DNA from: Sphaerolaimus hirsutus
Taxonomy: Eukaryota > Nematoda > Chromadorea > Monhysterida > Sphaerolaimidae
Reading direction: 5' to 3'
DNA length: 64,000 nucleotides
Assembly (NCBI GenBank): GCA_964036195.1
Contig: OZ038453.1
Span: 13,181,206 to 13,245,205, forward strand
The position numbers and the translations under genes were made by a program. This document shows, in pieces, positions 1 to 64,000 of this stretch (its first letter is position 1; each line of letters starts with the position of its first letter). The notes beneath the pieces were generated by a model. The model had not been told where the DNA came from. It did not search any database and saw only the letters and a program-made list of their open reading frames with translations.

Positions 1-480
1 AACCGCTCAAATTTGCCGCCTTAGCATACTTTCACTTACAAAATCGCCATTTTCATCTACGTAAATGGTAATTTACCTATTTAAATAGTATTCATGGCAA
101 TTTAGAAATTTTGGCAGGCTGCCAAATTCACATCTTCCATTTTTCTTTTTCTTTTCGGGAGTAAAATCCCTCCCGACCCGCCCTCGCGCCAGGCACCTGA
201 CAGCCACCGCCCGACTGCCAGACAAATCGAGATTTAATTGCGTGCCGGGCGGCAGCTGTCAGGTGCCCGGCGCAACGGGCGAGTCTGGCGGGATTTTACT
301 CCTGAAAAGAAAAAGGAAAATGGAAGCACTGAATTTGGCAGCTGGCCAAAATTTCGAAATTGCTACTAATACAATTTAAATAGGTAAATAACCATTTATG
401 TAGCTGAAAATAGTGAATTTGAATGTGAAAGTTTGTTTAGGGAGCAAATTTTCACCGTCAACATTGCTATTTTCGTTTAT
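1..480. repeat. Large imperfect palindrome (MITE-like)
   Basis: The two halves are inverted copies around about position 230. The left half carries tttcgggagtaaaatccc and ggcaggctgccaaatt. The right half carries gggattttactcctgaaaa and aatttggcagctggcc. The centre is GC-rich, with inverted ctgacagc/gctgtcag words. No ORF with coding character is seen. The left edge is cut by the window, so no target duplication can be read. Confidence 0.55.
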
Positions 481-854
481 ATACATAGTTATAACCCTTT
501 TAAGCTCTATCTAACCTACTTTACTTAAATATTTTAGGCGATTTTCAAATTTTGGCCAGCTGCCAAGCTTTCTCACGTTTTTTTTGTTGTACGTCTTCAC
601 ACGTTTTTGTAGTAAATTATGTCTGCCCTGCACCCCCAGGGTGCAGGGCAGATATTTCCTTTTCTTTTCAGTTTTGCCTGTCATGCCGTCACAATTAAAT
701 CTCGTTTGCCTGTTTTCGGGCAAATCTGACACGAGTGAGGGCATGTCTGGCAGGCGCAACGTACTGTCAGGCGCCTGGCAGGCGTGACGGGCGTGTCAGG
801 CGCCGGGCAGGGAGGGCAAAAGTTTGTCTGCCCAATTAAATCTGGGGCCAGGGG
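481..854. repeat. Fragments of the same palindromic family plus a gtcaggcgcc word array
   Basis: Positions 540-670 repeat parts of the preceding palindrome (ttttggccagctgcc) and contain a perfect hairpin, ctgccctgcaccc/gggtgcagggcag, at 624-651. Positions 735-815 are a run of degenerate gtcaggcgcctggcag words in both orientations. The open frames here are by-products of these repeats. I see no gene. Confidence 0.4.
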
Positions 855-1068
855 TAGTGATGGAAAAGCGCCATGGCTTTTGGCGTTTTGCGCGAAAACG
901 CTCTGGCGCCATTGGCGCTCGGCGCCGCTATCTGAAATCGTGCCATGGCGCTTTTGGCGCTTGGCGCCATTTTGCTGTGGCGCCATTGGCGCTTGGCACT
1001 GGTAGTTGAAAAGCGCCATGACACTTTTGGTGCCTGGCGCCAAAACCTTGGCGCTTTTTCTATCACTA
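855..1068. mobile_element. hAT-like MITE, gcgcca word family
   Basis: The ends are tagtgatggaaaagcgcc on the left and gcgctttttctatcacta on the right. The flanks gccagggg (847-854) and acctgggg (1069-1076) match at 6 of 8 bases, consistent with an eroded 8-bp target duplication. The body is almost entirely gcgccatggcgc and ggcgcttggcgcc words. There is no coding capacity. Confidence 0.75.
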
Positions 1069-1076
1069 ACCTGGGG

Positions 1077-1596
1077 TTATACAAGATTGTATCAATTTTC
1101 AGCGAACTTTTATCAAACTTGTGTTTAAACCCAGGTGTTAGGTAAATGGGGGGTGCTATACATGGAAAAATTGAAAAACATAGTTTTTATGACTTATAAG
1201 GTTAACACGGTAAGAAAAGCTCTTCATTAACAATGTATTTATGACATTTCACATTAACATGTTAACAATAGCATGATATTAACATTTTACTTATGACTTT
1301 TTGTAATTTGTGTTAGAAAAGCACCAGAAAAATCCATTCATGTAGTGCAATCAACATTCAACCAAACAAAACAGCAAAATAACAGCATCAAAATTCCGTG
1401 CTCTTTCATTTCCTAAATACTAACATCCCTACATATTTATCTTTTTTTGGTTCCCAGCGCGGAGCCAATTCAATGGAAAAAAATGTGCATGCGTGCCACA
1501 CGTGGAATTACAATAAGTGGCGCCACACACAATATTCAAACCATTCAATCTTTTGAAACCTAGCATAGCACCCCCGTGGTGCTATAAAACTATATA
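1077..1596. other. Unassigned intergenic sequence
   Basis: This is AT-rich sequence with no convincing exon, RNA gene or element edge. The longest frames are short and lack coding character. Confidence 0.4.
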
Positions 1597-1971
1597 CCGT
1601 ATTACCTCGAAATACCCCCATGGGGGTTTATTATTTTGCCAGCAAAATTTGAGGGGGGGGGGGTTAATTCAAGGGGGTGTGTGTTCATTCGAGGGTTTTT
1701 TTATATTATTTCGCCAGAAATTTTTGTAAGTTTCATAGTAAATAGTAGGCATTTGCATACCAAAACAGGTAATAAATGTTTCCAAACAGGAGACATTTGT
1801 ACAATAAAACATTGATAGCTACACAAATTAGTCTATGCGTAGTTGCAATGCAAATTAACAGTAATATACATCATGTACATTGCATACATGACGTATTTAT
1901 CATGTACATGATGTACATCATTCCGAGAGGGGGGGTATTTTCGAGGGGGGGTTTATTATTTCCCCAGTTGT
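1597..1971. mobile_element. TA-flanked MITE (ccgtattacctcgaa family), right end missing
   Basis: The left end ccgtattacctcgaaatacc follows a TA. The body has runs of C/G, gccagcaaaattt, and the catgatgtacatgatgtaca motif also seen at 3670, 8822 and 52390. The right terminal repeat is absent, and the element abuts the LINE fragment near 1971. Confidence 0.65.
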
Positions 1972-2815
1972 GTGATATTCTGGTGTTGCCATATGACTTT
2001 TTCAGTTTCAACTTTTTGCACGCCGTCATAATCTCGTCCAGAGTTATGTCATGGTAAAGGTATGCCTTATCTCTGGACATGATTACGTTTCTAAGCATCT
2101 TATCCTGCGTAATCTCTGGACTCATTGGGTTTGGTGTCTGAATCTGATTCCAAAAGCTAGTCAGGATTTGACGTAGTTCTTGCGTTGTTCTGGCGACTGT
2201 TCCATTCTCAAAGTGGAGCATGGCATACTTAATGCCTAGTTCTCTGAATCTTTTTGCAAGCCTGTAGAGATCCGTTTCTACCCCAGACATTTCAAGCTCT
2301 TTGTCCAATGACTTCCTTATTTGTTGCATTTTATGGTCTGGTTCTGCCAATGACATTTTCTTTTTCTCGTGCCTTTTCAATGTTCTAAATTCTTCAGAGT
2401 AGCTTACCCTCGTGTAGGCAGCGGCGTAGCCTATTGATATCCTGTTTTGACTTGTTTATCGTCTTAGTCACCGGCGAGATCTTAGGTTTTCTGTCCTGAC
2501 TCTTGAAATTCACAGCCGCTACCTCTGTTAGTGTTGCCAATAATCTCTGGTAGGAGTTGATTGGGACAGGAATTTGTGCCAGGTGGTTCTCTAGTTTCTC
2601 AGAGTACTTTACTGAGTTCTTGAGACCTATTACTGACCAATCTGCGGATTTTGCTTGTGAATGCAATGGTATATGGAGCATAAATGTTTTGAGATGAAGT
2701 GCGTAGTGGTCGGAAAGTAACAATCTACCACACACCCCATTTGTTAGTTCCAGTGTGTACTCGTGAGCTTTTGTCGCATCCATTAGCACCAGGTCGAGCA
2801 ATGTCCTGTAATCCT
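1972..2815 (-). pseudogene. Non-LTR retrotransposon (LINE) fragment: endonuclease end and start of reverse transcriptase
   Basis: Two minus-strand frames lie end to end. The first (2801-2394) contains LDLVLMDATKAHE and LLLSDHYAL, matching the C-terminal IDLVL...SDH region of APE-type LINE endonucleases. The second (2380-about 1975) holds a charged linker, then ITLDEIMTACKKLKLKKSYG, like the first conserved block of LINE reverse transcriptases. A frameshift separates the frames, and the reverse transcriptase is cut off by the adjacent MITE before the catalytic motif. It is a dead, truncated copy; the clade is not assigned. Confidence 0.8.
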
Positions 2816-3185
2816 TCTACTGAAAATTCTTATCAATAATTGTAACTTAACACTTGCAACTAGCTAATAATACCTACTGCATGCAACTTTTGCAAAGTAA
2901 TGGAAAATTTTGTCACACGTTTTTCATGTTTAGGTCTAATTATCACATTTTTCTGACCTTGCATGCAAGATTCTGATTTTTTGTAAAATTTCTGTAAATT
3001 TTTTTGTAAAATTTTTGTAAAATGGTCCATTTTATTATTTTATTATTATTTTGGAATAAAATAAAATAAAATGAAACAAGAATAAAATTAAAATAAAATA
3101 CATTTTTTTACAATTTTTATACAATTTGTATACAAATGATTTTTATAAAACCAACCCTGCCTGGGGGTATTTTGACGGTGGGTTA
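2816..3185. repeat. AT-rich ttttgtaaaa / aaaataaaat word repeat
   Basis: Short words (ttttgtaaaattt, aaaataaaataaaat, tttatacaatttgtatac) end in ttttataaaaccaaccc. The same sequence in reverse orientation occurs at about 42185-42420, so this is a dispersed element and not simple low complexity. No ends or target duplication could be fixed. Confidence 0.5.
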
Positions 3186-3269
3186 ATTCAAGGGGTATTT
3201 GGAGGAAATATGGCAACATATTGCTCTTCTAAAAAAGCTTCTGTTACGATATACGTGCTAAAACAGTGA

Positions 3270-3402
3270 CTTTTATCATTGGCACCATTTTGGTGCCCAG
3301 CGCCATTTTTCCTGGCGCCCTTTGCGCCCGGCGCCATTATTTTGAATGGCGCCATTGGCGCCAGGCGCCATTTTTCCTGGCGCTTTTCCATCACTAGTTT
3401 AT
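3270..3402. mobile_element. gcgcca-family hAT-like fragment
   Basis: The right end, gcgcttttccatcacta, is typical of the family. The left side (cagtgacttttatcatt) is only loosely similar, and no 8-bp duplication is readable. The body is gcgccatttttcctggcgcc words. Confidence 0.55.
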
Positions 3403-3571
3403 ACTTATGCATTAATTTTCGTTCTTAAGAACAGTGTTGTTTGATTTTTTTTGGTTCTTTTTCATGCAACTTCTGGAGGACGCTTTATGAAATGGTGATA
3501 AAATCTTGAAAAATTAGGTGCGGTATTACTGTTTGAAGCGTGTGAAAAAACGTTCGTTTGAATTATGTTTA

Positions 3572-3999
3572 CCGTATTACCTCGAATTATCCCCCCTTGA
3601 ATTAACTCCCACCCTCGAATTAACCCCCCTCAAAATGGGCTGGGGAAATAACCTCCCCCCTCTCGAAATACCCCCCGGAATGATGTATGTATGCAACGTA
3701 CATGATGTATTTTGTTACCGCTAATTGCCATTGCAACTACACATAGACTAGTTTGAAATATACGTTTGAAATATACGTTTGAAATATACGCTTGAAATAT
3801 ACGCTATATACGTTTTTATGTCCAAATATACCCTGTTTGGACACATTTATTACCTGTTTTGGGTACGCAAATGCCTACTATTTACTACTAAACTTACAAA
3901 AATTTCTGACGAAATAATAACCCCCCCCCTCGAATTAACCCCCTAAAATTTTGCAGGCGAAATAATAAACCTTCATGGGGGTATTTCAAGGTAATACTT
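3572..3999. mobile_element. TA-flanked MITE, ccgtattacctcgaa family
   Basis: This 428-bp element starts ccgtattacctcgaattatc after TA and ends with a decayed ggtaatact before TA. The body carries cccctcgaattaacccc words and the gatgtatgtatgcaacgtac core. A small array of gaaatatacg(tt/ct) units sits at 3751-3800, roughly four copies. Confidence 0.75.
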
Positions 4000-4108
4000 T
4001 ACGTGGTTTGAGCGGTGATTAACAGAAACTCTGTTATGCCATCAATCAATACATATATTCACCAATTATTCTGCGGATGTATGGACATTAAAACAATTGT
4101 GAGATGGG

Positions 4109-5366
4109 TAACGATGGCAAAAAAAGATTCAAAAATTCGAAAATATTTTCGAATATTCTAATTTTTTCGGAATTTTCGGAAAATTTTTCCACCACTGAAA
4201 AAAACACTTAAAAATAGATTTTTTTTTTTTAAATTCGAAAATTCAAAAATTCGAAAATAGTTTTCGAATTTTCCAGGGAATTCAAAGGACATAATACACA
4301 TTCTTACGTTCTATGTGCTAAATCGATCGATAATCGATACGCGGTGCGTCTGAAAAAGTATCGAAACGAGAAAAAAACGTCAATGAACGTTGAAATGGCA
4401 TCGGTAGCGGACCCATAGCTGGAATCGGGGAAGGCAGTTTAGGGGGCGGGTCGACCAGACTTTGTGTCACCCCATTCTGTTGCACGTCAACCAAATTGTT
4501 TTGTTTCCTTGAATCGTCCCCCAGTCCCAAGATAAGGGGGGTCTATAAAAAGGTGTTGATTTTACATGGCCGAGATCTGGCTGATTGACTTTGAAGCTTA
4601 ATAACTTGGCCATTTCTTGGCCGATTTGGACCGTTAAATATTTAAAATGATCTGCACAACCTTTAGATTCCATTTTTGAGGCTGGATTAGTGATGTATAA
4701 ATTCATTATGCCAATTTAACCCAGTATTTCAACATGTAAAATAATTTTTTCTGAAAATCATCATATAATATACTTCATATAAATACTGGGTTGAATATTC
4801 CCCTTGAATAAGTCCCCCGGGGGGTATTTTTTGTCAGTGATTTTTGAGGGGACTTATTCAAGGGGAAGTTTTTCTAGGGGGAGTTATTCGAGGGGGACCT
4901 ATTCCAGGATTTATGGTAAATTTATATATATATATACATAAAAATCACATAAATACAGGGTCAAATTGACATAAAATTTTTGAAATTATATAATCAGCTA
5001 ATGTACAACAGAATGGAATGACACAAAAGTCTGGTGGACCCCCCATAACAGCCACCACCAATCCCAGCTATGGGCGGACCCAGTCACATAGAAGAATGCT
5101 CAGGAATGCACCAAGTACCCATAACTATTTCAACATAACTACTTAACAGCTTAAAGCTCTTAATTGAATATTTTTCCAAAAAATTTGAAAAGTATGTAAA
5201 AAATTCAAAAATTACCCGAAAAAATTCGAAAATAAAACAAAAAGATTTGAAAATTCGAAAATTAAATTTGAAATTCAAAAATTAATTCGAGGAAAAATTT
5301 GAAAATTCATTTTGGAAAAACACTTAAAAATTTAAATACTTTTTTTCGGAGGGTTTGCCATCGTTA
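4109..5366. mobile_element. hAT-like element with exact 8-bp duplication, attcgaaaa word family
   Basis: The ends are taacgatggcaaaaaaag and tttgccatcgtta. The flanks gagatggg (4101-4108) and gagatggg (5367-5374) are identical. Terminal zones are filled with aaaattcgaaaat words. The middle holds a unique core (about 4310-4760) shared with the element at 13990-15135, and partly with the TA element at 32728-33990. A ctcgaataagtcccc TA-family piece sits at about 4790-4915. Short minus-strand frames in the core do not resemble a transposase. Confidence 0.88.
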
Positions 5367-5522
5367 GAGATGGGGCACCCCATTCTGTGGTGATACATTG
5401 AAAATGTAGGTAATTTATAAGTCATTTGCAAAAAAAACAACAGTTTCAATGTATCGATCAATGTTACGGGACATAAAAGGTTTTTTAAGCTGTTCACTTC
5501 TTCACGAATCGCTATATTTATA

Positions 5523-5625
5523 TACCATATATCCTCGAATAAGTCCCCCCTCTCGAATAAGTCCCCCTCTTGTGAGTGTGAGGAAAAAATCACCCCCCCC
5601 CCCCCTCGAAAAACTCCTCCCACTT
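5523..5625. mobile_element. Partial TA-family MITE (ctcgaataagtcccc)
   Basis: The sequence ccatatatcctcgaataag is followed by ctcgaataagtccccc words and a run of 14 C. Only the left terminal sequence is recognisable. Confidence 0.5.
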
Positions 5626-5876
5626 TGATGGGTAGAAAACATTACACAACATAAAGCAGTCTTGATTTTCGACATATTACAATATGTGATAGACAGGCAT
5701 GGTAATTTTGTAAAAACTTTATTTTGCACCACCCTGTATGTTTGAGCCCCATCATTGCTTTAGTAATCACGGTGTAAAATTCACTAGCCATAAAAAATCG
5801 TACACGAACAGACGTCACCGCCCCATCACTTTGTTGACTTGGAAAATCCCATATCAATCGCTAAAATCACGTTAAA

Positions 5877-6158
5877 ATGTCGACTCAAATAAAACGCCGC
5901 TGCCAAAATGTCCAGAAGTTGATATTCAAATACCTATTCCTGTTTTTACTTTTATTTTGCCACTCAAATTTCGAATCTTTTGCCGAGAAAAAGTCACTTC
6001 CGTGCGAAAGAATTCCCTGTGGATATTGCAGCAGATTTTCCCAGCGTTTGTTCGACGAATGTCCGGGATTGTGTGAAGATTGTGAATTTGTGAACATTGA
6101 AGAAATCGATTTTGTCGATGAAGGCAGTGAGGTTTGTCGATTTTCTTGGCACATCTGA
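5877..6158 (+). CDS. Hypothetical small cysteine-rich secreted-type protein (93 aa)
   Basis: A single open frame starts ATGTCGACTC after gttaaa. Residues about 15-40 (KLIFKYLFLFLLLFCHSNF) form a hydrophobic stretch like a signal peptide. The remainder has seven cysteines in a compact pattern (PCERIPCGYCSRF, DECPGLCEDCEF, EVCRF) and an acidic patch, NIEEIDFVDEG. It lies between two hAT-like elements and is not repetitive, unlike most frames nearby. It could be a complete gene or the first exon of a longer one, because gag|gtttgt near 6130 could act as a donor. I recognise no family. Support is composition and isolation only. Confidence 0.42.
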   Translation: MSTQIKRRCQNVQKLIFKYLFLFLLLFCHSNFESFAEKKSLPCERIPCGYCSRFSQRLFDECPGLCEDCEFVNIEEIDFVDEGSEVCRFSWHI

Positions 6159-6189
6159 CATAAAGGCACCAGAAAAGTTGGATGTCAAC

Positions 6190-7403
6190 TAACGATGGCA
6201 AACCCTCCAAAAAAAAGTATTTAAATTTTTAAGTGTTTTTCCCAAATGAATTTTCGAATTTTCGAATTTTTCCTGAAATTAATTTTCGAATTTCGAATTT
6301 AATTTTCGAATTTTTGAATTTTCAAATCTTTTTTGGCAATTTTCGAATTTTTTTAGCCATTTTTCGAATTTTTTTGGAAAAATATTGAATCTAAAGCTTT
6401 AAACACAGAATTTTGACTGTTTTGGAAGTGGCTATACTCAACAGACGTGCTAATCTACAAATAGATATGATTTATATCTTTGGCTGGCAGACAGCCAACT
6501 GAAAACTTGTGAACTGATTCACCACTGCACTCCATTTCATCCTGACTCCGAACCAGTTCAGTCAGCTGTAAGTTCACTGCAGACTGCGGTTATGACGTCA
6601 TGATGGAGTGTTACCACCAGAAAAATGTAGGGTGTAATATCGCCCGAGTATAGCACACTGAGCGTACTCAGTGCATACAGTGCTCACTGCACAAAATATG
6701 GGTACTTCTCAAACCAATACTCAAAACCACTCTTTTACTCCAGCGACATTACACCTACAATGAAATCTACCATAATCCATCTGAATAAAAGAACAAACAA
6801 AAAAATGTTCATCATATTTATCAAAGCAATTTGATTAATATGATGAAAAAATTTTATGTTTGTTCTTTTATTCAGATGGGATATGGTAGGTTTCATTATA
6901 AAGTGTAATGTCGCTGGAGTATATCTTTGATCACATCTCTTTTACTTATAAATATGTGCAGTCCCAGACACCTGTAAAATGCTCTGCGAAATGTCAAATG
7001 TTATGCAAAGTGTCTAAAGTCATGGAAATGCTGTGGAAAATGGCAAATATGTTTGCCATTTTTCCAGGGCATTTTCATAACTTTTAACACTTTGCATGAC
7101 ATTTCACATTTTACAGGGCAGTTTACATTTCAACGTCTTTGGGCTTTTTTCTGTTTTGTTTCGCTTTTTCATAAGCACCGCGTATCAATTTTCGTTGTAT
7201 TTAGTACGTGGAACTTAAGAGTGCCTTGAATTGCCTGAAAAATTTGAAAAGTATTTTCGAATTTTCGAATTTTTGAATTTTTTGAAAAATAAATCGATTT
7301 TTAAGTGTTTTTTCTAGGGGTGAAATAAAAATTCGAAAATTCCGGAAAAATTCGAAAATTCGAAAATGTTTTCGAATTTTCGAATCTTTTTTTGCCATCG
7401 TTA
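6190..7403. mobile_element. hAT-like element with exact 8-bp duplication, containing nested repeats
   Basis: The ends are taacgatggcaaaccc and tttttgccatcgtta. The flanks atgtcaac (6182-6189) and atgtcaac (7404-7411) are identical. Terminal zones (6235-6400 and 7240-7390) are attcgaaat words. The middle contains a palindromic unit at about 6620-6925 (tccagcgacattacac inverted as gtgtaatgtcgctgga) and a ctgtaaaatg word repeat at about 6960-7130. Confidence 0.85.
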
Positions 7404-7729
7404 ATGTCAACGGAATTTGTGTCAACTCAATTTTTAGTGAATTGTGATTTCAACTTTCCTATCTGATAGAGAATAATTTATTTTACATCATGGCGCTTAA
7501 TTTTTATTGTTTCCGTTAAGTGTTCTGTTTTCAAAATTTTGTTCGTTTTACTTTTTTTGTTGACACGAATTTGCAATGTCAACTGGCCCGTGTGTGGGCC
7601 CAAAATAACCAAAAACACGCACAAAACATCGCAGGAATCACCAAAATCCGGGTCCACTGAAGGTGAAGCTACCACGACCAACATGCCATCAATGGTGAAC
7701 AAAGGTGTTTTTTGATGAGTTTGGTGATT

Positions 7730-8215
7730 GAGGGTTAGGTAAATAAAGGGGTCTCCAGGATTTTGACCCCCGAGGGGGCTGGATAGATAGCAAATTACCT
7801 ACTCCTTTGGAGGGATAGCAAATGATTTTGTTCCAGTGATGAATCTTTGGGGGCTTGATCCCCAATGGGAGGCACCAAAAATACTCCTGGTATGTAGGCT
7901 CGCAGGGGCTCAATTAGTGGCATAGGATGAGTATAGAAGGCAGAAAGTGTAGAAAAAATTGGTAAAAAATATATACGTTGGCCCAAAATCGCTTTTTTAC
8001 TGTGAAAATTGGTAAAATGGAACAAAAATCAGCAATTTTGAATCAAAATTGGGAGAAAATTACTCAAAATTTGCTCCACATGCATAGATAGCTGAGCTAT
8101 TGTTTTGTGGGGGAGTGGCCAAAAATTTTGATTTGGGTCAGATGTATAAATAGTTGAGTGCCCTCCGGTATAGATAGCTGGCTGATTTGGGGGGCAACCC
8201 CCAGCCTCCTATTAG
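7730..8215 (+). repeat. atagatagct / tagctatc word element
   Basis: This is AT-rich sequence with recurrent atagatagctg words, ggggg runs and tgggagaaaattactc. Related sequence occurs at about 48540-48680 (inverted) and 52810-53040. The edges were not resolved. It encloses the decayed exon copy at 7837-7890. Confidence 0.45.
7837..7890 (+). pseudogene. Decayed duplicate of exon 3 of the gene at 8441-10558
   Basis: After ttttgttccag, the text TGATGAATC...TCCCCAATGGGAGGCACC is a diverged copy of the start of the real exon at 10405 (CGATGAAAG...TCCCCAATGGAAGGCACC). It ends at ctg|gtatgt, a donor-like site. A 4-base length difference destroys the frame. It lies inside a repeat shared with 52.8 kb, so it may be an exon fragment captured by that repeat or a local duplication. 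Confidence 0.5.
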
Positions 8216-8440
8216 ACACCCAATGAAATAGTAGTAAATAGTCAATTTACTAAGTAAACCTAGTAAATTTGCGGACTAATTTCTCACTTTATTTATTTAT
8301 GTCATTGTGGTTGCTTTTCAATCTTTATTATTTTTCAAACTTTAATTTTTCATACCTTTTCTTCATTTTTTTCTGATATCCATTAATCTTCACCTCACAT
8401 TTTTCAGGGGAAACGAACCAGAGTGACTCCCGTGTTCACC

Positions 8441-10558
8441 ATGGATCCAGCTGCAGTTGAGGGCGCTTCTACGCTGCCAATGAGAACTATAATGCCCTAT
8501 GTGTAAGTTACGGGTGGGTATGCAGATTTACACTAGAAATCCGTTCTGTTTCAATAAACAGAGAGTGTTAAATGGCTAATGTGCAATTTAGTGTTAACAT
8601 CACATTTACTCCCGTGGACAAGATCCCCGCGGCCTCGGGGTGTTGTCTATTAGCGTTTTGTCCGTGTGGACAGAACGCTAATGGAACACGACAAAACGTG
8701 TTAGATAGGTACCGTATTACCTCGAATTATCCCCCTCTTGAATTACCCCCGCCCCTCGAATTAACCCCCCTCAAAATGGGCCGGGGAAATAATAAACCCC
8801 CTCGAAATACCCCCCTGGAATGATGTACATCATGTATGCAATGTACATGATGTATTTATTACTGCTAATTGGGATTGTAGCTACACATAGACTAGTTTGC
8901 GAAGCTACCGTATTTCTTCTAATAGAGGGACGGGTCTCCAATAGAAGGTACACTTTTTCAACTTTTTTTGGGCCACGAAATGAATAGAAGGGCGGTCTCC
9001 AATAGAAGGTACACAAAGTACTGGAATTGTGCCAAATGCATCAAAAAATAAAAAAATATTAGCGGACGCCGTGATTTAGTGGCTTTCGCCCATTGATTTT
9101 GTGCTATTTTAACATCAAACGTTGAATGAACCCTATGTATCGTCATTCAATGAACTGTCTGTGACGTAACACTTAGAAAAACCTTTGCCGAACTGGAAAA
9201 GGATTAGCTGAAAAGTTGACGAAGAGAATAGAAGGGCAGTCTCCAATAGAAGGGCGTCTCCAATAGAAGGGCGGGTAAAAAAGTTGACGAAAAAAATAGA
9301 GGGTCGCCCGTCTATTAGAAGAAATACGGTATATATGTTTTTATGTCCAAATATATCCTGTTTATACACATTTTTTACCTGTTTTGGGTACGCAAATGCC
9401 TATTTTTTACTACGATTTTTATGAAAATTTCTGACGAAATAATAAAAAAAACCTTCGAATACCCCCCTGGAATTACCCCCCCTCAAATTTTGCTTGCAGA
9501 ATAATAAACCCCCAGATGTGTTAGATAGATACTACTTGCGCTCAAAACAAATTTACCACTTTTGGAACTATTGGTTGTCAACTAAACTGTGTGTAAGCAA
9601 AATTAATGAATCGTGGGTATCCGATCTGATATTCTAATCACCCTTTCCAATTTTACAAAATTATCGCTCTTCATTTCGCATTTTCAAAACAATTCGTTTA
9701 ATTTTTTTTCAAATTTTTAAACGCAGTTACAACCCGCCCCCGGACCCCCCGGCGCGCCCTACCCGCCCTTATTTCGGGCCGGAATTGAATCGTACAATCG
9801 ACGATGCCCTGAGGGAAGAACAAGAAGCGAATGCTAATAGGGATGCTAATAAAGCACCGTGGGTTTTGGGAAGTGGGTGTGCTTGGGATATTTGTTTGGA
9901 AAGAGGGATTTTTAGTTGGAAGTTACTTTGCAATTTGAGACTGTCTGAACTGGTGGTGTTGCTGTAGGTGTCCGTGGCATCAGCCTGGAGAGGGTCAGAA
10001 CAAAGTTTAACCAGTGGAAATAATTCGAAAAGTATAACAAAAAATGCATTACATTCAAAACTGAAAACTACCTATTTATGGAAAAGATCGAACATAAAAA
10101 ATTCTTGAAAATTCAAACACTTTTGCCAGAGGGAGTGTTATCGTTATGAAGTAGCAGATATGTTGAGAAAAATAAAACTAAAAATGGGTCAATAATTACT
10201 TAATCAGTCTTCAAATAAAGGTGAAAAAGTATGGAGAACACATTTTTAGTTGATAAAAAGTCGTTATAAAAACTACAAACTTTTACAGCTGTAAATGTAC
10301 ACATTGGTTATATTTACATAATACATTGTAATGATGTTTTTTTATGTAGTATACGTGGTATCCACCACACCCACTTTCCCATTTCTCACTTTAACATTTC
10401 TCAGCGATGAAAGTGGGTTTGGTCCCCAATGGAAGGCACCAAAAAATAATTCTGGCACAGAGCCAGATGTGGAACCACCTGAAATGTCTGACAAACCTGT
10501 AGATACTGGCTGGGGGCCAATTTGGAAGATTTTTGGTAGCATGGTCAATGGGGAGTGA
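8441..10558 (+). CDS. Hypothetical three-exon gene, about 115 aa, proline- and tryptophan-containing
   Basis: Exons are 8408-8502 (ATG at 8441 in a cacc-ATGG context; acceptor ttttcag, donor gtaagt), 9727-9858 (acceptor aacgcag, donor gtgggt) and 10405-10558 (acceptor tctcag, stop TGA). Phases join exactly (62+132+154 = 348 nt). The protein begins MDPAAVEGASTLPMRTIMPY, then has a proline-rich YNPPPDPPARPTRPYFGP segment, a charged NRTIDDALREEQEANANRD helix, GPQWKAPKNNSG, and ends GWGPIWKIFGSMVNGE. The frame is also open upstream of the ATG within exon 1, so further 5' coding exons are possible. Intron 1 is loaded with MITEs (8712-9510). No hydrophobic segment or known domain is recognised. Confidence 0.7.
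8712..9510. mobile_element. TA-family MITE (ccgtattacctcgaa) interrupted by a second MITE
   Basis: The left end ccgtattacctcgaattatc follows TA at 8710-8711. The body matches the copies at 3572 and 52287. It is split at gaagcTA|TAtatg by the nested element 8908-9329. The right terminal repeat is missing or decayed. It lies in intron 1 of the 115-aa gene. Confidence 0.7.
8908..9329. mobile_element. TA-flanked MITE, ttctaatagaaggg word family (nested)
   Basis: It runs from ccgtatttcttctaatagag to ctattagaagaaatacgg, with TA on both sides. The body reiterates tctccaatagaagg(g/t) in one orientation near both ends. Removing it restores the host MITE sequence (gaagc-TA-tatgtttttatg), as seen in other copies. 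Confidence 0.85.
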
Positions 10559-10574
10559 GATGTTTTTCATTGTA

Positions 10575-10994
10575 AAACTAAAGTGTACAGGCTTTGTTGC
10601 AATCATATGTTGTATAGGGTGATTTATATGGGTTATTTTGGTGTTTTGCATATTTTGGTCATCTGGAGCCTGTCCTACACCCTGTAAATTGTCAGACCAA
10701 CTTTTCAAATGTCATTTGTAGCAGAAAAAATTCCTACTCAAATTTTTTTCTGCATTCCCTGGGCATTTTACAGAGTGTGGAACTGACCCCTTGTGCCTAT
10801 TTTTGACATACACCAGGTGCCAATCCCAGACCCTGTAAAGCAAAGTGTCAAATGTCATGTAGAATGTCCTGCAAGGGTCAGTTGGCATGACAAATGTAGT
10901 GTCAATTGTCATGAAGGGTTCAGTAAAAGCATCTTTTTTATTGATATCTTACATGACATTTGACACTTGACTTTACACTTTGCAGGGTCTGGGA
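10575..10994. repeat. ctgtaaa / tttacag word family (gtcccagaccctg ends)
   Basis: The section from 10811 starts gtgccaatcccagaccctg after CAG and ends cagggtctgggactg. The body is a run of ctgtaaagcaaagtgtcaaatg-type words and their complements. The piece at 10620-10800 has related words. The same family occurs at 6960, 15680, 24960, 34020, 55996 and 56640. Confidence 0.6.
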
Positions 10995-11002
10995 CTGCCC
11001 CG

Positions 11003-11567
11003 TAGGGTGTCAACTTTCCGTTTTCCGTTTTCCGTTTCCGCTTTCCGCAGGCAAATTTTTTTCCGTTTCCGTTTTCCGGCTGCTAAATTTTTTTCCCGTT
11101 TCCGTTTCCGTTTTTCCAGCTCATTTTCCGTTTTCCGGCAAATTTTTTCAGTTTTTCCGCCTTTTTCCGTTTTCTGGTTCAAATGTCTGTTTTTCCAACT
11201 TTTCTCCACTTTCCAGCTCAATTTTCTGTTTTCTGTTTCAGCCAAACTGGTAAAAATGCATGCAGGTTCTCAATGAAGTGAATTTTTCCTATTTCTAGTG
11301 AGATTTCTGCAAATTTTTTGATTCAGGATAAATTTCTGCAAATTTTTTTCCGTTTCCGGCAAAATTTCAGCAAATTTTTTCCGTTTCCGGCATAATTTCA
11401 GCAAATTTTTCCGTTTCCGTTTCCGTTTTCCGACCTTCCATTTTTCCGTTTTCCGTTTTCCGGCAAGTGCAAAAAATTTTCCGTTTCCGTTTCCGTTTTC
11501 CGGCATGTGCAAAAAATTTTCCGTTTCCGTTTCCGTGTTCCGCCAAAAAGTTTTTGTTGACACCCTA
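11003..11567. mobile_element. hAT-like element with exact 8-bp duplication, cggaaa word family
   Basis: The ends are tagggtgtcaac and gttgacaccctа-type inverted repeats (left tagggtgtcaactttcc, right tttttgttgacaccct followed by a). The flanks ctgccccg at 10995-11002 and 11568-11575 are identical. The body is ttccgttttccg words. It inserted into the preceding ctgtaaa repeat. A second copy in the opposite orientation is at 19705-20248. Confidence 0.92.
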
Positions 11568-11836
11568 CTGCCCCGTGCTTCCTTCCCATTCTTAACTGTC
11601 TCGTCATAAAGCCACGATATTGGAAGCTATGGGCGGAATGATTTTATTTATTTAACCATCTTGACCTATGAACAGGGAACAGGGAAATGGACGGGATAGT
11701 TTTTCAGCAGAATTTTCAACTACTTTTTAGTCAATTCATTGTAGATTCAAACAATTTTGCATTATACCCGTTGCGACCACCAAGTAATTATGTTGAACAA
11801 CAGTTTTCCATTAGATCAACCGATTAATTTTACTTA

Positions 11837-12213
11837 CCGTATTTCTTCTAATGGAAGAGTGCCGTTCATATTTTCGCCAGCTATTCAACCTGTCATTCTA
11901 TTGAAGGTTGCCATTCTATTTTTTCGACTATTTTTCACACATTTTTCATCTGAGCAATTTGATGAGCAACATTTTTCAATAATATCTGGTCATCAAGTCA
12001 TACAAACCAAAATATGAAAACAAATAGAGCTTCTAAACCATCAGTTTGAACACATGAAATTATTTCACCATCAATGTTTTTGCACATTTTTGTGTTTGGC
12101 ATATTTCTGTGTTCTTTGCGGCATGCGTTCTACCTGTCCTTTTTTTGGAGGCTGTCGTTTTATTAGATGCTGCCGTTCTATTGGAGGTATGCCTTCTATT
12201 GGAAGAAATACAG
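11837..12213. mobile_element. TA-family MITE, ttctattgga word subfamily
   Basis: The left end ccgtatttcttctaatgga follows TA at 11835-11836. The right end ctattggaagaaatacag is slightly decayed, and its TA is lost. Internal words are tctattggagg and ttctattgaagg. It lies downstream of copy A. Confidence 0.65.
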
Positions 12214-12541
12214 ATTTATTTCACAGGGTTTATCAATAAACCAGAATGGATTGCGTTTGTTAAAAAAATGCTTAGGTACATTTTTAAAGTTAAATAATCT
12301 GCTCAGCACCCAATAGTAAAGACTATGACTGATAGGTTTGTTTTATGTAAATAAAATAAATCGAAGGTAAAATACATGCTAAAAAAACTGTTATCATTCG
12401 GTACTTTTTAGAAAATCGCCGCTCTCTATGTCAAGAGGCGCTTTTCCAGCACTTACTAGATAAAGATTTGAATAATTTGCCATCACATTATTTTTATATT
12501 TTCCCACCTACAACGCGTATTTGGCTCAATGCCAACACGAG

Positions 12542-15500
12542 TCAGTCATCCCAAAACTCCTGGACCCCTGTGCACTGGTCCATGCGCACGAAGGTGTACC
12601 CACTTTTGCGGAACGCGTCGATGACCGCTTGCGTGCTCAAGTGCCAGTTCCGCAAAATGATAAGTAAGAAGTGAAATGGCAAACGCGAAGTAAAAGCGCA
12701 AAGGCGAAGTGAAATGGCAAGTGAATTGGCGAGTGAAATGGCAAAAGCGAAAAAAATTACTTTTTTATTTTTTTGCCAATTCACTTGCCGTTTCACTTCT
12801 CCTTTGCGCTTTTACTTGGCCTTTGCCATTTCACTCCTCATTTTGCGGAACTGGCACCAGAATCGATCTCAGCCAGATGTCGTGTTGCAGGACGATTAGA
12901 CCCTGGCCGTTTGACGCCTCCGATGCGGAGATGCAGTCGTTAATCTGGAAAATGAATACCTAATATTCTTATTGCGGTCATATACGTGTTTGCTTGATCA
13001 ACTTCCCCCTTGAATAATCCTCCCCCCTCGAATAATTCCTCAATGTTAGACGGGTGAGGACAAATTATTCCCCCTGAATCGTTCCCCCTTAAAACATATG
13101 ATCATATTGTTTTGTTCGATTTGAACAAAAATGACATTTTATTTTGTCAAAAACGCATATTTCATAAAAGGACTTGATAAAAATATTCTATTAAATTTTG
13201 ATGAAATAATAAATCCTCCCCTTGAATAGTTCCCCCCTCAAAAAAAGTCTGACGGAATAATAATTCCCCAGGGAAATTGTTCGAGCAAATAAGGTAATTT
13301 GCATTTTTGTAATCAAATAAAACGTTCTGATGGGAAATCACAAATGTCCAACCCGGTTCATAATTTCCTTCTGGACGTACTGCTGGGCCTGTGTTTCAGC
13401 CAGCCCTTTCTCATTGGCCAGCTGGATCCAATGCCAGTCTTTGGCTACCTGGCGCGCCACTCACAATTGTAAACACGATTGTTTTCGACATACACTACCG
13501 GGCAGTGTTGTTAAAATACTGGTACCGTATTACCTCGAAATACCCCCAGGGGGTGTATTATTTCGCCAGCAAAATTTGAGGGGGGGATAATGCGAGGGGG
13601 GGGGTTATTCGAGGGGGGTCTATTCGCCATAAATTTTCGGCAATTCCCCATACGCAGACGTAGAAAAATCTAACAATTACATAGATGTATATCTGTTTAT
13701 AGGCATATATAACTGTATATACCGTATTTGCTTGAATAATCCCCCTGGGGGATTATTTTTTCATCAGACTTTTTTGAGGGGGGGATTATTCGAGGGGGGG
13801 AATTATTCAAGGGGAGGAATTATTATTTCGTCAGAATTCTCAAGCATGTTCCCATAAACTCATTTGACAAAACATGCTTAATTTACACAATAACATGCTA
13901 TTCTTGTCCAAATTAGGCATAAAAAATTGATCGTATGCCTTGAGGGGGGGATTATTCGAGGGGGGAATTATTTTTTCCTCACTCATCTTTAACGATGGCA
14001 AAAAAAGATTTGAAAATTCGAAAATATTTTCGAATTTTCGAATTTTTTCGGAATTTTCGAATTTTTATTCCACCACTGGAAAAAACACTTAAAAATCGAT
14101 GTTTTTTTGAAAAAATTCGAAAATAGTTTTCGAATTTTTCAGGGAATTCAAGGACAAAAAACACACTATTCGGTTCTATGTGCTAAATCGATCGATAATT
14201 GATACGCGGTGCATCTGAAAAAGTCTATCGAAACGAAAAAAAACGTCAATGAACATTGAAATGACATCTGTGGCAGACCCAAAGCTGGAATCGGGGAAGG
14301 CATTTTAGGGGGTGGGTGCACCAGACTTTGTGTCACCCCATTCTGTTGCATGTCAACCAAATTGTTTTGCTTCCTTGAATCGTCCCCCAATCCCAAGAAG
14401 GGGGGTCGATAAAAAGGTGTTGACTTTACATTACCGATCTGGCTAGTTGACATTAGCTTAATAACTCGGCCATTTCTTGGCCGATTAGGACTGTTAAATA
14501 CTTAAAATGATCTGCACAACCTTTAGATTCCATTTTTGATGCTGGATTAGTGATGTATAAATTCATTATGCCAAGTTGACGCAGTATTTCAATGTGTGAA
14601 ATAAATTTTTCTGGGGGGGGGGGGGTATTTTTTGTCAGTGATTTTTTAGGGGACTTATTCGAGGGGGACTTATTCAACAATTAATTGTAAATATATAGAT
14701 GAAAATCACATAAATACAGGGTCAAATTGCATAAAAATTTTGCAATTACATAATCAGCAAATGTACAACAGAATGGAATGACACAAAAGTCTGGTGGACC
14801 CCCCCCCCCATAACAGCCACCCACAATTCCGGCTATGGGCAGACCCGGTCACATTGAAGAATGAACAGGAATGCTCCGAGCAGCCATAAATATTTCAACA
14901 TTACTACTTAAAAGCTTAAAAAAGCTTTTAAGACAATATTTTTCTAAAAAATTCGAAAAGTATGTAAAAAAATTCGAAAATTACCCAAAAAAATTCGAAA
15001 ATTGCCCAAAAAGATTCGAAAATTCGAAAATTAAATTTGAAATTCGAAAATTAATTTGAGGAAAAATTCGAAAATTCATTTTTGAAAAAACACTTAAAAA
15101 TTTAAATACTTTTTTCGGAGGGTTTGCCATCGTTACTCATCTTACAGGGGGGGGGGGGGTTATTCGAGTGGCGGAATTATTCAAGGGGGGAATTATTCAA
15201 GCAAATACGGTACACATAAACCCTTCCCTAACGTGACTTAGCCATCACTTTTAACGTGTGTTCTGCATTGTACAGATCACAAACTACGGTTTTTGTCATG
15301 TACGTTCTCTTTACACTCAATTTTAGGGGGGGGGGTATTTCGAGGGGGGTTTATTATTACCTCAGCCGAATTTTAGGGGGGTATTTCGAGGGGGGGTTTA
15401 ATTCAAGGGGGGGGGAATAATTTAAGGTAATACGGTATTTTTAGAAAACGTAAACGTAAACGTAAATACCTTTTGCAAATTAAAAGTATAATAGTAATAC

Positions 15501-18135
15501 GTAAGGTATTTTGAAAATGCCAAGGAATACGTATAAAAAAACGTAAACGTAACAAGTAGTATTCGCCATTGTACTTTGGAAAATACCATTATTTTCACAT
15601 TCCAAATCAGACTATCTGCAGCGTTTTTTGGACACCCCTTCCCAATCTGTCACTGGGTGTTGATGGCTGCTCAACTGGAGGCACTCTGACCCTGTAAAAT
15701 GCCCTGTAAAATGTCAAATGTCATGCAAAGTGTCAAAAGTTATGGAAAATGTGCTGCAAAATGGCAAACGTATGTTTTTTAACACAAATGCCTTTTAACA
15801 CAGGGGTGTTTCGAAATTACCCCGGGGGTATCTCGAGGTGATGTGGCACCTATTCAAGTCCTAAGACTTAGTGATGAAAAAGCGCCAGCACTTTGGCGCC
15901 AAGCGCCATGTCTTTTTTCCAGACTCCAGCGCCAAGCGCCAGCGCAAAACGTTTTGTTCCTGGCGCCACGCAAAAATAGCGCCAAGCGCCATGGCGCTTT
16001 TCATAGCTGTGGCGCCAAGCGGCAATGGCGCCACAGCAAACTAGCGTCAAGAGCGCCATTAAACGTTTTCCTCTGGCGCTAGCGCCATGGCGCTTTTCCA
16101 TCACCAGCTAAGACATAGCCAGTGAAACACAACATAGTTTTCTGAATTTAGTTGGCAGCGGCTAGAGCACGCAGGTGGCCATGCCGATCTGCAGACCGCT
16201 CACAGAGAGCAATCCCTGGGAATCCTTCTTGAAATACGCTGGCCGGTAGTGCCGCACCCTGCGCAGGGTGTGATTTTCATAGGTAGTTGCTAAAACGTTT
16301 ACTCAAAAGTATGTATACTCGAGTACCGGTACTCACCTTAACGGCACTGGCCTTAACGCATAGGTACATTGTGAAAGTACGCGCGAGTACAAAAAGCGTA
16401 CTTTGAGGGGCATTTACAGCATAAATAGCAGTGAAAGAGAGCACTGAAACATAGAAATGAACTTGAAAATGCGTGAAATACTCTTTTGAGACATACCGTT
16501 TGTTTGTTAGTTTGTAGATCATCTGTGTAGACGAGAAGATCTCCCAGCCGACCTGAGTACGCATTTCTTATTTCCATTAAATATTCAAAGTATAAACTTT
16601 CAATGTACCGTATTTGCTTGAAAAATTCTCCATGTTCTCCCCAAAAAATTATTCTCCCCTTGAATACCCCCCCCTTTTAACGCATATTATCACTTTTTAT
16701 GTCAGCATGTTGTTGTTTAAAAAAAGCATGTCTGTGGAATTGTTGATAGAAACATGCACGAATATTTTGACGAAAAAATAAGTCCTCCCCTTGAATAATT
16801 CCCCCTCGAATAGTCATCTCTTCCAAAGGTTTGACGTAAAATAATTCCCCTGGGGAATTATTCGAGCAAGTACGGTATTTAAAATACATGTGGTAAACGA
16901 TACCTGATTCACATCATGAAGCCTTTCGAAATCCGCATGCTTCATTCCGTGTGCGCCTATCATGTGCCCCTCCGCGCGCATTCTCTCAAGCGATTTATGT
17001 CTTTCACTCGACTTCAAGTTATCGCCCAGGAGGTAAAAGGTGGCGCTGATCTTGTTGTCGCTGTCACAATATTTTTCATCTCTTGCTGAGACCACTGAAA
17101 TCTTCCGGGACCGGGGCCGGGACCGCAACTGTCTTTATTAAATGTCTGGACCGGGACTGCCCCAGTCCCAACCTTTCGTCGAACCAGGCACTTCACATCA
17201 CAGACACATGTGTCACCACGCTGCACAATGTTTGTGAAGTGTCTTCATTGTGTCAGCGTCGGGAAGCGCGCTTCACGAAATGGCGGGCTTCGTGAAGCTT
17301 GGTGAAGCGAGTGGAAGACAGTTCACCGAAAACTTCGTGAAGGGTGTCGAAGTGAGTGGAAGTGTCTTCACAGGGCGTGGAATTCGAACACGAATTTTAG
17401 ATAAATTACTACAAAATTTAAACACTTTTCTGAGACAGTTTGCCATCGTTACACTTTGCATGACATTTTACATGACATTTGATGCTTTTCTGTACAGCGT
17501 CGGCAGTGCGGCGGTGACTGCCCCTTTTTCGTAATGTCAAATTTGGAACTTTAGCGTCAAAACAGAAAAAAATTGAAAAGCAGCCCACAACAAGCCCAAA
17601 CACAAAACTGCAGTTTGTGAACTTGTCGACTTGAAAATTACCGTATTACCTCGAAATACTCCCATCCATGGGGGTTCATTATTTCGCCAGCAAAATTTGA
17701 GGGGGGTTAATTCGAGGGGGGTTTTTTCAAGGGGGGATAATTCGAAGTAATACGGTAGGTAGAGGACTCCACTGTATTTATGTCAGACGCGCCGCTATCA
17801 ATCGATTTTTTGACAGTCAATTAAACTGGAACTTTTCGCCGAAAAGCTTACCGTAATATGTCCAGTAAAAGGCTCGTATTTTCCCCTGGGCCATCGTCAA
17901 ATGTCAGCGCCACCGTCCAGGGATCCTTACAGCGATACGCAAAATTTTTGCCTCCGAAAAATGTTTTACTTGGCACGATGCCCATCCAAATAAGCCCCTG
18001 CGCCGTGAACAGCGGGTTCCAGGGCCAAATTAGTGCAGTTATCCATGACCAGAATATTACGGTAAAAAATGTCAGCACGCATAGAATTGTTAAGATTGCA
18101 ACAAAACGTATGACCGATGCCTTTTTTCGGTGCAT
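12542..18135 (-). CDS. Polysaccharide deacetylase (NodB/CE4), copy A; probably defective at the last intron
   Basis: Exons on minus: 18135-17852, 17060-16904, 16552-16497, 16258-16171, 13448-13353, 12944-12874, 12635-12542. If the last two are joined the protein is 281 aa. It starts MHRKKASVIRF, followed by a 25-residue hydrophobic anchor, then TFDDGP, GAHGMKH, RHYRPAY, AKDWHW and GLIVLQHD, the five NodB motifs in order. CE4 enzymes remove acetyl groups from N-acetylglucosamine polymers such as chitin using a bound metal. The anchor suggests a type II membrane enzyme facing the lumen or cell surface; this is inferred. The first five introns are GT-AG. After exon 6 the expected gt is gc (ATCTG|gctgag), because most of intron 6 was deleted and a 217-bp MITE now occupies it. 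Only rare GC-AG splicing would keep the frame. The coding frame itself has no stop. Confidence 0.78.
12641..12857. mobile_element. MITE of the ggccagttccgc family inside the last intron of copy A
   Basis: The ends are gtgccagttccgcaaaat and attttgcggaactggcac. The flanks are CAA (12638-12640) and CAG (12858-12860). The empty site in copy B (gtgctcagaatcg) shows the target was CAG, so one flank has mutated. The body is gaagtgaaatggcaa words and complements. It replaces the polypyrimidine region directly before exon 7. Confidence 0.85.
12983..13303. mobile_element. TA-family MITE, ttgaataattcccc subfamily, worn ends
   Basis: It runs from about gtgtttgcttgatcaact to ttcgagcaaataaggta. Internal words are cccccttgaataatcc, cctcgaataattcc and ccccttgaatagttcccc. 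The core (attttgtcaaaaacgc) resembles the core at 43260-43330. It lies in intron 5 of copy A. Confidence 0.6.
13722..15210. mobile_element. Middle nested element: TA-family MITE, ccgtatttgcttgaat subfamily
   Basis: The ends are ccgtatttgcttgaataatc and attcaagcaaatacgg, flanked by TA (13720-13721, 15211-15212). The body has gggggattattcgagg words. It is interrupted by the hAT-like element 13990-15135. Confidence 0.87.
13990..15135. mobile_element. Innermost nested hAT-like element with exact 8-bp duplication
   Basis: The ends are taacgatggcaaaaaaag and gggtttgccatcgtta. The flanks ctcatctt at 13982-13989 and 15136-15143 are identical. It is colinear with 4109-5366: attcgaaaa words at both ends, the same core, and a piece of TA-family MITE near 14610-14680. 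The core frames lack transposase similarity. Confidence 0.9.
15436..15840. repeat. aaacgtaaacgtaaata word element, truncated, with a ctgtaaaatg insert
   Basis: Positions 15440-15600 match the left part of 24688-25641 and 56135-57025 (gtatttttagaaaacg, aacgtaaacgtaaataccttttgcaaa). Positions 15680-15800 hold the ctgtaaaatgccctgtaaaatg repeat at the same relative place as in those copies. The terminal cagagttg ends are missing. Confidence 0.6.
15868..16106. mobile_element. hAT-like MITE, gcgcca family, in intron 4 of copy A
   Basis: The left end is (t)tagtgatgaaaaagcgcc and the right end is ggcgcttttccatcacca. The flanks cctaagac (15860-15867) and gctaagac (16107-16114) match at 7 of 8. The body is gcgccaagcgcca words in both orientations. 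Confidence 0.8.
16608..16875. mobile_element. TA-flanked MITE, ccgtatttgcttgaa subfamily, in intron 2 of copy A
   Basis: It runs from ccgtatttgcttgaaaaat to ttcgagcaagtacgg, with TA at both borders. Internal words are ccccttgaatac and ccctcgaatagtc. The core resembles 12983-13303. Confidence 0.8.
17095..17460. repeat. gggaccg and cttcgtgaag word arrays ending in a hAT-type terminus
   Basis: Positions 17100-17165 are gggaccggggccggg-like words. Positions 17190-17370 are cttcacgaaa/cttcgtgaag words in both orientations. Positions 17380-17455 end gtttgccatcgtta, the right terminus of the taacgatggcaaa family. No matching left end was found. This is intron 1 of copy A. Confidence 0.5.
17641..17755. 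mobile_element. Minimal 115-bp TA-flanked MITE
   Basis: It runs from ccgtattacctcgaaatact to attcgaagtaatacgg, with TA on both sides. Almost nothing but terminal repeat words and gccagcaaaattt remains. Confidence 0.85.
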
Positions 18136-18346
18136 TTTCAGCAATTTTTCGGTCCACGGATTTAGCAATTCATTGAGTCGGAATGAATATGCCTATGATT
18201 ATTGAGATGAAATCAACAAATATTCGGCTGAAAGGAACGGAAATGACTTCACACAATCGGAATTTAAATACACTCCCAAGAGAATATTGGATTTTACTTT
18301 TTACGTTTTTACTTTTAATGACTGTGGATCAAAGCAAAAATCACTA

Positions 18347-19041
18347 CCGTATTTCCTCGAATTACCCCCGGGTTTTTTTTTCAGAGTGAAAATTTTGAGA
18401 GAAAAATGTGAAAAATGCAACAATAACCACCATTTATAAGTTTTCACAGCCTTATAAATGGATGTACCGTATTTCCTCGAAATACCCCCCCCTTGAAATA
18501 CCCCCCCCCCTCGTTTGACCCCCCCCCTCTAGAGACCACTATGAAACAATCACCCCCCCCTCGAAATACCCCCCCCCAAATTGAGTGTAAAGGGAACGTA
18601 CATGACAATAACTGTAGTTTGTGTTCTGTGTACTGCAGAACACACGTTAAAACAATGTCGGTGTCACGTTAGAACAGTGTACATACCATCTACATACTAA
18701 TATTAGTCTACAGAACCTTATAAATGGCGGTTTTTGTTGCATTTTTCGACGTCTGCGTACGTTTCAGACGACAATTTCGTACTTGGTTTTCAAAAATTTT
18801 CTTGTGAAACAATAACCCCCCCCCCTCGAAATACCCCCCCCCCCTCGTTTAACCCCCCCCCTGTCGGGACCACTATGAAACAATCACCCCCCGGGGGGTA
18901 TTTCGAGGAAATACGGTAGATGGTATAAACGATGTTCTAACGTAACACAGTAAGTGTTTTGAACGTCTGTTTTGCATTTCCCGGACCACAAATTCATAGT
19001 GCCCATTTTGAGGGGGGGGGGGGTATTTCGAGGAAATACGG
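18347..19041. mobile_element. TA-flanked MITE (ccgtatttcctcgaatta) with a nested relative
   Basis: The left end ccgtatttcctcgaattacc follows TA at 18345-18346. The right end ttcgaggaaatacgg precedes TA at 19042. Without the nested element it is about 245 bp, and it matches 37183-37439, which reads gatgTAgatggtataaa straight through. Confidence 0.85.
18467..18916. mobile_element. Nested TA-flanked MITE, ccgtatttcctcgaaatacc subfamily
   Basis: The ends are ccgtatttcctcgaaatacc and gtatttcgaggaaatacgg, with TA at 18465-18466 and 18917-18918. The body has repeated cctcgaaataccccccc blocks, long C runs and a gaacacacgttaaaac core shared with 42060-42180. Confidence 0.85.
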
Positions 19042-19375
19042 TAGTTATTAAAAATTATTCGTCAGGTTTTTCTGAGTCTGCGGCGCCATGTACTTAGTGT
19101 ATGAATTTCTACGCGTTTTTTACTAAAATGACATCGTATTTCGAATTTCTTTCAAACATTGAAGTAGAGTTTTTGGATCCTTTTTTGCGTCCGTTTTCGT
19201 GATAGCGTTTTCGTGACTATTCGTTGATGTTTTCGTTTGCTTATTGGTCAAAACAATTCCACTATCAGTGTTGTGTTCCACTAATTGCTCAACGTACTTT
19301 TTCTACAGAGTTAATGGGTCGTTCATTCATCAGCACTCAACTAGCATAGCGGCAAAAAGTTGCTATTGTCAACAC
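19042..19375. other. Unassigned intergenic sequence between units A and B
   Basis: No coding exon or element edge is identified. It includes gcgttttcgtgac-type short repeats near 19190-19220. Confidence 0.35.
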
Positions 19376-19473
19376 TAGTGATGTAAAAGCGCCATGGCGT
19401 ATGGCGCTGGCGTGCCGGAAAACGCCATGACGCCTGGCCTGGCGCCAAAGCCCTGGCGCTTTTTACTTCACTA
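19376..19473. mobile_element. 98-bp hAT-like MITE, gcgcca family
   Basis: The ends are tagtgatgtaaaagcgcc and ggcgctttttacttcacta. The flanks gtcaacac (19368-19375) and ttcaagac (19474-19481) match at 6 of 8. It is little more than its two terminal repeats. Confidence 0.75.
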
Positions 19474-19704
19474 TTCAAGACCTGAATACACGTATCGCTC
19501 AAATATCGCTCCAGCATCCTCTAAATATAAAATATTACCGAACATTTTAGAAATTACTTTGACAGTTTACTGGCTGTGGGACTGGCTACAGTCCGCTAAT
19601 CGTTAAATTCTACATGTTTCTAATTCTAATAAATCTAAAGATCTTAGAGAACGTTTATTGGATGTATATACCCGTTGCAAGCACCATTATCAGTGCATCA
19701 CAAG

Positions 19705-20248
19705 TAGGGTGTCAACAAAAACTTTTTGGCGGAAAACGGAAACGGAAACGGAAAAAAATTTACACTTGCCGGAAAACGGAAACGGAAACGGAAAAAAATT
19801 TGCACCTGCCGGAAAACGGAAAAAAGAAAGGCCGGAAAACGGAAACGGAAACGGAAAAATTTGCTGAAATTATGCCGGAAACGGAAAAAATTTGCTGAAA
19901 TTTTGCCGGAAACGGAAAAAAATTGCAGAAATTTACCCAGAAATCAAAAAATTTGCAGAAATCTTGCTAGAAATAGAAACAGTTCACATAATTGAGAACC
20001 TGCATGCATGTTTACCAGTTTGGCTGAAACAGAAAACAGAGAATTGAGTCAGAAAATGGAAAAAGGTTGGAAAAACAGACAATTGAGCCGGAAAACTTAG
20101 CCTGAAATTTTAGCCGGAAAACGGAAAACTAGCCGGAAAAACAGAAACGGAAACGGAAAAAAAATTTAGCAGCCGGAAAACGGAAACGGAAACGGAAAAA
20201 AATTTGCCTGCGGAAAGCGGAAACGGAAAACGGAAAGTTGGCACCCTA
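19705..20248. mobile_element. hAT-like element with exact 8-bp duplication, cggaaa word family
   Basis: It starts tagggtgtcaacaaaaac and ends gttggcaccctа-like (gaaagttggcaccct then a). The flanks atcacaag at 19697-19704 and 20249-20256 are identical. The body is ggaaaacggaaacgg words, reverse-oriented relative to 11003-11567. It lies about 100 bp past the stop codon of copy B. Confidence 0.92.
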
Positions 20249-20353
20249 ATCACAAGCACTCTTCCACGAAGACTAAAAAGCATGACCAGGATTCCTTCCC
20301 GAATTGAAAGCCGCAAAATGCGTTCCTGGCTCAGTGCCAATTTCCAACCAGGG

Positions 20354-23300
20354 TCAGTCATCCCAAAACTCCTGGACCCCCGTGCACTGGTCCATGCGCA
20401 CGAAAGTGTACCCACTGTTCCGGAACGCGTCGATGACCGCTTGCGTGCTCAGAATCGATCTCAACCAGGGACGAAATTTAATTAGCCCACACGTTTTTTC
20501 CCGGGGAGCCATTTTTTGCAGTTACTTGAAGTTACCGTATATCCTCGAATAAGACCCCAGGGAATTACTTTTTCATCAGATTTTTTTGTCAGGGGACTTA
20601 TTCATGGGGGATTTGTTCGAGGGAAGGAGTCATGTTTTCGTCAGAATATTAAGTAAAATACAATGCGTGATCAATTTATTGTATGAATAGAAAGCGCTTG
20701 TAAAGAAAACATACGTAAAAATGTCTTTTATACATGGACATCTTTGTCAACCTAAAACAAGGGGAATTGTTTTCCCCCGTCGGCTAACAGGGGGAGTTTT
20801 TCGAGGGGGAGATAATCGAGAATATACAGCGTATACCGTGAAGTTATTCAACGGGGTTCCGTTTAGCAATTTGTTCCGCTTATATAATCTGGATGCCCGC
20901 AAAATTTCATGTGTCTGGCTAATTGAATTTCGCACCAGGTGTCGTGTTGTAGGACAATGAGACCTAGACCGTTTGATGCCTTTGACGCAGAAATGCAGTT
21001 GTCAATCTGGAAAATTTACAATGGGATTTTAGAGGGGTATTTACTTTTATTTCTCTGGAATTTTTTAGTGGCGCTGCGGGCTTTTTCACCTCTACAGTCT
21101 ACCAGAGTTGTGAAAATACTGGTATTTTTGGGAAGCATAAGACAAAGCATACCGGGGGAGATTGTTACAGAGTGAGAATTTTGAGGGGGGTTAAACGAGA
21201 GGGGATTATTATTTCGCCAGAAATTTTTTGAAATTCCAGTACTAAATTGTCGTCTGTAACGTACGCAGACGTAGAAAAATGCAACAATAGCCGCCAAATA
21301 TAATAGTCTATGGACTTGTATAAGTATGAAACACTGTTCTAACGTAACAATTCATTGTTTTTAACGTGCCCGAATCACAAACGGCAATTTTGTCATGTAC
21401 GTTTTCTGTACACTCAATTCAAAGTGGCCATTTTGAGGGGGGGGGGGGTATTTGAGTTCCGAATTTACTGGAATACTTCCCCTTCTTGCATAAGTAACCC
21501 CCCCCCCCTTGAATAATTCCCCCTGTAAGATGAGTGTGAAAAAATAATCCCCCTAGATTATGAAAGCGCAAAGACAAATACCCAAATTTGGGTATTTTGG
21601 GTAAACGTAAATACGCTTTCGCAACTCCACAGTCCACACCCACCCAACCTACCCGGTTCATAATTTCCTTCTGGACGTACTGCTGGGCCTGCGTTTCAGC
21701 CAACCCTTTCTCATTGGCCAGCTGGTTCCAATGCCAATCTTTGGCTACCTGGCGCGCAGCTCAACCATTGCAAACACGATTTTCTTGGATTGTAATCGAA
21801 ATGATTTTTTCGCGGTCATTTTACCGGAAATAATAATTCAGCGTTGAAGTTTAGAATTGCAGAAATACGTTTTCTGTACTTGAGTACATTCAAAAATAAT
21901 ACATACGTAATTACCAGTACAGGTACTTTTTCTGAGTAAACGTATTTACTCAGTGCTTGAGTATAGGTACATCAATAGGTTTTAAAGATAAATACGTTTT
22001 AAAAACTATGGATTTATGATTTCATCAAACACTTTTGCCAGTATCGATCACATGTGGGAGATATTGAAGGGGAGATGTTCCAGGGGGGCTTTATATTACA
22101 CGGAAAAGTATAATACCTAGGTATTTTTTATGCATCCAGCGCATACATTCAGGCATGATTACACATAGCCAGTGAAACACAAACACAGTTTCCCAACATG
22201 TGTGCCGCGGCTAGAGCACGCAGGTGGCCATGCCGATCTGCAGGCCACTCACGTACAGCAGCCCCTGGGAATCCTTCTTGAAGTACGCCGGCCGGTAGTG
22301 CCGCACCCTGTGTATGGTGTGGGCGACTTTTTTACACCTGATGCCAAATTCAATTCTCCTTTGACTTCACTGCTTGATGGTGCTCCCTGATAGAAAAATC
22401 ATGCACAGAAAACAAAACTTTTGATTGAATACATGAAAGTATGTGAAAACATGATCAATGTTTGAGTTGAGTTTGATGAAAATGTTATGACAAATTTTAC
22501 CTAAAATAAAAGCCAGCAATGGTGACTTCTCACTTTATTGCCAACAGTCTAAGTTTCATTTTTGATGGAAATAAAAAACTCTTAAGATTTCTTTGTTAAT
22601 ATTTTTTCAGGCAGAGACAACTCATCGTGTTTCTGTGTTTTTGTTTTACACAGAAACATGGAGACAGAAGCTCACAAATTAAAAAAACTGAAAACTCAAA
22701 TGAGTTCTTTTGGAGAAGACAGAAACACAGAAAGCCGTTTTCTGACTGTTTCTCACATGATACAATGCAAGGATAACCCACCTTTTACGTGTAAGGTTAT
22801 AGATCACCTGGGTGCACGAGAAAATCTCCCAGCCGGCCTGAAAATGCATTTCTCATGTTCACTCAGTTTTCAAACTAGGTAATGTGCTGTATATCTACGA
22901 AATACCCCCTGGCCCGGGGGTTTATTTTTCATAGGGTTTCAAGCTTTCAACTTTCAAAGTGTAAGGCGGGTGAAGCGATCGGGGGGTTATTTCGAGGCGG
23001 GGTTATTATTTCGTCAGAAATTTACCTGTTATTCCTAGTAAAGAATATGCCTTTAAGTACCCAAAACCGGTAATAAATGTGTCCAAACATGACATATTTG
23101 GACATATAAACGTACATCAATACACAATCTACCTAGTATAAGTGTAGCTGCGATGTAAACTGGTATAAATAAATACATCATGTACATTAGTTACATTCAT
23201 TAATCAGGGGAGGGATTATTAATTCATAGTGGCCATTTTGAGGGAGTATTTCGAGGGGGGGGGTGGGTATTAATTCATACTGGATATTTTGAGGGGGTTT

Positions 23301-26300
23301 TTCGGGGGAGGGGGGTATGTATGTATGTTAGGCCATGTATTCTGAACACAGCCAAAATAAGTTGTAGTAAAAAATACCTGATTCACATCAGGAACCTCTT
23401 CCAAATCCGCATGATTCATTCCATGCGCGCCTATCATGTGCCCCTCTGCGCGCATTCTCTCAAGCGATTTTTGTCCTTCACTCAACCCTAACTTGCGCCC
23501 TTGGAGATAGAAGGTGGCGCTGATATTGTTGTCGCTGAGAAGGGGGGGGGGGTTCGAATTTTGTCCTGGATTTTGTTAAATAAATTTGTGCAGGTGCTGT
23601 GCTCATGCGCATGGTGAGATGCGAAATGAAGAAGTTGGATATATTAAAATCGGTAGACACAAATGGGATGGAAAGTCACAAACTAGTCATGTGGCTGTGA
23701 TGCATATAGGCATCCATTACGATGTGGCCATGATGTACCTTATTCCAGATGGGGGTATTTCAAGGGAGGGGGTAATCTTTTACTCATCTCAAAAAAACCT
23801 GGGGGTAATTCGAGGGGGCGAGGGCGGGGGGTTAATTCGAGGGGGTATTTCTAGGATATACGGTACATTGACTGCTTTGTGTAACGGTCTACGATAAGAT
23901 GTTCAAAAATGTCCTGTTTGGTCACGTTTATTCGCGAAATTTTAGCGCCATTTCTGGCGCCATCCAAAACAATGGCGCCGGGCGCCAAATTGGGGCCAGC
24001 AAAAATGGCGCCAATCGCCAAGGGCGCCATGGCGCAATTCGAAATAAGGGCGCCAGGCGCCAGATGGCGCCAGAGAAAAGGGCGCCAAGCGCCAATGACG
24101 CCTCGGCGCTGGCGCCCTTTGGCGCCATTAAAGGGCGCCAGCGCCATGGCGCCATTCCATCACTAGGTAGTGTGCACTATACTCCGGTTACTTTACACCC
24201 TGCACGCGTGGTTCCCGCTGGAAGTGTGCCAACGATGGTTAATGCGTCCGAGTTTCATAAAAAGATGACAAAATTGATTGTTGTTATAATGTTATTCATT
24301 AACATATTCACATCGATGAATTTTTTCATATTTTAACGGAAATCGCATGATTTTATAATCATTGGCACGCTTCCAACACGAGACATAAATCAGTGCGAGG
24401 GCAGAGTATCACGTACGCCGAGTATACCAACCAAGTCAAGATATAAATATTTAGATGTTTATACCAGGGGCCAGTTCCACAAAATGAGAAGTGAGAAGTG
24501 AACTGGCAAAGGCGAAGTGAAAGCGCAAAGACGAAGTGTAACGGCAAGTGAATTGGCAAAAGCGAAAGAAAAAAATAAAAATAAAAAGTAATTTCTCTTC
24601 GCTTTCGCCTTTTTACTTGCCAATTCACTTGCCATTTCACTTACCCTTTGCGCTTTTACATCGCCTTTTTTTACCTGTACTCATGAGCAGAGTTGTGCAA
24701 ATACTGGTATTTTTGGAAAACGTAAACGTAAACGTAAATACCTTTTCCAAATCAAAAGTATAAATACTAAAACGTAAAGTATTTTTAAAATACCAAGGAA
24801 TACGTAATAAAAACGTAAACGTAAAATTTTTACACACAGTATTTACCATTGTGCTTTGGAAAATACCATTATTTTCACCTTTAGATGGGTCAATCGCTCC
24901 ATCTGCGCCACTTTCTGTTAAGTGTGGCCAAATCCAACTATGCTGGTGCTTCTATGGGAGTCCCATACCCTGTAAAATGCCTTGTAAAATGTTAAATGGC
25001 ATGCAAAGTGTCTAAAGTCATGCAAAATGCCCTGGAAGGTGGCAAATCGTTGCCATTTTGCTGGGCATTTTACATGAGTTTTGACATTTGCATGTTATTT
25101 TACATTTTACAGGGCATTCTGCAGAGTCTGGGATTGGCACCAGAGCTTGCACTCGCCCTGCCCTTCAAAACGTACTCACAGTTGTTGCAAGTGGTGTCGT
25201 CATAATTCATCACAACAAAAATTATAAATGCAAGGCTCCACAAACAAACAAAATGGTTTCTGCATTCAGCATTTGAACACTTTTTTGAATATGTAACCAG
25301 TCTTCCATGTGTATAGGCAAGCTTGCAGTCACCTTTTCATACACCGCTTTTTTAATGTATACATGTTTGAATTGAATATCGTTGGCTGCATTTTGAATAT
25401 CGTTTTTTGAATGTTTATGCAAAAACATAAGAATATCGTTGGCTGCAGGTGGTGCGGCCCATTTGAACATATGCATGTGTGAGCGAGCACAAGTGTTTTT
25501 TACGTTTTCCCTAGTATCCGGGTATTGTGGTCAGGAAAACGTAACAAAACGTAATGGTATTTTTGGAAAACGTAAACGTAAGTATAAATACCCAAATAAC
25601 CGGGTATTTCGGGTAAACGTAAATACGTTTTTCCAACTCTGCTCATGAGTCATGATGATTCAGGAGAGTACCAGTACTTGTAAGAAGGTATATGTATACG
25701 TATTTACAAAGTACTTGAGTATATGTATTTTTCTATTACATGTAAATACATTTTAACAACTGTGCAAATAAACCCCACTCAAAATAACACCAGGTCTGAG
25801 CAATCAGGGGAAATAATCCCCCTGGAAATAGCTCCAGCCGAATTGAGTGTAATGAGAGTGTAAATGTAAATGAGAAAGTTTGCATCCATGTAAAGCATAG
25901 CACAAATGAAATAGAATGACTAAGTGACATTAAGACAGGGCTGATACCACATGTATGCTTAGTTATTCAACTGCTTATAATCGCACGTGTGTTATTGTTG
26001 GAGTTTTCTACATAGATATGATCATGTTACAATTAGGATAAATAATGAATTTCATTAGTATTTCTGGAAAAAAAGGAAAACTCACTGGGGGAAGTTATGA
26101 GGAAATGCAGTAAATACCTATGTACAGAATCAGTCAATATGTAAAGAAAAATTCAATTTTTGATTTGATGCGTATTTGTACTTCCTCAAAAAATTTACAC
26201 TTACACTTTTTTACACTTTACTAGGTATTTTATAAATACCTTACACTTTAGTAATAATACTCTAAATTGTGTAAGTGTATTTATGCTAACGCTTGCGCTA

Positions 26301-26819
26301 TCCAAAAATGCGTTTAGTTTCCAAAAAATCCCAAAATTTCATGTTAAAATTTTTTGATGAGATAAATGATTTCACCCTTGATAACCCCCCCCCCCCCCTT
26401 TGAACAGTTCCCCCTCAAAAACGTCCGACAAAAAATTATTCCCCGCAGAGTTATTCAAGTAAATACGGTCGAATGGCGCCATCGAATGCAGTGTACTCAC
26501 AAAGAAAAGCCAAAAACTGTACCAGAAACGCTTACCGCAATATATCCAACAGAAGTGTTGTATTTTCCCCTGGGCCGTCATCAAATGTCAATGCCACCGT
26601 CCAGGGATCCTTACAGCGATACGCAAAATTTCTGCCACCGAAAAATGTTTTACTTGGCACGATGCCCATCCAAATAAGCCCCTGCGCCGTGAACAGCGGG
26701 TCCCAGGGCCAAATTAGTGCAGTAATCCATGACCAGAATATTACGGTAAAAACTGTCAGCACGCAGAGGATTATGAAGATAGTAACGAAACAGATGACTA
26801 ATGCCTTTTTTCGATACAT
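20354..26819 (-). CDS. Polysaccharide deacetylase (NodB/CE4), copy B, intact model
   Basis: Seven exons on minus: 26819-26536, 23534-23378, 22837-22782, 22307-22220, 21748-21653, 21006-20936, 20447-20354 (stop TGA). Together they are 846 nt, 281 aa, all GT-AG and all phases consistent. MYRKK is followed by a hydrophobic anchor (about residues 6-37), then TFDDGP (78-83), GAHGMNH (metal histidines 132 and 136), RHYRPAYF (168-175, the RxxRPPYG-like motif), DWHW (199-202), GLIVLQHD (242-249) and a C-terminal SGYTFVRMDQCTG typical of NodB ends. The expected activity is deacetylation of an N-acetylglucosamine polymer at the membrane or surface. No chitin-binding or LDLa domain, usual in animal chitin deacetylases, is present. 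An in-frame TAA lies upstream where copy C has an open frame, so the start is here. Introns are full of MITEs. Confidence 0.88.
20535..20831. mobile_element. TA-family MITE, ccgtatatcctcgaataag subfamily, in intron 6 of copy B
   Basis: The left end ccgtatatcctcgaataaga follows TA. The right end is worn (atcgagaatatacagcg). Internal words are ggggacttattc and gagggggag. Confidence 0.65.
21113..21629. mobile_element. hAT-like element (cagagttg ends) filling intron 5 of copy B
   Basis: It starts cagagttgtgaaaatactgg and ends tacgctttcgcaactcca. The flanks cagtctac (21105-21112) and cagtccac (21630-21637) match at 7 of 8. The same insertion with the same flanks is in copy C at 38896-39154, so it predates the B/C duplication. 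A TA-family MITE with gaacgtaacaattc core sits inside only this copy. Confidence 0.85.
22880..23330. repeat. Worn TA-family MITE sequences in intron 2 of copy B
   Basis: cgaaataccccctggcccgg at 22898, ggttatttcgaggcgg, and the tacatcatgtacat core at about 23185 identify a degraded member. Its clean terminal ccgtatt ends are lost. A second fragment with gagggagtatttcgagg follows. Confidence 0.5.
23735..24168. mobile_element. TA-family fragment followed by a gcgcca-family hAT-like fragment
   Basis: Positions 23745-23868 have gggggtatttcaaggg and tctaggatatacggta, a right TA end. Positions 23940-24168 are gcgccaggcgcca words ending gcgccattccatcacta. The left hAT end is missing, so no duplication is readable. 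Intron 1 of copy B. Confidence 0.55.
24468..24679. mobile_element. gggccagttcc-family MITE, right end truncated
   Basis: It starts gggccagttccacaaaatg after CAG (24465-24467). Words are gaagtgaactggcaaagg and complements. The expected gcggaactggcac right end is absent. The next element begins at 24688. Confidence 0.65.
24688..25641. mobile_element. 954-bp hAT-like composite element with exact 8-bp duplication
   Basis: It starts cagagttgtgcaaatactgg and ends gtttttccaactctg. The flanks ctcatgag at 24680-24687 and 25642-25649 are identical. The ends are gtaaacgtaaacgtaaata words. The interior includes a ctgtaaaatgccttgtaaaatg section (24968-25140) and 240 bp of non-repeat sequence. It is colinear with 56135-57025. 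Intron 1 of copy B. Confidence 0.9.
25642..26375. other. Rest of intron 1 of copy B
   Basis: This contains acgtatttac word fragments, then caccaggtctgagcaatc at 25789, the empty site corresponding to two insertions in copy C (45154 and 46130). It also has the empty site for 47371 near 25930. No exon is seen. Confidence 0.6.
26375..26469. mobile_element. Right part of a TA-family MITE
   Basis: A run of C, ccccctttgaacagttcccc and the right end ttattcaagtaaatacgg. The left end is not recognisable. It lies just inside intron 1 of copy B. Confidence 0.5.
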
Positions 26820-27091
26820 CTTGCCAAGCTGCGAGGAAAGATAACTCGTGAATTATTCCACCGTTTGTTATGTAAAAATGACAAGTGACAAGAAACCATG
26901 TTTATAAAAATAGTCAAAAAATTTTCTCACTTAGTATTTATCACAGACAACCTTGTCACATAAAGCCCCTGGGGGTATTTCGATTAAATACGGAAGACAG
27001 ACGGTAGCAATAAAACGGTCACAAAACGGTCATAAAACAAAATGTGCTTGCCAACGTGAGAAGCACACCGCTTCAAAACAAAAATCCCTTA
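26820..27091 (-). promoter_or_regulatory. Conserved 5' flank of copy B (putative promoter region)
   Basis: This block aligns with 49766-49950 upstream of copy C: gataactcgtgaat, the tttttagtatttatcac stretch, gacaaccttgtc, a solo gggggtatttcgatt MITE end, gacagacggta and gtcataaaa. No TATA box or initiator could be assigned with confidence. Retention in both copies is the only evidence. Confidence 0.4.
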
Positions 27092-27519
27092 TGCTGCGAT
27101 TACAGCTCGGGCGTAAAATTGACAGGACGTAAAATTGATTTTGGGCGTAAAATTAATTACAGATGAATGGATAAAGATACGACATTGTTATTTCAGTCAA
27201 AGAAAGCTTAGATGCAGACGTTTCTTGTGTCCAAAGCTCATGAGTTTATTTTAATCGTACTGGGAGTTATGAATTTTAGCACAATTTTTTCAATTATGCA
27301 CTAAATTAGGTAAAATTAAGAAAATTTGCGCCAAAATTCATAACTTTTAGTACAATTAAAATAAACTGATGAGCTTTTGGACACAAGCAACATCTGCATG
27401 TGCGCTTTCTTTGACTGAAATTACAACGCAATATCTTTATCCATTCACCTGTAATTAATTTTACGCCCAAAATCAATTTTACGCCCGGTTAATTTTACGC
27501 CCGAGCTGTAATCGCAGCA
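27092..27519. mobile_element. Harbinger-like palindromic MITE with TTA duplication
   Basis: It starts tgctgcgattacagctcggg and ends gagctgtaatcgcagca, with TTA at 27089-27091 and 27520-27522. The whole 428 bp is a near-perfect inverted repeat (gcgtaaaattgattttgggc words). The sister copy is at 37507-37941. Confidence 0.85.
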
Positions 27520-29486
27520 TTACACACGCTAGTTTTCTGTCGAAATGTAAAAAAAATTCAAAAACTCAAATCAGCCTTGAGCGCTTTTGAGAGGTCTCTG
27601 TAAACTACTGTTGATGCAGATTAAAAATTTGTAAACAGTTGCTGAAATAGACAGGGGGGGGGGGGATTTTAACATTCTGTTAGGCGCATTTTGGGTTAAA
27701 TTCATGGCACGTTGTTTACTGTACCTAATCTGGATAATGGATCGAGCGAGCTACGAAGAGCAATTTACTGCGTAATGACTTTGCATTTGTAGCGAAATCC
27801 AGGGCATGCGGTCAATGACGGGATAGTTTTCTTAAAAATACACTTTCTGTGTTTTGAGTTTTTCAAAATTGAATCCATATGTTTTGAGGGGCGGTTTTGT
27901 TGCAACACTCTGTTTTCTGTGTTTCTGTAGAACTGGCTTCACACATGAAAAAATATTTCATATGTATCACACAAAAATGGCTGAAAAATCACTGTCTAAT
28001 AAAACACTGTCTAATAAAAAAGTGGTAAAAAGTGATTTTTTGTCAGCCACTTGGGGGGAGGGGTTCATGTGGTGGGCGGTATTAGGTTGGATAATATATT
28101 TTTAGAGGATATTTCATGCTTATTTCACATTGTCAACCACATAAGTGTTAAAACAACACAAAAGTGTTAATTTTTTGAAATTCAATTGGGGTCTGGACTC
28201 GTGTGGGACAGTAACATTTAAAAAATTTTACCCACTGCCCCCCAAACTGTGGTGAGTTGCCAAAAAGCGCCTGGCCACTGTATAGTAGGGGAGGGGTGTT
28301 GGCGACACATCCCCAAAATTTCAGATTTATACCCCTCTCACAGCTGGAGGTACACCTGCAGTGTAAAAAATCAGTGGGGGCCGGACCTGCATGGGACACT
28401 GAAAAAGCCGCAAAAAATTCTGCACTCAGGGCGACCCACCCTATAGGGGGTTGCCGCGACCCCTACAATTTATGCAAAGTAGAGGGGGGTTGCGCCAATC
28501 TCCCCCAAGTTTCAGCTTCTGGCGCATCCTAGTACTGTAGATAGGATGTTAGAAGTAAAATCAAAAACATCGGGGGCTGGACTTGATTGGGCAGGTGTTT
28601 TATAGACATCTTTCAATCCAACATGAAGATAATTGCTGTTTATCCCCAGACTATGTCTAGATGGGTAATGGGTTTAGATGTTTACCAGCAAAGGGCCATT
28701 TTTGACTTTATTTGAATCACAAAATAAATGAAAGGGCAGTCTCTAATAGAAGGGTTAAGAACTGCTGGTAGTGTGCTGAATGCATAAAAAATGTCAGTGG
28801 ACACTTGCATTTATTAGCTTTAGTTCATTGATTTGGTGCTATTTTATGCTCAAATGTTGAATGAACCTGAATTTTGAAAAACACTGGCAGAATTTGAACA
28901 AAAAATTGGCTGAAAAATGGCATAATGAATAGAAGGGCATTTTCCTATAGAAAGGCATTCCCAATTGAAGGGCAGGTAAAAAGGTTCTGAAAAAATAGAA
29001 GGACACCCTTCTATTAGAAAAAAATATGTTATCCCAATCTATACATGTATTTACAGTGTACACGTGCACATTCATTATTTTGTTCAGTTAAACACACCGC
29101 AGTATTCCTTAAATCCAATGAAAAAGCTCAAACAACGTTTCTGTTTCCATGTTTATGTGTTTCCGATTTCTCCAATAAAAAAACTTGTTTGAGTTCTGAG
29201 TTTTTCAAAAAAAATTAGTTTCCGTGTTTCTGTGTAAAATAAAAACACAGAGACTCAATGAGTTTCCATATTTTATGTGTGTATTTGCCATCATTGCTGC
29301 GCTATCAGTATTGTTACCAATTTTAAGCCTATTATGATTTTATTTATTCACGAATTTATGGCATTACTGTGTATTCTATGATCACATAAATACGGGTTAT
29401 GGGCATGGGGGCAGCGACTTACGGATGCGTATTTTTGATGGAAAATAGCAGCAAATAATACATAATTCGGGCAGTCGGCTCACACC
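27520..29486. other. Upstream flank of unit B: intergenic, paralogous to 50.0-54.2 kb
   Basis: Contents are gtttctgtgtttt-type words (27850-27940, 29100-29280), a ccccaaaatttcag section with G-rich tracts (28230-28560), and a worn tctaatagaaggg TA-family element (28730-29030) shared with 53333-53750. No coding exon is supported. Frames here are not conserved between the units. Confidence 0.55.
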
Positions 29487-30101
29487 TAGGGTTCAAACGG
29501 GATCCCGATCCCGATCCTGGATCCCGTGAAATTCCGGGATTTAGCAGTCCCGATCCCGAAACCCCAACCCCGATCCCGATCCCGAAATCCAAAAATACCA
29601 ATCCCGATCCCGATCCCGATCCCGATCCTGAAAACTTTCAAATCCCGATCCCGAGAATCTCCTAAGTCTGGGATCCCGATCCCGGAAACAATGGTGGAAA
29701 TTATAAAAAGTGAAAAAAATGACATTTTTGCGTGCAAAAATGTGAACATAAACCCCCAGCGTCCATTTTATGTCACTTTTCTGCCATCCAACAGTGTTTT
29801 GAGACCTTTATGAACAACTGTGAATGCCAGAACAGTGACGAAAATCTCTATCCCTAGACCCCAATCCCGATCCTGAAAAAATGCCAATCCCGATCCTGAT
29901 CCCGATCCCGATCCCGATCCCGATTCCGATCCCGAAATCTCAAAATACCAATCCCGATCCCGATCCCGTGACCCCAATCCCGGCCAATCCCGATCCCGAT
30001 CCCGATCCCGAAACCCCAATCCCGATCCCGATCCCAATCCCGAAATCTCAAAAAGAAAATCCCGATCCCGATCCCGAAAAGTCAATCCCGTTTGAACCCT
30101 A
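29487..30101. mobile_element. hAT-like element, gatccc word family, 8-bp duplication
   Basis: It starts tagggttcaaacgggatccc and ends cccgtttgaaccctа-like (tcccgtttgaaccct then a). The flanks ctcacacc (29479-29486) and cccacacc (30102-30109) match at 7 of 8. Two gatcccgatcccgatccc arrays surround a 130-bp unique core that also occurs, inverted, in 46560-47179. Confidence 0.9.
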
Positions 30102-30132
30102 CCCACACCCCACACACACTAGTTTACCATTA

Positions 30133-30622
30133 AGCCAGAGTTACAGCACAGCGATAAATAAAAGGTGATAGGAGGAATAAAACTTTACCGAAAAATCCAT
30201 TATTTTTATGTTATCAAGTTGTTTTTTTCTCAAAATTCATGTTCAATACTCAATTTTTTACACAAATGTGAGATGTTAAATTCGAATTTGTAAGAAAAAC
30301 GATTGATGGAAAATGGTCCGCCGACAAATCAATTTCTCGGTGAGGCTTTAAAATCAATTTATCGATGGTCATCGCATGCAAATGATCACCGACAGATTAA
30401 TTTTAGGGCCTCGCCGTGAAATTCATTTGTCGGAGGACAATCTTTCATCCAACGTTATTCATTCAAATTCGAATTTAACATCTCGCACGTAATAAATTTT
30501 TACAAAAAATTGAGTATTGAACATGAATTTTGGATAAAAAACGTGAAAATAATGAATACCTATTTGGTGATGTCTTATCTGTCGCTTCACCTCCTATTTG
30601 TCGTTGTGCTGTAACTCCGGCT
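30133..30622. mobile_element. Harbinger-like palindromic MITE, TTA duplication confirmed by empty site
   Basis: It starts agccagagttacagcacagc and ends gctgtaactccggct, with TTA on both sides. Unit C has the uninterrupted site ccattatgaaatactcg at about 54750. Long inverted arms include gttaaattcgaatttg. A half-copy is at 37975-38083. Confidence 0.87.
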
Positions 30623-30660
30623 TTATGAAATTCTCGACCATGATATGAAAGTCTCGAGCG

Positions 30661-31151
30661 CATAGTTGTTAAAACATATTTACTTTTACTCGATAAATAC
30701 GTATACCCGAGTACAAAGTAAATACGTTTACGTGTTCTCCAAAAAAAGTTCTGGTACTCGCTTATACGTATACTTTTTGAAAGTATTCGAGTACAGAAAA
30801 CGTATTTTGGATCGTCTTTTATGTAGGTTTTTAAAGGCATAGAAGGGAAAAAAGGAACAAAAATGTGCTAAAAATATGGGAAACTAATCAAAAATGGGTA
30901 TTGAAGCAAACATACAGTCAAAAATTGCGTAAAATAGGCAAAAAGTTATGAAAATGCGTGATTTTGAGCAAAATTTCTTGAAAATTTTGGCGACATTTTT
31001 AAAAATTACTCATGTTTACGTTTTCTGCAGGAAAAAGTACGTTTACTCACGTTTACTCATGAGTAAAAGTATCAAAAAGTTACTTTACGTTTTCCGTACT
31101 CAAGGGGTGAGTAAAAAGTTTGAAAAAAGTTCGGTACTTTTAACAACTCTA
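30661..31151. mobile_element. hAT-like element (tagttg ends), exact 8-bp duplication
   Basis: It starts catagttgttaaaacatatt and ends acttttaacaactcta. The flanks ctcgagcg at 30653-30660 and 31152-31159 are identical. Unit C has the empty site (cgctcgagcacatatc) near 54780. Words are gtttactc and gagtaaacg. Confidence 0.9.
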
Positions 31152-31700
31152 CTCGAGCGCATAAATAATCGAGGACATACTGTACCCTTAAACTTCAGAA
31201 GATTCCGATTTTACTGTCCAGTACATATGAAATTTTGAGTAAATACAGTCAGCAAGACAAGTAATAAAAATTAATGAAAATCAACTTTGCGCCCAATGTT
31301 GGTTTTTGCAATTTTCACAGCCCTACATCAATGTCATTTAAAAAAAATGAAATGCGCGCTGCCGAACCGATAAGAGCGATAAAAAAGCGCCATTGCATTT
31401 GCAGCCTTTGAAAATACAGTCGTTTTCTGTAGTTTTAAATTGTATTGTACAAAACGGTTTGCCTTGCGTTCTGTTCAACGATGGGAATAAGAAATCCTAG
31501 TTTGTAATCACAGTCAGAAAAAAATAAAAATCGAAAATAAAATTTGAAATGGAAAAACGAAAGTCACATAAAGAAATTGGGGGAAATTCAAAAACTAAAA
31601 AACTCACTGAAATAAAAACACAGATTGCTATTATTAAATACATGTGCAGATTTATGCAGTACTCAAGTATCCGTATTTATCGAGTAAACGTAAATACGTT
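31152..31700. other. Flank of unit B paralogous to 54790-55300
   Basis: Unique sequence (gaggacatactgtaccc, cacagccctacatcaatgtc, aaccgataagagcgat) is retained in both units, but its frames are not open in common. It is probably non-coding. Confidence 0.55.
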
Positions 31701-32165
31701 TTAACAACTACCGTATTTCCTCGATATACCCCCCTCGAAATACCCCGCCCCCCTCAGAAAGTCACAAAAATTGGACATTTTCCTAAGAAAAAGTGATCGA
31801 GTAAAAACACACACACACACACACATCGAGAGAAAAAACACAGAAAAAAACACACAAACACACACACACACACAGAAATTGTATTCTAGAGTAAAAATTG
31901 ACAAAATTTCTGATTTTTACGTTTTATGTCCGAAAAAATGCTCACTTTAATATTTTATATGAGAAAAATACTCATTTTTACGTTTTCTGTGGGAAAAAGT
32001 AATCAGTTTTACGTTTTCTCTGAAAAAAAGTATTTTACTCGCGTTTTACTCAGTGTAAAAGTATTTAAAAGATACTTTACGTTTTTTGTACTCAGGGTTG
32101 AGTAAATATAAAATACCTTACGTTTACATTTACTTTGAAAAAAGTTCAGTACTTTTAACAACTCT
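31701..32165. repeat. TA-family left end, (CA)n microsatellite and tttacgttttct word fragment
   Basis: Positions 31711-31760 start ccgtatttcctcgatatacc. Positions 31806-31875 are interrupted cacacaca tracts. Positions 31910-32165 are acgttttctgt/gagtaaa words ending ttaacaactctg, a right terminus of the cagagttg family without a matching left end. Confidence 0.55.
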
Positions 32166-32239
32166 GATCAATAGCGCCAAGCCGCCAACTGCTAAAAGCG
32201 TCATGGTACATTTTTGACCCACAGCCGCAGCGTCATGCG

Positions 32240-34656
32240 TAGTGATGTAAAAGCGCCATGGCGCTGGCGCTTGGCGCTAGCGCCAAAGCAAAAAGCGCCA
32301 TGGCGCTTGGCGCCATTTTGCTGTGGCGCCATTGGCGCTCGGCGCCGGACTTATGAAAAGCGCCATGGCGCTTTTGGCGCTTGGCGCTATAACGCCCTGG
32401 CGCCATTGGCGCTTGGCGCTAGTGTTTTGAAAAGCGCCAAAAAAGCGCCACATAGTTGATAATCCACAGCATCAAATGCTGCAAAAAGATGTGTGTCAAA
32501 TGTCATTTTGCAGAAAATTGCACTCTAAAGCGGCATTCTGCATTCTAGCTTTACACTATTTATACTGATTGAAATTTTACTCCTTGCTTTACTGAGAATA
32601 TTACAACAAGGTGATATGATAAAATGTAAAATTTCCATTTAGTTTTTATGAGACCTACATTGGATATCACAGTAAAGTGAGGAATAATCTTATAGGACTA
32701 CTTTACGCAAGTGTCAAAAGTGTAATACACTACCGTGCAGAATAGTTGAGACTTTTCACACATAGAGAAACAGTAGGTTGGGGGTCCACCACATTTTTTT
32801 GCTTCCCAATTTATTGTCCCTTGCCCAATTTTGATGCCGTTTGAGTATGTTGGGGTTTGATGCTGCGGCTATTACAAAAAAAATTTGTTTGCTCAAATAA
32901 TCCCCCAGGCCCGAGATAAGGGGGGTCTATAAAAAGATGGTAAATAAATATACAAAAAATGGGCAATCTGGATAAGTGTCTCTGAAGCTTAATAACTCAA
33001 CCATTTCTGGGCTGATTTGAATCATTCAACACTTAAAATGATCGGGACAACGTGCAGATTCTATTTTTGTGGTCAATTTAGTGATGTCTAAATTCCGTAT
33101 GTTGATTTGACCCAGTTTTTGAACATGAAAAAATAATTTTTTTGAACATTCTATCATATAGCTTAGACTATGAGGATCCATTTAAAACAAAAATGAGTTC
33201 AATATCTCTTTCCATTCAAAAGTTATGGCACTTCAAAGTTTCCAATGGTGTCTAAATATTTTATGCTTATTTTACTGGGGTTTGCAGCATGAAAATTTTG
33301 TTATTGAACAGTCTACAACATACTTAAGACAGAGAGAATTAATATGACAAAAACGTTTTTTCAATATCTCTTTCCAATCAAAAGTTATAGCACTTACAAA
33401 CTTCCATCTTCATTCCATCCAAAATAATTGCACATTACTCATTCACAGTTGGGCCAACTTTTCTCCCTAATAGAGCAAAGCCAAAACCTCAAATTTACAC
33501 ACCAAATAGCCCCACTCAGTAGTATGCCTACCCCCATTTCTGAGTTGTCGGCTATGGATGCAAAACTGCAGCAAAAAATAAATGAATGCCACATTACCAT
33601 ATATGCATTGCCATATGCTGTTCATGCTTAGAATGTTTCTTGCTGCACACAGAGCTCAGCGATGCAGGCAAGCAGTTGCCATGGTAAAATATTTGTTAAA
33701 AAATGAATGTAGGAATTGGATATAGACTTTTAAGTGAGATACTGGGTGGCTACTGCCCAAAACAAGGAAAGTCTCAACTATTCTGAAACATGAACAAACT
33801 GAGTTAATATGTTTGTGCACTAGGAATATACGCAGATGTGAACTCGGGGGGCAGTCATCCTGGGCATGTGTAGTCAAACCCCCAGGGTACCCATGTATAG
33901 TATCCAAATGTTTTGCATATCAACCATTTCAAAATCCTGGCAACATTAATCATGCAGCGCAAAAAGTCTCAACTATTCTGCACGGTAGTGTATTACATTA
34001 AGTGTAATTAACATGTAATATTCCCTGCAAGATTTGAAATATCACGCAGGGTGTCAAAAGTCATGTAATATGCCCTGCAAAATGTGAAATGTCATGCAGG
34101 GTGTCAAAAGTCATGTAATATGCCCTGCAAAATGTGAAATGTCATGCAGTGTTAAAAATAATGTAAAATGCCCTGTAAAATGTTAAATGTCATGCAAAGT
34201 ATTAAAAGTCATGTAAAATAACCAGAAATTACATGACTTTTGGTACTTTGCATAAGATTATACATCTTACAGGATCTGGGAATGTACCCTGAATGCCCCC
34301 CCCCCCAAATTGTTTACCTATCTGATCTGATTAAACCTAAACTTTGCTCAGTGCTTGAAGGAGCTTTACCTCGCTGTTAATGAAAAAAATAAATAGAACT
34401 GGATCCAAAGCGTTTCATGTGCACTGTCGCATGTACAAACAGAGAAGTTATATTGGCGCTGGCGCTTTTGGCGCTTGCCGTCACTGTCCTCTGGCGCCAT
34501 TGGCGCTTGGCGCTGTGATCTGAAAAAGCGCCATGGCGCTTTCGGCGCTTGGCGCTATTTTCCCGTGGCGCCATTGGCGCTTGGCGCTCGACTTTGAAAA
34601 GCGCCATGGCGCTTTTGGCGCTTGGCGCTCAAGTCATGGCGCTTTTTACATCACTA
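32240..34656. mobile_element. 2.4-kb hAT-like element (gcgcca family) with exact 8-bp duplication, carrying a nested TA element
   Basis: It starts tagtgatgtaaaagcgcc and ends ggcgctttttacatcacta. The flanks gtcatgcg at 32232-32239 and 34657-34664 are identical. Arrays of gcgccatggcgc words (32250-32452 and 34454-34650) enclose a core with ctgtaaaatg-type repeats at 34020-34290 and the nested element 32728-33990. No transposase frame is detected in the core. Confidence 0.9.
32728..33990. mobile_element. TA-flanked element with 28-bp terminal inverted repeats (Tc1/mariner-like)
   Basis: It starts cactaccgtgcagaatagtt and ends aactattctgcacggtagtg, with TA on both sides. It is 1263 bp, the usual mariner length, but I see no DD(E/D) transposase frame. 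It includes two copies of a caatatctctttcca-aagttat segment and a 250-bp core related to the centre of the hAT-like elements at 4109 and 13990. Confidence 0.87.
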
Positions 34657-34727
34657 GTCATGCGCCAATGTCGCATTGCAAAATGGCGCTAAGCGCCAGC
34701 GCCATGGCGCTTATATATCACTACCTA
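34657..34727. repeat. Short gcgcca-family fragment
   Basis: aaaatggcgctaagcgccag ends gcgcttatatatcacta. Only the right terminus is recognisable. Confidence 0.45.
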
Positions 34728-35491
34728 CCGTATTATCTCAAATTATTCCCCTTTAATTGACCCCCCTCGAATTAACCCCCCCCCCCTCATGATGTAATGT
34801 GTGTGCGGACGCTAAACTGTAAACTGTGTGCTGGTGAACTCATAAATCGGCTTTGAACGCATTTGAATTTACTGGAATGAGTGATTCTTAATCCCCATCA
34901 ACTGCAGTTGACAGACACCTCAATTTGGTAAACTCACATGCATTCAAAGCCAATTTCTGATTTTACCAGCACACAGTTTACAGTTTAGCATCCATGCCAT
35001 ACCCCCATTTATTACTGCTTATTTGCATTGCAGCTACACATAGACTAGGTTGTGTAGCTATCTAGGTTTTTATACCCAAATAAATCCTGTTCGGCACATT
35101 TACCCATTTACCGTATTACCTTCAATATAGGGTATACCTTACATTGATTTTGTCAGCTTTTTTCAGCGTTTTGATATACCTTATATTAGAGGTATACTTT
35201 ATATTGGAGGTATGCTTTATATTTATTTACGTCACGTTCAAAAAAAGTCAAAAGGCATACATTAAAAGGCCTTATATTAGAGGGTACCTTATATTGGAGG
35301 TAAACCTTATATTGGAGGTAATACGGTAATCCCTGTTTTGGGTATGCAAATGCCTACTATTTATACGATCCTTACGAAAATTTCTGACGAAATACAACCC
35401 CCCTCGAATAAGCCCCATCGAATTAACCCCCACGCTCAAATTTTGCTGGCGAAATAATAAACCCCCATAGGGGTATTTCGAGGTAATACGG
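34728..35491. mobile_element. TA-flanked MITE (ccgtattacctcgaa family) with two nested insertions
   Basis: It starts ccgtattatctcaaattatt after TA and ends cgaggtaatacgg before TA. Nested inside are an inverted-repeat unit at about 34812-34990 (gctaaactgtaaactgtgtg and its complement) and the element 35111-35326. Confidence 0.8.
35111..35326. mobile_element. Nested TA-flanked MITE, atattggaggta word subfamily
   Basis: It runs from ccgtattaccttcaatatag to ttggaggtaatacgg, with TA at 35109-35110 and 35327-35328. The body reiterates ccttatattggaggta. Removing it restores catttacccatttaatccctg, like other copies of the host element. Confidence 0.85.
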
Positions 35492-35522
35492 TAATTGCAT
35501 CAATGCAGTAGTGGGTCATAAG

Positions 35523-36545
35523 TAGTGATGGAAAAGCGCCATGGCGCTGGCGCCTGGCGCTAGCGCCAAAGCAAAAAGCGCCATGGCGCTTTTGGCGCTT
35601 GGCGCTATTTTAGCGTGGCGCCATTGGCGCTTGACGCTATTTTAGCGTGGCGCCATTGGCGCTTGGCGCCGGGTTCTCAAAAAGCGCCATGGCGCTTTTG
35701 GCGCTTGGCGCCATTTTCTGGTGGCGCTATTGGCGCCTGGCGCCGGCATTTTAAATGGCGCCAAAAAAGCGCCAACGTTGATAATAACAATTGCCATGAT
35801 GCTGTGAAATCGAAACTCCAGTTGATCAACTTTGAGGTCAACTGAATAAATATTGATTTATGTAAGGGTGTTATGGGACATATTTATTAAATATTGATTA
35901 ATATGAGGAGGCAACTTTATTTACATAATAATACAAGTAGAGGTGTTTAATTGTGCTTTTTATTCAAAGGTACTCATATTTGGACGTGGAGCAAGTGCCT
36001 TCTGTTTTCTCAAAAATGTATCCATTGTATCCACCTTTATTCATTTTAAGCCTCAACTTATAAACGTTGATGATTAAGATTAAGACACAAGAGATGATTG
36101 ATTTCAAGAGAATGGATTTTTGTTTTCTAATCACTGAATCCCCTTCCTGAATAGTTACCCCCTTACTTGGCGGATTGAACTTTAATGGCCAAAGTTAAAT
36201 CGACTACATCGACATCAGCAGTACGTCGCAGTTATGTACCTAGTCATTATTTTACAAACGAATTGAAGAAACAATTTTTGGCGCTGGCGCTATTGGCGCT
36301 TGGCGCCATTACCCTGTGGCGCCATTGGCGCTTGGCGCTGACATCCAGAAAAGCGCCATGGCGCTTTTGGCGCTTGGCGCTATTTTGCTCTGGCGCCATT
36401 GGCGCTTGGCGCTGTGGTAGGAAAAGCGCCATGGCGCCAGGGCGTTTTAGCGCCAAGCGCCAAGAGCGCCATGGCGCTTTTCTGGACCACGGCGCCAGGA
36501 GCTGGCAATGGCGCCAAGCGCCAATAGCGCCAGCGCCAAAATGAT
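35523..36545. mobile_element. hAT-like element of the gcgcca family with core ORF; right terminus lost
   Basis: The left end tagtgatggaaaagcgcc is preceded by gtcataag. A gcgcca array (35530-35775), a core (35776-36275) and a second array (36276-36541) follow, but the final catcacta is missing. The core starts ttgataata, as does the core of 32240-34656, and contains an open frame from 36185 (MAKVKSTTSTSAVRRSYVPS...) that runs into the array. That frame could be a transposase remnant; this is not recognisable by eye. Confidence 0.6.
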
Positions 36546-36759
36546 TTATGCTTGTTAAATGATACGGACGCAGTTCTCTGTTCCGTATATTCATTTTTAT
36601 CGTGTTGTGTGAGCTATATCACTTCCTAAAACACACTAGCAGTATGCAAATTATAACCAAAAAAGCATTCCTAGTAAACATCTTACAAAAATTTGATGTT
36701 GTATTTGTTAATTGTACAGGATTCCAATGCATCAGCACAGAACCAATCCCTTTTCACAC
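36546..36759. other. Unassigned intergenic sequence
   Basis: AT-rich; nothing recognised. Confidence 0.35.
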
Positions 36760-37101
36760 CAGAGTTGTGAAAAGTACTTAAAAGTTTGTTAAAAGTATGT
36801 TAAACGTTTTTGAAGTAAAAATAATGGTACAATAAGTACTCACCAAGTACAGAAAAATTCATTTTTTATGTTTACCCATGAGTAAATGTGTTTAAAAGTA
36901 CTTCTTTCTTTTAAAATGTAAAAGTGGGTATTTTTGAGAAATTTTACCCCAATTTTTGCCCAAAATGACTTATTTGCATTCCTTTTTGACTATTTTCACC
37001 ATCAAATTCACTTGTTTTTTCTTTGTTCCTAATGCTAGCAACATATGTATGTACTTGAGTATAAATATTGTTTGGATAAACGTCACTTTTTTACAACTAT
37101 G
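36760..37101. mobile_element. hAT-like element (cagagttg ends), exact 8-bp duplication
   Basis: It starts cagagttgtgaaaagtactt and ends tttttacaactatg. The flanks tttcacac at 36752-36759 and 37102-37109 are identical. The body is aaaagtac/gtacttt words. Confidence 0.88.
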
Positions 37102-37182
37102 TTTCACACCAAATACATCTTTACACATGCTGAAAACCTGCAATTACCCCCCCCCCCCCAGTACTAGCTGGAATTGTGAGTA

Positions 37183-37439
37183 CCGTATTTCCTCGAATTA
37201 CCCCTGGGGGGTATATTTATTCAGAGTGAAAATTTTGAGAGAAAAACGTGAAAAATGCAACAATAACCACCATTTATAAGTTTTTACAGCCTTATATAAC
37301 GATGTAGATGGTATAAATGATGTTGTAACGTAACACAGTAAGTGTTTTGAACATCTGTTATGCATTTCCCGGACCACGAATTCATAGTGCCCGTTTTGAG
37401 GGGGGTATTTCGAGGGGGGGATATTTCGAGGAAATACAG
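37183..37439. mobile_element. TA-flanked MITE, ccgtatttcctcgaatta subfamily
   Basis: It starts ccgtatttcctcgaattacc after TA and ends gaggaaatacag before TA. It is the uninterrupted sister of 18347-19041. Confidence 0.8.
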
Positions 37440-37506
37440 TAAATGTGGAGCAATTTTGTACAACCTAGGCAACACTTCTGTGGTTTAGGGTCACGTTTCA
37501 CCCTAA

Positions 37507-37941
37507 TGCTGCGATTACAGCTTGGGCGTAAAATTGACCAGCGTAAAATTGATTTTTGGGCGTAAAATAAATTACAGATGAATGGATAAAGATATGGCAT
37601 TGTAATTTCAGTCAAAGAAAGCGCACATGCAGATGCTGCTTGTGTCCAAAGCTCATCAGTTTATTTTGATTGCACTAGAAGTTATGAATTTTGGCGCAAA
37701 TTTTTTTTTAATTTTACGCCCTAATTTTACAGCGCAAAATTGAAAAAATTGTGCTAAGATTCATAACTCCCAGTACGATTAAAATAAACTCATGAGCTTT
37801 GGACACAAGAAATGTCTGCATCTAAGCTTTCTTTGACTGAAATAACAATTTTGTATACTTATCCATTCATCTGTAATTAATTTTACACCCAAAATCAATT
37901 TTATGCCCAGTCAATTTTACGCCCGAGCTGTAATCGCAGCA
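37507..37941. mobile_element. Harbinger-like palindromic MITE
   Basis: It starts tgctgcgattacagcttggg and ends gagctgtaatcgcagca. The flanks are TAA and TTA, one base different. It is a sister of 27092-27519. Confidence 0.82.
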
Positions 37942-37974
37942 TTAGCGCAGTTCACCAACGGACACCCTGACCAT

Positions 37975-38083
37975 AGCTAATACGGTTTTTGTAAATATAA
38001 TTGAATTTGTGGCGATGTTGTATTTGTCGCATCACCTCCTATTTATCGTAATACTGTAACTCACCCTTAATAAATCTGAACAT
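37975..38083. repeat. Half of a Harbinger-like palindromic MITE
   Basis: tatttgtcgcatcacctcct and gtaatactgtaactcaccc match the right arm of 30133-30622. The left arm is absent. Confidence 0.55.
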
Positions 38084-38236
38084 TTTAGAGAACATAAACC
38101 GAATGTGTATACCCGTTGCAAGCACCATGTATCACGAGAATTTTTCATGAGAATCAAAAGGCCTGAACAGATCCTTCCTTCCCGAATCGAAGGGAGCAGG
38201 ATGCGTTTCTGGCTCAGTGCCAATTTCCAACCGGGG

Positions 38237-41200
38237 TCAGTCATCCCAAAACTCCTGGACCCCTGTGCACTGGTCCATGCGCACGAAGGTGTACCCACTG
38301 TTCCGGAACGCGTCGATGACCGCTTGCGTGCTCAGAATTGATCGTAACCAGGGACGGAATTTAATTTACCCGACACGTTTTTTCCCGAGCAGCCAGATTT
38401 ATTGCTTTTATTTACTTTCAGTTAGGTAGCTTTACATTGTGAAGTTATTCATTGGCGTTCTGTGTATACTCGGCGGACTGCAAAGTATTCGCAGAATCCT
38501 ACCATAATTTAGTGAATCAAGTCTTGTTACAAATTTTGTAATCAATTATTCCATTATAAAAACGAAATGTTATGACAAAAACTGCATGATTTTTGGTTCA
38601 CTATTCAGATGGGTTTCGGTAGGGTTGCATATTAAATGTGATGTCCGCCGAGTTTACTAATTTGTTGTGCTTATACAATCAGGATGCCCGGAAAATTTTA
38701 TCTGTCTGGCTAATAAATTTCGTACCAGGTGTCGTGTTGTAGGACGATGAGACCTAAGCCATTCGATGCCTTTGACGCAGAGATGCAGTTGTCTATCTGG
38801 AAAAGTTACAATCGTATTTTCAAGGGGTATTTATTTTAATTTCTCTGGAATTATTTCGCAGTGGCACCGCAGGCTTTTCCACCTCTACAGTCTACCAGTG
38901 TGAAAGTTTAAATACTGGTATTTTCGGAAAGCGTAAGAGTAGCATAAATACACTTACCAAACTTTGAGTACCGAATTAACGCGAATAATTCCCCCCGTTG
39001 AATCATTCCGTTCTAAATAATTCCCCCTTTTTAAATGAGTGTGAAAAACATAATCCCCCCTTGAATTATTCCCCCCTCGATAATAAAAGCATAAAGATAA
39101 ATACCAAATACCAGGGTATTTTTGGGTAAGCGTAAATACGCTTTCGCAACTCAACAGTCCACATCCCACCCAACGGACCCGGTTCATGATTTCCTTCTGG
39201 ACGTACTGCTGCGCCTGGCTCTCAGCCAAGCCCTTGTCGTTGGCCAGCCGGTTCCAATGCCAGTCTTTGGCTACCTGGCGCGCCACTCACAATTGCAAAC
39301 ACGATTTTCTTGGATTGTGATCGAAATGACTTTCTTTCTAGGGTTATTTTACCGGAAATGATGGATAATTCAGTGTTGTAGTTTTGAAATACGTTTTCTG
39401 TACTTGAGTACATTCATAAAGGATACATAAGTACAGGTATTTTTTCAGCGGAAACGTAAACGTATTTATTCAGTACCTGAGTATACGTATTTTTAGAGTA
39501 GGTAAATGTAAATGAGGAGTTTGATTCCGAAACCCGTTATCTGCATGTTTTTGGGTTTTTTTAAAATCGCATTTGAAACTTTGACATTGGCCCGCGCGGG
39601 CATGCTTCAAGTGACAACGCTTGCCCAAAACTTTTTGAAAAGTTCATGAATTTATCTACATTTTCCATAATTACAACCCTCTGGCCGGGGTATATACCTA
39701 GAATTATGATGATTTGTTTGACGTCACATCAACATAAATGCATGCAGATAACGGGTTTCAGGCGCAAAGTCACCTGCAGATAACGAGTTTCGGGTGCAAA
39801 GTCACCTGCAGATAATGAGTTTCGGGTGCAAATTCATAAAAACCAGAAAAGATTTCCTTAACGAGTTTCAGATGCAAACTTTTTTCTCTGCAGATAACGA
39901 GTTTCGGGTGCAAAAAAAATGATAGTTTTTTTGTAGATAACGGGTTTCGAGTGCAAACTCACCTACCGTATTACCTCGAAATACCCCCGGGGGTGATTGT
40001 TTCATAGTGGTCCCGAGAGGGGGGGGATAAACGAGGGGGGGGGGTATTTCGAGGGGGGGGGGGTATTTTGAGGAAATACGGTATTTTGGGCTGCAGATAA
40101 CGGGTTTCGGATGCAAATATGCATTTTTTTCAAAAAACTATATCTCTGTATCTCGGGAACGGTATGAGATATTGAGGTAATTTTTTTTCTATCATGAAGA
40201 AATATATATATGTACGTCAGATCCGCACCTAACTCAATTTTTTTCACTTTTGCACTTAACGGGTTACGGAACCAAACGCCTCAAATATGTTTTGACGACT
40301 ATGGATTTATGATATCAGACAGTTTTGCCAGTAGCGCTCAAATGTGGTAGTTATTCAAGTGGAGTTGTGAGACGTGGGCCTTGGATAATACGCATAATTT
40401 GAATAAGTATATTTATACGCACAGTGCATACATTCAGGCATGATTACACATAGCCAGTGAAACACAAACACAGTTTCCCAACATGTGGGCAGCGGCTAGA
40501 GCACGCAGGTGGCCATGCCGATCTGCAGGCCACTCACGTACAGCAGCCCCTGGGAATCCTTCTTGAAGTACGCCGGCCGGTAGTGCCGCACCCTGTGCGG
40601 GGTGTGGGCGACTTTTTACACCTGATGCCAAATTCAACTGACCTGGTGCCAGTTCCGCAAAATGAGAAGTGAGAAGTGAAATGGCAAAGGCCAAGTAAAA
40701 GCGCAAAAGCGAAGTGAAATGGCAAGTGAATAATTGGCTAAGGCGAAGGAAAAAAAAAGTAATTTCCCTTCGCTTTTGCAAATTTCCTTCTCAATTCATT
40801 TCTCACTTCTCATTTGGCCCCTGGTAGATTTTTGGGGCAGTGCGCTGTGATGAGACGAGAGGTTTAATGGTGCTCACTGACAAAACAGTTATGCGCCGAA
40901 GAACAAAACTGTTGATTGAATATTATGAGTGTGTCAACAAATGATAAATATTTGAGTTATGATGATAAATTATGATAATTTCTTATTTGAACCCCCCCCC
41001 CCCCGAAGTTTGTTAACATTTTGTCAGGCAGATATGATTAACGATGGAAAACACACACATTCAAAACATAGAAACTCAATGAGTTTCTGTGTTTTTGTTT
41101 CTCACACGAACATGGAAGCTCACAAAACTTGAAAAAACTCAAAATTCAAATGACTTCTTTGGGAGAACACAGAAACACGGTAACAAAGTGTTTTGAGTGT

Positions 41201-44200
41201 CTTCCACGGGATGTAACTAAGGATAACCCACCTTTTGCGTGTCAGGTCGTAGATCGTCTGGGTGCACGAGAAAATCTCCCAGCCAGCCTGAAAATACATT
41301 TGAGGCGTCTAATTCTAAAAGTCGACAAGTCCACAAAATGCGATTTTGAGTAAATCGAATTTTAAGATTCAAACCCAATGTCCAATTTGGCTCTCTCATT
41401 CTTTCCATTAAGTTCCATATGCTGACAATAAAGTGTCAAATTTTCCCCCTAATCTCGACTTATATGTGAAAAATGTGGTGTCCATAAAATTCCATTCGGT
41501 CAGAGCAAAACTGTTTTGGGGAGGGAAATGGACTTGTCGCCTTCTTGCACGCCAGAACATTTTTGTTCCCGCCCGCGTTGGTCCTGCCTTATGGGAAATT
41601 TATGCACTTGTCGACTTTTAGAAATCGGTGCCCATAGTGGACTTATAACATTTCTTGCGTTTTTTCCCATAAAAAAAGGATGCGGGAATGGACTTGTCGA
41701 CTTTTAGCCCAAAACTAAGTGGACTTGTCGACTTCTTGCCCAAATTTTTTGCATTTTTCCCAAAAAATGTCAAATTTGGCACTATGCCATATGGGCATGT
41801 GAGGTCAAAAAATTTATGGAAAATGATGAAAAATGTGCGGAAGTAGCCCCAGATGACGTTTCCGGGCTCAACTCGAAATTTTCATATTTTGGACTTGTCG
41901 ACTTTTAGAATTGGACGCCTCATTTATCATATTCACTCAATTTTCAAACTAATGTACATACCGTATTTCCTCTAAATACCCCCATCAAAATGGCCACTAT
42001 GAATTTATAACCCACCTCGAAATACCCCCCCCCCCCAAAAAAAAAAAAAAAATTTAGTGCATAGAGAATGTAAATGACAAAAGCCGCGGTTTGTGATCCG
42101 GGCAATGCAGAACACACGTATAAACAATGACTGTGTTATGTTAGAACAGTGTTTATACCATCTACATACTTTTATACATCTATAGCACGGTTGGTTTTAT
42201 AAAAATCATTTGTATACAAATTGTATAAAAACTGTATAAAAATGTATTTTATTTTTTTTATTCTTCTTTCGTTTTATTTTATTTTATTTTATTCCAAAAT
42301 GATTATCAAATGGAACCATTTTACAATTTTTTTTTTACAAAAAATAGGAATGTTGCATGCAAGGCTGCAAAACGAATGATGCGTGCTAATGAAAAATTTC
42401 TCAATAATTTGCCATGAACTCTGCTTGTTTTTTCTGGTATTACCGTATATCCTCGAATAAGTCCCCAGGGGAGTTATTTTTCCGTCAGAGTTTTTGAAGG
42501 GGAGTTATTCAAGGGGGAGGAGTTATTCGAGGGGGGTCTTAATCAAGGATATACGGTATACCTGATCATTTCAGATAAGATTATGATGAGAATACTGCCA
42601 GAAGATTGTTATTTGCATTCTTGTATGAGTATAAATGTTCCTAATAGAATTTTGAAAACAAAATATCTAAAGAACGCTCCCACCCATGATCAGAAATAAA
42701 TACATGTCATGAAAACCACAACCAGCTCCTAATTCAACAAGTGGACAAGTAGAAAGTTGATAGACAACAGACAAAACGTTTTCACTTGTAGGTTAATTTT
42801 GTACACAATCGTACAAAATTGTGCAAAAAAAGCATTTTTATACAATTTTACAAAAATTGTTCAAAAATTCGAATTTTTATACAAATTTACAAAAATTCTA
42901 ATTGTATACAAATTGTATTTTTATTTTGAAATTTTCCACTTTATTTTATTTTATTCTTAAATTTTCCATTGTATTTGTATTTTATTTTTATTATTTTCTG
43001 AGATTTTGCCCCCTCTATTGTACGTAGATTTTATTGTACGAAAACCCCCCTCATTTACCCCCCCCCCCCCCTCAAAAATCTCACTCTAAAACAAAAAAAC
43101 CCGGGGGGGGGGTATTTAGAGGAAATACGGTATTTACTCGAATAATTCTCGCTCTTGAATAATTTGCTGCACCTTGAAAAATTCCCCCTGCTAGATGAGT
43201 GAGGAAAAATAATTACCCCCTCAAATAATTCCCTGTTTAAGCATGAATATGATTTGTTGTATAATTTGAACAAAAATGGTATGCTATGCTGTAAATAAAC
43301 CATATTTCATCAAATGAGTTGATAGAAAGAAGCTTTAAAAAATTAGATAAAATAATAATATTCGAATAGTCCCCCCTGAAAAAAAGTTTGACGAAAAAAT
43401 AATTCCCCTGGGGTATTAGTCGTGTAAATACGGTAACGTATTCTAAACACAGCCAAAATAAGTTGTAGTAAAAAATACCTGATTAACATCAGGAACCTCT
43501 TCCAAATCTGCATGATTCATTCCATGCGCGCCTATCATGTGCCCCTCTGCGCGCATTCTCTGAAGTGATTTTCTACGTCCTTCACCCATCCTCAACTTGC
43601 GCCCTTGGAGATAGAAGGTGGCGCTGATATTGTTGTCGCTGAGAAGGGGGGGGGGGGTTCCCAGATTTTTTCAAATTTTTGCAGGTGCTGTGCTGTGCAC
43701 ATGGCGAGATGCAAAATGAAAAGGTTAGATCCCGTATTTCTTCGAATACCCCCAGGGGGTTTATTTTTCAGGGTGCTGATTTTGAGGGTGGTATTTCGAG
43801 GGGGGTGTATTTCGAGGTAATACGGTATATAAAAATCTGTATACGCCCAGAATGAGACAGGAAGATACAAATTCTGATGGAATGGAGTTCTTCAGAAAAA
43901 TATAAAAATCAATTCCTTCTTTAGCCGATGTCGTGTTTATAAAAAAATAGTTAATATGGATTAGGGTTGGAAAAAAAACGTTTTTTTTTAACTCGATGTT
44001 TTTTTTATAAAAAAAACGTTTTTTTTTTAAAAGCTCCCAGATATGACCTAGTGTCAACATATATAGGTATATCAGACACTGGCAATACTCTGTGATGTTA
44101 AATATGACCATATAATGGCTGTGGAGCCATGGGATAGCATTATAAGTGGTGATTTGTGTCAAAAATATCCATTTTTCGTCGACATATCGTTCGTATATCG

Positions 44201-47200
44201 CCTTATAGTCGAATGTTCATGACTTCAGGTAAAGTTTGGCACGGAATGGTGATCAAACAAGGTTATAAAAGGAGGTTGTTACTTTGGGAGTGAAGTTACA
44301 CACTGTGGAGGTACATGGAAGCACATTACCTCAATATTATATATTACAGCAACATATGTCGGCTTATTCACCCATGGTAGCACATAGAAATGGATGTTTT
44401 GATACTAAAAATGCAACAAAACCAATGAAAACAACCACCAATGTCAATTTGTGTGTGAAATTGCGCGCTTGCGCGCAAAAATTTTGCAAAATACCTAGTG
44501 CTTAGTACTAAAAATTTCGGCCGATGTTTTTTTTTTTAAAAACATTTCGGACGTCATGTTTAAATAAAAAAAACGTTTAAAAAAAAACATCGGCCAACCC
44601 TAATATGGATACATATTTATGTTCATAAATACCTAAATAAAAGGGTGAACAAAGTTTAAATACCGTGATTGCTCGAATAATTCCCCCACTTGAATAATTT
44701 CTCCCCACCAATGATGTAAAAACGGTAATGCACATATTTTTAAAAACAAACGATGAAGCCAGACCGAGCGAAAGGAGCTGTGTCTGGATTGAATTCAAAA
44801 GCATCACATCCGGTGTGCAAGATGCAATGGAATGTGCACTACCAACCGAGACAAGACATAGATGTTTATACCAGACTTGTGAAAGTGTATTTAAGATTAC
44901 CCAAAATACCCGGTTATTTGGGTATTAATATTTATGCTTATGCTTTCATAAAATATCCATTTGCTTTGTTACACTTTCCTGACCGAAATACCAGGGTACT
45001 GGGAAAGTGCACTTTTTGTAATTGCACTATTTTACACTTTTGATAAAGCATAAAAAGGGTATCCACAAAAGCATGACTGCGGGCATGCAGTTATGCACTG
45101 AAAATAGCAATATACCATAAACTCACTACTCCCTTAAATAGGGAAAACACCAGGGGCCAGTTCCGCAAGTAGACAAGTTAAGAGTTAAAAGTTAAGAGTT
45201 GAGTTAAAGGTTAAAAGTTGAGTCAAAAGTTGAGTTAAAAGTTAAGAGTTGAGTTAAAGGTTAAAAGTTGAGTCAAAAGTTGAGTTAAAAGTTAAGAGTT
45301 GAGTCAAAAGTTGAGTTAAAAGTTAAGAGTTGAGTTAAAGGTTAAAAGTTGAGTCAAAAGTTGAGTTAAAAGTTAAAAGTTGAGTCAAAAGTTGAGTTAA
45401 AAGTTAAGAGTTGAGTAAAAGGTTAAAAGTTGAGTCAAAAGTTGAGTTAAAAGTTAAGAGTTGAGTTAAAGGTTAAAAGTTGAGTCAAAAGTTGAGTTAA
45501 ATGTTAAGAGTTGAGTTAAAGGTTAAAAGATGAGTTAAAAGTTGATTTAAAAGACAAATGGGTCATTTGTTGCAGAAGCGCGATACACTGATCTTCAATC
45601 ATATTTTGTCCCCGCACGGCCATTTCGAAACAACGTTCGACGATTTTTTCTTTTTTTAGCGATAACTTTTTTGGATACGTTATTTTCAAATGACATGCAT
45701 ACAACATTGGCACCATGCCAGCGAACAGCCGTATCGATACCAATTTCATATTTTTATATTTTTTTACCATCATTTTCCACTTGTCTCTTAACTCTCAACT
45801 CTTAACTCAACTCTTAACTCAACTCTTAACTCAACTCTTAACTCAACTCTTAACTCAACTTTTAACTCTTAACTCAACTTTTAACCTTTAACTCAACTCT
45901 TAACCTTTAACTCAACCTTTAACTCAACTTTTAACATTTAACTCAACTTTTAACTTTTCTCTTAAATTTTAACTTTTCTCTTAAACTTTAACTTTTCTCT
46001 TAAACTTTAACTTTACTCTTAACTCGCCATTTGTCTTTTTACTCAACTCTTAACTTTTAACTCTTAACTTGTCCACTTGCGGAACCGGCACCAGGTCTGA
46101 GCAATCTGGGGAAATAATAAACTCCCCCCAGTTGTGAAAACGTATTTACGTTTACTCGATAAATACGGATACTCAAGTACTGCGTAAATACGTTTACGTT
46201 TCCTCCCCCAAAAAATACCGGTACCCAGTTACTCGCGTACTTTTTGAAAGTACGCGAGTACAGAAAACGTATTTAGAATAGGCTTTTTATGTGCTTTTTC
46301 AAGGCATAATAGCAACAAAAGGAGAGAAAAGTCCAAAATAAAATCAAAATATCCAATATAGCATAAAAATAAACAAAAAACATTAACTAGTGAATTTGAT
46401 GGTGAAAAAGTTCAAAAAGTAGTGATTTTGAGTGAAAATTGGAAAAAAATTTCCCCAAAATACCCACTTTTATGTTTTCCGGGGACAAAAGTAATTTACT
46501 CACGTCTACTCATGAGTAAAAGTAAAAAATTAATACTTTACGTTTTCTGTACTCACCTGTAGGGTTCAAACGGGATTGACTTTTCGGGATCGGGATCGGG
46601 ATCGGGATTCACTTTTTGAGATTTCGGGATCGGGATCGGGATCGGGATTGGGGTTTCGGGATCGGGATCGGGATCGGGATTGGTTTTTTGAGATTTCGGG
46701 ATCGGGATCGGGATCGGGATTGGCCGGGATTGGGGTCACGGGATCGGGATCGGGATTGGGATAGGCATTTTTCCGGGATCGGGATTGGGTTCTAGGGATA
46801 GAGATTTTGGCCATTTTTCTGGCATTCACAGTTGTTCATAAAGGTCTCAAAACACTGTTGGATGCCAGAAAAGTGCATAAAATTGACGCTGGGGGTTTGC
46901 ATCCACTTTTTTGCATGCAAAAACCTCATTATTGCACTTTTTATAATTTCCACTAATTTTTCCGGGATCGGGATCCCGGACTTGGGAGTTTCTCGGGATC
47001 GGGATCGGGATTTGAAAATTTTCGGGATCGGGATCGGGATCGGGATTGGTCTTTTTGAGATTTCGGGATCGGGATCGGGATCGGGATTGGGGTTTCGGGA
47101 TCGGGATCGGGATCGGGACTGGTGAATCCCGGAATTTCACGGGATCCGGGATCGGGATCGGGATCCCGTTTGAACCCTACTCACCTGTGAGTAAAAAATA

Positions 47201-49765
47201 AATGCTTTACGTTTATGTTTACTTTTGAAAAAGTTCAGTACTTTTCACAACTCTGCTCCCCCCTGGAAATAGCCCCAGTCGAAGTAAATGTAATGAGATT
47301 GTAAATGAGTTTGTATCCATGTACTGCATAGCACAAAAAAAAGAATGACCGAGTTGCATTAGGACATGACTAGTGATGGAATGGCGCCATGGCGCTGACG
47401 CCAATTGAGGGCGCCAAATGGCGCCGCGCCATGGCGCCATTGGCGCTCGGCGCCCTTTTTCTGTGGCGCCCTTGGCGCCTGGCGCCCACATTCTAAAAGG
47501 CGCCATGGCGCCCTTGGCGCTTGGCGCCCTTTTTCCGTGGCGCCCTGCTTTAAAAGGGCGCCAAAAAGGCGCCAGCAGGGTTTCAAGGTGAGTGCTGTGT
47601 AAATGAAAAAAAAGATGAAAAACACATCTGTGGATGATCTAAATTCGCCAGAAAAATGGACGAAGTGGTGTGAGCGAGTGAAAATCTTTTGTGCAACGGT
47701 TCATCAAATGTGTCTGACAGATCAGAAGACGAGAATGATGAACCGTTGAACTTGCAAATCAAAAATCAACAGATTCAAATCGTTGCAATTCCACTTTTTT
47801 GTTCAATTCAAGGAAACATTGATTGGGAAAGTCTATTTGAAGTGAATGGATTGTTGTCAAATGACAATATCCATTGTGTTTGAATTCGTCATGTAGATTG
47901 TATTTTAATTTTTTTGTTCTAGTGTTGTTTTTGTTCATTACATCCTGAGAACGCGAATTAAGTAGTGAATGTGTGTACTAGGGTGCTGTAGAAACTGTTT
48001 TAGCACACGCAGGGCGTTCTATGCACTTATTTATCCTGGCGCCCTATTTTTCAAATGGCGCCATGGCGCCCTCTTTCCGTGGCGCCCTTGGCGCCTGGCG
48101 CCCACTTTCCGAATGGCGCCATGGCGCCCTTGGCGCCTGGCGCCATTTTTCTGTGGCGCTCTTGGCGCTTGGCGCCCACTTTCTGAATGGCGCCATGGCG
48201 CCCTTGGCGCCTGGCGCCCTTTTTTCTGGCGCTTTTCCATCACTAGACATGACTGATACCACCTTTTTACTTAAACATTTAAATGCTTATATTTACATGT
48301 GTGTTACTGTTGGATGGTTGGATATCTGAGCACGTTACAAACGATGGATAAAAAATGGAATTTCAGCAAAATTTCTGGCAAAAAAAATCCCCTGGAGAAA
48401 TTATGAGGAAATGCATATGTACAAAATCAGGGGTCAGGTCTATTATGTAAACCCATTATTCATCTATACCCATCATAGACACATTATACATGCAGGGGTA
48501 ACAAATAGGGCAGGTAACCCTACACTACCTCAAACCGCCTAGCTATCTATCTTTACCAGAGGCAGATTTTTGTAGTTACTTTCCCATGAACAGCCCCCCC
48601 CCCCACAAATTGCCTAGCTATCTAGCTATCTGGAGCATTTTTGAGCAATTTTACCCAATTTTCATCCAAAGTCGTTAATTTTCATACTTTTCAAAATTCA
48701 CCTTTTAAATCACCAGATCATGTGTTTTATTGCATATTTTCAGCATGCCAGGTATAGTAAAATGTGTGCCGGTTCTAGATGCATAATGGGTTTAGATGCA
48801 TAATGGCACAGGGCCCAAAATCAGTTGAAATGTACAGGAAAGTTCAATAAGCATTTGCTTTGAATGTGTATTTGTACTTTCCACATTTTTTTACACCTAT
48901 GCTTTTTAACACTTTCCTCAACACTTTCCTAAATTTAGAGCGTTTATACGAAAGTGTAAGGTATTTTTAAATACTGAGGAAAGTAATATTGATTGATTGA
49001 TGATGATGACACATGTAAAATATTTAATATGCATCCAACATAAATGACTGAAAAATTGCATTTTTTGTTGTCACAGTCGTCACAGTGTAAAAGGCGCCTT
49101 AAAAATTCATATACTTTTTTCCAGAGGGTTTGCCATGGTTACCTGTGGACAAAGTTTTGCACCCTATGAGGACTTGACCGGTGCATTTCCTGGTGCCTTT
49201 CACATAGGCCCTGGTGCTAGCACCTTTGGCACCTTCAAAAAAATTGCACCGCACTGCACCGGCACTGGTGCTATTCTTAAAAATGGCACCGGCACCGGCA
49301 GGGCACCCTCGAAAAAAGGCACCGCACCGCACCAGCACCGGTGCCCCGGTGCCTTTCCATCACTAGATGGAAGAATGGTTCAATCTAATACTGTGTATTC
49401 GCAAAAAGAGTAGAAACTGTGTGTAGAAACGCTCACCGCAATATATCCAACAGAAGAGACGTATTTTCCCCTGGGCCATCATCGAACGTCAGTGCCACGG
49501 TCCAGGGATCCTTACATTGATACGCAAAGTTCCTGCCTCCGAAAAATGTTTTACTTGGCACGATGCCCATCCAAATGAGTCCCTGCGCCGTGAACAGCGG
49601 GTCCCACGGCCAAATTAGTGCCGTTATCCATGACCAAAATATTATGGTAAAAACTGTAAGCACGCAGAGAATTATGAAGATAGTAACGAAACAGATGACT
49701 AATGCCTTTTTTCGATGCATCTTGCCAAGCTGCGAGGAAAGATAACTCGTGAATTCATCCACCAT
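38237..49765 (-). CDS. Polysaccharide deacetylase (NodB/CE4), copy C, intact model
   Basis: Seven exons on minus: 49765-49437, 43638-43479, 41287-41232, 40592-40505, 39274-39179, 38796-38726, 38330-38237. All introns are GT-AG and phases are consistent, giving 297 aa from MVDEFTSYLSSQLGK, or 282 aa from the MHRKK used by copies A and B. Exon 2 has one codon more than in B. All five NodB motifs are kept (TFDDGP, GAHGMNH, RHYRPAYF, DWHW, GLIVLQHD), as is the hydrophobic anchor near the N-terminus. Function is inferred as in copy B. Intron 1 is about 5.8 kb and holds most of the unit-specific transposons. Confidence 0.87.
38896..39154. mobile_element. hAT-like element in intron 5 of copy C (shared with copy B)
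   Basis: The left end is cagtgtgaaagtttaaatac and the right end is tacgctttcgcaactcaa. The flanks cagtctac and cagtccac are the same as for the copy B insertion at 21113-21629. A worn TA-family MITE (gaataattcccccc words) lies inside. Confidence 0.8.
39514..40282. mobile_element. gaggagtttg-ended element, 4-bp AAAT duplication, tandem gataacgagtttcgg words
   Basis: It starts gaggagtttgattccgaaac and ends gttacggaaccaaacgcctc. The flanks AAAT at 39510-39513 and 40283-40286 match, and copy B shows the empty site (ataaatacgtttt near 22000). The body holds at least five tgcagataacgagtttcggg-type units of about 30-40 bp and the nested TA MITE 39966-40081. Intron 4 of copy C. Confidence 0.87.
39966..40081. 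mobile_element. Nested 116-bp TA-flanked MITE
   Basis: It runs from ccgtattacctcgaaatacc to tttgaggaaatacgg, with TA on both sides. It contains long G runs. Confidence 0.83.
40646..40820. mobile_element. ggccagttccgc-family MITE, 3-bp CTG duplication
   Basis: It starts gtgccagttccgcaaaatg and ends ttctcatttggccc, flanked by CTG at 40643-40645 and 40821-40823. Words are gaagtgaaatggcaa. It lies in intron 3 of copy C, directly upstream of exon 4. Confidence 0.82.
41302..41921. mobile_element. 620-bp element with about 30-bp inverted repeats and 4-bp ATTT duplication
   Basis: It starts gaggcgtctaattctaaaag and ends cttttagaattggacgcctc. The flanks ATTT at 41298-41301 and 41922-41925 match, with the empty site gcatttctcatgttcac in copy B. 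The word ggacttgtcgac(t/c)t recurs about six times. It inserted 14 bp upstream of exon 3 in copy C, in the splice-acceptor region. Confidence 0.9.
41960..42420. repeat. TA-family MITE piece plus AT-rich repeat
   Basis: ccgtatttcctctaaatacc at 41962 is a left end, followed by the gaacacacgt core, with no right end. Positions 42185-42420 are the inverted counterpart of the AT-rich repeat at 2816-3185. Confidence 0.55.
42443..42556. mobile_element. Minimal 114-bp TA-flanked MITE
   Basis: It runs from ccgtatatcctcgaataagt to tcaaggatatacgg, with TA on both sides and ggggagttattc words inside. Intron 2 of copy C. Confidence 0.85.
42557..43132. other. Intron 2 of copy C: AT-rich tacaaaatt words and C-rich tract
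   Basis: Positions 42790-42990 repeat tacaaaattgt and ttttattttat words. Positions 43040-43130 contain C and G runs and a right TA-family end, aggaaatacggta. No exon is seen. Confidence 0.45.
43133..43431. mobile_element. TA-family MITE, tactcgaataattc subfamily
   Basis: It starts after ggta with tttactcgaataattctcg and ends attagtcgtgtaaatacgg before TA. Internal words are ccctcaaataattccc. The core atttgaacaaaaatgg is shared with 13085-13200. Confidence 0.6.
43730..43825. mobile_element. Minimal TA-family MITE in intron 1 of copy C
   Basis: It runs from cccgtatttcttcgaatacc to tttcgaggtaatacgg, followed by TA. The left TA is replaced by tc. Confidence 0.65.
43962..44602. mobile_element. 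hAT-like element (tagggttgg ends), exact 8-bp duplication
   Basis: It starts tagggttggaaaaaaaacg and ends catcggccaacccta. The flanks atatggat at 43954-43961 and 44603-44610 are identical. Terminal zones are aaaacgttttttt words. The 450-bp core is unique, with a 73-codon plus frame (44284-44505) of no recognised similarity. Confidence 0.9.
44603..45153. other. Intron 1 of copy C: ttgaataat-ccccc fragment and a gtatttaagattac word element
   Basis: Positions 44660-44720 contain ccgtgattgctcgaataatt, a TA-family left end. Positions 44868-45055 start cagacttgtgaaagtgtatt, a diverged member of the cagagttg family. Paralogous sequence in B is at 24380-24465. No exon is supported. Confidence 0.5.
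45154..46091. mobile_element. 938-bp fold-back element, gagttaaaagtt words, 3-bp CAG duplication
   Basis: It starts gggccagttccgcaagtaga and ends cacttgcggaaccggcac, flanked by CAG at 45151-45153 and 46092-46094. Copy B has the empty site aacaccaggtctgagc near 25787. The left arm (about 380 bp) repeats gttaagagttgagttaaa; the right arm is its inverse. The 230-bp centre contains a minus frame (45773-45516, MMVKKYKNMKLVSIRLFAGM...) that may be a remnant of a protein; no family is recognised. Confidence 0.92.
46130..47255. mobile_element. hAT-like element (agttgtg / cacaactctg ends) hosting another hAT-like element
   Basis: The flanks ctcccccc at 46122-46129 and 47256-47263 are identical, and copy B shows the empty site (aataatccccctggaaatagc) near 25815. 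Its own body is gtttactc/acgttttctg words. The element 46560-47179 lies inside it. Confidence 0.85.
46560..47179. mobile_element. hAT-like element, gggatc word family, exact 8-bp duplication
   Basis: It starts tagggttcaaacgggattg and ends gatcccgtttgaacccta. The flanks ctcacctg at 46552-46559 and 47180-47187 are identical. It is inverted relative to 29487-30101 and has the same central core (ctcaaaacactgttggatgc). Confidence 0.94.
47371..48245. mobile_element. hAT-like element, gcgccc/gcgcca family, exact 8-bp duplication, with core frames
   Basis: It starts tagtgatggaatggcgcc and ends ggcgcttttccatcacta. The flanks gacatgac at 47363-47370 and 48246-48253 are identical. Two gcgcca arrays surround a 400-bp core with two overlapping plus frames: 47602-47749 (MKKKMKNTSVDDLNSPEKW...) and 47689-47883, ending FEVNGLLSNDNIHCV. 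The tail loosely recalls the hAT C-terminal dimerisation end, but this is weak. Confidence 0.9.
48254..49130. other. Intron 1 of copy C: residual intron and tagctatc repeat
   Basis: Positions 48254-48430 align with 25935-26125 of copy B. Positions 48540-48680 carry tagctatctagctatctgg words related to 7730-8215 and 52810-53040. The rest is AT-rich, with no exon. Confidence 0.5.
49131..49367. mobile_element. caccgg word family, right end of a hAT-like element
   Basis: The body is ggcaccgcaccggcaccgg words ending ggtgcctttccatcacta. It is preceded by an unrelated gagggtttgccatggtta terminus. The left caccgg terminus is missing. It lies about 70 bp inside intron 1 of copy C. Confidence 0.6.
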
Positions 49766-49960
49766 TTGTTATGTTAAAAATGACAAGTGACAACAAACGT
49801 TTGGTAATAAAAAAAGTAAAATATTGTTATCGTTTTTAGTATTTATCACTGACAACCTTGTCGCAAAAACACCCTGGGGGTATTTCGATTAAATACGGTA
49901 GACAGACGGTACCAACAAAAACAGTCATAAAATAAAATGTGCACGTGCCAGTTATCTACC
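49766..49960 (-). promoter_or_regulatory. Conserved 5' flank of copy C (putative promoter region)
   Basis: This is the counterpart of 26820-27091 upstream of copy B, including the same solo MITE end gggtatttcgattaaatacgg and gacagacggta. The shared MITE end shows it was present before duplication. Confidence 0.4.
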
Positions 49961-50604
49961 ACGTGCACGAAATTAGAAGCACATCAACCAAAATTTCGAA
50001 AAATTTGAAAAAGTCTGATCGATCAGCCTTGAGCGCTTTTGAATCTGCCAAAATGAAATGTCTGTAAACTAATTTCTACTTGATGCGGATTAAAAATATT
50101 TAAACAGTTAGTGAAATAGACAGGGGGACATTTTCACATTCTGTTATAGCCGCATTTGAGGGAAGATTCATGACACGTTTTTTCTGTAATTCTAGATGTA
50201 TTGAGCGAGCTAAAAAGAGCCATTTACTGCATAATGACTTGGAAATTGCAGCTAGATCCAGGCGCATGTGGTCAACTATGGGTGAGTTTTCTTTAAAAAC
50301 ACTTTCCGCGTTTTGAGTTTTTCAAAGTTGAATAGCTGTGTTTTGAGATTTTTTTTGCCAAACTCTGTGTTTCTGTGTTTTTGTAGAAAACTCAATTTTT
50401 TTCACCCGAAGTTTTTCTTCAAAGGCAGTGTTTCAATGAAAACACAGTGGTTTTCTCATTATAAATATGTTTAGGCATGTTCACGGGGCACTATACCTAG
50501 TACACATCTAAACCACTTACACATACATACCCACCACCCATCTAATTCTACCTATATCACGCATCTAGGATTGAGAGATTAGTGTATTATTTGACATGCC
50601 TAGG
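49961..50604. other. Upstream flank of unit C, paralogous to 27560-27950
   Basis: cagccttgagcgcttttga and gtaaactaatttctacttga match B. gtttctgtgtttttgtag words are at 50365-50420. No exon is seen. Confidence 0.5.
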
Positions 50605-50821
50605 GCTCTAACTCGACTCGACTCGACTCGTGACTCGAGGGTAAAACAGGGTACTGACTCGACTCGTCTGACTCGACCGGAAAAATATGGCCCAAACTCG
50701 AGACTCGAGGTTTTTGCCCGACTCGACTCGACCTTTCACTGGCTCGCCCGACTCGACCGGAAAAAAATTGTGGTTGAGACTCGAACTTGAGTTTGAAAAA
50801 AATCGAGTTTCGATCCCTACA
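50605..50821. mobile_element. hAT-like-ended actcg word element
   Basis: It starts (t)agggctctaactcgactcg and ends gagtttcgatcccta, giving terminal inverted repeats of the tagggnt...actcga type. The body reiterates gactcgactcg. The flanks gacatgcc and catagacc do not match, so the target duplication is not supported. Confidence 0.65.
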
Positions 50822-50849
50822 TAGACCTCTATGTCCTTGTGTTCACCAC

Positions 50850-52195
50850 TAGTGATGTTAAAGGCACCGGGAAAAATGGCACCGCACCGCACCGGCACCT
50901 TTGCCAACGCATGAAAAGGGCACCTGGCACCCTGGGGCACCGGCCAGAAAATGGCACCGCACCGCACCGGCACCGGTGCCTTTTGGAAAAAATGGCACCG
51001 GCACCGAAGGGCACCGGCGGCTTGCCGGTGCTAGCACCGAAAGGCACCGCACCGGGCTGGAATTTCTGAAGTAGATATCGGGCAGTTTCTCAGTGGTCTC
51101 ACCTTTGGAACTGCATATTTCCATGAATTTTCAACCGATTTTGATGGTTGAGCACTTAAAATGATCAGAATGATGTGGCAATCACTTTTATGAAGCAATT
51201 GCAATGATTACAAATGAAAGATACAATATTTAATTCACTGCAATGTCCATAGCCACTATTGTCTACTGATCGGAGTCGTTGCTGTACAGAGAATGGAACT
51301 ATCTCTGTCATAAACTGACAACAAATTTTGAACAAACAAGTAAGATAAATACAAAATATAAAAATGATTTAAAATTCAACAAAATTTTAGATTTGCTCAT
51401 CAGATACTGTATCGGGTATAATGGATTTCACAGTAGGTACCGTATTACCTCGAAATACCCCCAGGGGGTTTATTATTTCGCCAGCAAAATTTGAGGGGGG
51501 GATAATTCGAGGGGGGGGGTTTATTCGAGGGGGGGGTCTATTATTTCGCCAGAAATTTTCGGAAATTCCCCATACGCAGACGTAGAAAAATCGAACAATT
51601 ACATAGATGTATATGTGTTTATAGGCATATATAACTGTATATACACAAAAAACCTTCCCTAACGTCACTTAATCATCAGTTGTCACGTGTGTTCTGCATT
51701 GTACAGATCACAAACTGCGGTATTTGTCATGTACGTTCACGTAACACTCAATTTTAGGGGGGGGGTATTTTGAGGGGGGGTTTATTATTTCCTCAGCCGA
51801 AATTTAGGGGGGGTATTTCGAGGGGGGGGTTAATTCGAGGTAATACGGTATATTTATTTGATGGGAGGTTTACAAAATAGGCAAAAACGGTTGGGTAAAT
51901 ATATCACTGTTTTTTAAATATGAATAAGCACATACTATGGACAAAATTGCACAGCACATGAAGCCTTGGCCGGTGCCTTTCCCGGTGCCTCTACTTTGGC
52001 CCTGGTGCTAGCACCTTTGGCACCGGCAAAAAAATGGCACCGCACCGCACCGGCACCGGTGCTATTCAGAAAAAAATGGCACCGGCACCGGCATGGCACC
52101 CCTGAAGATTGCAATGGCACCGCACCAGCACCGGTGCTGGTGCACTTCGGTGCCTAGCACCGGGGCACCGGTGCTCCGGTGCCTTTACATCACTA
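50850..52195. mobile_element. hAT-like element, caccgg word family, exact 8-bp duplication, with nested TA MITE
   Basis: It starts tagtgatgttaaaggcaccg and ends ggtgcctttacatcacta. The flanks ttcaccac at 50842-50849 and 52196-52203 are identical. Arrays of gcaccgcaccggcaccgg words sit at both ends. The core from about 51065 includes cacttaaaatgatcag, related to the core of 4109 and 32728. The nested element is 51440-51848. Confidence 0.92.
51440..51848. mobile_element. TA-flanked MITE, ccgtattacctcgaa family (nested)
   Basis: It runs from ccgtattacctcgaaatacc to aattcgaggtaatacgg, with TA on both sides. It is 409 bp and the uninterrupted sister of 13525-15435. Confidence 0.88.
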
Positions 52196-52286
52196 TTCAC
52201 CACCCACTTTAGGATGGGTGTGTCCACTAATATCACTGTCAACTGGGGGCGGGGGTTTGGGGGGGTTCGCGGGGGTTCATTATATA

Positions 52287-52687
52287 CCGTATTACCTCGA
52301 ATTATTCCCCCCCCCTTGAATTAACCCCCCCTCAAAATGGGCTGGGGAAATAATAAACCCCCCCTCGAAATACCCCCCCTTCGGAATGATGTACGTCATG
52401 TACATAAAAAATACGTCATGTATGCAATGTACATGACGTATATTACTGTTTATTTGTATTGCAGCTACACATGGACATGTTTGTGTAGCTAATCTACGTT
52501 TTTATGTCCAAATATATCTTGTTTGGACACATTTATTACCTGTTTTGGTCATGCAAATGCCTACTTTTTACTACGATCCTTACGAAAATTTCTGACGAAA
52601 TAATAAGACCCCCCCTCGAATAAACCCCCCCTCAAATTTTGCTGGCGAAATAATAAACCCCCATGGGGGTATTTCGAGGTAATACGG
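52287..52687. mobile_element. TA-flanked MITE, ccgtattacctcgaa family
   Basis: It runs from ccgtattacctcgaattatt to tttcgaggtaatacgg, with TA on both sides. The core is catgtatgcaatgtacatga, shared with 3572 and 8712. Confidence 0.88.
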
Positions 52688-52809
52688 TAGTCATAGAAGG
52701 GAGGAAAAGGAGAAAAATCGCTAAAAGTAGGTGAAAAATGGCTAAAAATGGGCATATAAGGACATATAGTACCAAAAATAGCTGAAAATTGGCAGTTAGA
52801 TGCATGAAC

Positions 52810-53040
52810 TAGTGATTATGGAGGTGAAAATCTATATATAGGAATGAAAAATAGCGATTTTGAGCGAAAATTGGGGTATAGTTGCTCAAAAATCTCTCCA
52901 GATAGGTAGATAACTGGCCGATTTGGGGAGGGGGGTTTAGGGGATAGTAACCCAAAACTTTGCCTCTGGAATAGATAGATAGCTGAGCGGCCTCCGGGAT
53001 AGATAGATAGCTGGGCGGTTTGGGGGGGTAACTCACCCCC
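52810..53040. repeat. gatagatagctg word element
   Basis: gggatagatagatagctggg words and G-rich tracts, related to 7900-8215. The edges are unresolved. Confidence 0.5.
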
Positions 53041-53332
53041 CCCCTTTCCTACCCCTGGGGCTATGTTTGATTAAATAATAGATGTTTATGGATCCAACAT
53101 GTAGATAATTGCTGTTTATCTGCAAACTCTGTCTAGATGTGCAATGGGTTTAGATGTGTACCGGCTCAGGGCCGAGTGAGCTGGTGGGTTGAAGTGCCTG
53201 TTCAATGGACCAATCACTATTCCCATCACTGTCAGTATGTTGAGGCGCCATGGATGTCAATTGCATTTTGTTACGTTTTAGATACTTGTTATTCAATTTG
53301 GGCACTTAATGTATTTATGTATCAATCTGTTA

Positions 53333-53750
53333 CTGTATTTCTTCTAATAGAAGGGTGGGTCTCCAATAGATGGTCATCTCCAATAGAAGGTACACGTTTT
53401 TGACTTTAATTGGTACAAATATTGACAAAATAAATGAAACAGCAGTCTCAAGTAGAAGGGTCAAGAACTGCTGGAAGTGTGCTGAATGCATAAAAATGTC
53501 AGTGAACAATTGCATTTATTAGCATTAGTTCATAGATTTGGTGCTATTTTAAGCTCAAATGTTGAATAAACTCAATGAATTGTCTGTGATGTAACACTTT
53601 GAAAAACACTGGTAAAATTTTTAAAAAATGGATGAAAAAAATGGTAAAATGGATAGAAGGGCATTTTCCAATAGAAAGGTGTCTCCAATAGAAGGGCAGG
53701 TAAAACGTTTCTGAAAAAATAGAAGAAAACACTTCTAAAAGAACCTCAAC
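53333..53750. mobile_element. Worn TA-family MITE, tctaatagaaggg subfamily
   Basis: ctgtatttcttctaatagaa starts the element. tctccaatagaagg words lie at both ends. The right terminus is lost. It is shared with unit B at 28730-29030, so it predates the duplication. Confidence 0.6.
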
Positions 53751-53938
53751 ACAACAACACAAACACAACAACACAGAACCTCAATGAGTTTCCTTATTCA
53801 ATATGTGTGTTTTTGCCATCATTATTTTCATCACCATGCGGTATCGTTATTTTCTACCAATTTTAAGCCTATGATTTTATGTATTCACAAATTTATGGTA
53901 CTGTACATTTTATAGTCACATAAATACAGGGGTATGGG

Positions 53939-54218
53939 TAGTGATGTAAAAAGCGCCAGAACTTTTGCGCCAAGCGCCAATAGCGCGATGGCGCTTTTCC
54001 GGTCACTAGCGCCAAGCGCCAAAGGCGCCACAGCAAAAAGGCGCCAAGCGCCAGAAGCGCCAGCGCCAGACATTGTGTTTTTGGCGACAGGTAAATATAG
54101 CGCCAAACGCCAAAAGCGCCATGGCGCTTTTTGTATGCATGTCGCCAAGCGCCAATTATGTATGCATGGCGCCTTTTTGCTTTGGCACTGCTAGCGCCAT
54201 GGCGCTTTTACATCACTA
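53939..54218. mobile_element. hAT-like MITE, gcgcca family; empty site visible in unit B
   Basis: It starts tagtgatgtaaaaagcgcc and ends ggcgcttttacatcacta. The flanks ggtatggg (53931-53938) and gctatggg (54219-54226) match at 7 of 8. Unit B has aaatacgggttatgggcatg uninterrupted near 29395. Confidence 0.9.
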
Positions 54219-54307
54219 GCTATGGGCATGTCATGTGGGGCAGGGACTCACGCATGGACTGTGGGGCAGGCAGCGAGTATTTTTGCTTAAGTTGCTTACA
54301 CAGAGCT

Positions 54308-54692
54308 TACCATATTTCCCGGAAATACCCCCACGGGGTTTATTAGTTCGCCAGCAAAATTTGAGAAGGGGGGGGGGGGTTTATTCGCGGGGGCGGGTTT
54401 ATTCAGGGGAGGGTATTTTTTCGTCAGAAATTTTCGTGAAGTATTGTAGTAAAGAACAGGCTTTTACATGCCCACAACTGGTAATAAATGTGATCAAATC
54501 GGGTATACTTGGCACGTAAATACGTATACAAACTAGTCTACATGTAGCTGCGATGGAAATTGTTAGCAAATAATAAATACATTGCAGACATGATCTACAA
54601 TATTCCAAACGATGAGTATTTCGAGGGGGTTTATTTTTTCTCGGCTCTCTCAGACCTGCAAGTATTTCGCGGAGGTAATTCGAGGAAATACG
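54308..54692. mobile_element. TA-family MITE, worn left end
   Basis: It runs from ccatatttcccggaaatacc to aattcgaggaaatacgg, with TA on both sides. The core tagtctacatgtagctgcg is shared with 23130-23200. Confidence 0.7.
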
Positions 54693-55472
54693 GTATTCTA
54701 CGTTGAATGCAGCAATGCAATGGGGGGACACACGCACACACTGGGTTACCATTATGAAATACTCGACCATGAAATGAAACGCTCGAGCACATATCTAGTC
54801 GAGGACATACTTTTTTATACACTCTTATCTGCAAAAGATTCGGATTTTACTTTTCAGTACAAGTGAAATTATCAGTAAATACAGTCAGCAAGCCAAGTAA
54901 TAAAATATGTATGAAAATCGATTTTGCTCGCAATGTCGGTTTTTACCATTTTCACAGCCCTACATCAACGTCATTAAAAATAAATGAAAAGCACGCTACA
55001 CAGCCGATAAGAGCGATAAAAAGCGTCACTGCATTGGCAGTCTTTCAAAATGCAGTCGTTATCTGTCGTTTTAAAATCTACTTACTGCACAAATGGGTTG
55101 CCTTGTGTTGCGTTCAACGATGGGAATACAAAATCCTAAATTCCTAATTTGTAAATAATCGGAAATTATAAAATTCGAAAAAAGTTGAAATTTAAAAACG
55201 AAATTCAAATTAAAAAAATGGGGGGAAGTTCGAAAACTACAAAAAAAACTCACTGAAAGAAAAACACAGATTGCTAAATGTTATTAAATACTTGTGCAGC
55301 TGTGCCGCACGTCGACAATATGCAAACGTGTTTAGCGTAATTTAAATACCTATGTTTAGGTTACATGAAAACATATAAATATTTACGGCGTTTGCTGCCA
55401 AAATGTTTATATTTTTACTAAATGAAGACGGGAACGCGCACGCGCACGCCTTGAGTTGAAATTAGTGTGCAG
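54693..55472. other. End of unit C: intergenic, empty sites for unit B insertions
   Basis: Positions 54745-55290 align with 30120-31640 of unit B without the insertions at 30133 and 30661. No coding exon is supported. Confidence 0.55.
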
Positions 55473-55669
55473 GGGCCAGTACCGCAAGTTTACAAGTGCT
55501 TTACTTTTGACTCGTGACTTGACTCCTGACTTTTAACTTGATTCTTGACTTTGTCACTTGCAGGTTCCGCAAGTGACAAAGTTAAGAATCAAGTTAAAAG
55601 TCAAGAGCAATGTCAAGAGTCAAGTCAAGAGTCGAGAGAAAAGTAGTTGTCAACTTGAGGGACTGGCCC
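55473..55669. mobile_element. gggccagt-family fold-back MITE, 3-bp CAG duplication
   Basis: It starts gggccagtaccgcaagttta and ends aacttgagggactggccc, flanked by CAG at 55470-55472 and 55670-55672. The body is gacttgactcctgactt words, inverted in the second half. Confidence 0.87.
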
Positions 55670-55992
55670 CAGATGACCTATATATTTTATTAAAAAATAA
55701 TGACGCATCAGCTTTTTAGAGAATAGGTAAATATGTTTTTTAATGTTGTATGGGGGTGGATGAATGGCCCAAATAAAGAAAACGTTAATAAACTTACTTG
55801 CCAACTCATTTTGAGCACATATTTAACTAACAAAAATAATCAGTACATGGGACCTATGAATATCTATGAGGGAAAATACCTATGACTTCTGTAAAAAAAA
55901 CTTATCACAAACAATCAAAGAGGAAAGAGTGCACAGAGAAAGGGAAGTGTGCACACATTTATTGACCATTCCCATGTCGTTTTTGTCATAAA

Positions 55993-56110
55993 CTTCAGGG
56001 GCGGTCCCAGACCCTGTAAAATGTCAAATATCATGCAAAGTGTCAAAACTCACGTAAAATGCTCTGCAAAATGCAAGCGAGCAGAGCAGTGGTGGGGGGA
56101 GCGAGCAAAA
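55993..56110. repeat. ctgtaaaatg word family fragment
   Basis: gggcggtcccagaccctgta follows CAG. Only the left half is recognisable. Confidence 0.5.
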
Positions 56111-56134
56111 CACTTCTACATCCCCTACTTCTAA

Positions 56135-57025
56135 CAGTGTTGTTCAAATACTGGTATTTTTAGAAAACGTAAACGTAAATGTCAATACCTTTTTCAAATC
56201 CAAAGTATAATACTAATACATAAGGTATTTTTAAAATACCAAGGAATACGTGTAAAAAAACGTAAACGTAAAAATATTTTACAAGTAGTATTTGCCATTG
56301 TACTTCAGAAAATACCATTATTTTCACCTTTAGATGAGTAAATTTCTGATTTATTTTAGCACTTCATGTTTTTAGCAGTTTTTAGCAGAAGTTTTTAGCA
56401 CTTCATGCACTTCACCATCAACAACAGCGAGCGAGAAAATGATATAACAAAATTTTCCACAGCCCAATTTTCTACCAAAAATTTCAACAAATCTGTCACT
56501 GGTGAGTGTGCAGTGGTCAGGTACTGGTTGAGCTCGGCTTCCATCGCTCTAGCAATGGCATAGTTCGTTAAGGACTCTATGTGGAAACTTTCTGTTGCAA
56601 GCGTGCCGCTAAATCCAACTTTTCTGGTGATTCTGGGGGCAGTCTCAGACCCTGTAAAATGTCCTGCAAAATGTCAAATGTCATGCCAAGTGTTCAAAAG
56701 TCATGGAAAATGCGCTGAGACATTGCAAAAAGGTTCACCATTACCCAGGGCATTTAAATGAATGATGTTTTACTTTGAATGATGTTTGATGTTGAATTAC
56801 TCTTTTGTTTGCTGTGTGTGATGCCGTGTGTGAATGAAAGTTACAACACGTGAATCTGTCAGCGTTCAGAGTTTTTTTTACGTTTTTGTTAGTACCCAGG
56901 TATTTCAGCCAGAAATACGTAACGATATGTAATGGTATTGTCTAAATATGTAAACGTAAACATAAATATAAATACCAAAATACCTGGGTATTTCTGGTAA
57001 ACGTAAATACATATTTGCAACACTG
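56135..57025. mobile_element. 891-bp hAT-like composite element, exact 8-bp duplication
   Basis: It starts cagtgttgttcaaatactgg and ends acatatttgcaacactg. The flanks acttctaa at 56127-56134 and 57026-57033 are identical. It is colinear with 24688-25641, including the internal ctgtaaaatgtcctgcaaaa section at 56650-56760. Confidence 0.9.
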
Positions 57026-57180
57026 ACTTCTAAATACTTCTATGGAAAGACAGAAATAAATCACTAGAACCGGAAAAAAATCGTCTGTTTACTAGAGACT
57101 GAACCAACACATTAATCATTGGATGAAACTATAGATAAGCCAGAATCGCTGTTGCCTGGCAGCTCTTAGATACCTAATTG

Positions 57181-57279
57181 TAGTGATGTAAAGAGCGCCA
57201 GGCCAAGCGCCAAAGGAGTCATGGTGCTTTTCTGACCCGCAGCGCCAAGCGCCAGCGCCATGGCGCTTTCACACCACTA
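57181..57279. mobile_element. 99-bp hAT-like MITE, gcgcca family
   Basis: It starts tagtgatgtaaagagcgcc and ends ggcgctttcacaccacta. The flanks cctaattg and cctaacta match at 6 of 8. Confidence 0.72.
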
Positions 57280-57617
57280 CCTAACTACATTCATGCTATA
57301 GGGAAGTGAGGGGTTATATTTTTTATGTAGTTTTTCCAGCTCACTCGGACGACGGTATTTTTCGAATTCGATGGATAAATTCAAGAAAGTACGGTAAATA
57401 TACACATTACTCACGAAACATATAACATTTTTGTCCCGTTACTTGCATACTAAACGCATACGTTACTTGCATAAAATACCTACATATTACTTTTGTTGCT
57501 TAAAAACAAGTACAATTCATGTGTGAGTGACGCTAACAAACTCGAAAATCTATAACGTCTAAAAATACGATAAAAACGCATGTCCACAATGTCACAATGG
57601 AGAACACAAATGCATAC

Positions 57618-57947
57618 CGTATTTTCTCGGAACCCCCCCCCCCTGAAACCCCCACTCGAAATCCCCCCCCCCAATTTAGTGTATAGAGAACCGTGTTTAT
57701 ACCATCTACATATGTACTCATAGAGAGTCTATCAGTGTACCGTTTATAGAGTCTTATACATGGCAGTTTTTGTTGCATTTTTCGACGTCTGCACAGTGCG
57801 CACGTTTCAAAAAACAATTAAGTACTGGGATATCAAAAAATTTCTGGCGAAATAATAACCCCCCTCGAAATAACCCCCTCGTTTAACCCCCTCTCAAAAA
57901 TCTCACTCTGAAAAAAAAACCCCCGGGGGGTATTTGGAGGAAATATG
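57618..57947. mobile_element. TA-family MITE, ccgtattttctcggaa subtype
   Basis: It runs from ccgtattttctcggaacccc to tttggaggaaatatgg, followed by TA. Internal words are ccctcgaaataacccc. The core (gcatttttcgacgtctgc) is shared with 18740-18765. Confidence 0.7.
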
Positions 57948-58078
57948 GTACCTAGATATAAAACAAGTGGAACCAACGATAACATGGAAAAAGGCAACGG
58001 CAATTCTTCACGATCAGCACAATGTATTTTTAGGTAAAGCAATGGTCGGTATTTTATGTATTTATATCTACTGAAAAC

Positions 58079-58546
58079 TGACGATGGAAAACTGTCTGGA
58101 AAAAAGTGCTTAAATGTTTTTTTACATAATTTTTGCCTCTAATTTCTTGTGATATTTTTAGAACACTTCAAAGTTGTTTTTTTAAATGAACCAAATTTTT
58201 TCACTGCTAAATTATTTCAAGTCAATTTTAATACCTTGCAGTCCTCAAAACTGTTTTCGCAGGCTCGTTTGAGCTTTCTTGCTGCACAAATTCCAAATGA
58301 AATTCAAGTTTGGAATTTTGTTTATGCGCTTATTTCAAACATTTTCATGCATTTTCAACAGAAAATACTGAAAAAATCTTAAACAGTTTTGGAATTGCCG
58401 AATTTTTTCTAGAAAACATTACTTTTATGTGTTTTTCTAGTGATGGAATCGAAAAGTCGTATGTTTCGGTTAATTTACCGAAAAGTCCAGCAACAGGAAT
58501 GGTTTAAAAAGTCAACAAAAAAATGAATATTTCTTTGCCATCGTTA
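58079..58546. mobile_element. hAT-like element with exact 8-bp duplication, little word expansion
   Basis: It starts tgacgatggaaaactgtctg and ends ttctttgccatcgtta. The flanks ctgaaaac at 58071-58078 and 58547-58554 are identical. The body is largely non-repetitive and AT-rich; the plus frames (58149-58507) show no known domain. Confidence 0.87.
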
Positions 58547-58612
58547 CTGAAAACACAAAATTGAAAATACTGAGCGAACGTAGCAAAATATTCGCTGAGC
58601 ATTAAAAATCGT

Positions 58613-59472
58613 CAATGGCCCCGCGCACACTAGTTTACTGGCGTTTTCAGTTTACTGGCGGTAAACTCCATTTTTTAGTTTACCGGCTAAATTCACGCAT
58701 AGTAAAAGTGGGCGGAGTTTAGGCCGCCATCTTTATTTTTTTCAAGTTTGCCTGTGATGTGAATTTACGCTGTAAACATTAATTTCTAATTTCTTTAATT
58801 GTGGAAGAACGGAGCATTGTTTATGCAATTTTTTTGCGTCATCGTGTACAGTACGTTGTGTAGATGTTGTCAAAATTTTTAAAATATTTTTAAGTGCAAC
58901 ATTGGATTTTTTATTGAATTTATCATTTTTTTGTGGAAATAAATTTTTATAAAATCACCTGTTACGTTTTTTCGTTTATTGAAACGTTCTAAATTATCAG
59001 TTTTCTTTGCGCTATCGATTGGTGTACACAGCGGACATGAAATATAAACTTTCGATTTTTTATGATTTTATTTCAATTAAACGCAAATAAATCACTAGCA
59101 CGTGAACGGAAAGCCCGAATCCGGAAAAAAAAATCACACATGAAAGAGGAACATTAGCTGCACACATCACACAATTTTTCGCGGCGTGAAACGAAAGACT
59201 TTGCGAATTATGATTTAATCACAATTAAAAAAGAAAAAATCAGCCAAAAATCGAATAGTGAATGAAAATTGTCCATTCAACGACAGTGTACTACATAACA
59301 ACCATTATAAGCGGTTGCAATCGAAAAATGAAGTGTAGCTGTAGCAGATAGCATGAAAATGAATTTTTTGTATTTGTTACATCAGTTTACCATTCCAGTG
59401 CCACTTTAATGCTAACTGCCACTGCAACGGAAATATTTCAGTTTGATTTTTATATTCAACGTAGTTGCAAAT
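58613..59472. mobile_element. Left non-coding end of a PIF/Harbinger element
   Basis: Before the transposase stop there is ggccccgcgcacactagttt, then four agtttac(t/c)gg(c)-type words at 58630-58690, followed by AT-rich sequence. I place the element edge near 58613 by this change. The right end lies beyond the window, so the terminal repeat and TTA/TAA duplication cannot be checked. Confidence 0.45.
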
Positions 59473-61963
59473 TCAGCAGTCAGCGGGATTCACCCACGGA
59501 ACACGACCGGCGTCCGTCATCATCCACTCCTTGATTGCATCCCTGATGGGGCGCGCATCTCTTTCGTCAACGTCCCTTCGGATTGGCACGTTATCGATCG
59601 TATCCATGTTGTCGTACACTGGTCGCCACTGCAGCTGTGTATGGGAATGAATTTATGTGATGTTGAATTGTAACAGTGAATATGCAAGGTAAACTTACAT
59701 TTCGCTCAACAGTGTCGTTCGGGTCATCTTGTGGTTTTTCATCGCCATTTTCATCAAATTGGTTGGCAGCACTTTCCCCGCGGATATCACGCAGCCAATT
59801 GTGCAGGTGGCAACAGGCCATAACCAGTCTTTGTACGCGCGGCGGTTCCATCGCGATACAGGTCAGCAGTATGCGCCATCTGCCAGCCAAAATACCAAAG
59901 ACGCATTCGACAGTGCGCCTAGCTCGGGATAAGCTGCAGTAGTTGCAGTCAAATTTAGATTTCAGTTTTACCAAACAACGCTTCTTTCACAATATTCAAA
60001 CACACCGATAGTTGAAGTGTCGCTGGCTGTCATCTGCATGCAGCGCATATGGCACCATACACCACTTGCGCAACGCGAACGCTTGATCACCCACAAAATA
60101 ACTCGGAATGGTATTTGCAGGTTCGTTGGCATCTGCACCGGGCAGCAAGCACGGTGGCGCCATAAGCATTCTGCCATGTCTGTGTAAATGTATCACTTTT
60201 ATCATGTGTAAATGTATAGCACCTCATTGGAACATGTCAAAAAGGATGTAAACTCACATCAAATCCTGCCCGAAATCAGACGTGATCAGCACAGCACCAT
60301 CTGCTTGTGACCCCGGCATACCGATGTCCACGTACTGAATTTTCAAATCTGCGCTGGCGCTGATGAACAGTATAATCGACGAGAAGCCCTTGTAGCACCA
60401 GTATCTCGTTCCACCCTCTGCAAGGCGTTTTTCATTTACTTTTGTAACTGTAAACATTTCCACCTCACTGCACAGTTTCCCATCACTGTGAATTTAGTCA
60501 TTTTTCTACAGTCGCCAGACCGTCGCCAGACCGTCGCCATTTCGTCGCGCAATTTGGCCCTTTTTTAAAAAAAATCATAACTTTTTTTTGGATCACTTTT
60601 ATGAGAAGCCAGGTACGTCAGAAGAAGCGCAATTTTTTTCTCTACAAGTACATCCAAAAATCATTTGCACAACATTCCCATGACCCAAATGAAGTTACTT
60701 TCAAATCGGTGGGGGTTGCGGTTAAACTCAAGCAAAAGCGACGATTTTGCGACGTTTGCGACGCAAAATGCGACGAAAAGCGACGTTTTCACAAAAAAAT
60801 TTGCAACCTTGGTAAACTGGCGACTATTTCTGATTGAAGGCGACGCACGCGTCGCAAGCGTCGCAAGCGTCGCAAATGCGACGCTTAGTTTACCGTGACG
60901 TTGCATACGACTCACCATGTTTATGTTTACTGGAAACAACACACATGAGGGCAAAAGTAGAATGCGTAAAATGATATGTACTTACCAGCGGGTTTGCGAA
61001 TACGGATGTGTTTGCCATCCAGACTCCCCACACAGTTCGGCATCTGCCACAGTTTCCAGTATTGCTGCGCGAAATCTTTCATTTGCCCTAAATCACTCCC
61101 CATAGGTTTCAAGTGGTCCTTCAAAACTTTCACTATTCCGGTGGACACTTCGTCAATAATCGTTCTAATCGTAGCGCCGGAAATCTGTAAATGTTTTTCC
61201 AAAATACAATGAACTATAAAGCAATCTAAAAGCATGAAAAATGGTATCACCTGTGACTGGCCGGCACAATCTTCAACTTCCCGGCCGTTTGCGCATGTAT
61301 ACAGAAAGTAAAACAGTCGCATTTCTGTTGTCACTACAGCGATGTGTCTTCTTTCATCTCGTGTTCTCAGGTACTGTTCACCAGTTTCAGGGTCGACAGC
61401 TGTAAGCATCGCGTGCAGCTGTTCGAATTCAGTTGGCCACAGCTGTAATTAATTTGTAATCATTGTGAACGTTATCGGTAAACTGAGTTCATTCATAAAT
61501 ATCAGTTTACTGTTCGATTGCAATGTTGTTGTAAACAATAACATGAAAATGTCACAACACAGTAAGTGATGTTATATACGTCTGTATATTTTACGTAAAT
61601 AACAGAAATTGTGAAACAACGAACCCTGCACAGTTTGTAAAACCATGCTGGATCGGTGTTCTTGCAGGCAATAACAGCTCGCCAGTAATTGCCCCTGGAG
61701 CGCGCCCTTTCTAGTAAATACGGTGTCATGTACTTTTTCCTGCCGTGATCACCCTGTTCTTGTGCGGCATTCTGCTGTTCCTGCTCTTGTTCTTCGTCGT
61801 CGTTGTCCACATCATACGAAAACAACGTGTTCCCGACTGCCAAAAAAGCGGCTAAAATTTGTCTCTTCTGATTGTGCGTTAGTGGCGCAGTTCCATCCAA
61901 ATTCCGCTCTAGCGCTTCGTTCATTCTTTGCATTTGTCCCAAAATGGATTCATCTTGCGCCAT
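59473..61963 (-). CDS. PIF/Harbinger DDE transposase, seven exons, intact
   Basis: Exons on minus: 61963-61625, 61442-61251, 61184-60986, 60417-60258, 60179-60006, 59933-59699, 59634-59473 (stop TGA). Together they are 1461 nt, 486 aa, all GT-AG, with every phase consistent and no internal stop. The N-terminal 113 residues include acidic EEQEQEQQNAAQEQ. The nuclease core has CVGSLDGKHIRI (first Asp about 233), YKGFSSI...MPGSQADGAVL, YFVGDQAFALRKW (second Asp about 328) and RRTVECVFGILAGRWRIL (Glu about 364), then the usual CHLHNWL and a terminal GRVPWVNP. Harbinger transposases act in the nucleus, cut the element at its terminal repeats and target TWA sites. An intact frame suggests recent activity. 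It could supply the TTA-flanked MITEs in this window. Confidence 0.92.
60490..60905. repeat. gtcgc / gcgac word element inside transposase intron 3
   Basis: cgtcgccagaccgtcgccag at 60515-60545 and gcgtcgcaagcgtcgcaa near 60850-60880 bracket sequence with gcgacgttttgcgac-type words. It ends close to cttagtttaccgtgacg. It shows the same word reiteration as the MITE families; its borders are uncertain. Intron 3 is otherwise the longest of the gene. Confidence 0.5.
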
Positions 61964-62215
61964 TTTGAAACGTTTTTTTGGGGACAGTTTTTGTCAATCG
62001 ATATTTCAGATTTCTGGCCATATGCCAGACATTTCTGGCATGTAGCCAGAAATGAAACATGTCATTAAAAAAAGTAACCATGAATAACATAAAATTGTAT
62101 CACGACGTGTCACTTCTTTTTGTCACAAATCCATATCTTTCACAGATAAGAAATAAAAAGCGAAAATTTTGTGGAAAAGTGAAAAATAGACCGTTTGATT
62201 GATTTCGCGTCGAAA
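61964..62215. promoter_or_regulatory. Shared divergent promoter of the Harbinger element with an inverted repeat cluster
   Basis: The interval separates the two start codons by 252 bp. At about 62011-62055 the words tttctggc, gccaga, tttctggc and gccagaaa alternate as nested palindromes (atttctggccatatgccaga followed by catttctggcatgtagccag). This is a plausible binding site for an element-encoded protein. No TATA box is assigned. Confidence 0.5.
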
Positions 62216-63490
62216 ATGGTCCGAACTTTGGGCGGTATGGCGCGCGGCCGATCGCAAAACGTTTCCGCGACCGCGGAAACGACTTCGGATGGCGGCAAAG
62301 GCAAAAATGGAAACAAACGTGGACGGCCGCCAAAGCAGAAAAGTGAGAGCCAGCCCCCAGAACAGGTTACTCATCCGATTTCTTTGGTTATCTGACCATT
62401 TCTTTTCATTCATTTTCTAGTTATCATTTTTGTTTGAGTACAAGTGTGTTTTGGACATCTGCCAATTTATCTACAATTTGCGAATGTTTACAAGCCAACG
62501 CGATATTTACAATCCAAGATAAGCCAACCAATGTTTACAAATCGTTTGCCCCACTTCAGAGCGTTCCGACTGGACCGCCCGTGCGTGGCCGAGGCACAAA
62601 CATGCGCACCAGAGGGCAGGCTGCGCAGAGTTCTCAGCGCGACATTTCCGAGCCGCAGCGCGTGCTTGTCCCCGACGATCACCTCGCACATTCGTTTGGC
62701 AGGGTTTTGTCGCAGGTTTGCTACTTATATTTGTATGGGTTTCTGAACTTTTTCTACACACACAGTTTATTCTTTATTTGAAATTTGTCTATATTCATTT
62801 CTAATTTAGCAAACTTCTGTGCTTTTTCGTAAACTCACATTTCATTTGTTTCAACTATGCGGAATTCTCTTTCCACCGTGTCAAAAGTGTACACAATGTT
62901 CCTTTTCAGGATTTGTTCGCGAGTCAGGACTCTCCGGCTGAGCCGGAAGTCCCGGCTGACGGTGACCGTTTGGAGGAGCAGGAAAAAGCGCGCGAGGAGG
63001 AAAGAGCGCGCCAGCAGAAATTGTCGATGGAGGAGCAAAGAAGGCTCAGAAAGTTGGAAAATGACAGAATCGGGGCGAAGCGGCGCAGAGACAAGAAGAG
63101 GCTGCAATTGAAAGAGAAAAAAATGGTTTGTCATTTTTTCTTTATTTGAATACGTTCTCTTTCAGGCATTACCTCACTGTACACTTTCATGAAAGTTTGC
63201 GCAACGTGAACTACTGTTGCTGTTTTCACCACTTATGTAAAAAGTAGATGTAAACTGATGTTGCCATGACAGTGTAACTTTGCACACTGTGACAGACATA
63301 CTGTAGCACCTTTTACCCATTATGTAACATGTAGATGTAAACTGATAGTTTGATCTCACACACACACTGTCACTTTGCAGCAGGAGCTGCAACGGCAGGC
63401 ACGTGAGGCAGCCACGAACGTGTACGGTGGTCCCCTTGTGCCGTCCGCAGTGGTTGCACCCGCTGCAAGCACTACGGCTTCCGTGTCCAT

Positions 63491-63535
<45 letters not shown>

Positions 63536-64000
63536 CGCGCCCGCGCCCGCGCCCGTCGTACCGCCCGCCAAGGAATTGCCGGCGCCCGTGCAACAGAAGA
63601 AACTGAAAACAAAAACTGTCGTTGTTGGGGGTTCGCGGTCCCCGACGCCGACAGTTTGCCAAGACACTGCCACAGCCGAGAAGGCCAAGCCTTCGACGCC
63701 GACAGTTGGCCAAGACGCTGCCGCAGCCGAGAAGCCAAAGCGAAAGTGGGCGCTCTTCGTTTGTGACAAGCCGCGGTGTCACGGTATTTATGTTAGTTTA
63801 CGTTCAGTAAGAATTCTTTCAGTGTTCTTGAGACATGTTTTAGACGTTTCTGAATGTGTTGCAGGATGAGGAAGAGCGCGCGGCGATGGAGGCCGGCCTA
63901 CCAATTCCGCCGGAAAGCCCCGGGAAGATTGCGGAAAAGAAGCGCTTGAGGGAGGAGCACAACAGGACGTGCGAGTACAGAACTGGCCGTCTGAATGAAG
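62216..64000 (+). CDS. Divergent second gene of the Harbinger element: AT-hook, coiled-coil, Ala-Pro-rich protein (partial)
   Basis: Exons: 62216-62365, 62560-62715, 62910-63125, 63381-63806 and 63865 onward, running off the window (at least 361 codons). All introns are GT-AG and phase 0. Exon 1 encodes NGNKRGRPPKQKSE, a classic AT-hook. Exon 2 has VRGRGTNMRTRGQ. Exon 3 is a highly charged helix (EEQEKAREEERARQQK, RRDKKRLQLKEKK). Exon 4 holds a (AP)n tract and two copies of PTPTVxQDxAxAEKxK. Harbinger elements usually carry a second, Myb/SANT-like protein that helps import and DNA binding. No Myb repeat is visible here, so a related role is inferred only from position and the AT-hook. It could also be a host gene beside the element. 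Confidence 0.72.
63489..63556 (+). repeat. GCGCCC hexanucleotide repeat within exon 4
   Basis: About eleven near-perfect gcgccc units encode alternating Ala-Pro in the plus frame. The tract is in phase, so length changes by whole units keep the frame. Confidence 0.85.

Follow-up and report, generated by a model that had tools for sequence, protein, structure and literature searches.

Subterminal repeats in described transposons

In the maize hAT elements Ac/Ds, about 200 bp at each end contain repeated hexamers AAACGG bound by the transposase, and many non-autonomous members keep these hexamers (PMC3260210). The hAT element Hermes carries subterminal repeats AAG(T/C), 17 and 14 in its two ends, in both orientations; they are taken as BED-domain sites, and on the left end the first three were seen bound (PMC10368747). 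Work on Herves and on hAT-derived CGG-binding proteins indicates that hAT DNA-binding domains recognise short, element-specific subterminal motifs (PMC3143072, PMC8097297). The soybean CACTA families Tgm1 and Tgmt* of one genome have a conserved terminal repeat and subterminal motifs that differ by 6 bases, and co-evolution of the motif with its binding protein was suggested (PMC2613891). In Arabidopsis, the TE-encoded VANC binding proteins co-evolve with short motifs of the VANDAL elements, related elements having C-type or T-type motifs (PMC5735166).

The window analysed here is a 64,000-nucleotide stretch of Sphaerolaimus hirsutus DNA, in which transposon families reiterate the word next to their terminus. 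The Ac/Ds hexamer AAACGG recurs in the CGGAAA family (16-22 copies in 7/7 elements), which may be a coincidence; the cited portion of the Ac/Ds source describes no group of subfamilies that share one backbone but have every hexamer re-lettered (PMC3260210). Unlike the word families, Hermes is described in the cited text as a single element with four-letter sites and no word states. Tgm1 and Tgmt* belong to another superfamily and are two families only, and the excerpted account gives neither a word-only change on an unchanged backbone nor a genome-wide count (PMC2613891). In VANC/VANDAL, as far as the cited passages go, motif change accompanies tandem-repeat turnover and the function is loss of DNA methylation, whereas here scattered words change and the spacers are kept. 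The Herves and CGG-binding motifs are compared in their sources between elements or proteins, with no within-family re-lettering in the parts cited.

Word-bearing elements of the window

The elements with 8-bp target duplications are hAT-like. Short GCGCCA elements lie at 855..1068 (end TAGTGATGG, imperfect duplication; own-word cover of 0.56, reached by 0/100 shuffles), 15869..16106 (delineated and scored against shuffles) and 53939..54218 (duplication matching at 7/8 positions), and several short members of the family have imperfect duplications. In the 2,417-bp GCGCCA element at 32240..34656, enclosed by the perfect duplication GTCATGCG, words cluster only close to both ends; in the 875-bp element at 47371..48245 (duplication GACATGAC) they are limited to the outer ~200-280 bp. 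The 1,346-bp CACCGG element at 50850..52195 (duplication TTCACCAC) has words at its ends only and shares the end TAGTGATG with the GCGCCA family. Treating neighbouring arrays as separate elements was rejected for these three, where perfect 8-bp duplications enclose the pairs; 50850-51062, scored as an element, is just one end of 50850-52195.

The CGGAAA elements at 11003..11567 (end TAGGGTGTCAAC, duplication CTGCCCCG) and 19705..20248 (duplication ATCACAAG) contain AAACGG as 22/32 and 20/32 of their words, respectively. GATCCC elements are found at 29487..30101 (end TAGGGTTCAAACGGGAT, duplication 7/8) and, inside an AACGTA-type element at 46127-47255, at 46560..47179 (duplication CTCACCTG). 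The ATTCGA elements occupy 4109..5366 (end TAACGATGGC, duplication GAGATGGG), 6190..7403 (duplication ATGTCAAC) and, nested in a TA element, 13990..15135 (duplication CTCATCTT). The second of these retains a hAT transposase remnant, an 82-bp stretch at 6653..6734 with 91% identity to the hAT dimerisation-domain coding part of locus L049. Two elements in the AAACGTA state lie on the + strand at 24688..25641 (duplication CTCATGAG, end CAGAGTTG) and, as a diverged copy, at 56135..57025 (duplication ACTTCTAA).

Other duplication types also carry words. The GTTAAAA element at 45154..46091 (end GGGCCAGTTCCGCAAGT) is flanked by CAG on both sides; the GAAGTGAAATGGCAA element at 12641..12857, with CAA on the left and CAG on the right, shares the end GCCAGTTCCGCAA but has another word. 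The families with 4-bp duplications, candidates for Sola-like elements, include the GATAACGAGTTTCGG element at 39514..40282 (end GAGGAGTTTGATTC, AAAT), with words throughout its body and a TA element (39964-40083) nested inside it, and the CTTGTCGAC element at 41302..41921 (end GAGGCGTCTAATTC, ATTT), whose words are not concentrated at the ends; a check of word positions in the 4-bp families found no crowding toward the ends. TA elements of one kind lie at 51438..51850 (end TACCGTATTACCTCGAAATACCCCC) and 52285..52689, and those with the words CCAATAGAAGG (8906..9331) and ATATTGGAGGTA (35109..35328) are each nested inside another TA element.

The reiteration was scored with 8-letter words taken from 40 bp per end (30 bp in elements shorter than 150 bp). 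In 25/36 delineated elements, own end-words in the body exceeded all 100 dinucleotide shuffles of that body, and the repetition in both orientations reported by the sequence-only reading holds for the 8-bp, CAG, 4-bp and TA types. The 11/36 elements that did not exceed the shuffles are eight TA elements (17639, 39964, 37181, 57615, 41959, 16606, 42441, 11835), the element at 36760 and the two shortest GCGCCA elements (19376, 57181). Mean body cover was 0.242 for own words vs 0.027 for words of other groups. Under a harsher control, 3,836 random pieces of the repeat-rich window (mean 0.064), only 13/36 elements lay above the 95th percentile of 0.254. A word-blind search for elements with 8-bp duplications covered 284 kb; the survey DNA consisted of 20 pieces of 10 kb from two fixed positions on each of ten contigs. 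The search gave 40 elements, 34 in word families and 6 outside them (tallied by eye), so the earlier wording that almost every short element is affected is too strong. The duplication was perfect or had one mismatch at the 34 word-family elements, as the search itself required a duplication. The end-word observation is real, and its scale and cause are revised below.

Position of the words and linked hAT transposase domains

The earlier reading had the words expanding into nearly the whole body. In longer hAT-type members they are end-clustered instead, and three array pairs proved to be the ends of longer elements. The words end within ~350 bp of each terminus in 6/7 hAT-type members of 875-1,923 bp, the exception (L030) having three further words inside. 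In 13 transposase-linked rows, followed to 500 bp or as far as DNA had been read, no word was seen past 250 bp. Short elements are for the most part two word-bearing ends fused; with two end clusters and little else in non-autonomous elements, they look filled with words. The arrays lie within the terminal repeats with the target duplications beyond them, which rejects an origin as ordinary satellites that hosted insertions.

The hAT dimerisation domain (PF05699) was located at 28 places; the 3' DNA was read for 19, one more lies inside L057 and the other eight were left unread. A word array follows the domain on its 3' side at 16/19 places, some of them near-copies of each other, and four word families are represented: CGGAAA at six (L050, L051, L054, L055, L060, L062), GATATC at three (L056-L058), AACGTA at three (L053, L061, L064) with a weak AACGTA-type array at one more (L052), and ATTCGA at three (L049, L059, L063). 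In the CGGAAA, GATATC and AACGTA families, the order on the 3' side that was read is hAT domain, array and one terminal repeat. In L049, of the ATTCGA family, the Pfam domain (31.7 bits) stands between both terminal repeats within a perfect 8-bp duplication. Transposase-bearing hAT elements have about 5-20 words in the last 250 bp of the 3' end. The idea that full-length relatives lack arrays is not borne out on the 3' sides that were read. No array was found within 500 bp 3' of the domain in L066 and L067, nor in the 501 bp read at L065, despite its resemblance to L062. In the four linked families, the words are hAT subterminal repeats and most likely serve as transposase-binding sites.

The linkage is limited to these four families. 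Among the 19 domains with 3' DNA read, none was linked to AAGCGTA, AAGTGTA, GGGATC, GCGCCA or CACCGG, and the CAG, 4-bp and TA families are without linked transposase. PIF elements have 3-bp target duplications, and the GCCAGTTCCGCAA families, with CAG on each side at 45154-46091, are candidate PIF/Harbinger members. DDE_Tnp_4 has at least 163 matches in the genome, one of them within the window, and none of the GCCAGTTCCGCAA ends was tied to any DDE_Tnp_4 match. The PIF/Harbinger gene of the window was rejected as a source of the CAG families, with which it shares no end as far as could be seen: the candidate ends of the gene, on the left near 58625 and on the right near 66100 (in L009), differ in sequence from those of the CAG families and show no clear duplication. 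A search for relatives of this gene (173-residue query) gave none at E 0.001, and the two reading frames of L034 had no Pfam match.

Word states on one backbone and their explanation

The CAGAGTTG backbone is present in thousands of copies and in three word states, AAACGTA, AAGCGTA and AAGTGTA. In eight aligned copies, scattered words stand at homologous positions between conserved, distinct spacers that differ little among the copies; 102/111 readable word sites have the copy's own state and 9/111 do not. Stray GC words occur in 2/4 AAACGTA copies and 1/2 AAGTGTA copies, and one left-end word site is GT in both AAGCGTA copies. The alignment has 276 gap-free columns (30 word-core, 61 other word, 185 outside). 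Fixed differences between AAACGTA and AAGCGTA fall in 14/30 word-core, 0/61 other word and 4/185 outside columns, and those between AAACGTA and AAGTGTA in 23/30, 0/61 and 12/185, respectively (Fisher p 2.9e-12 and 5.9e-19, columns treated as independent); the state classes were named from the first words, which makes a difference at those sites inevitable. Concordance was counted among the pattern matches listed, all of which lie on contig C1 and sample only a part of it. Three adjacent words were identical in 87/100 (first 100 of 3,397; 10.8 expected), two words with a 24-bp spacer agreed in 91/100 (first 100 of 3,220; 32.2 expected), and left-end and right-end states agreed in 53/53 joined elements (19.7 expected); the copies derive from a small number of founders, so those that agree cannot be counted as independent events. 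Mosaic copies exist, e.g. AC,AC,AC,AC,GC and GT,GT,GC,GT,GT.

The other hAT end types follow the own-word rule: own words won in 10/10, 8/8, 8/8 and 7/7 elements of four end types (picked rows). The CAG and TA families follow it only partly, with 4/6 CCAGTTCCGC and 18/35 TACCGTAT elements, and support outside the hAT families is weaker.

Co-evolution with the transposase appears to be the best reading of this concerted replacement. The words would be subterminal sites for the element's own transposase or another element-encoded DNA-binding protein; short non-autonomous elements retain the two end clusters with little besides. Between subfamilies of one backbone, nearly every word differs by the same one or two letters, and the outer terminal repeat, backbone and spacing are kept. 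The likely cause would be a transposase whose DNA-binding specificity shifted, with selection then acting on each of the sites; both the binding of the protein to the word and the change of its binding domain are inferred. The CAGAGTTG set may have started from GC-type words. Judged from sequence comparison, the words are probably recognition sites of their own transposases, re-lettered with changed binding specificity. Selection for transposase-binding sites, one of two causes offered earlier, fits this picture. Array length also drifts by whole words in some families.

The other cause offered was a single genome-wide process, such as template switching in gap repair. With slippage included, such a process would copy the end word through elements of all families, and words would differ between families only through their different ends. 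Some slippage is visible as whole-word gaps: of 148 gaps of at least 3 bp in the GATCCC family, 61 have a length divisible by 6 (arbitrary lengths would give ~25), and similar AAGTGTA copies, as well as AAACGTA copies, differ among themselves by one word (6 bp). In the CGGAAA family, however, the count is 12/48 with 8 expected. Words also end a few hundred bp from the terminus. The spacers are conserved and alignable at homologous positions across the three CAGAGTTG states. With homologous word positions, confinement to the ends and arrays on transposase-bearing hAT elements, such a process is not needed, and we regard it as rather unlikely. Spread of a new word to all sites by gene conversion between words or elements would agree with the mosaic copies, but outside the word cores just 4/246 columns separate AAACGTA from AAGCGTA by a fixed difference; since the flanking spacers are unchanged, tracts of ~2-6 bp would be needed, which makes this quite improbable.

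Ordinary mutation bias could act mainly through the decay of CpG in a methylated word (AAGCGTA to AAGTGTA, GCGCC to GCACC). It would account for a C to T change at CpG in the first case, and AT words within AAACGTA copies resemble decay. It is nevertheless highly improbable as the origin of the states: CpG inside words falls from 7-15 in the other states to 0-1 in AAGTGTA copies, whereas non-word CpG is kept (5 and 3, against 3-7 in the other copies), decay should yield TG and CA while the observed changes are uniform relative to word orientation, and AAACGTA vs AAGCGTA leaves the C unchanged. The words might instead track a host factor or a protein of the element with an anti-silencing or regulatory role, as in VANC/VANDAL. 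The short motifs bound by VANC proteins co-evolve with them and differ between related elements, according to the cited part of that work (PMC5735166), and 8/13 words of the sequence-only reading contain CpG (counted by eye). Against this stands the occurrence of arrays only at transposon ends, 3' of hAT domains, as in the subterminal repeats described for Ac and Hermes (PMC3260210, PMC10368747). The cited text places VANC signals in introns, between genes and in terminal non-coding DNA (PMC5735166), so position alone is indecisive; this explanation is considered unlikely.

The case concerns how a transposase shifts its DNA specificity while depending on many sites, and no description of word-switching on one backbone was found among the titles and abstracts retrieved from open-licence PubMed Central literature. 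The concerted word change looks like a lock re-keyed for a changed enzyme. We put forward only tentatively that several DNA-transposon superfamilies may have diversified into subfamilies insulated from one another, through re-keying of every one of ~15-40 dispersed words in step with the transposase, the backbone, spacing and terminal repeat being kept, so that autonomous elements would escape non-autonomous parasites. One backbone in three word states, the mosaic copies between them and transposase domains linked to ends of this kind may make the stages of a specificity switch readable here. They are also relevant to the possible escape of autonomous elements from the short elements that borrow their enzyme.

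End words in the window and their position in the elements

The whole window, C4:13181206-13245205, was read, the previously noted words were located, element ends were found by motif and the flanks were inspected. The words are short motifs reiterated near element ends, and the families are named after them. In 36 elements scored (including 50850-51062, in fact one end of a longer element), mean body cover was 0.242 with the element's own words vs 0.027 with words of other groups. Own-word cover exceeded all 100 shuffles in 25 of the elements and did not in 11. The 95th percentile for random window pieces was 0.254, a value owed to the abundance of such repeats in the window and exceeded by just 13 of the 36 elements; judged by shuffling only, the signal looks cleaner than it is. 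The sequence-only reading had described the reiteration in almost every short element, and it stands for the larger part of those scored but not for the rest.

Word position was profiled in seven hAT-type members, which are 875-1,923 bp long. In six of them (window elements 47371-48245 and 50850-52195, and L034, L040, L043 and L047 elsewhere in the genome) every word lay no more than about 350 bp from an end; the exception, L030 (1,492 bp), had three further words in the interior. On the 3' side of hAT transposase domains, words were limited to the 250 bp adjoining the terminal repeat (13 transposase-linked cases). Short elements are thus mostly two joined end clusters, and the proposed expansion of words into nearly the whole body does not extend to the longer members. 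Unlike hAT-type members, the 4-bp-duplication elements 41302-41921, 39514-40282 and L035:6412-7054 had words spread along them. The element L034:4156-6078 has CGGAAA-type ends and a perfect 8-bp duplication around open frames of 176 and 197 residues; neither gave a Pfam match, and they are perhaps a captured gene piece.

Seven GATCCC copies contained 21-46 words in 402-620 bp, and five CGGAAA copies contained 27-33 words each. Gaps of at least 3 bp were multiples of 6 in 61 of 148 cases for GATCCC and in 12 of 48 for CGGAAA (little over the 8 expected), copy pairs not being independent in either family. The span of 25 GCGCCA arrays in genome copies was 189-190 bp in 14, 231 bp in four and different in seven, in a sample biased by its choice, the copies being those that best matched a single window element. 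The TA-type elements at 9061-9260, 28790-28900 and 53500-53600, which carry the AATAGAAGG word, have, by eye, an interior around 'gtgctattttaa' in common and may be one older family.

The window also contains a PIF/Harbinger transposase piece (DDE_Tnp_4) at 59798-60430 on the minus strand (C4:13241003-13241635), its frame interrupted as by introns. This domain has at least 163 genome matches, many with an identical score, a sign of a recent burst. Two copies of AGTTTACTGGCG and a third, nearly identical one stand around the presumed left end of the piece (58631-58690). A coding-like segment at 49433-49768 is repeated at 26534-26867 and 17850-18138 (92% and 87% identity to the first); all three show a weak polysaccharide deacetylase match under the Pfam cut-off.

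Link to hAT transposase and common ends with different words

In the genome (348 Mb, 762 contigs), a Pfam profile search found PF05699 at 28 places, and in none of 14 control genomes. The 3' DNA was read at 19 of these places; one further place lies inside L057. A word array followed the domain in 16 of the 19 (CGGAAA in six, GATATC in three, ATTCGA in three, AACGTA in three and a weak relative of it in one), several of these domains being near-copies and hence not 16 independent families. In 14 of these 16, the sequence read extended as far as the terminal repeat. No array was found in the 501 bp read 3' at L065, though its upstream sequence resembles L062, nor within 501 bp 3' of the domain at L066 and L067. 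The complete element L049:172-1324 has TAACGATGG at both ends, the duplication ATCATGCT on each side, ATTCGA words and a 111-residue frame matching PF05699 at 31.7 bits. Window element 6190-7403 retains 82 bp of this domain region at 91% identity; in the ATTCGA family, word array and transposase piece thus share one element. A hAT assignment is shown for only four of the word families.

A word-blind survey (ends [CT]A[AG], 13-bp arms allowing up to 2 mismatches, 8-bp duplication allowing up to 1) of 200 kb regularly spaced, 20 kb beside the window and the window itself gave 40 elements. Tallied by eye, 34 have ends of the types TAGTGATG, TAGGGTTCAA, TAGGGTG, CAGAGTTG and TAACGATGG (or TAATGATGG), and six fall outside them. 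One end was found with alternative words: TAGGGTTCAA with GGGATC, GATATC or GGACC; TAGGGTG with CGGAAA or CGGTAC; and CAGAGTTG with AAACGTA, AAGCGTA or AAGTGTA.

Compared with the words of each element that has the same end but another word, own words gave the higher body cover in 10/10 cases for TAGGGTTCAA (of 11 rows), 8/8 for TAGGGTG (of 9), 8/8 for CAGAGTTG (of 12, four looser ones being left out, including window 36760, which fails the shuffle test), 7/7 for TAGTGATG (picked by hand), 4/6 for the CAG type CCAGTTCCGC (of 7) and 18/35 for the TA type TACCGTAT (all rows); in several sets the second word was represented by one element only. The end TAGTGATG is common to GCGCCA and CACCGG elements, whose word spacing is similar (histogram correlation 0.725, reached in 4 of 2,000 gap shuffles); this suggests a single architecture in which the word differs. 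The genome has 5,822 TACCGTAT ends (control 41) and 6,180 TAGGGTTCAAAC ends (control 7), with a GGGACC-kind word, by eye, at about 22 of the first 100 TAGGGTTCAAAC ends listed.

Concerted word states on the CAGAGTTG backbone

An alignment of eight CAGAGTTG copies (four AAACGTA, two AAGCGTA, two AAGTGTA; states AC, GC and GT by their variable letters) covered 142 bp of one end and 160 bp of the other. AAACGTA and AAGCGTA showed fixed differences in 14 of the 30 columns of word cores, in none (0) of the 61 remaining word columns and in 4 of 185 columns outside words. The corresponding numbers were 23, 0 and 12 for AAACGTA vs AAGTGTA, and 11, 0 and 11 for AAGCGTA vs AAGTGTA; tests on them treat columns as independent, and since the classes were named by first words, first-word sites differ by construction while the remaining sites do not. 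Of 111 readable words at sites present in three or more of the eight copies, 102 showed the state of their copy. Off-state words in AAACGTA copies were three AT words and, in two of the four copies, GC at a single right-end site. One of the two AAGTGTA copies had a GC word. Both AAGCGTA copies had GT at a left-end site, and GT was also present at a right-end site in one AAGCGTA copy. The left-end site, a small count, weighs slightly against strict state purity.

The three-adjacent-word pattern had 3,397 genome matches (reversed control 0). Among the first 100 listed, triples were all AC in 35, all GC in 25, all GT in 27 and mixed in 13, i.e. 87 identical vs 10.8 expected by chance. Two words with a 24-bp spacer had 3,220 matches (control 0) and agreed in 91 of the first 100 listed (32.2 expected). 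All five words were alike in 56 of 66 listed elements readable at five words (0.94 expected). The right-end pattern had 2,299 matches (control 0); on contig C1 below 15.83 Mb, 53 of the 65 right ends listed had a listed left-end partner on the same strand 250-1,800 bp off. In these joined elements, the left majority word equalled the first right word in 53/53 (19.7 expected) and both right words in 50/53. As the copies stem from few founders, the counts show state purity and not thousands of separate switches.

Mixed copies among the matches listed, AT, TC and GG words aside, combined GC with AC or GC with GT; AC and GT met in one copy only, GC being present there too, and AT was paired with GT in two further mixed copies. 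We infer that GC was the common starting state, and two switches are enough for the set.

The interiors of CAGAGTTG elements (window 24688-25641, L030, L010, L031, L046) could not be aligned across word states, unlike that of the two AAGTGTA copies, which is common to both; interiors look as if they were replaced filler between conserved ends. In L002, an AAGCGTA element (688-1380) and an AAACGTA element (2056-2889) lie 676 bp apart, each with a perfect 8-bp duplication.

Possible origin of the words

The words are best read as binding sites of the elements' own transposases. Repeats of this kind are used by hAT transposases: that of Ac binds AAACGG in the terminal 200 bp or so on either side (PMC3260210), and in Hermes the BED-domain motif AAG(T/C) is present at 17 and 14 sites (PMC10368747). 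The same hexamer as that of Ac occurs 16-22 times in CGGAAA elements here. A change in transposase binding specificity, followed by selection acting site by site, would make the words change together. The single amplification process proposed from the sequence falls short when taken alone, since the spacers between words are kept and a concerted word change is left unexplained. General CpG decay does not explain the word states either, because CpG outside the words persists. A different element-encoded protein may bind the words, as in VANC/VANDAL, for which co-evolving motifs are described (PMC5735166).

In soybean CACTA elements, subterminal repeats are described as having diversified within a single genome under a conserved terminal repeat (PMC2613891). 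In the open-licence literature searched, no account was found of a single unchanged backbone that carries discrete word states. What is new here is the joint change of a family's words, with the remainder of the element kept.
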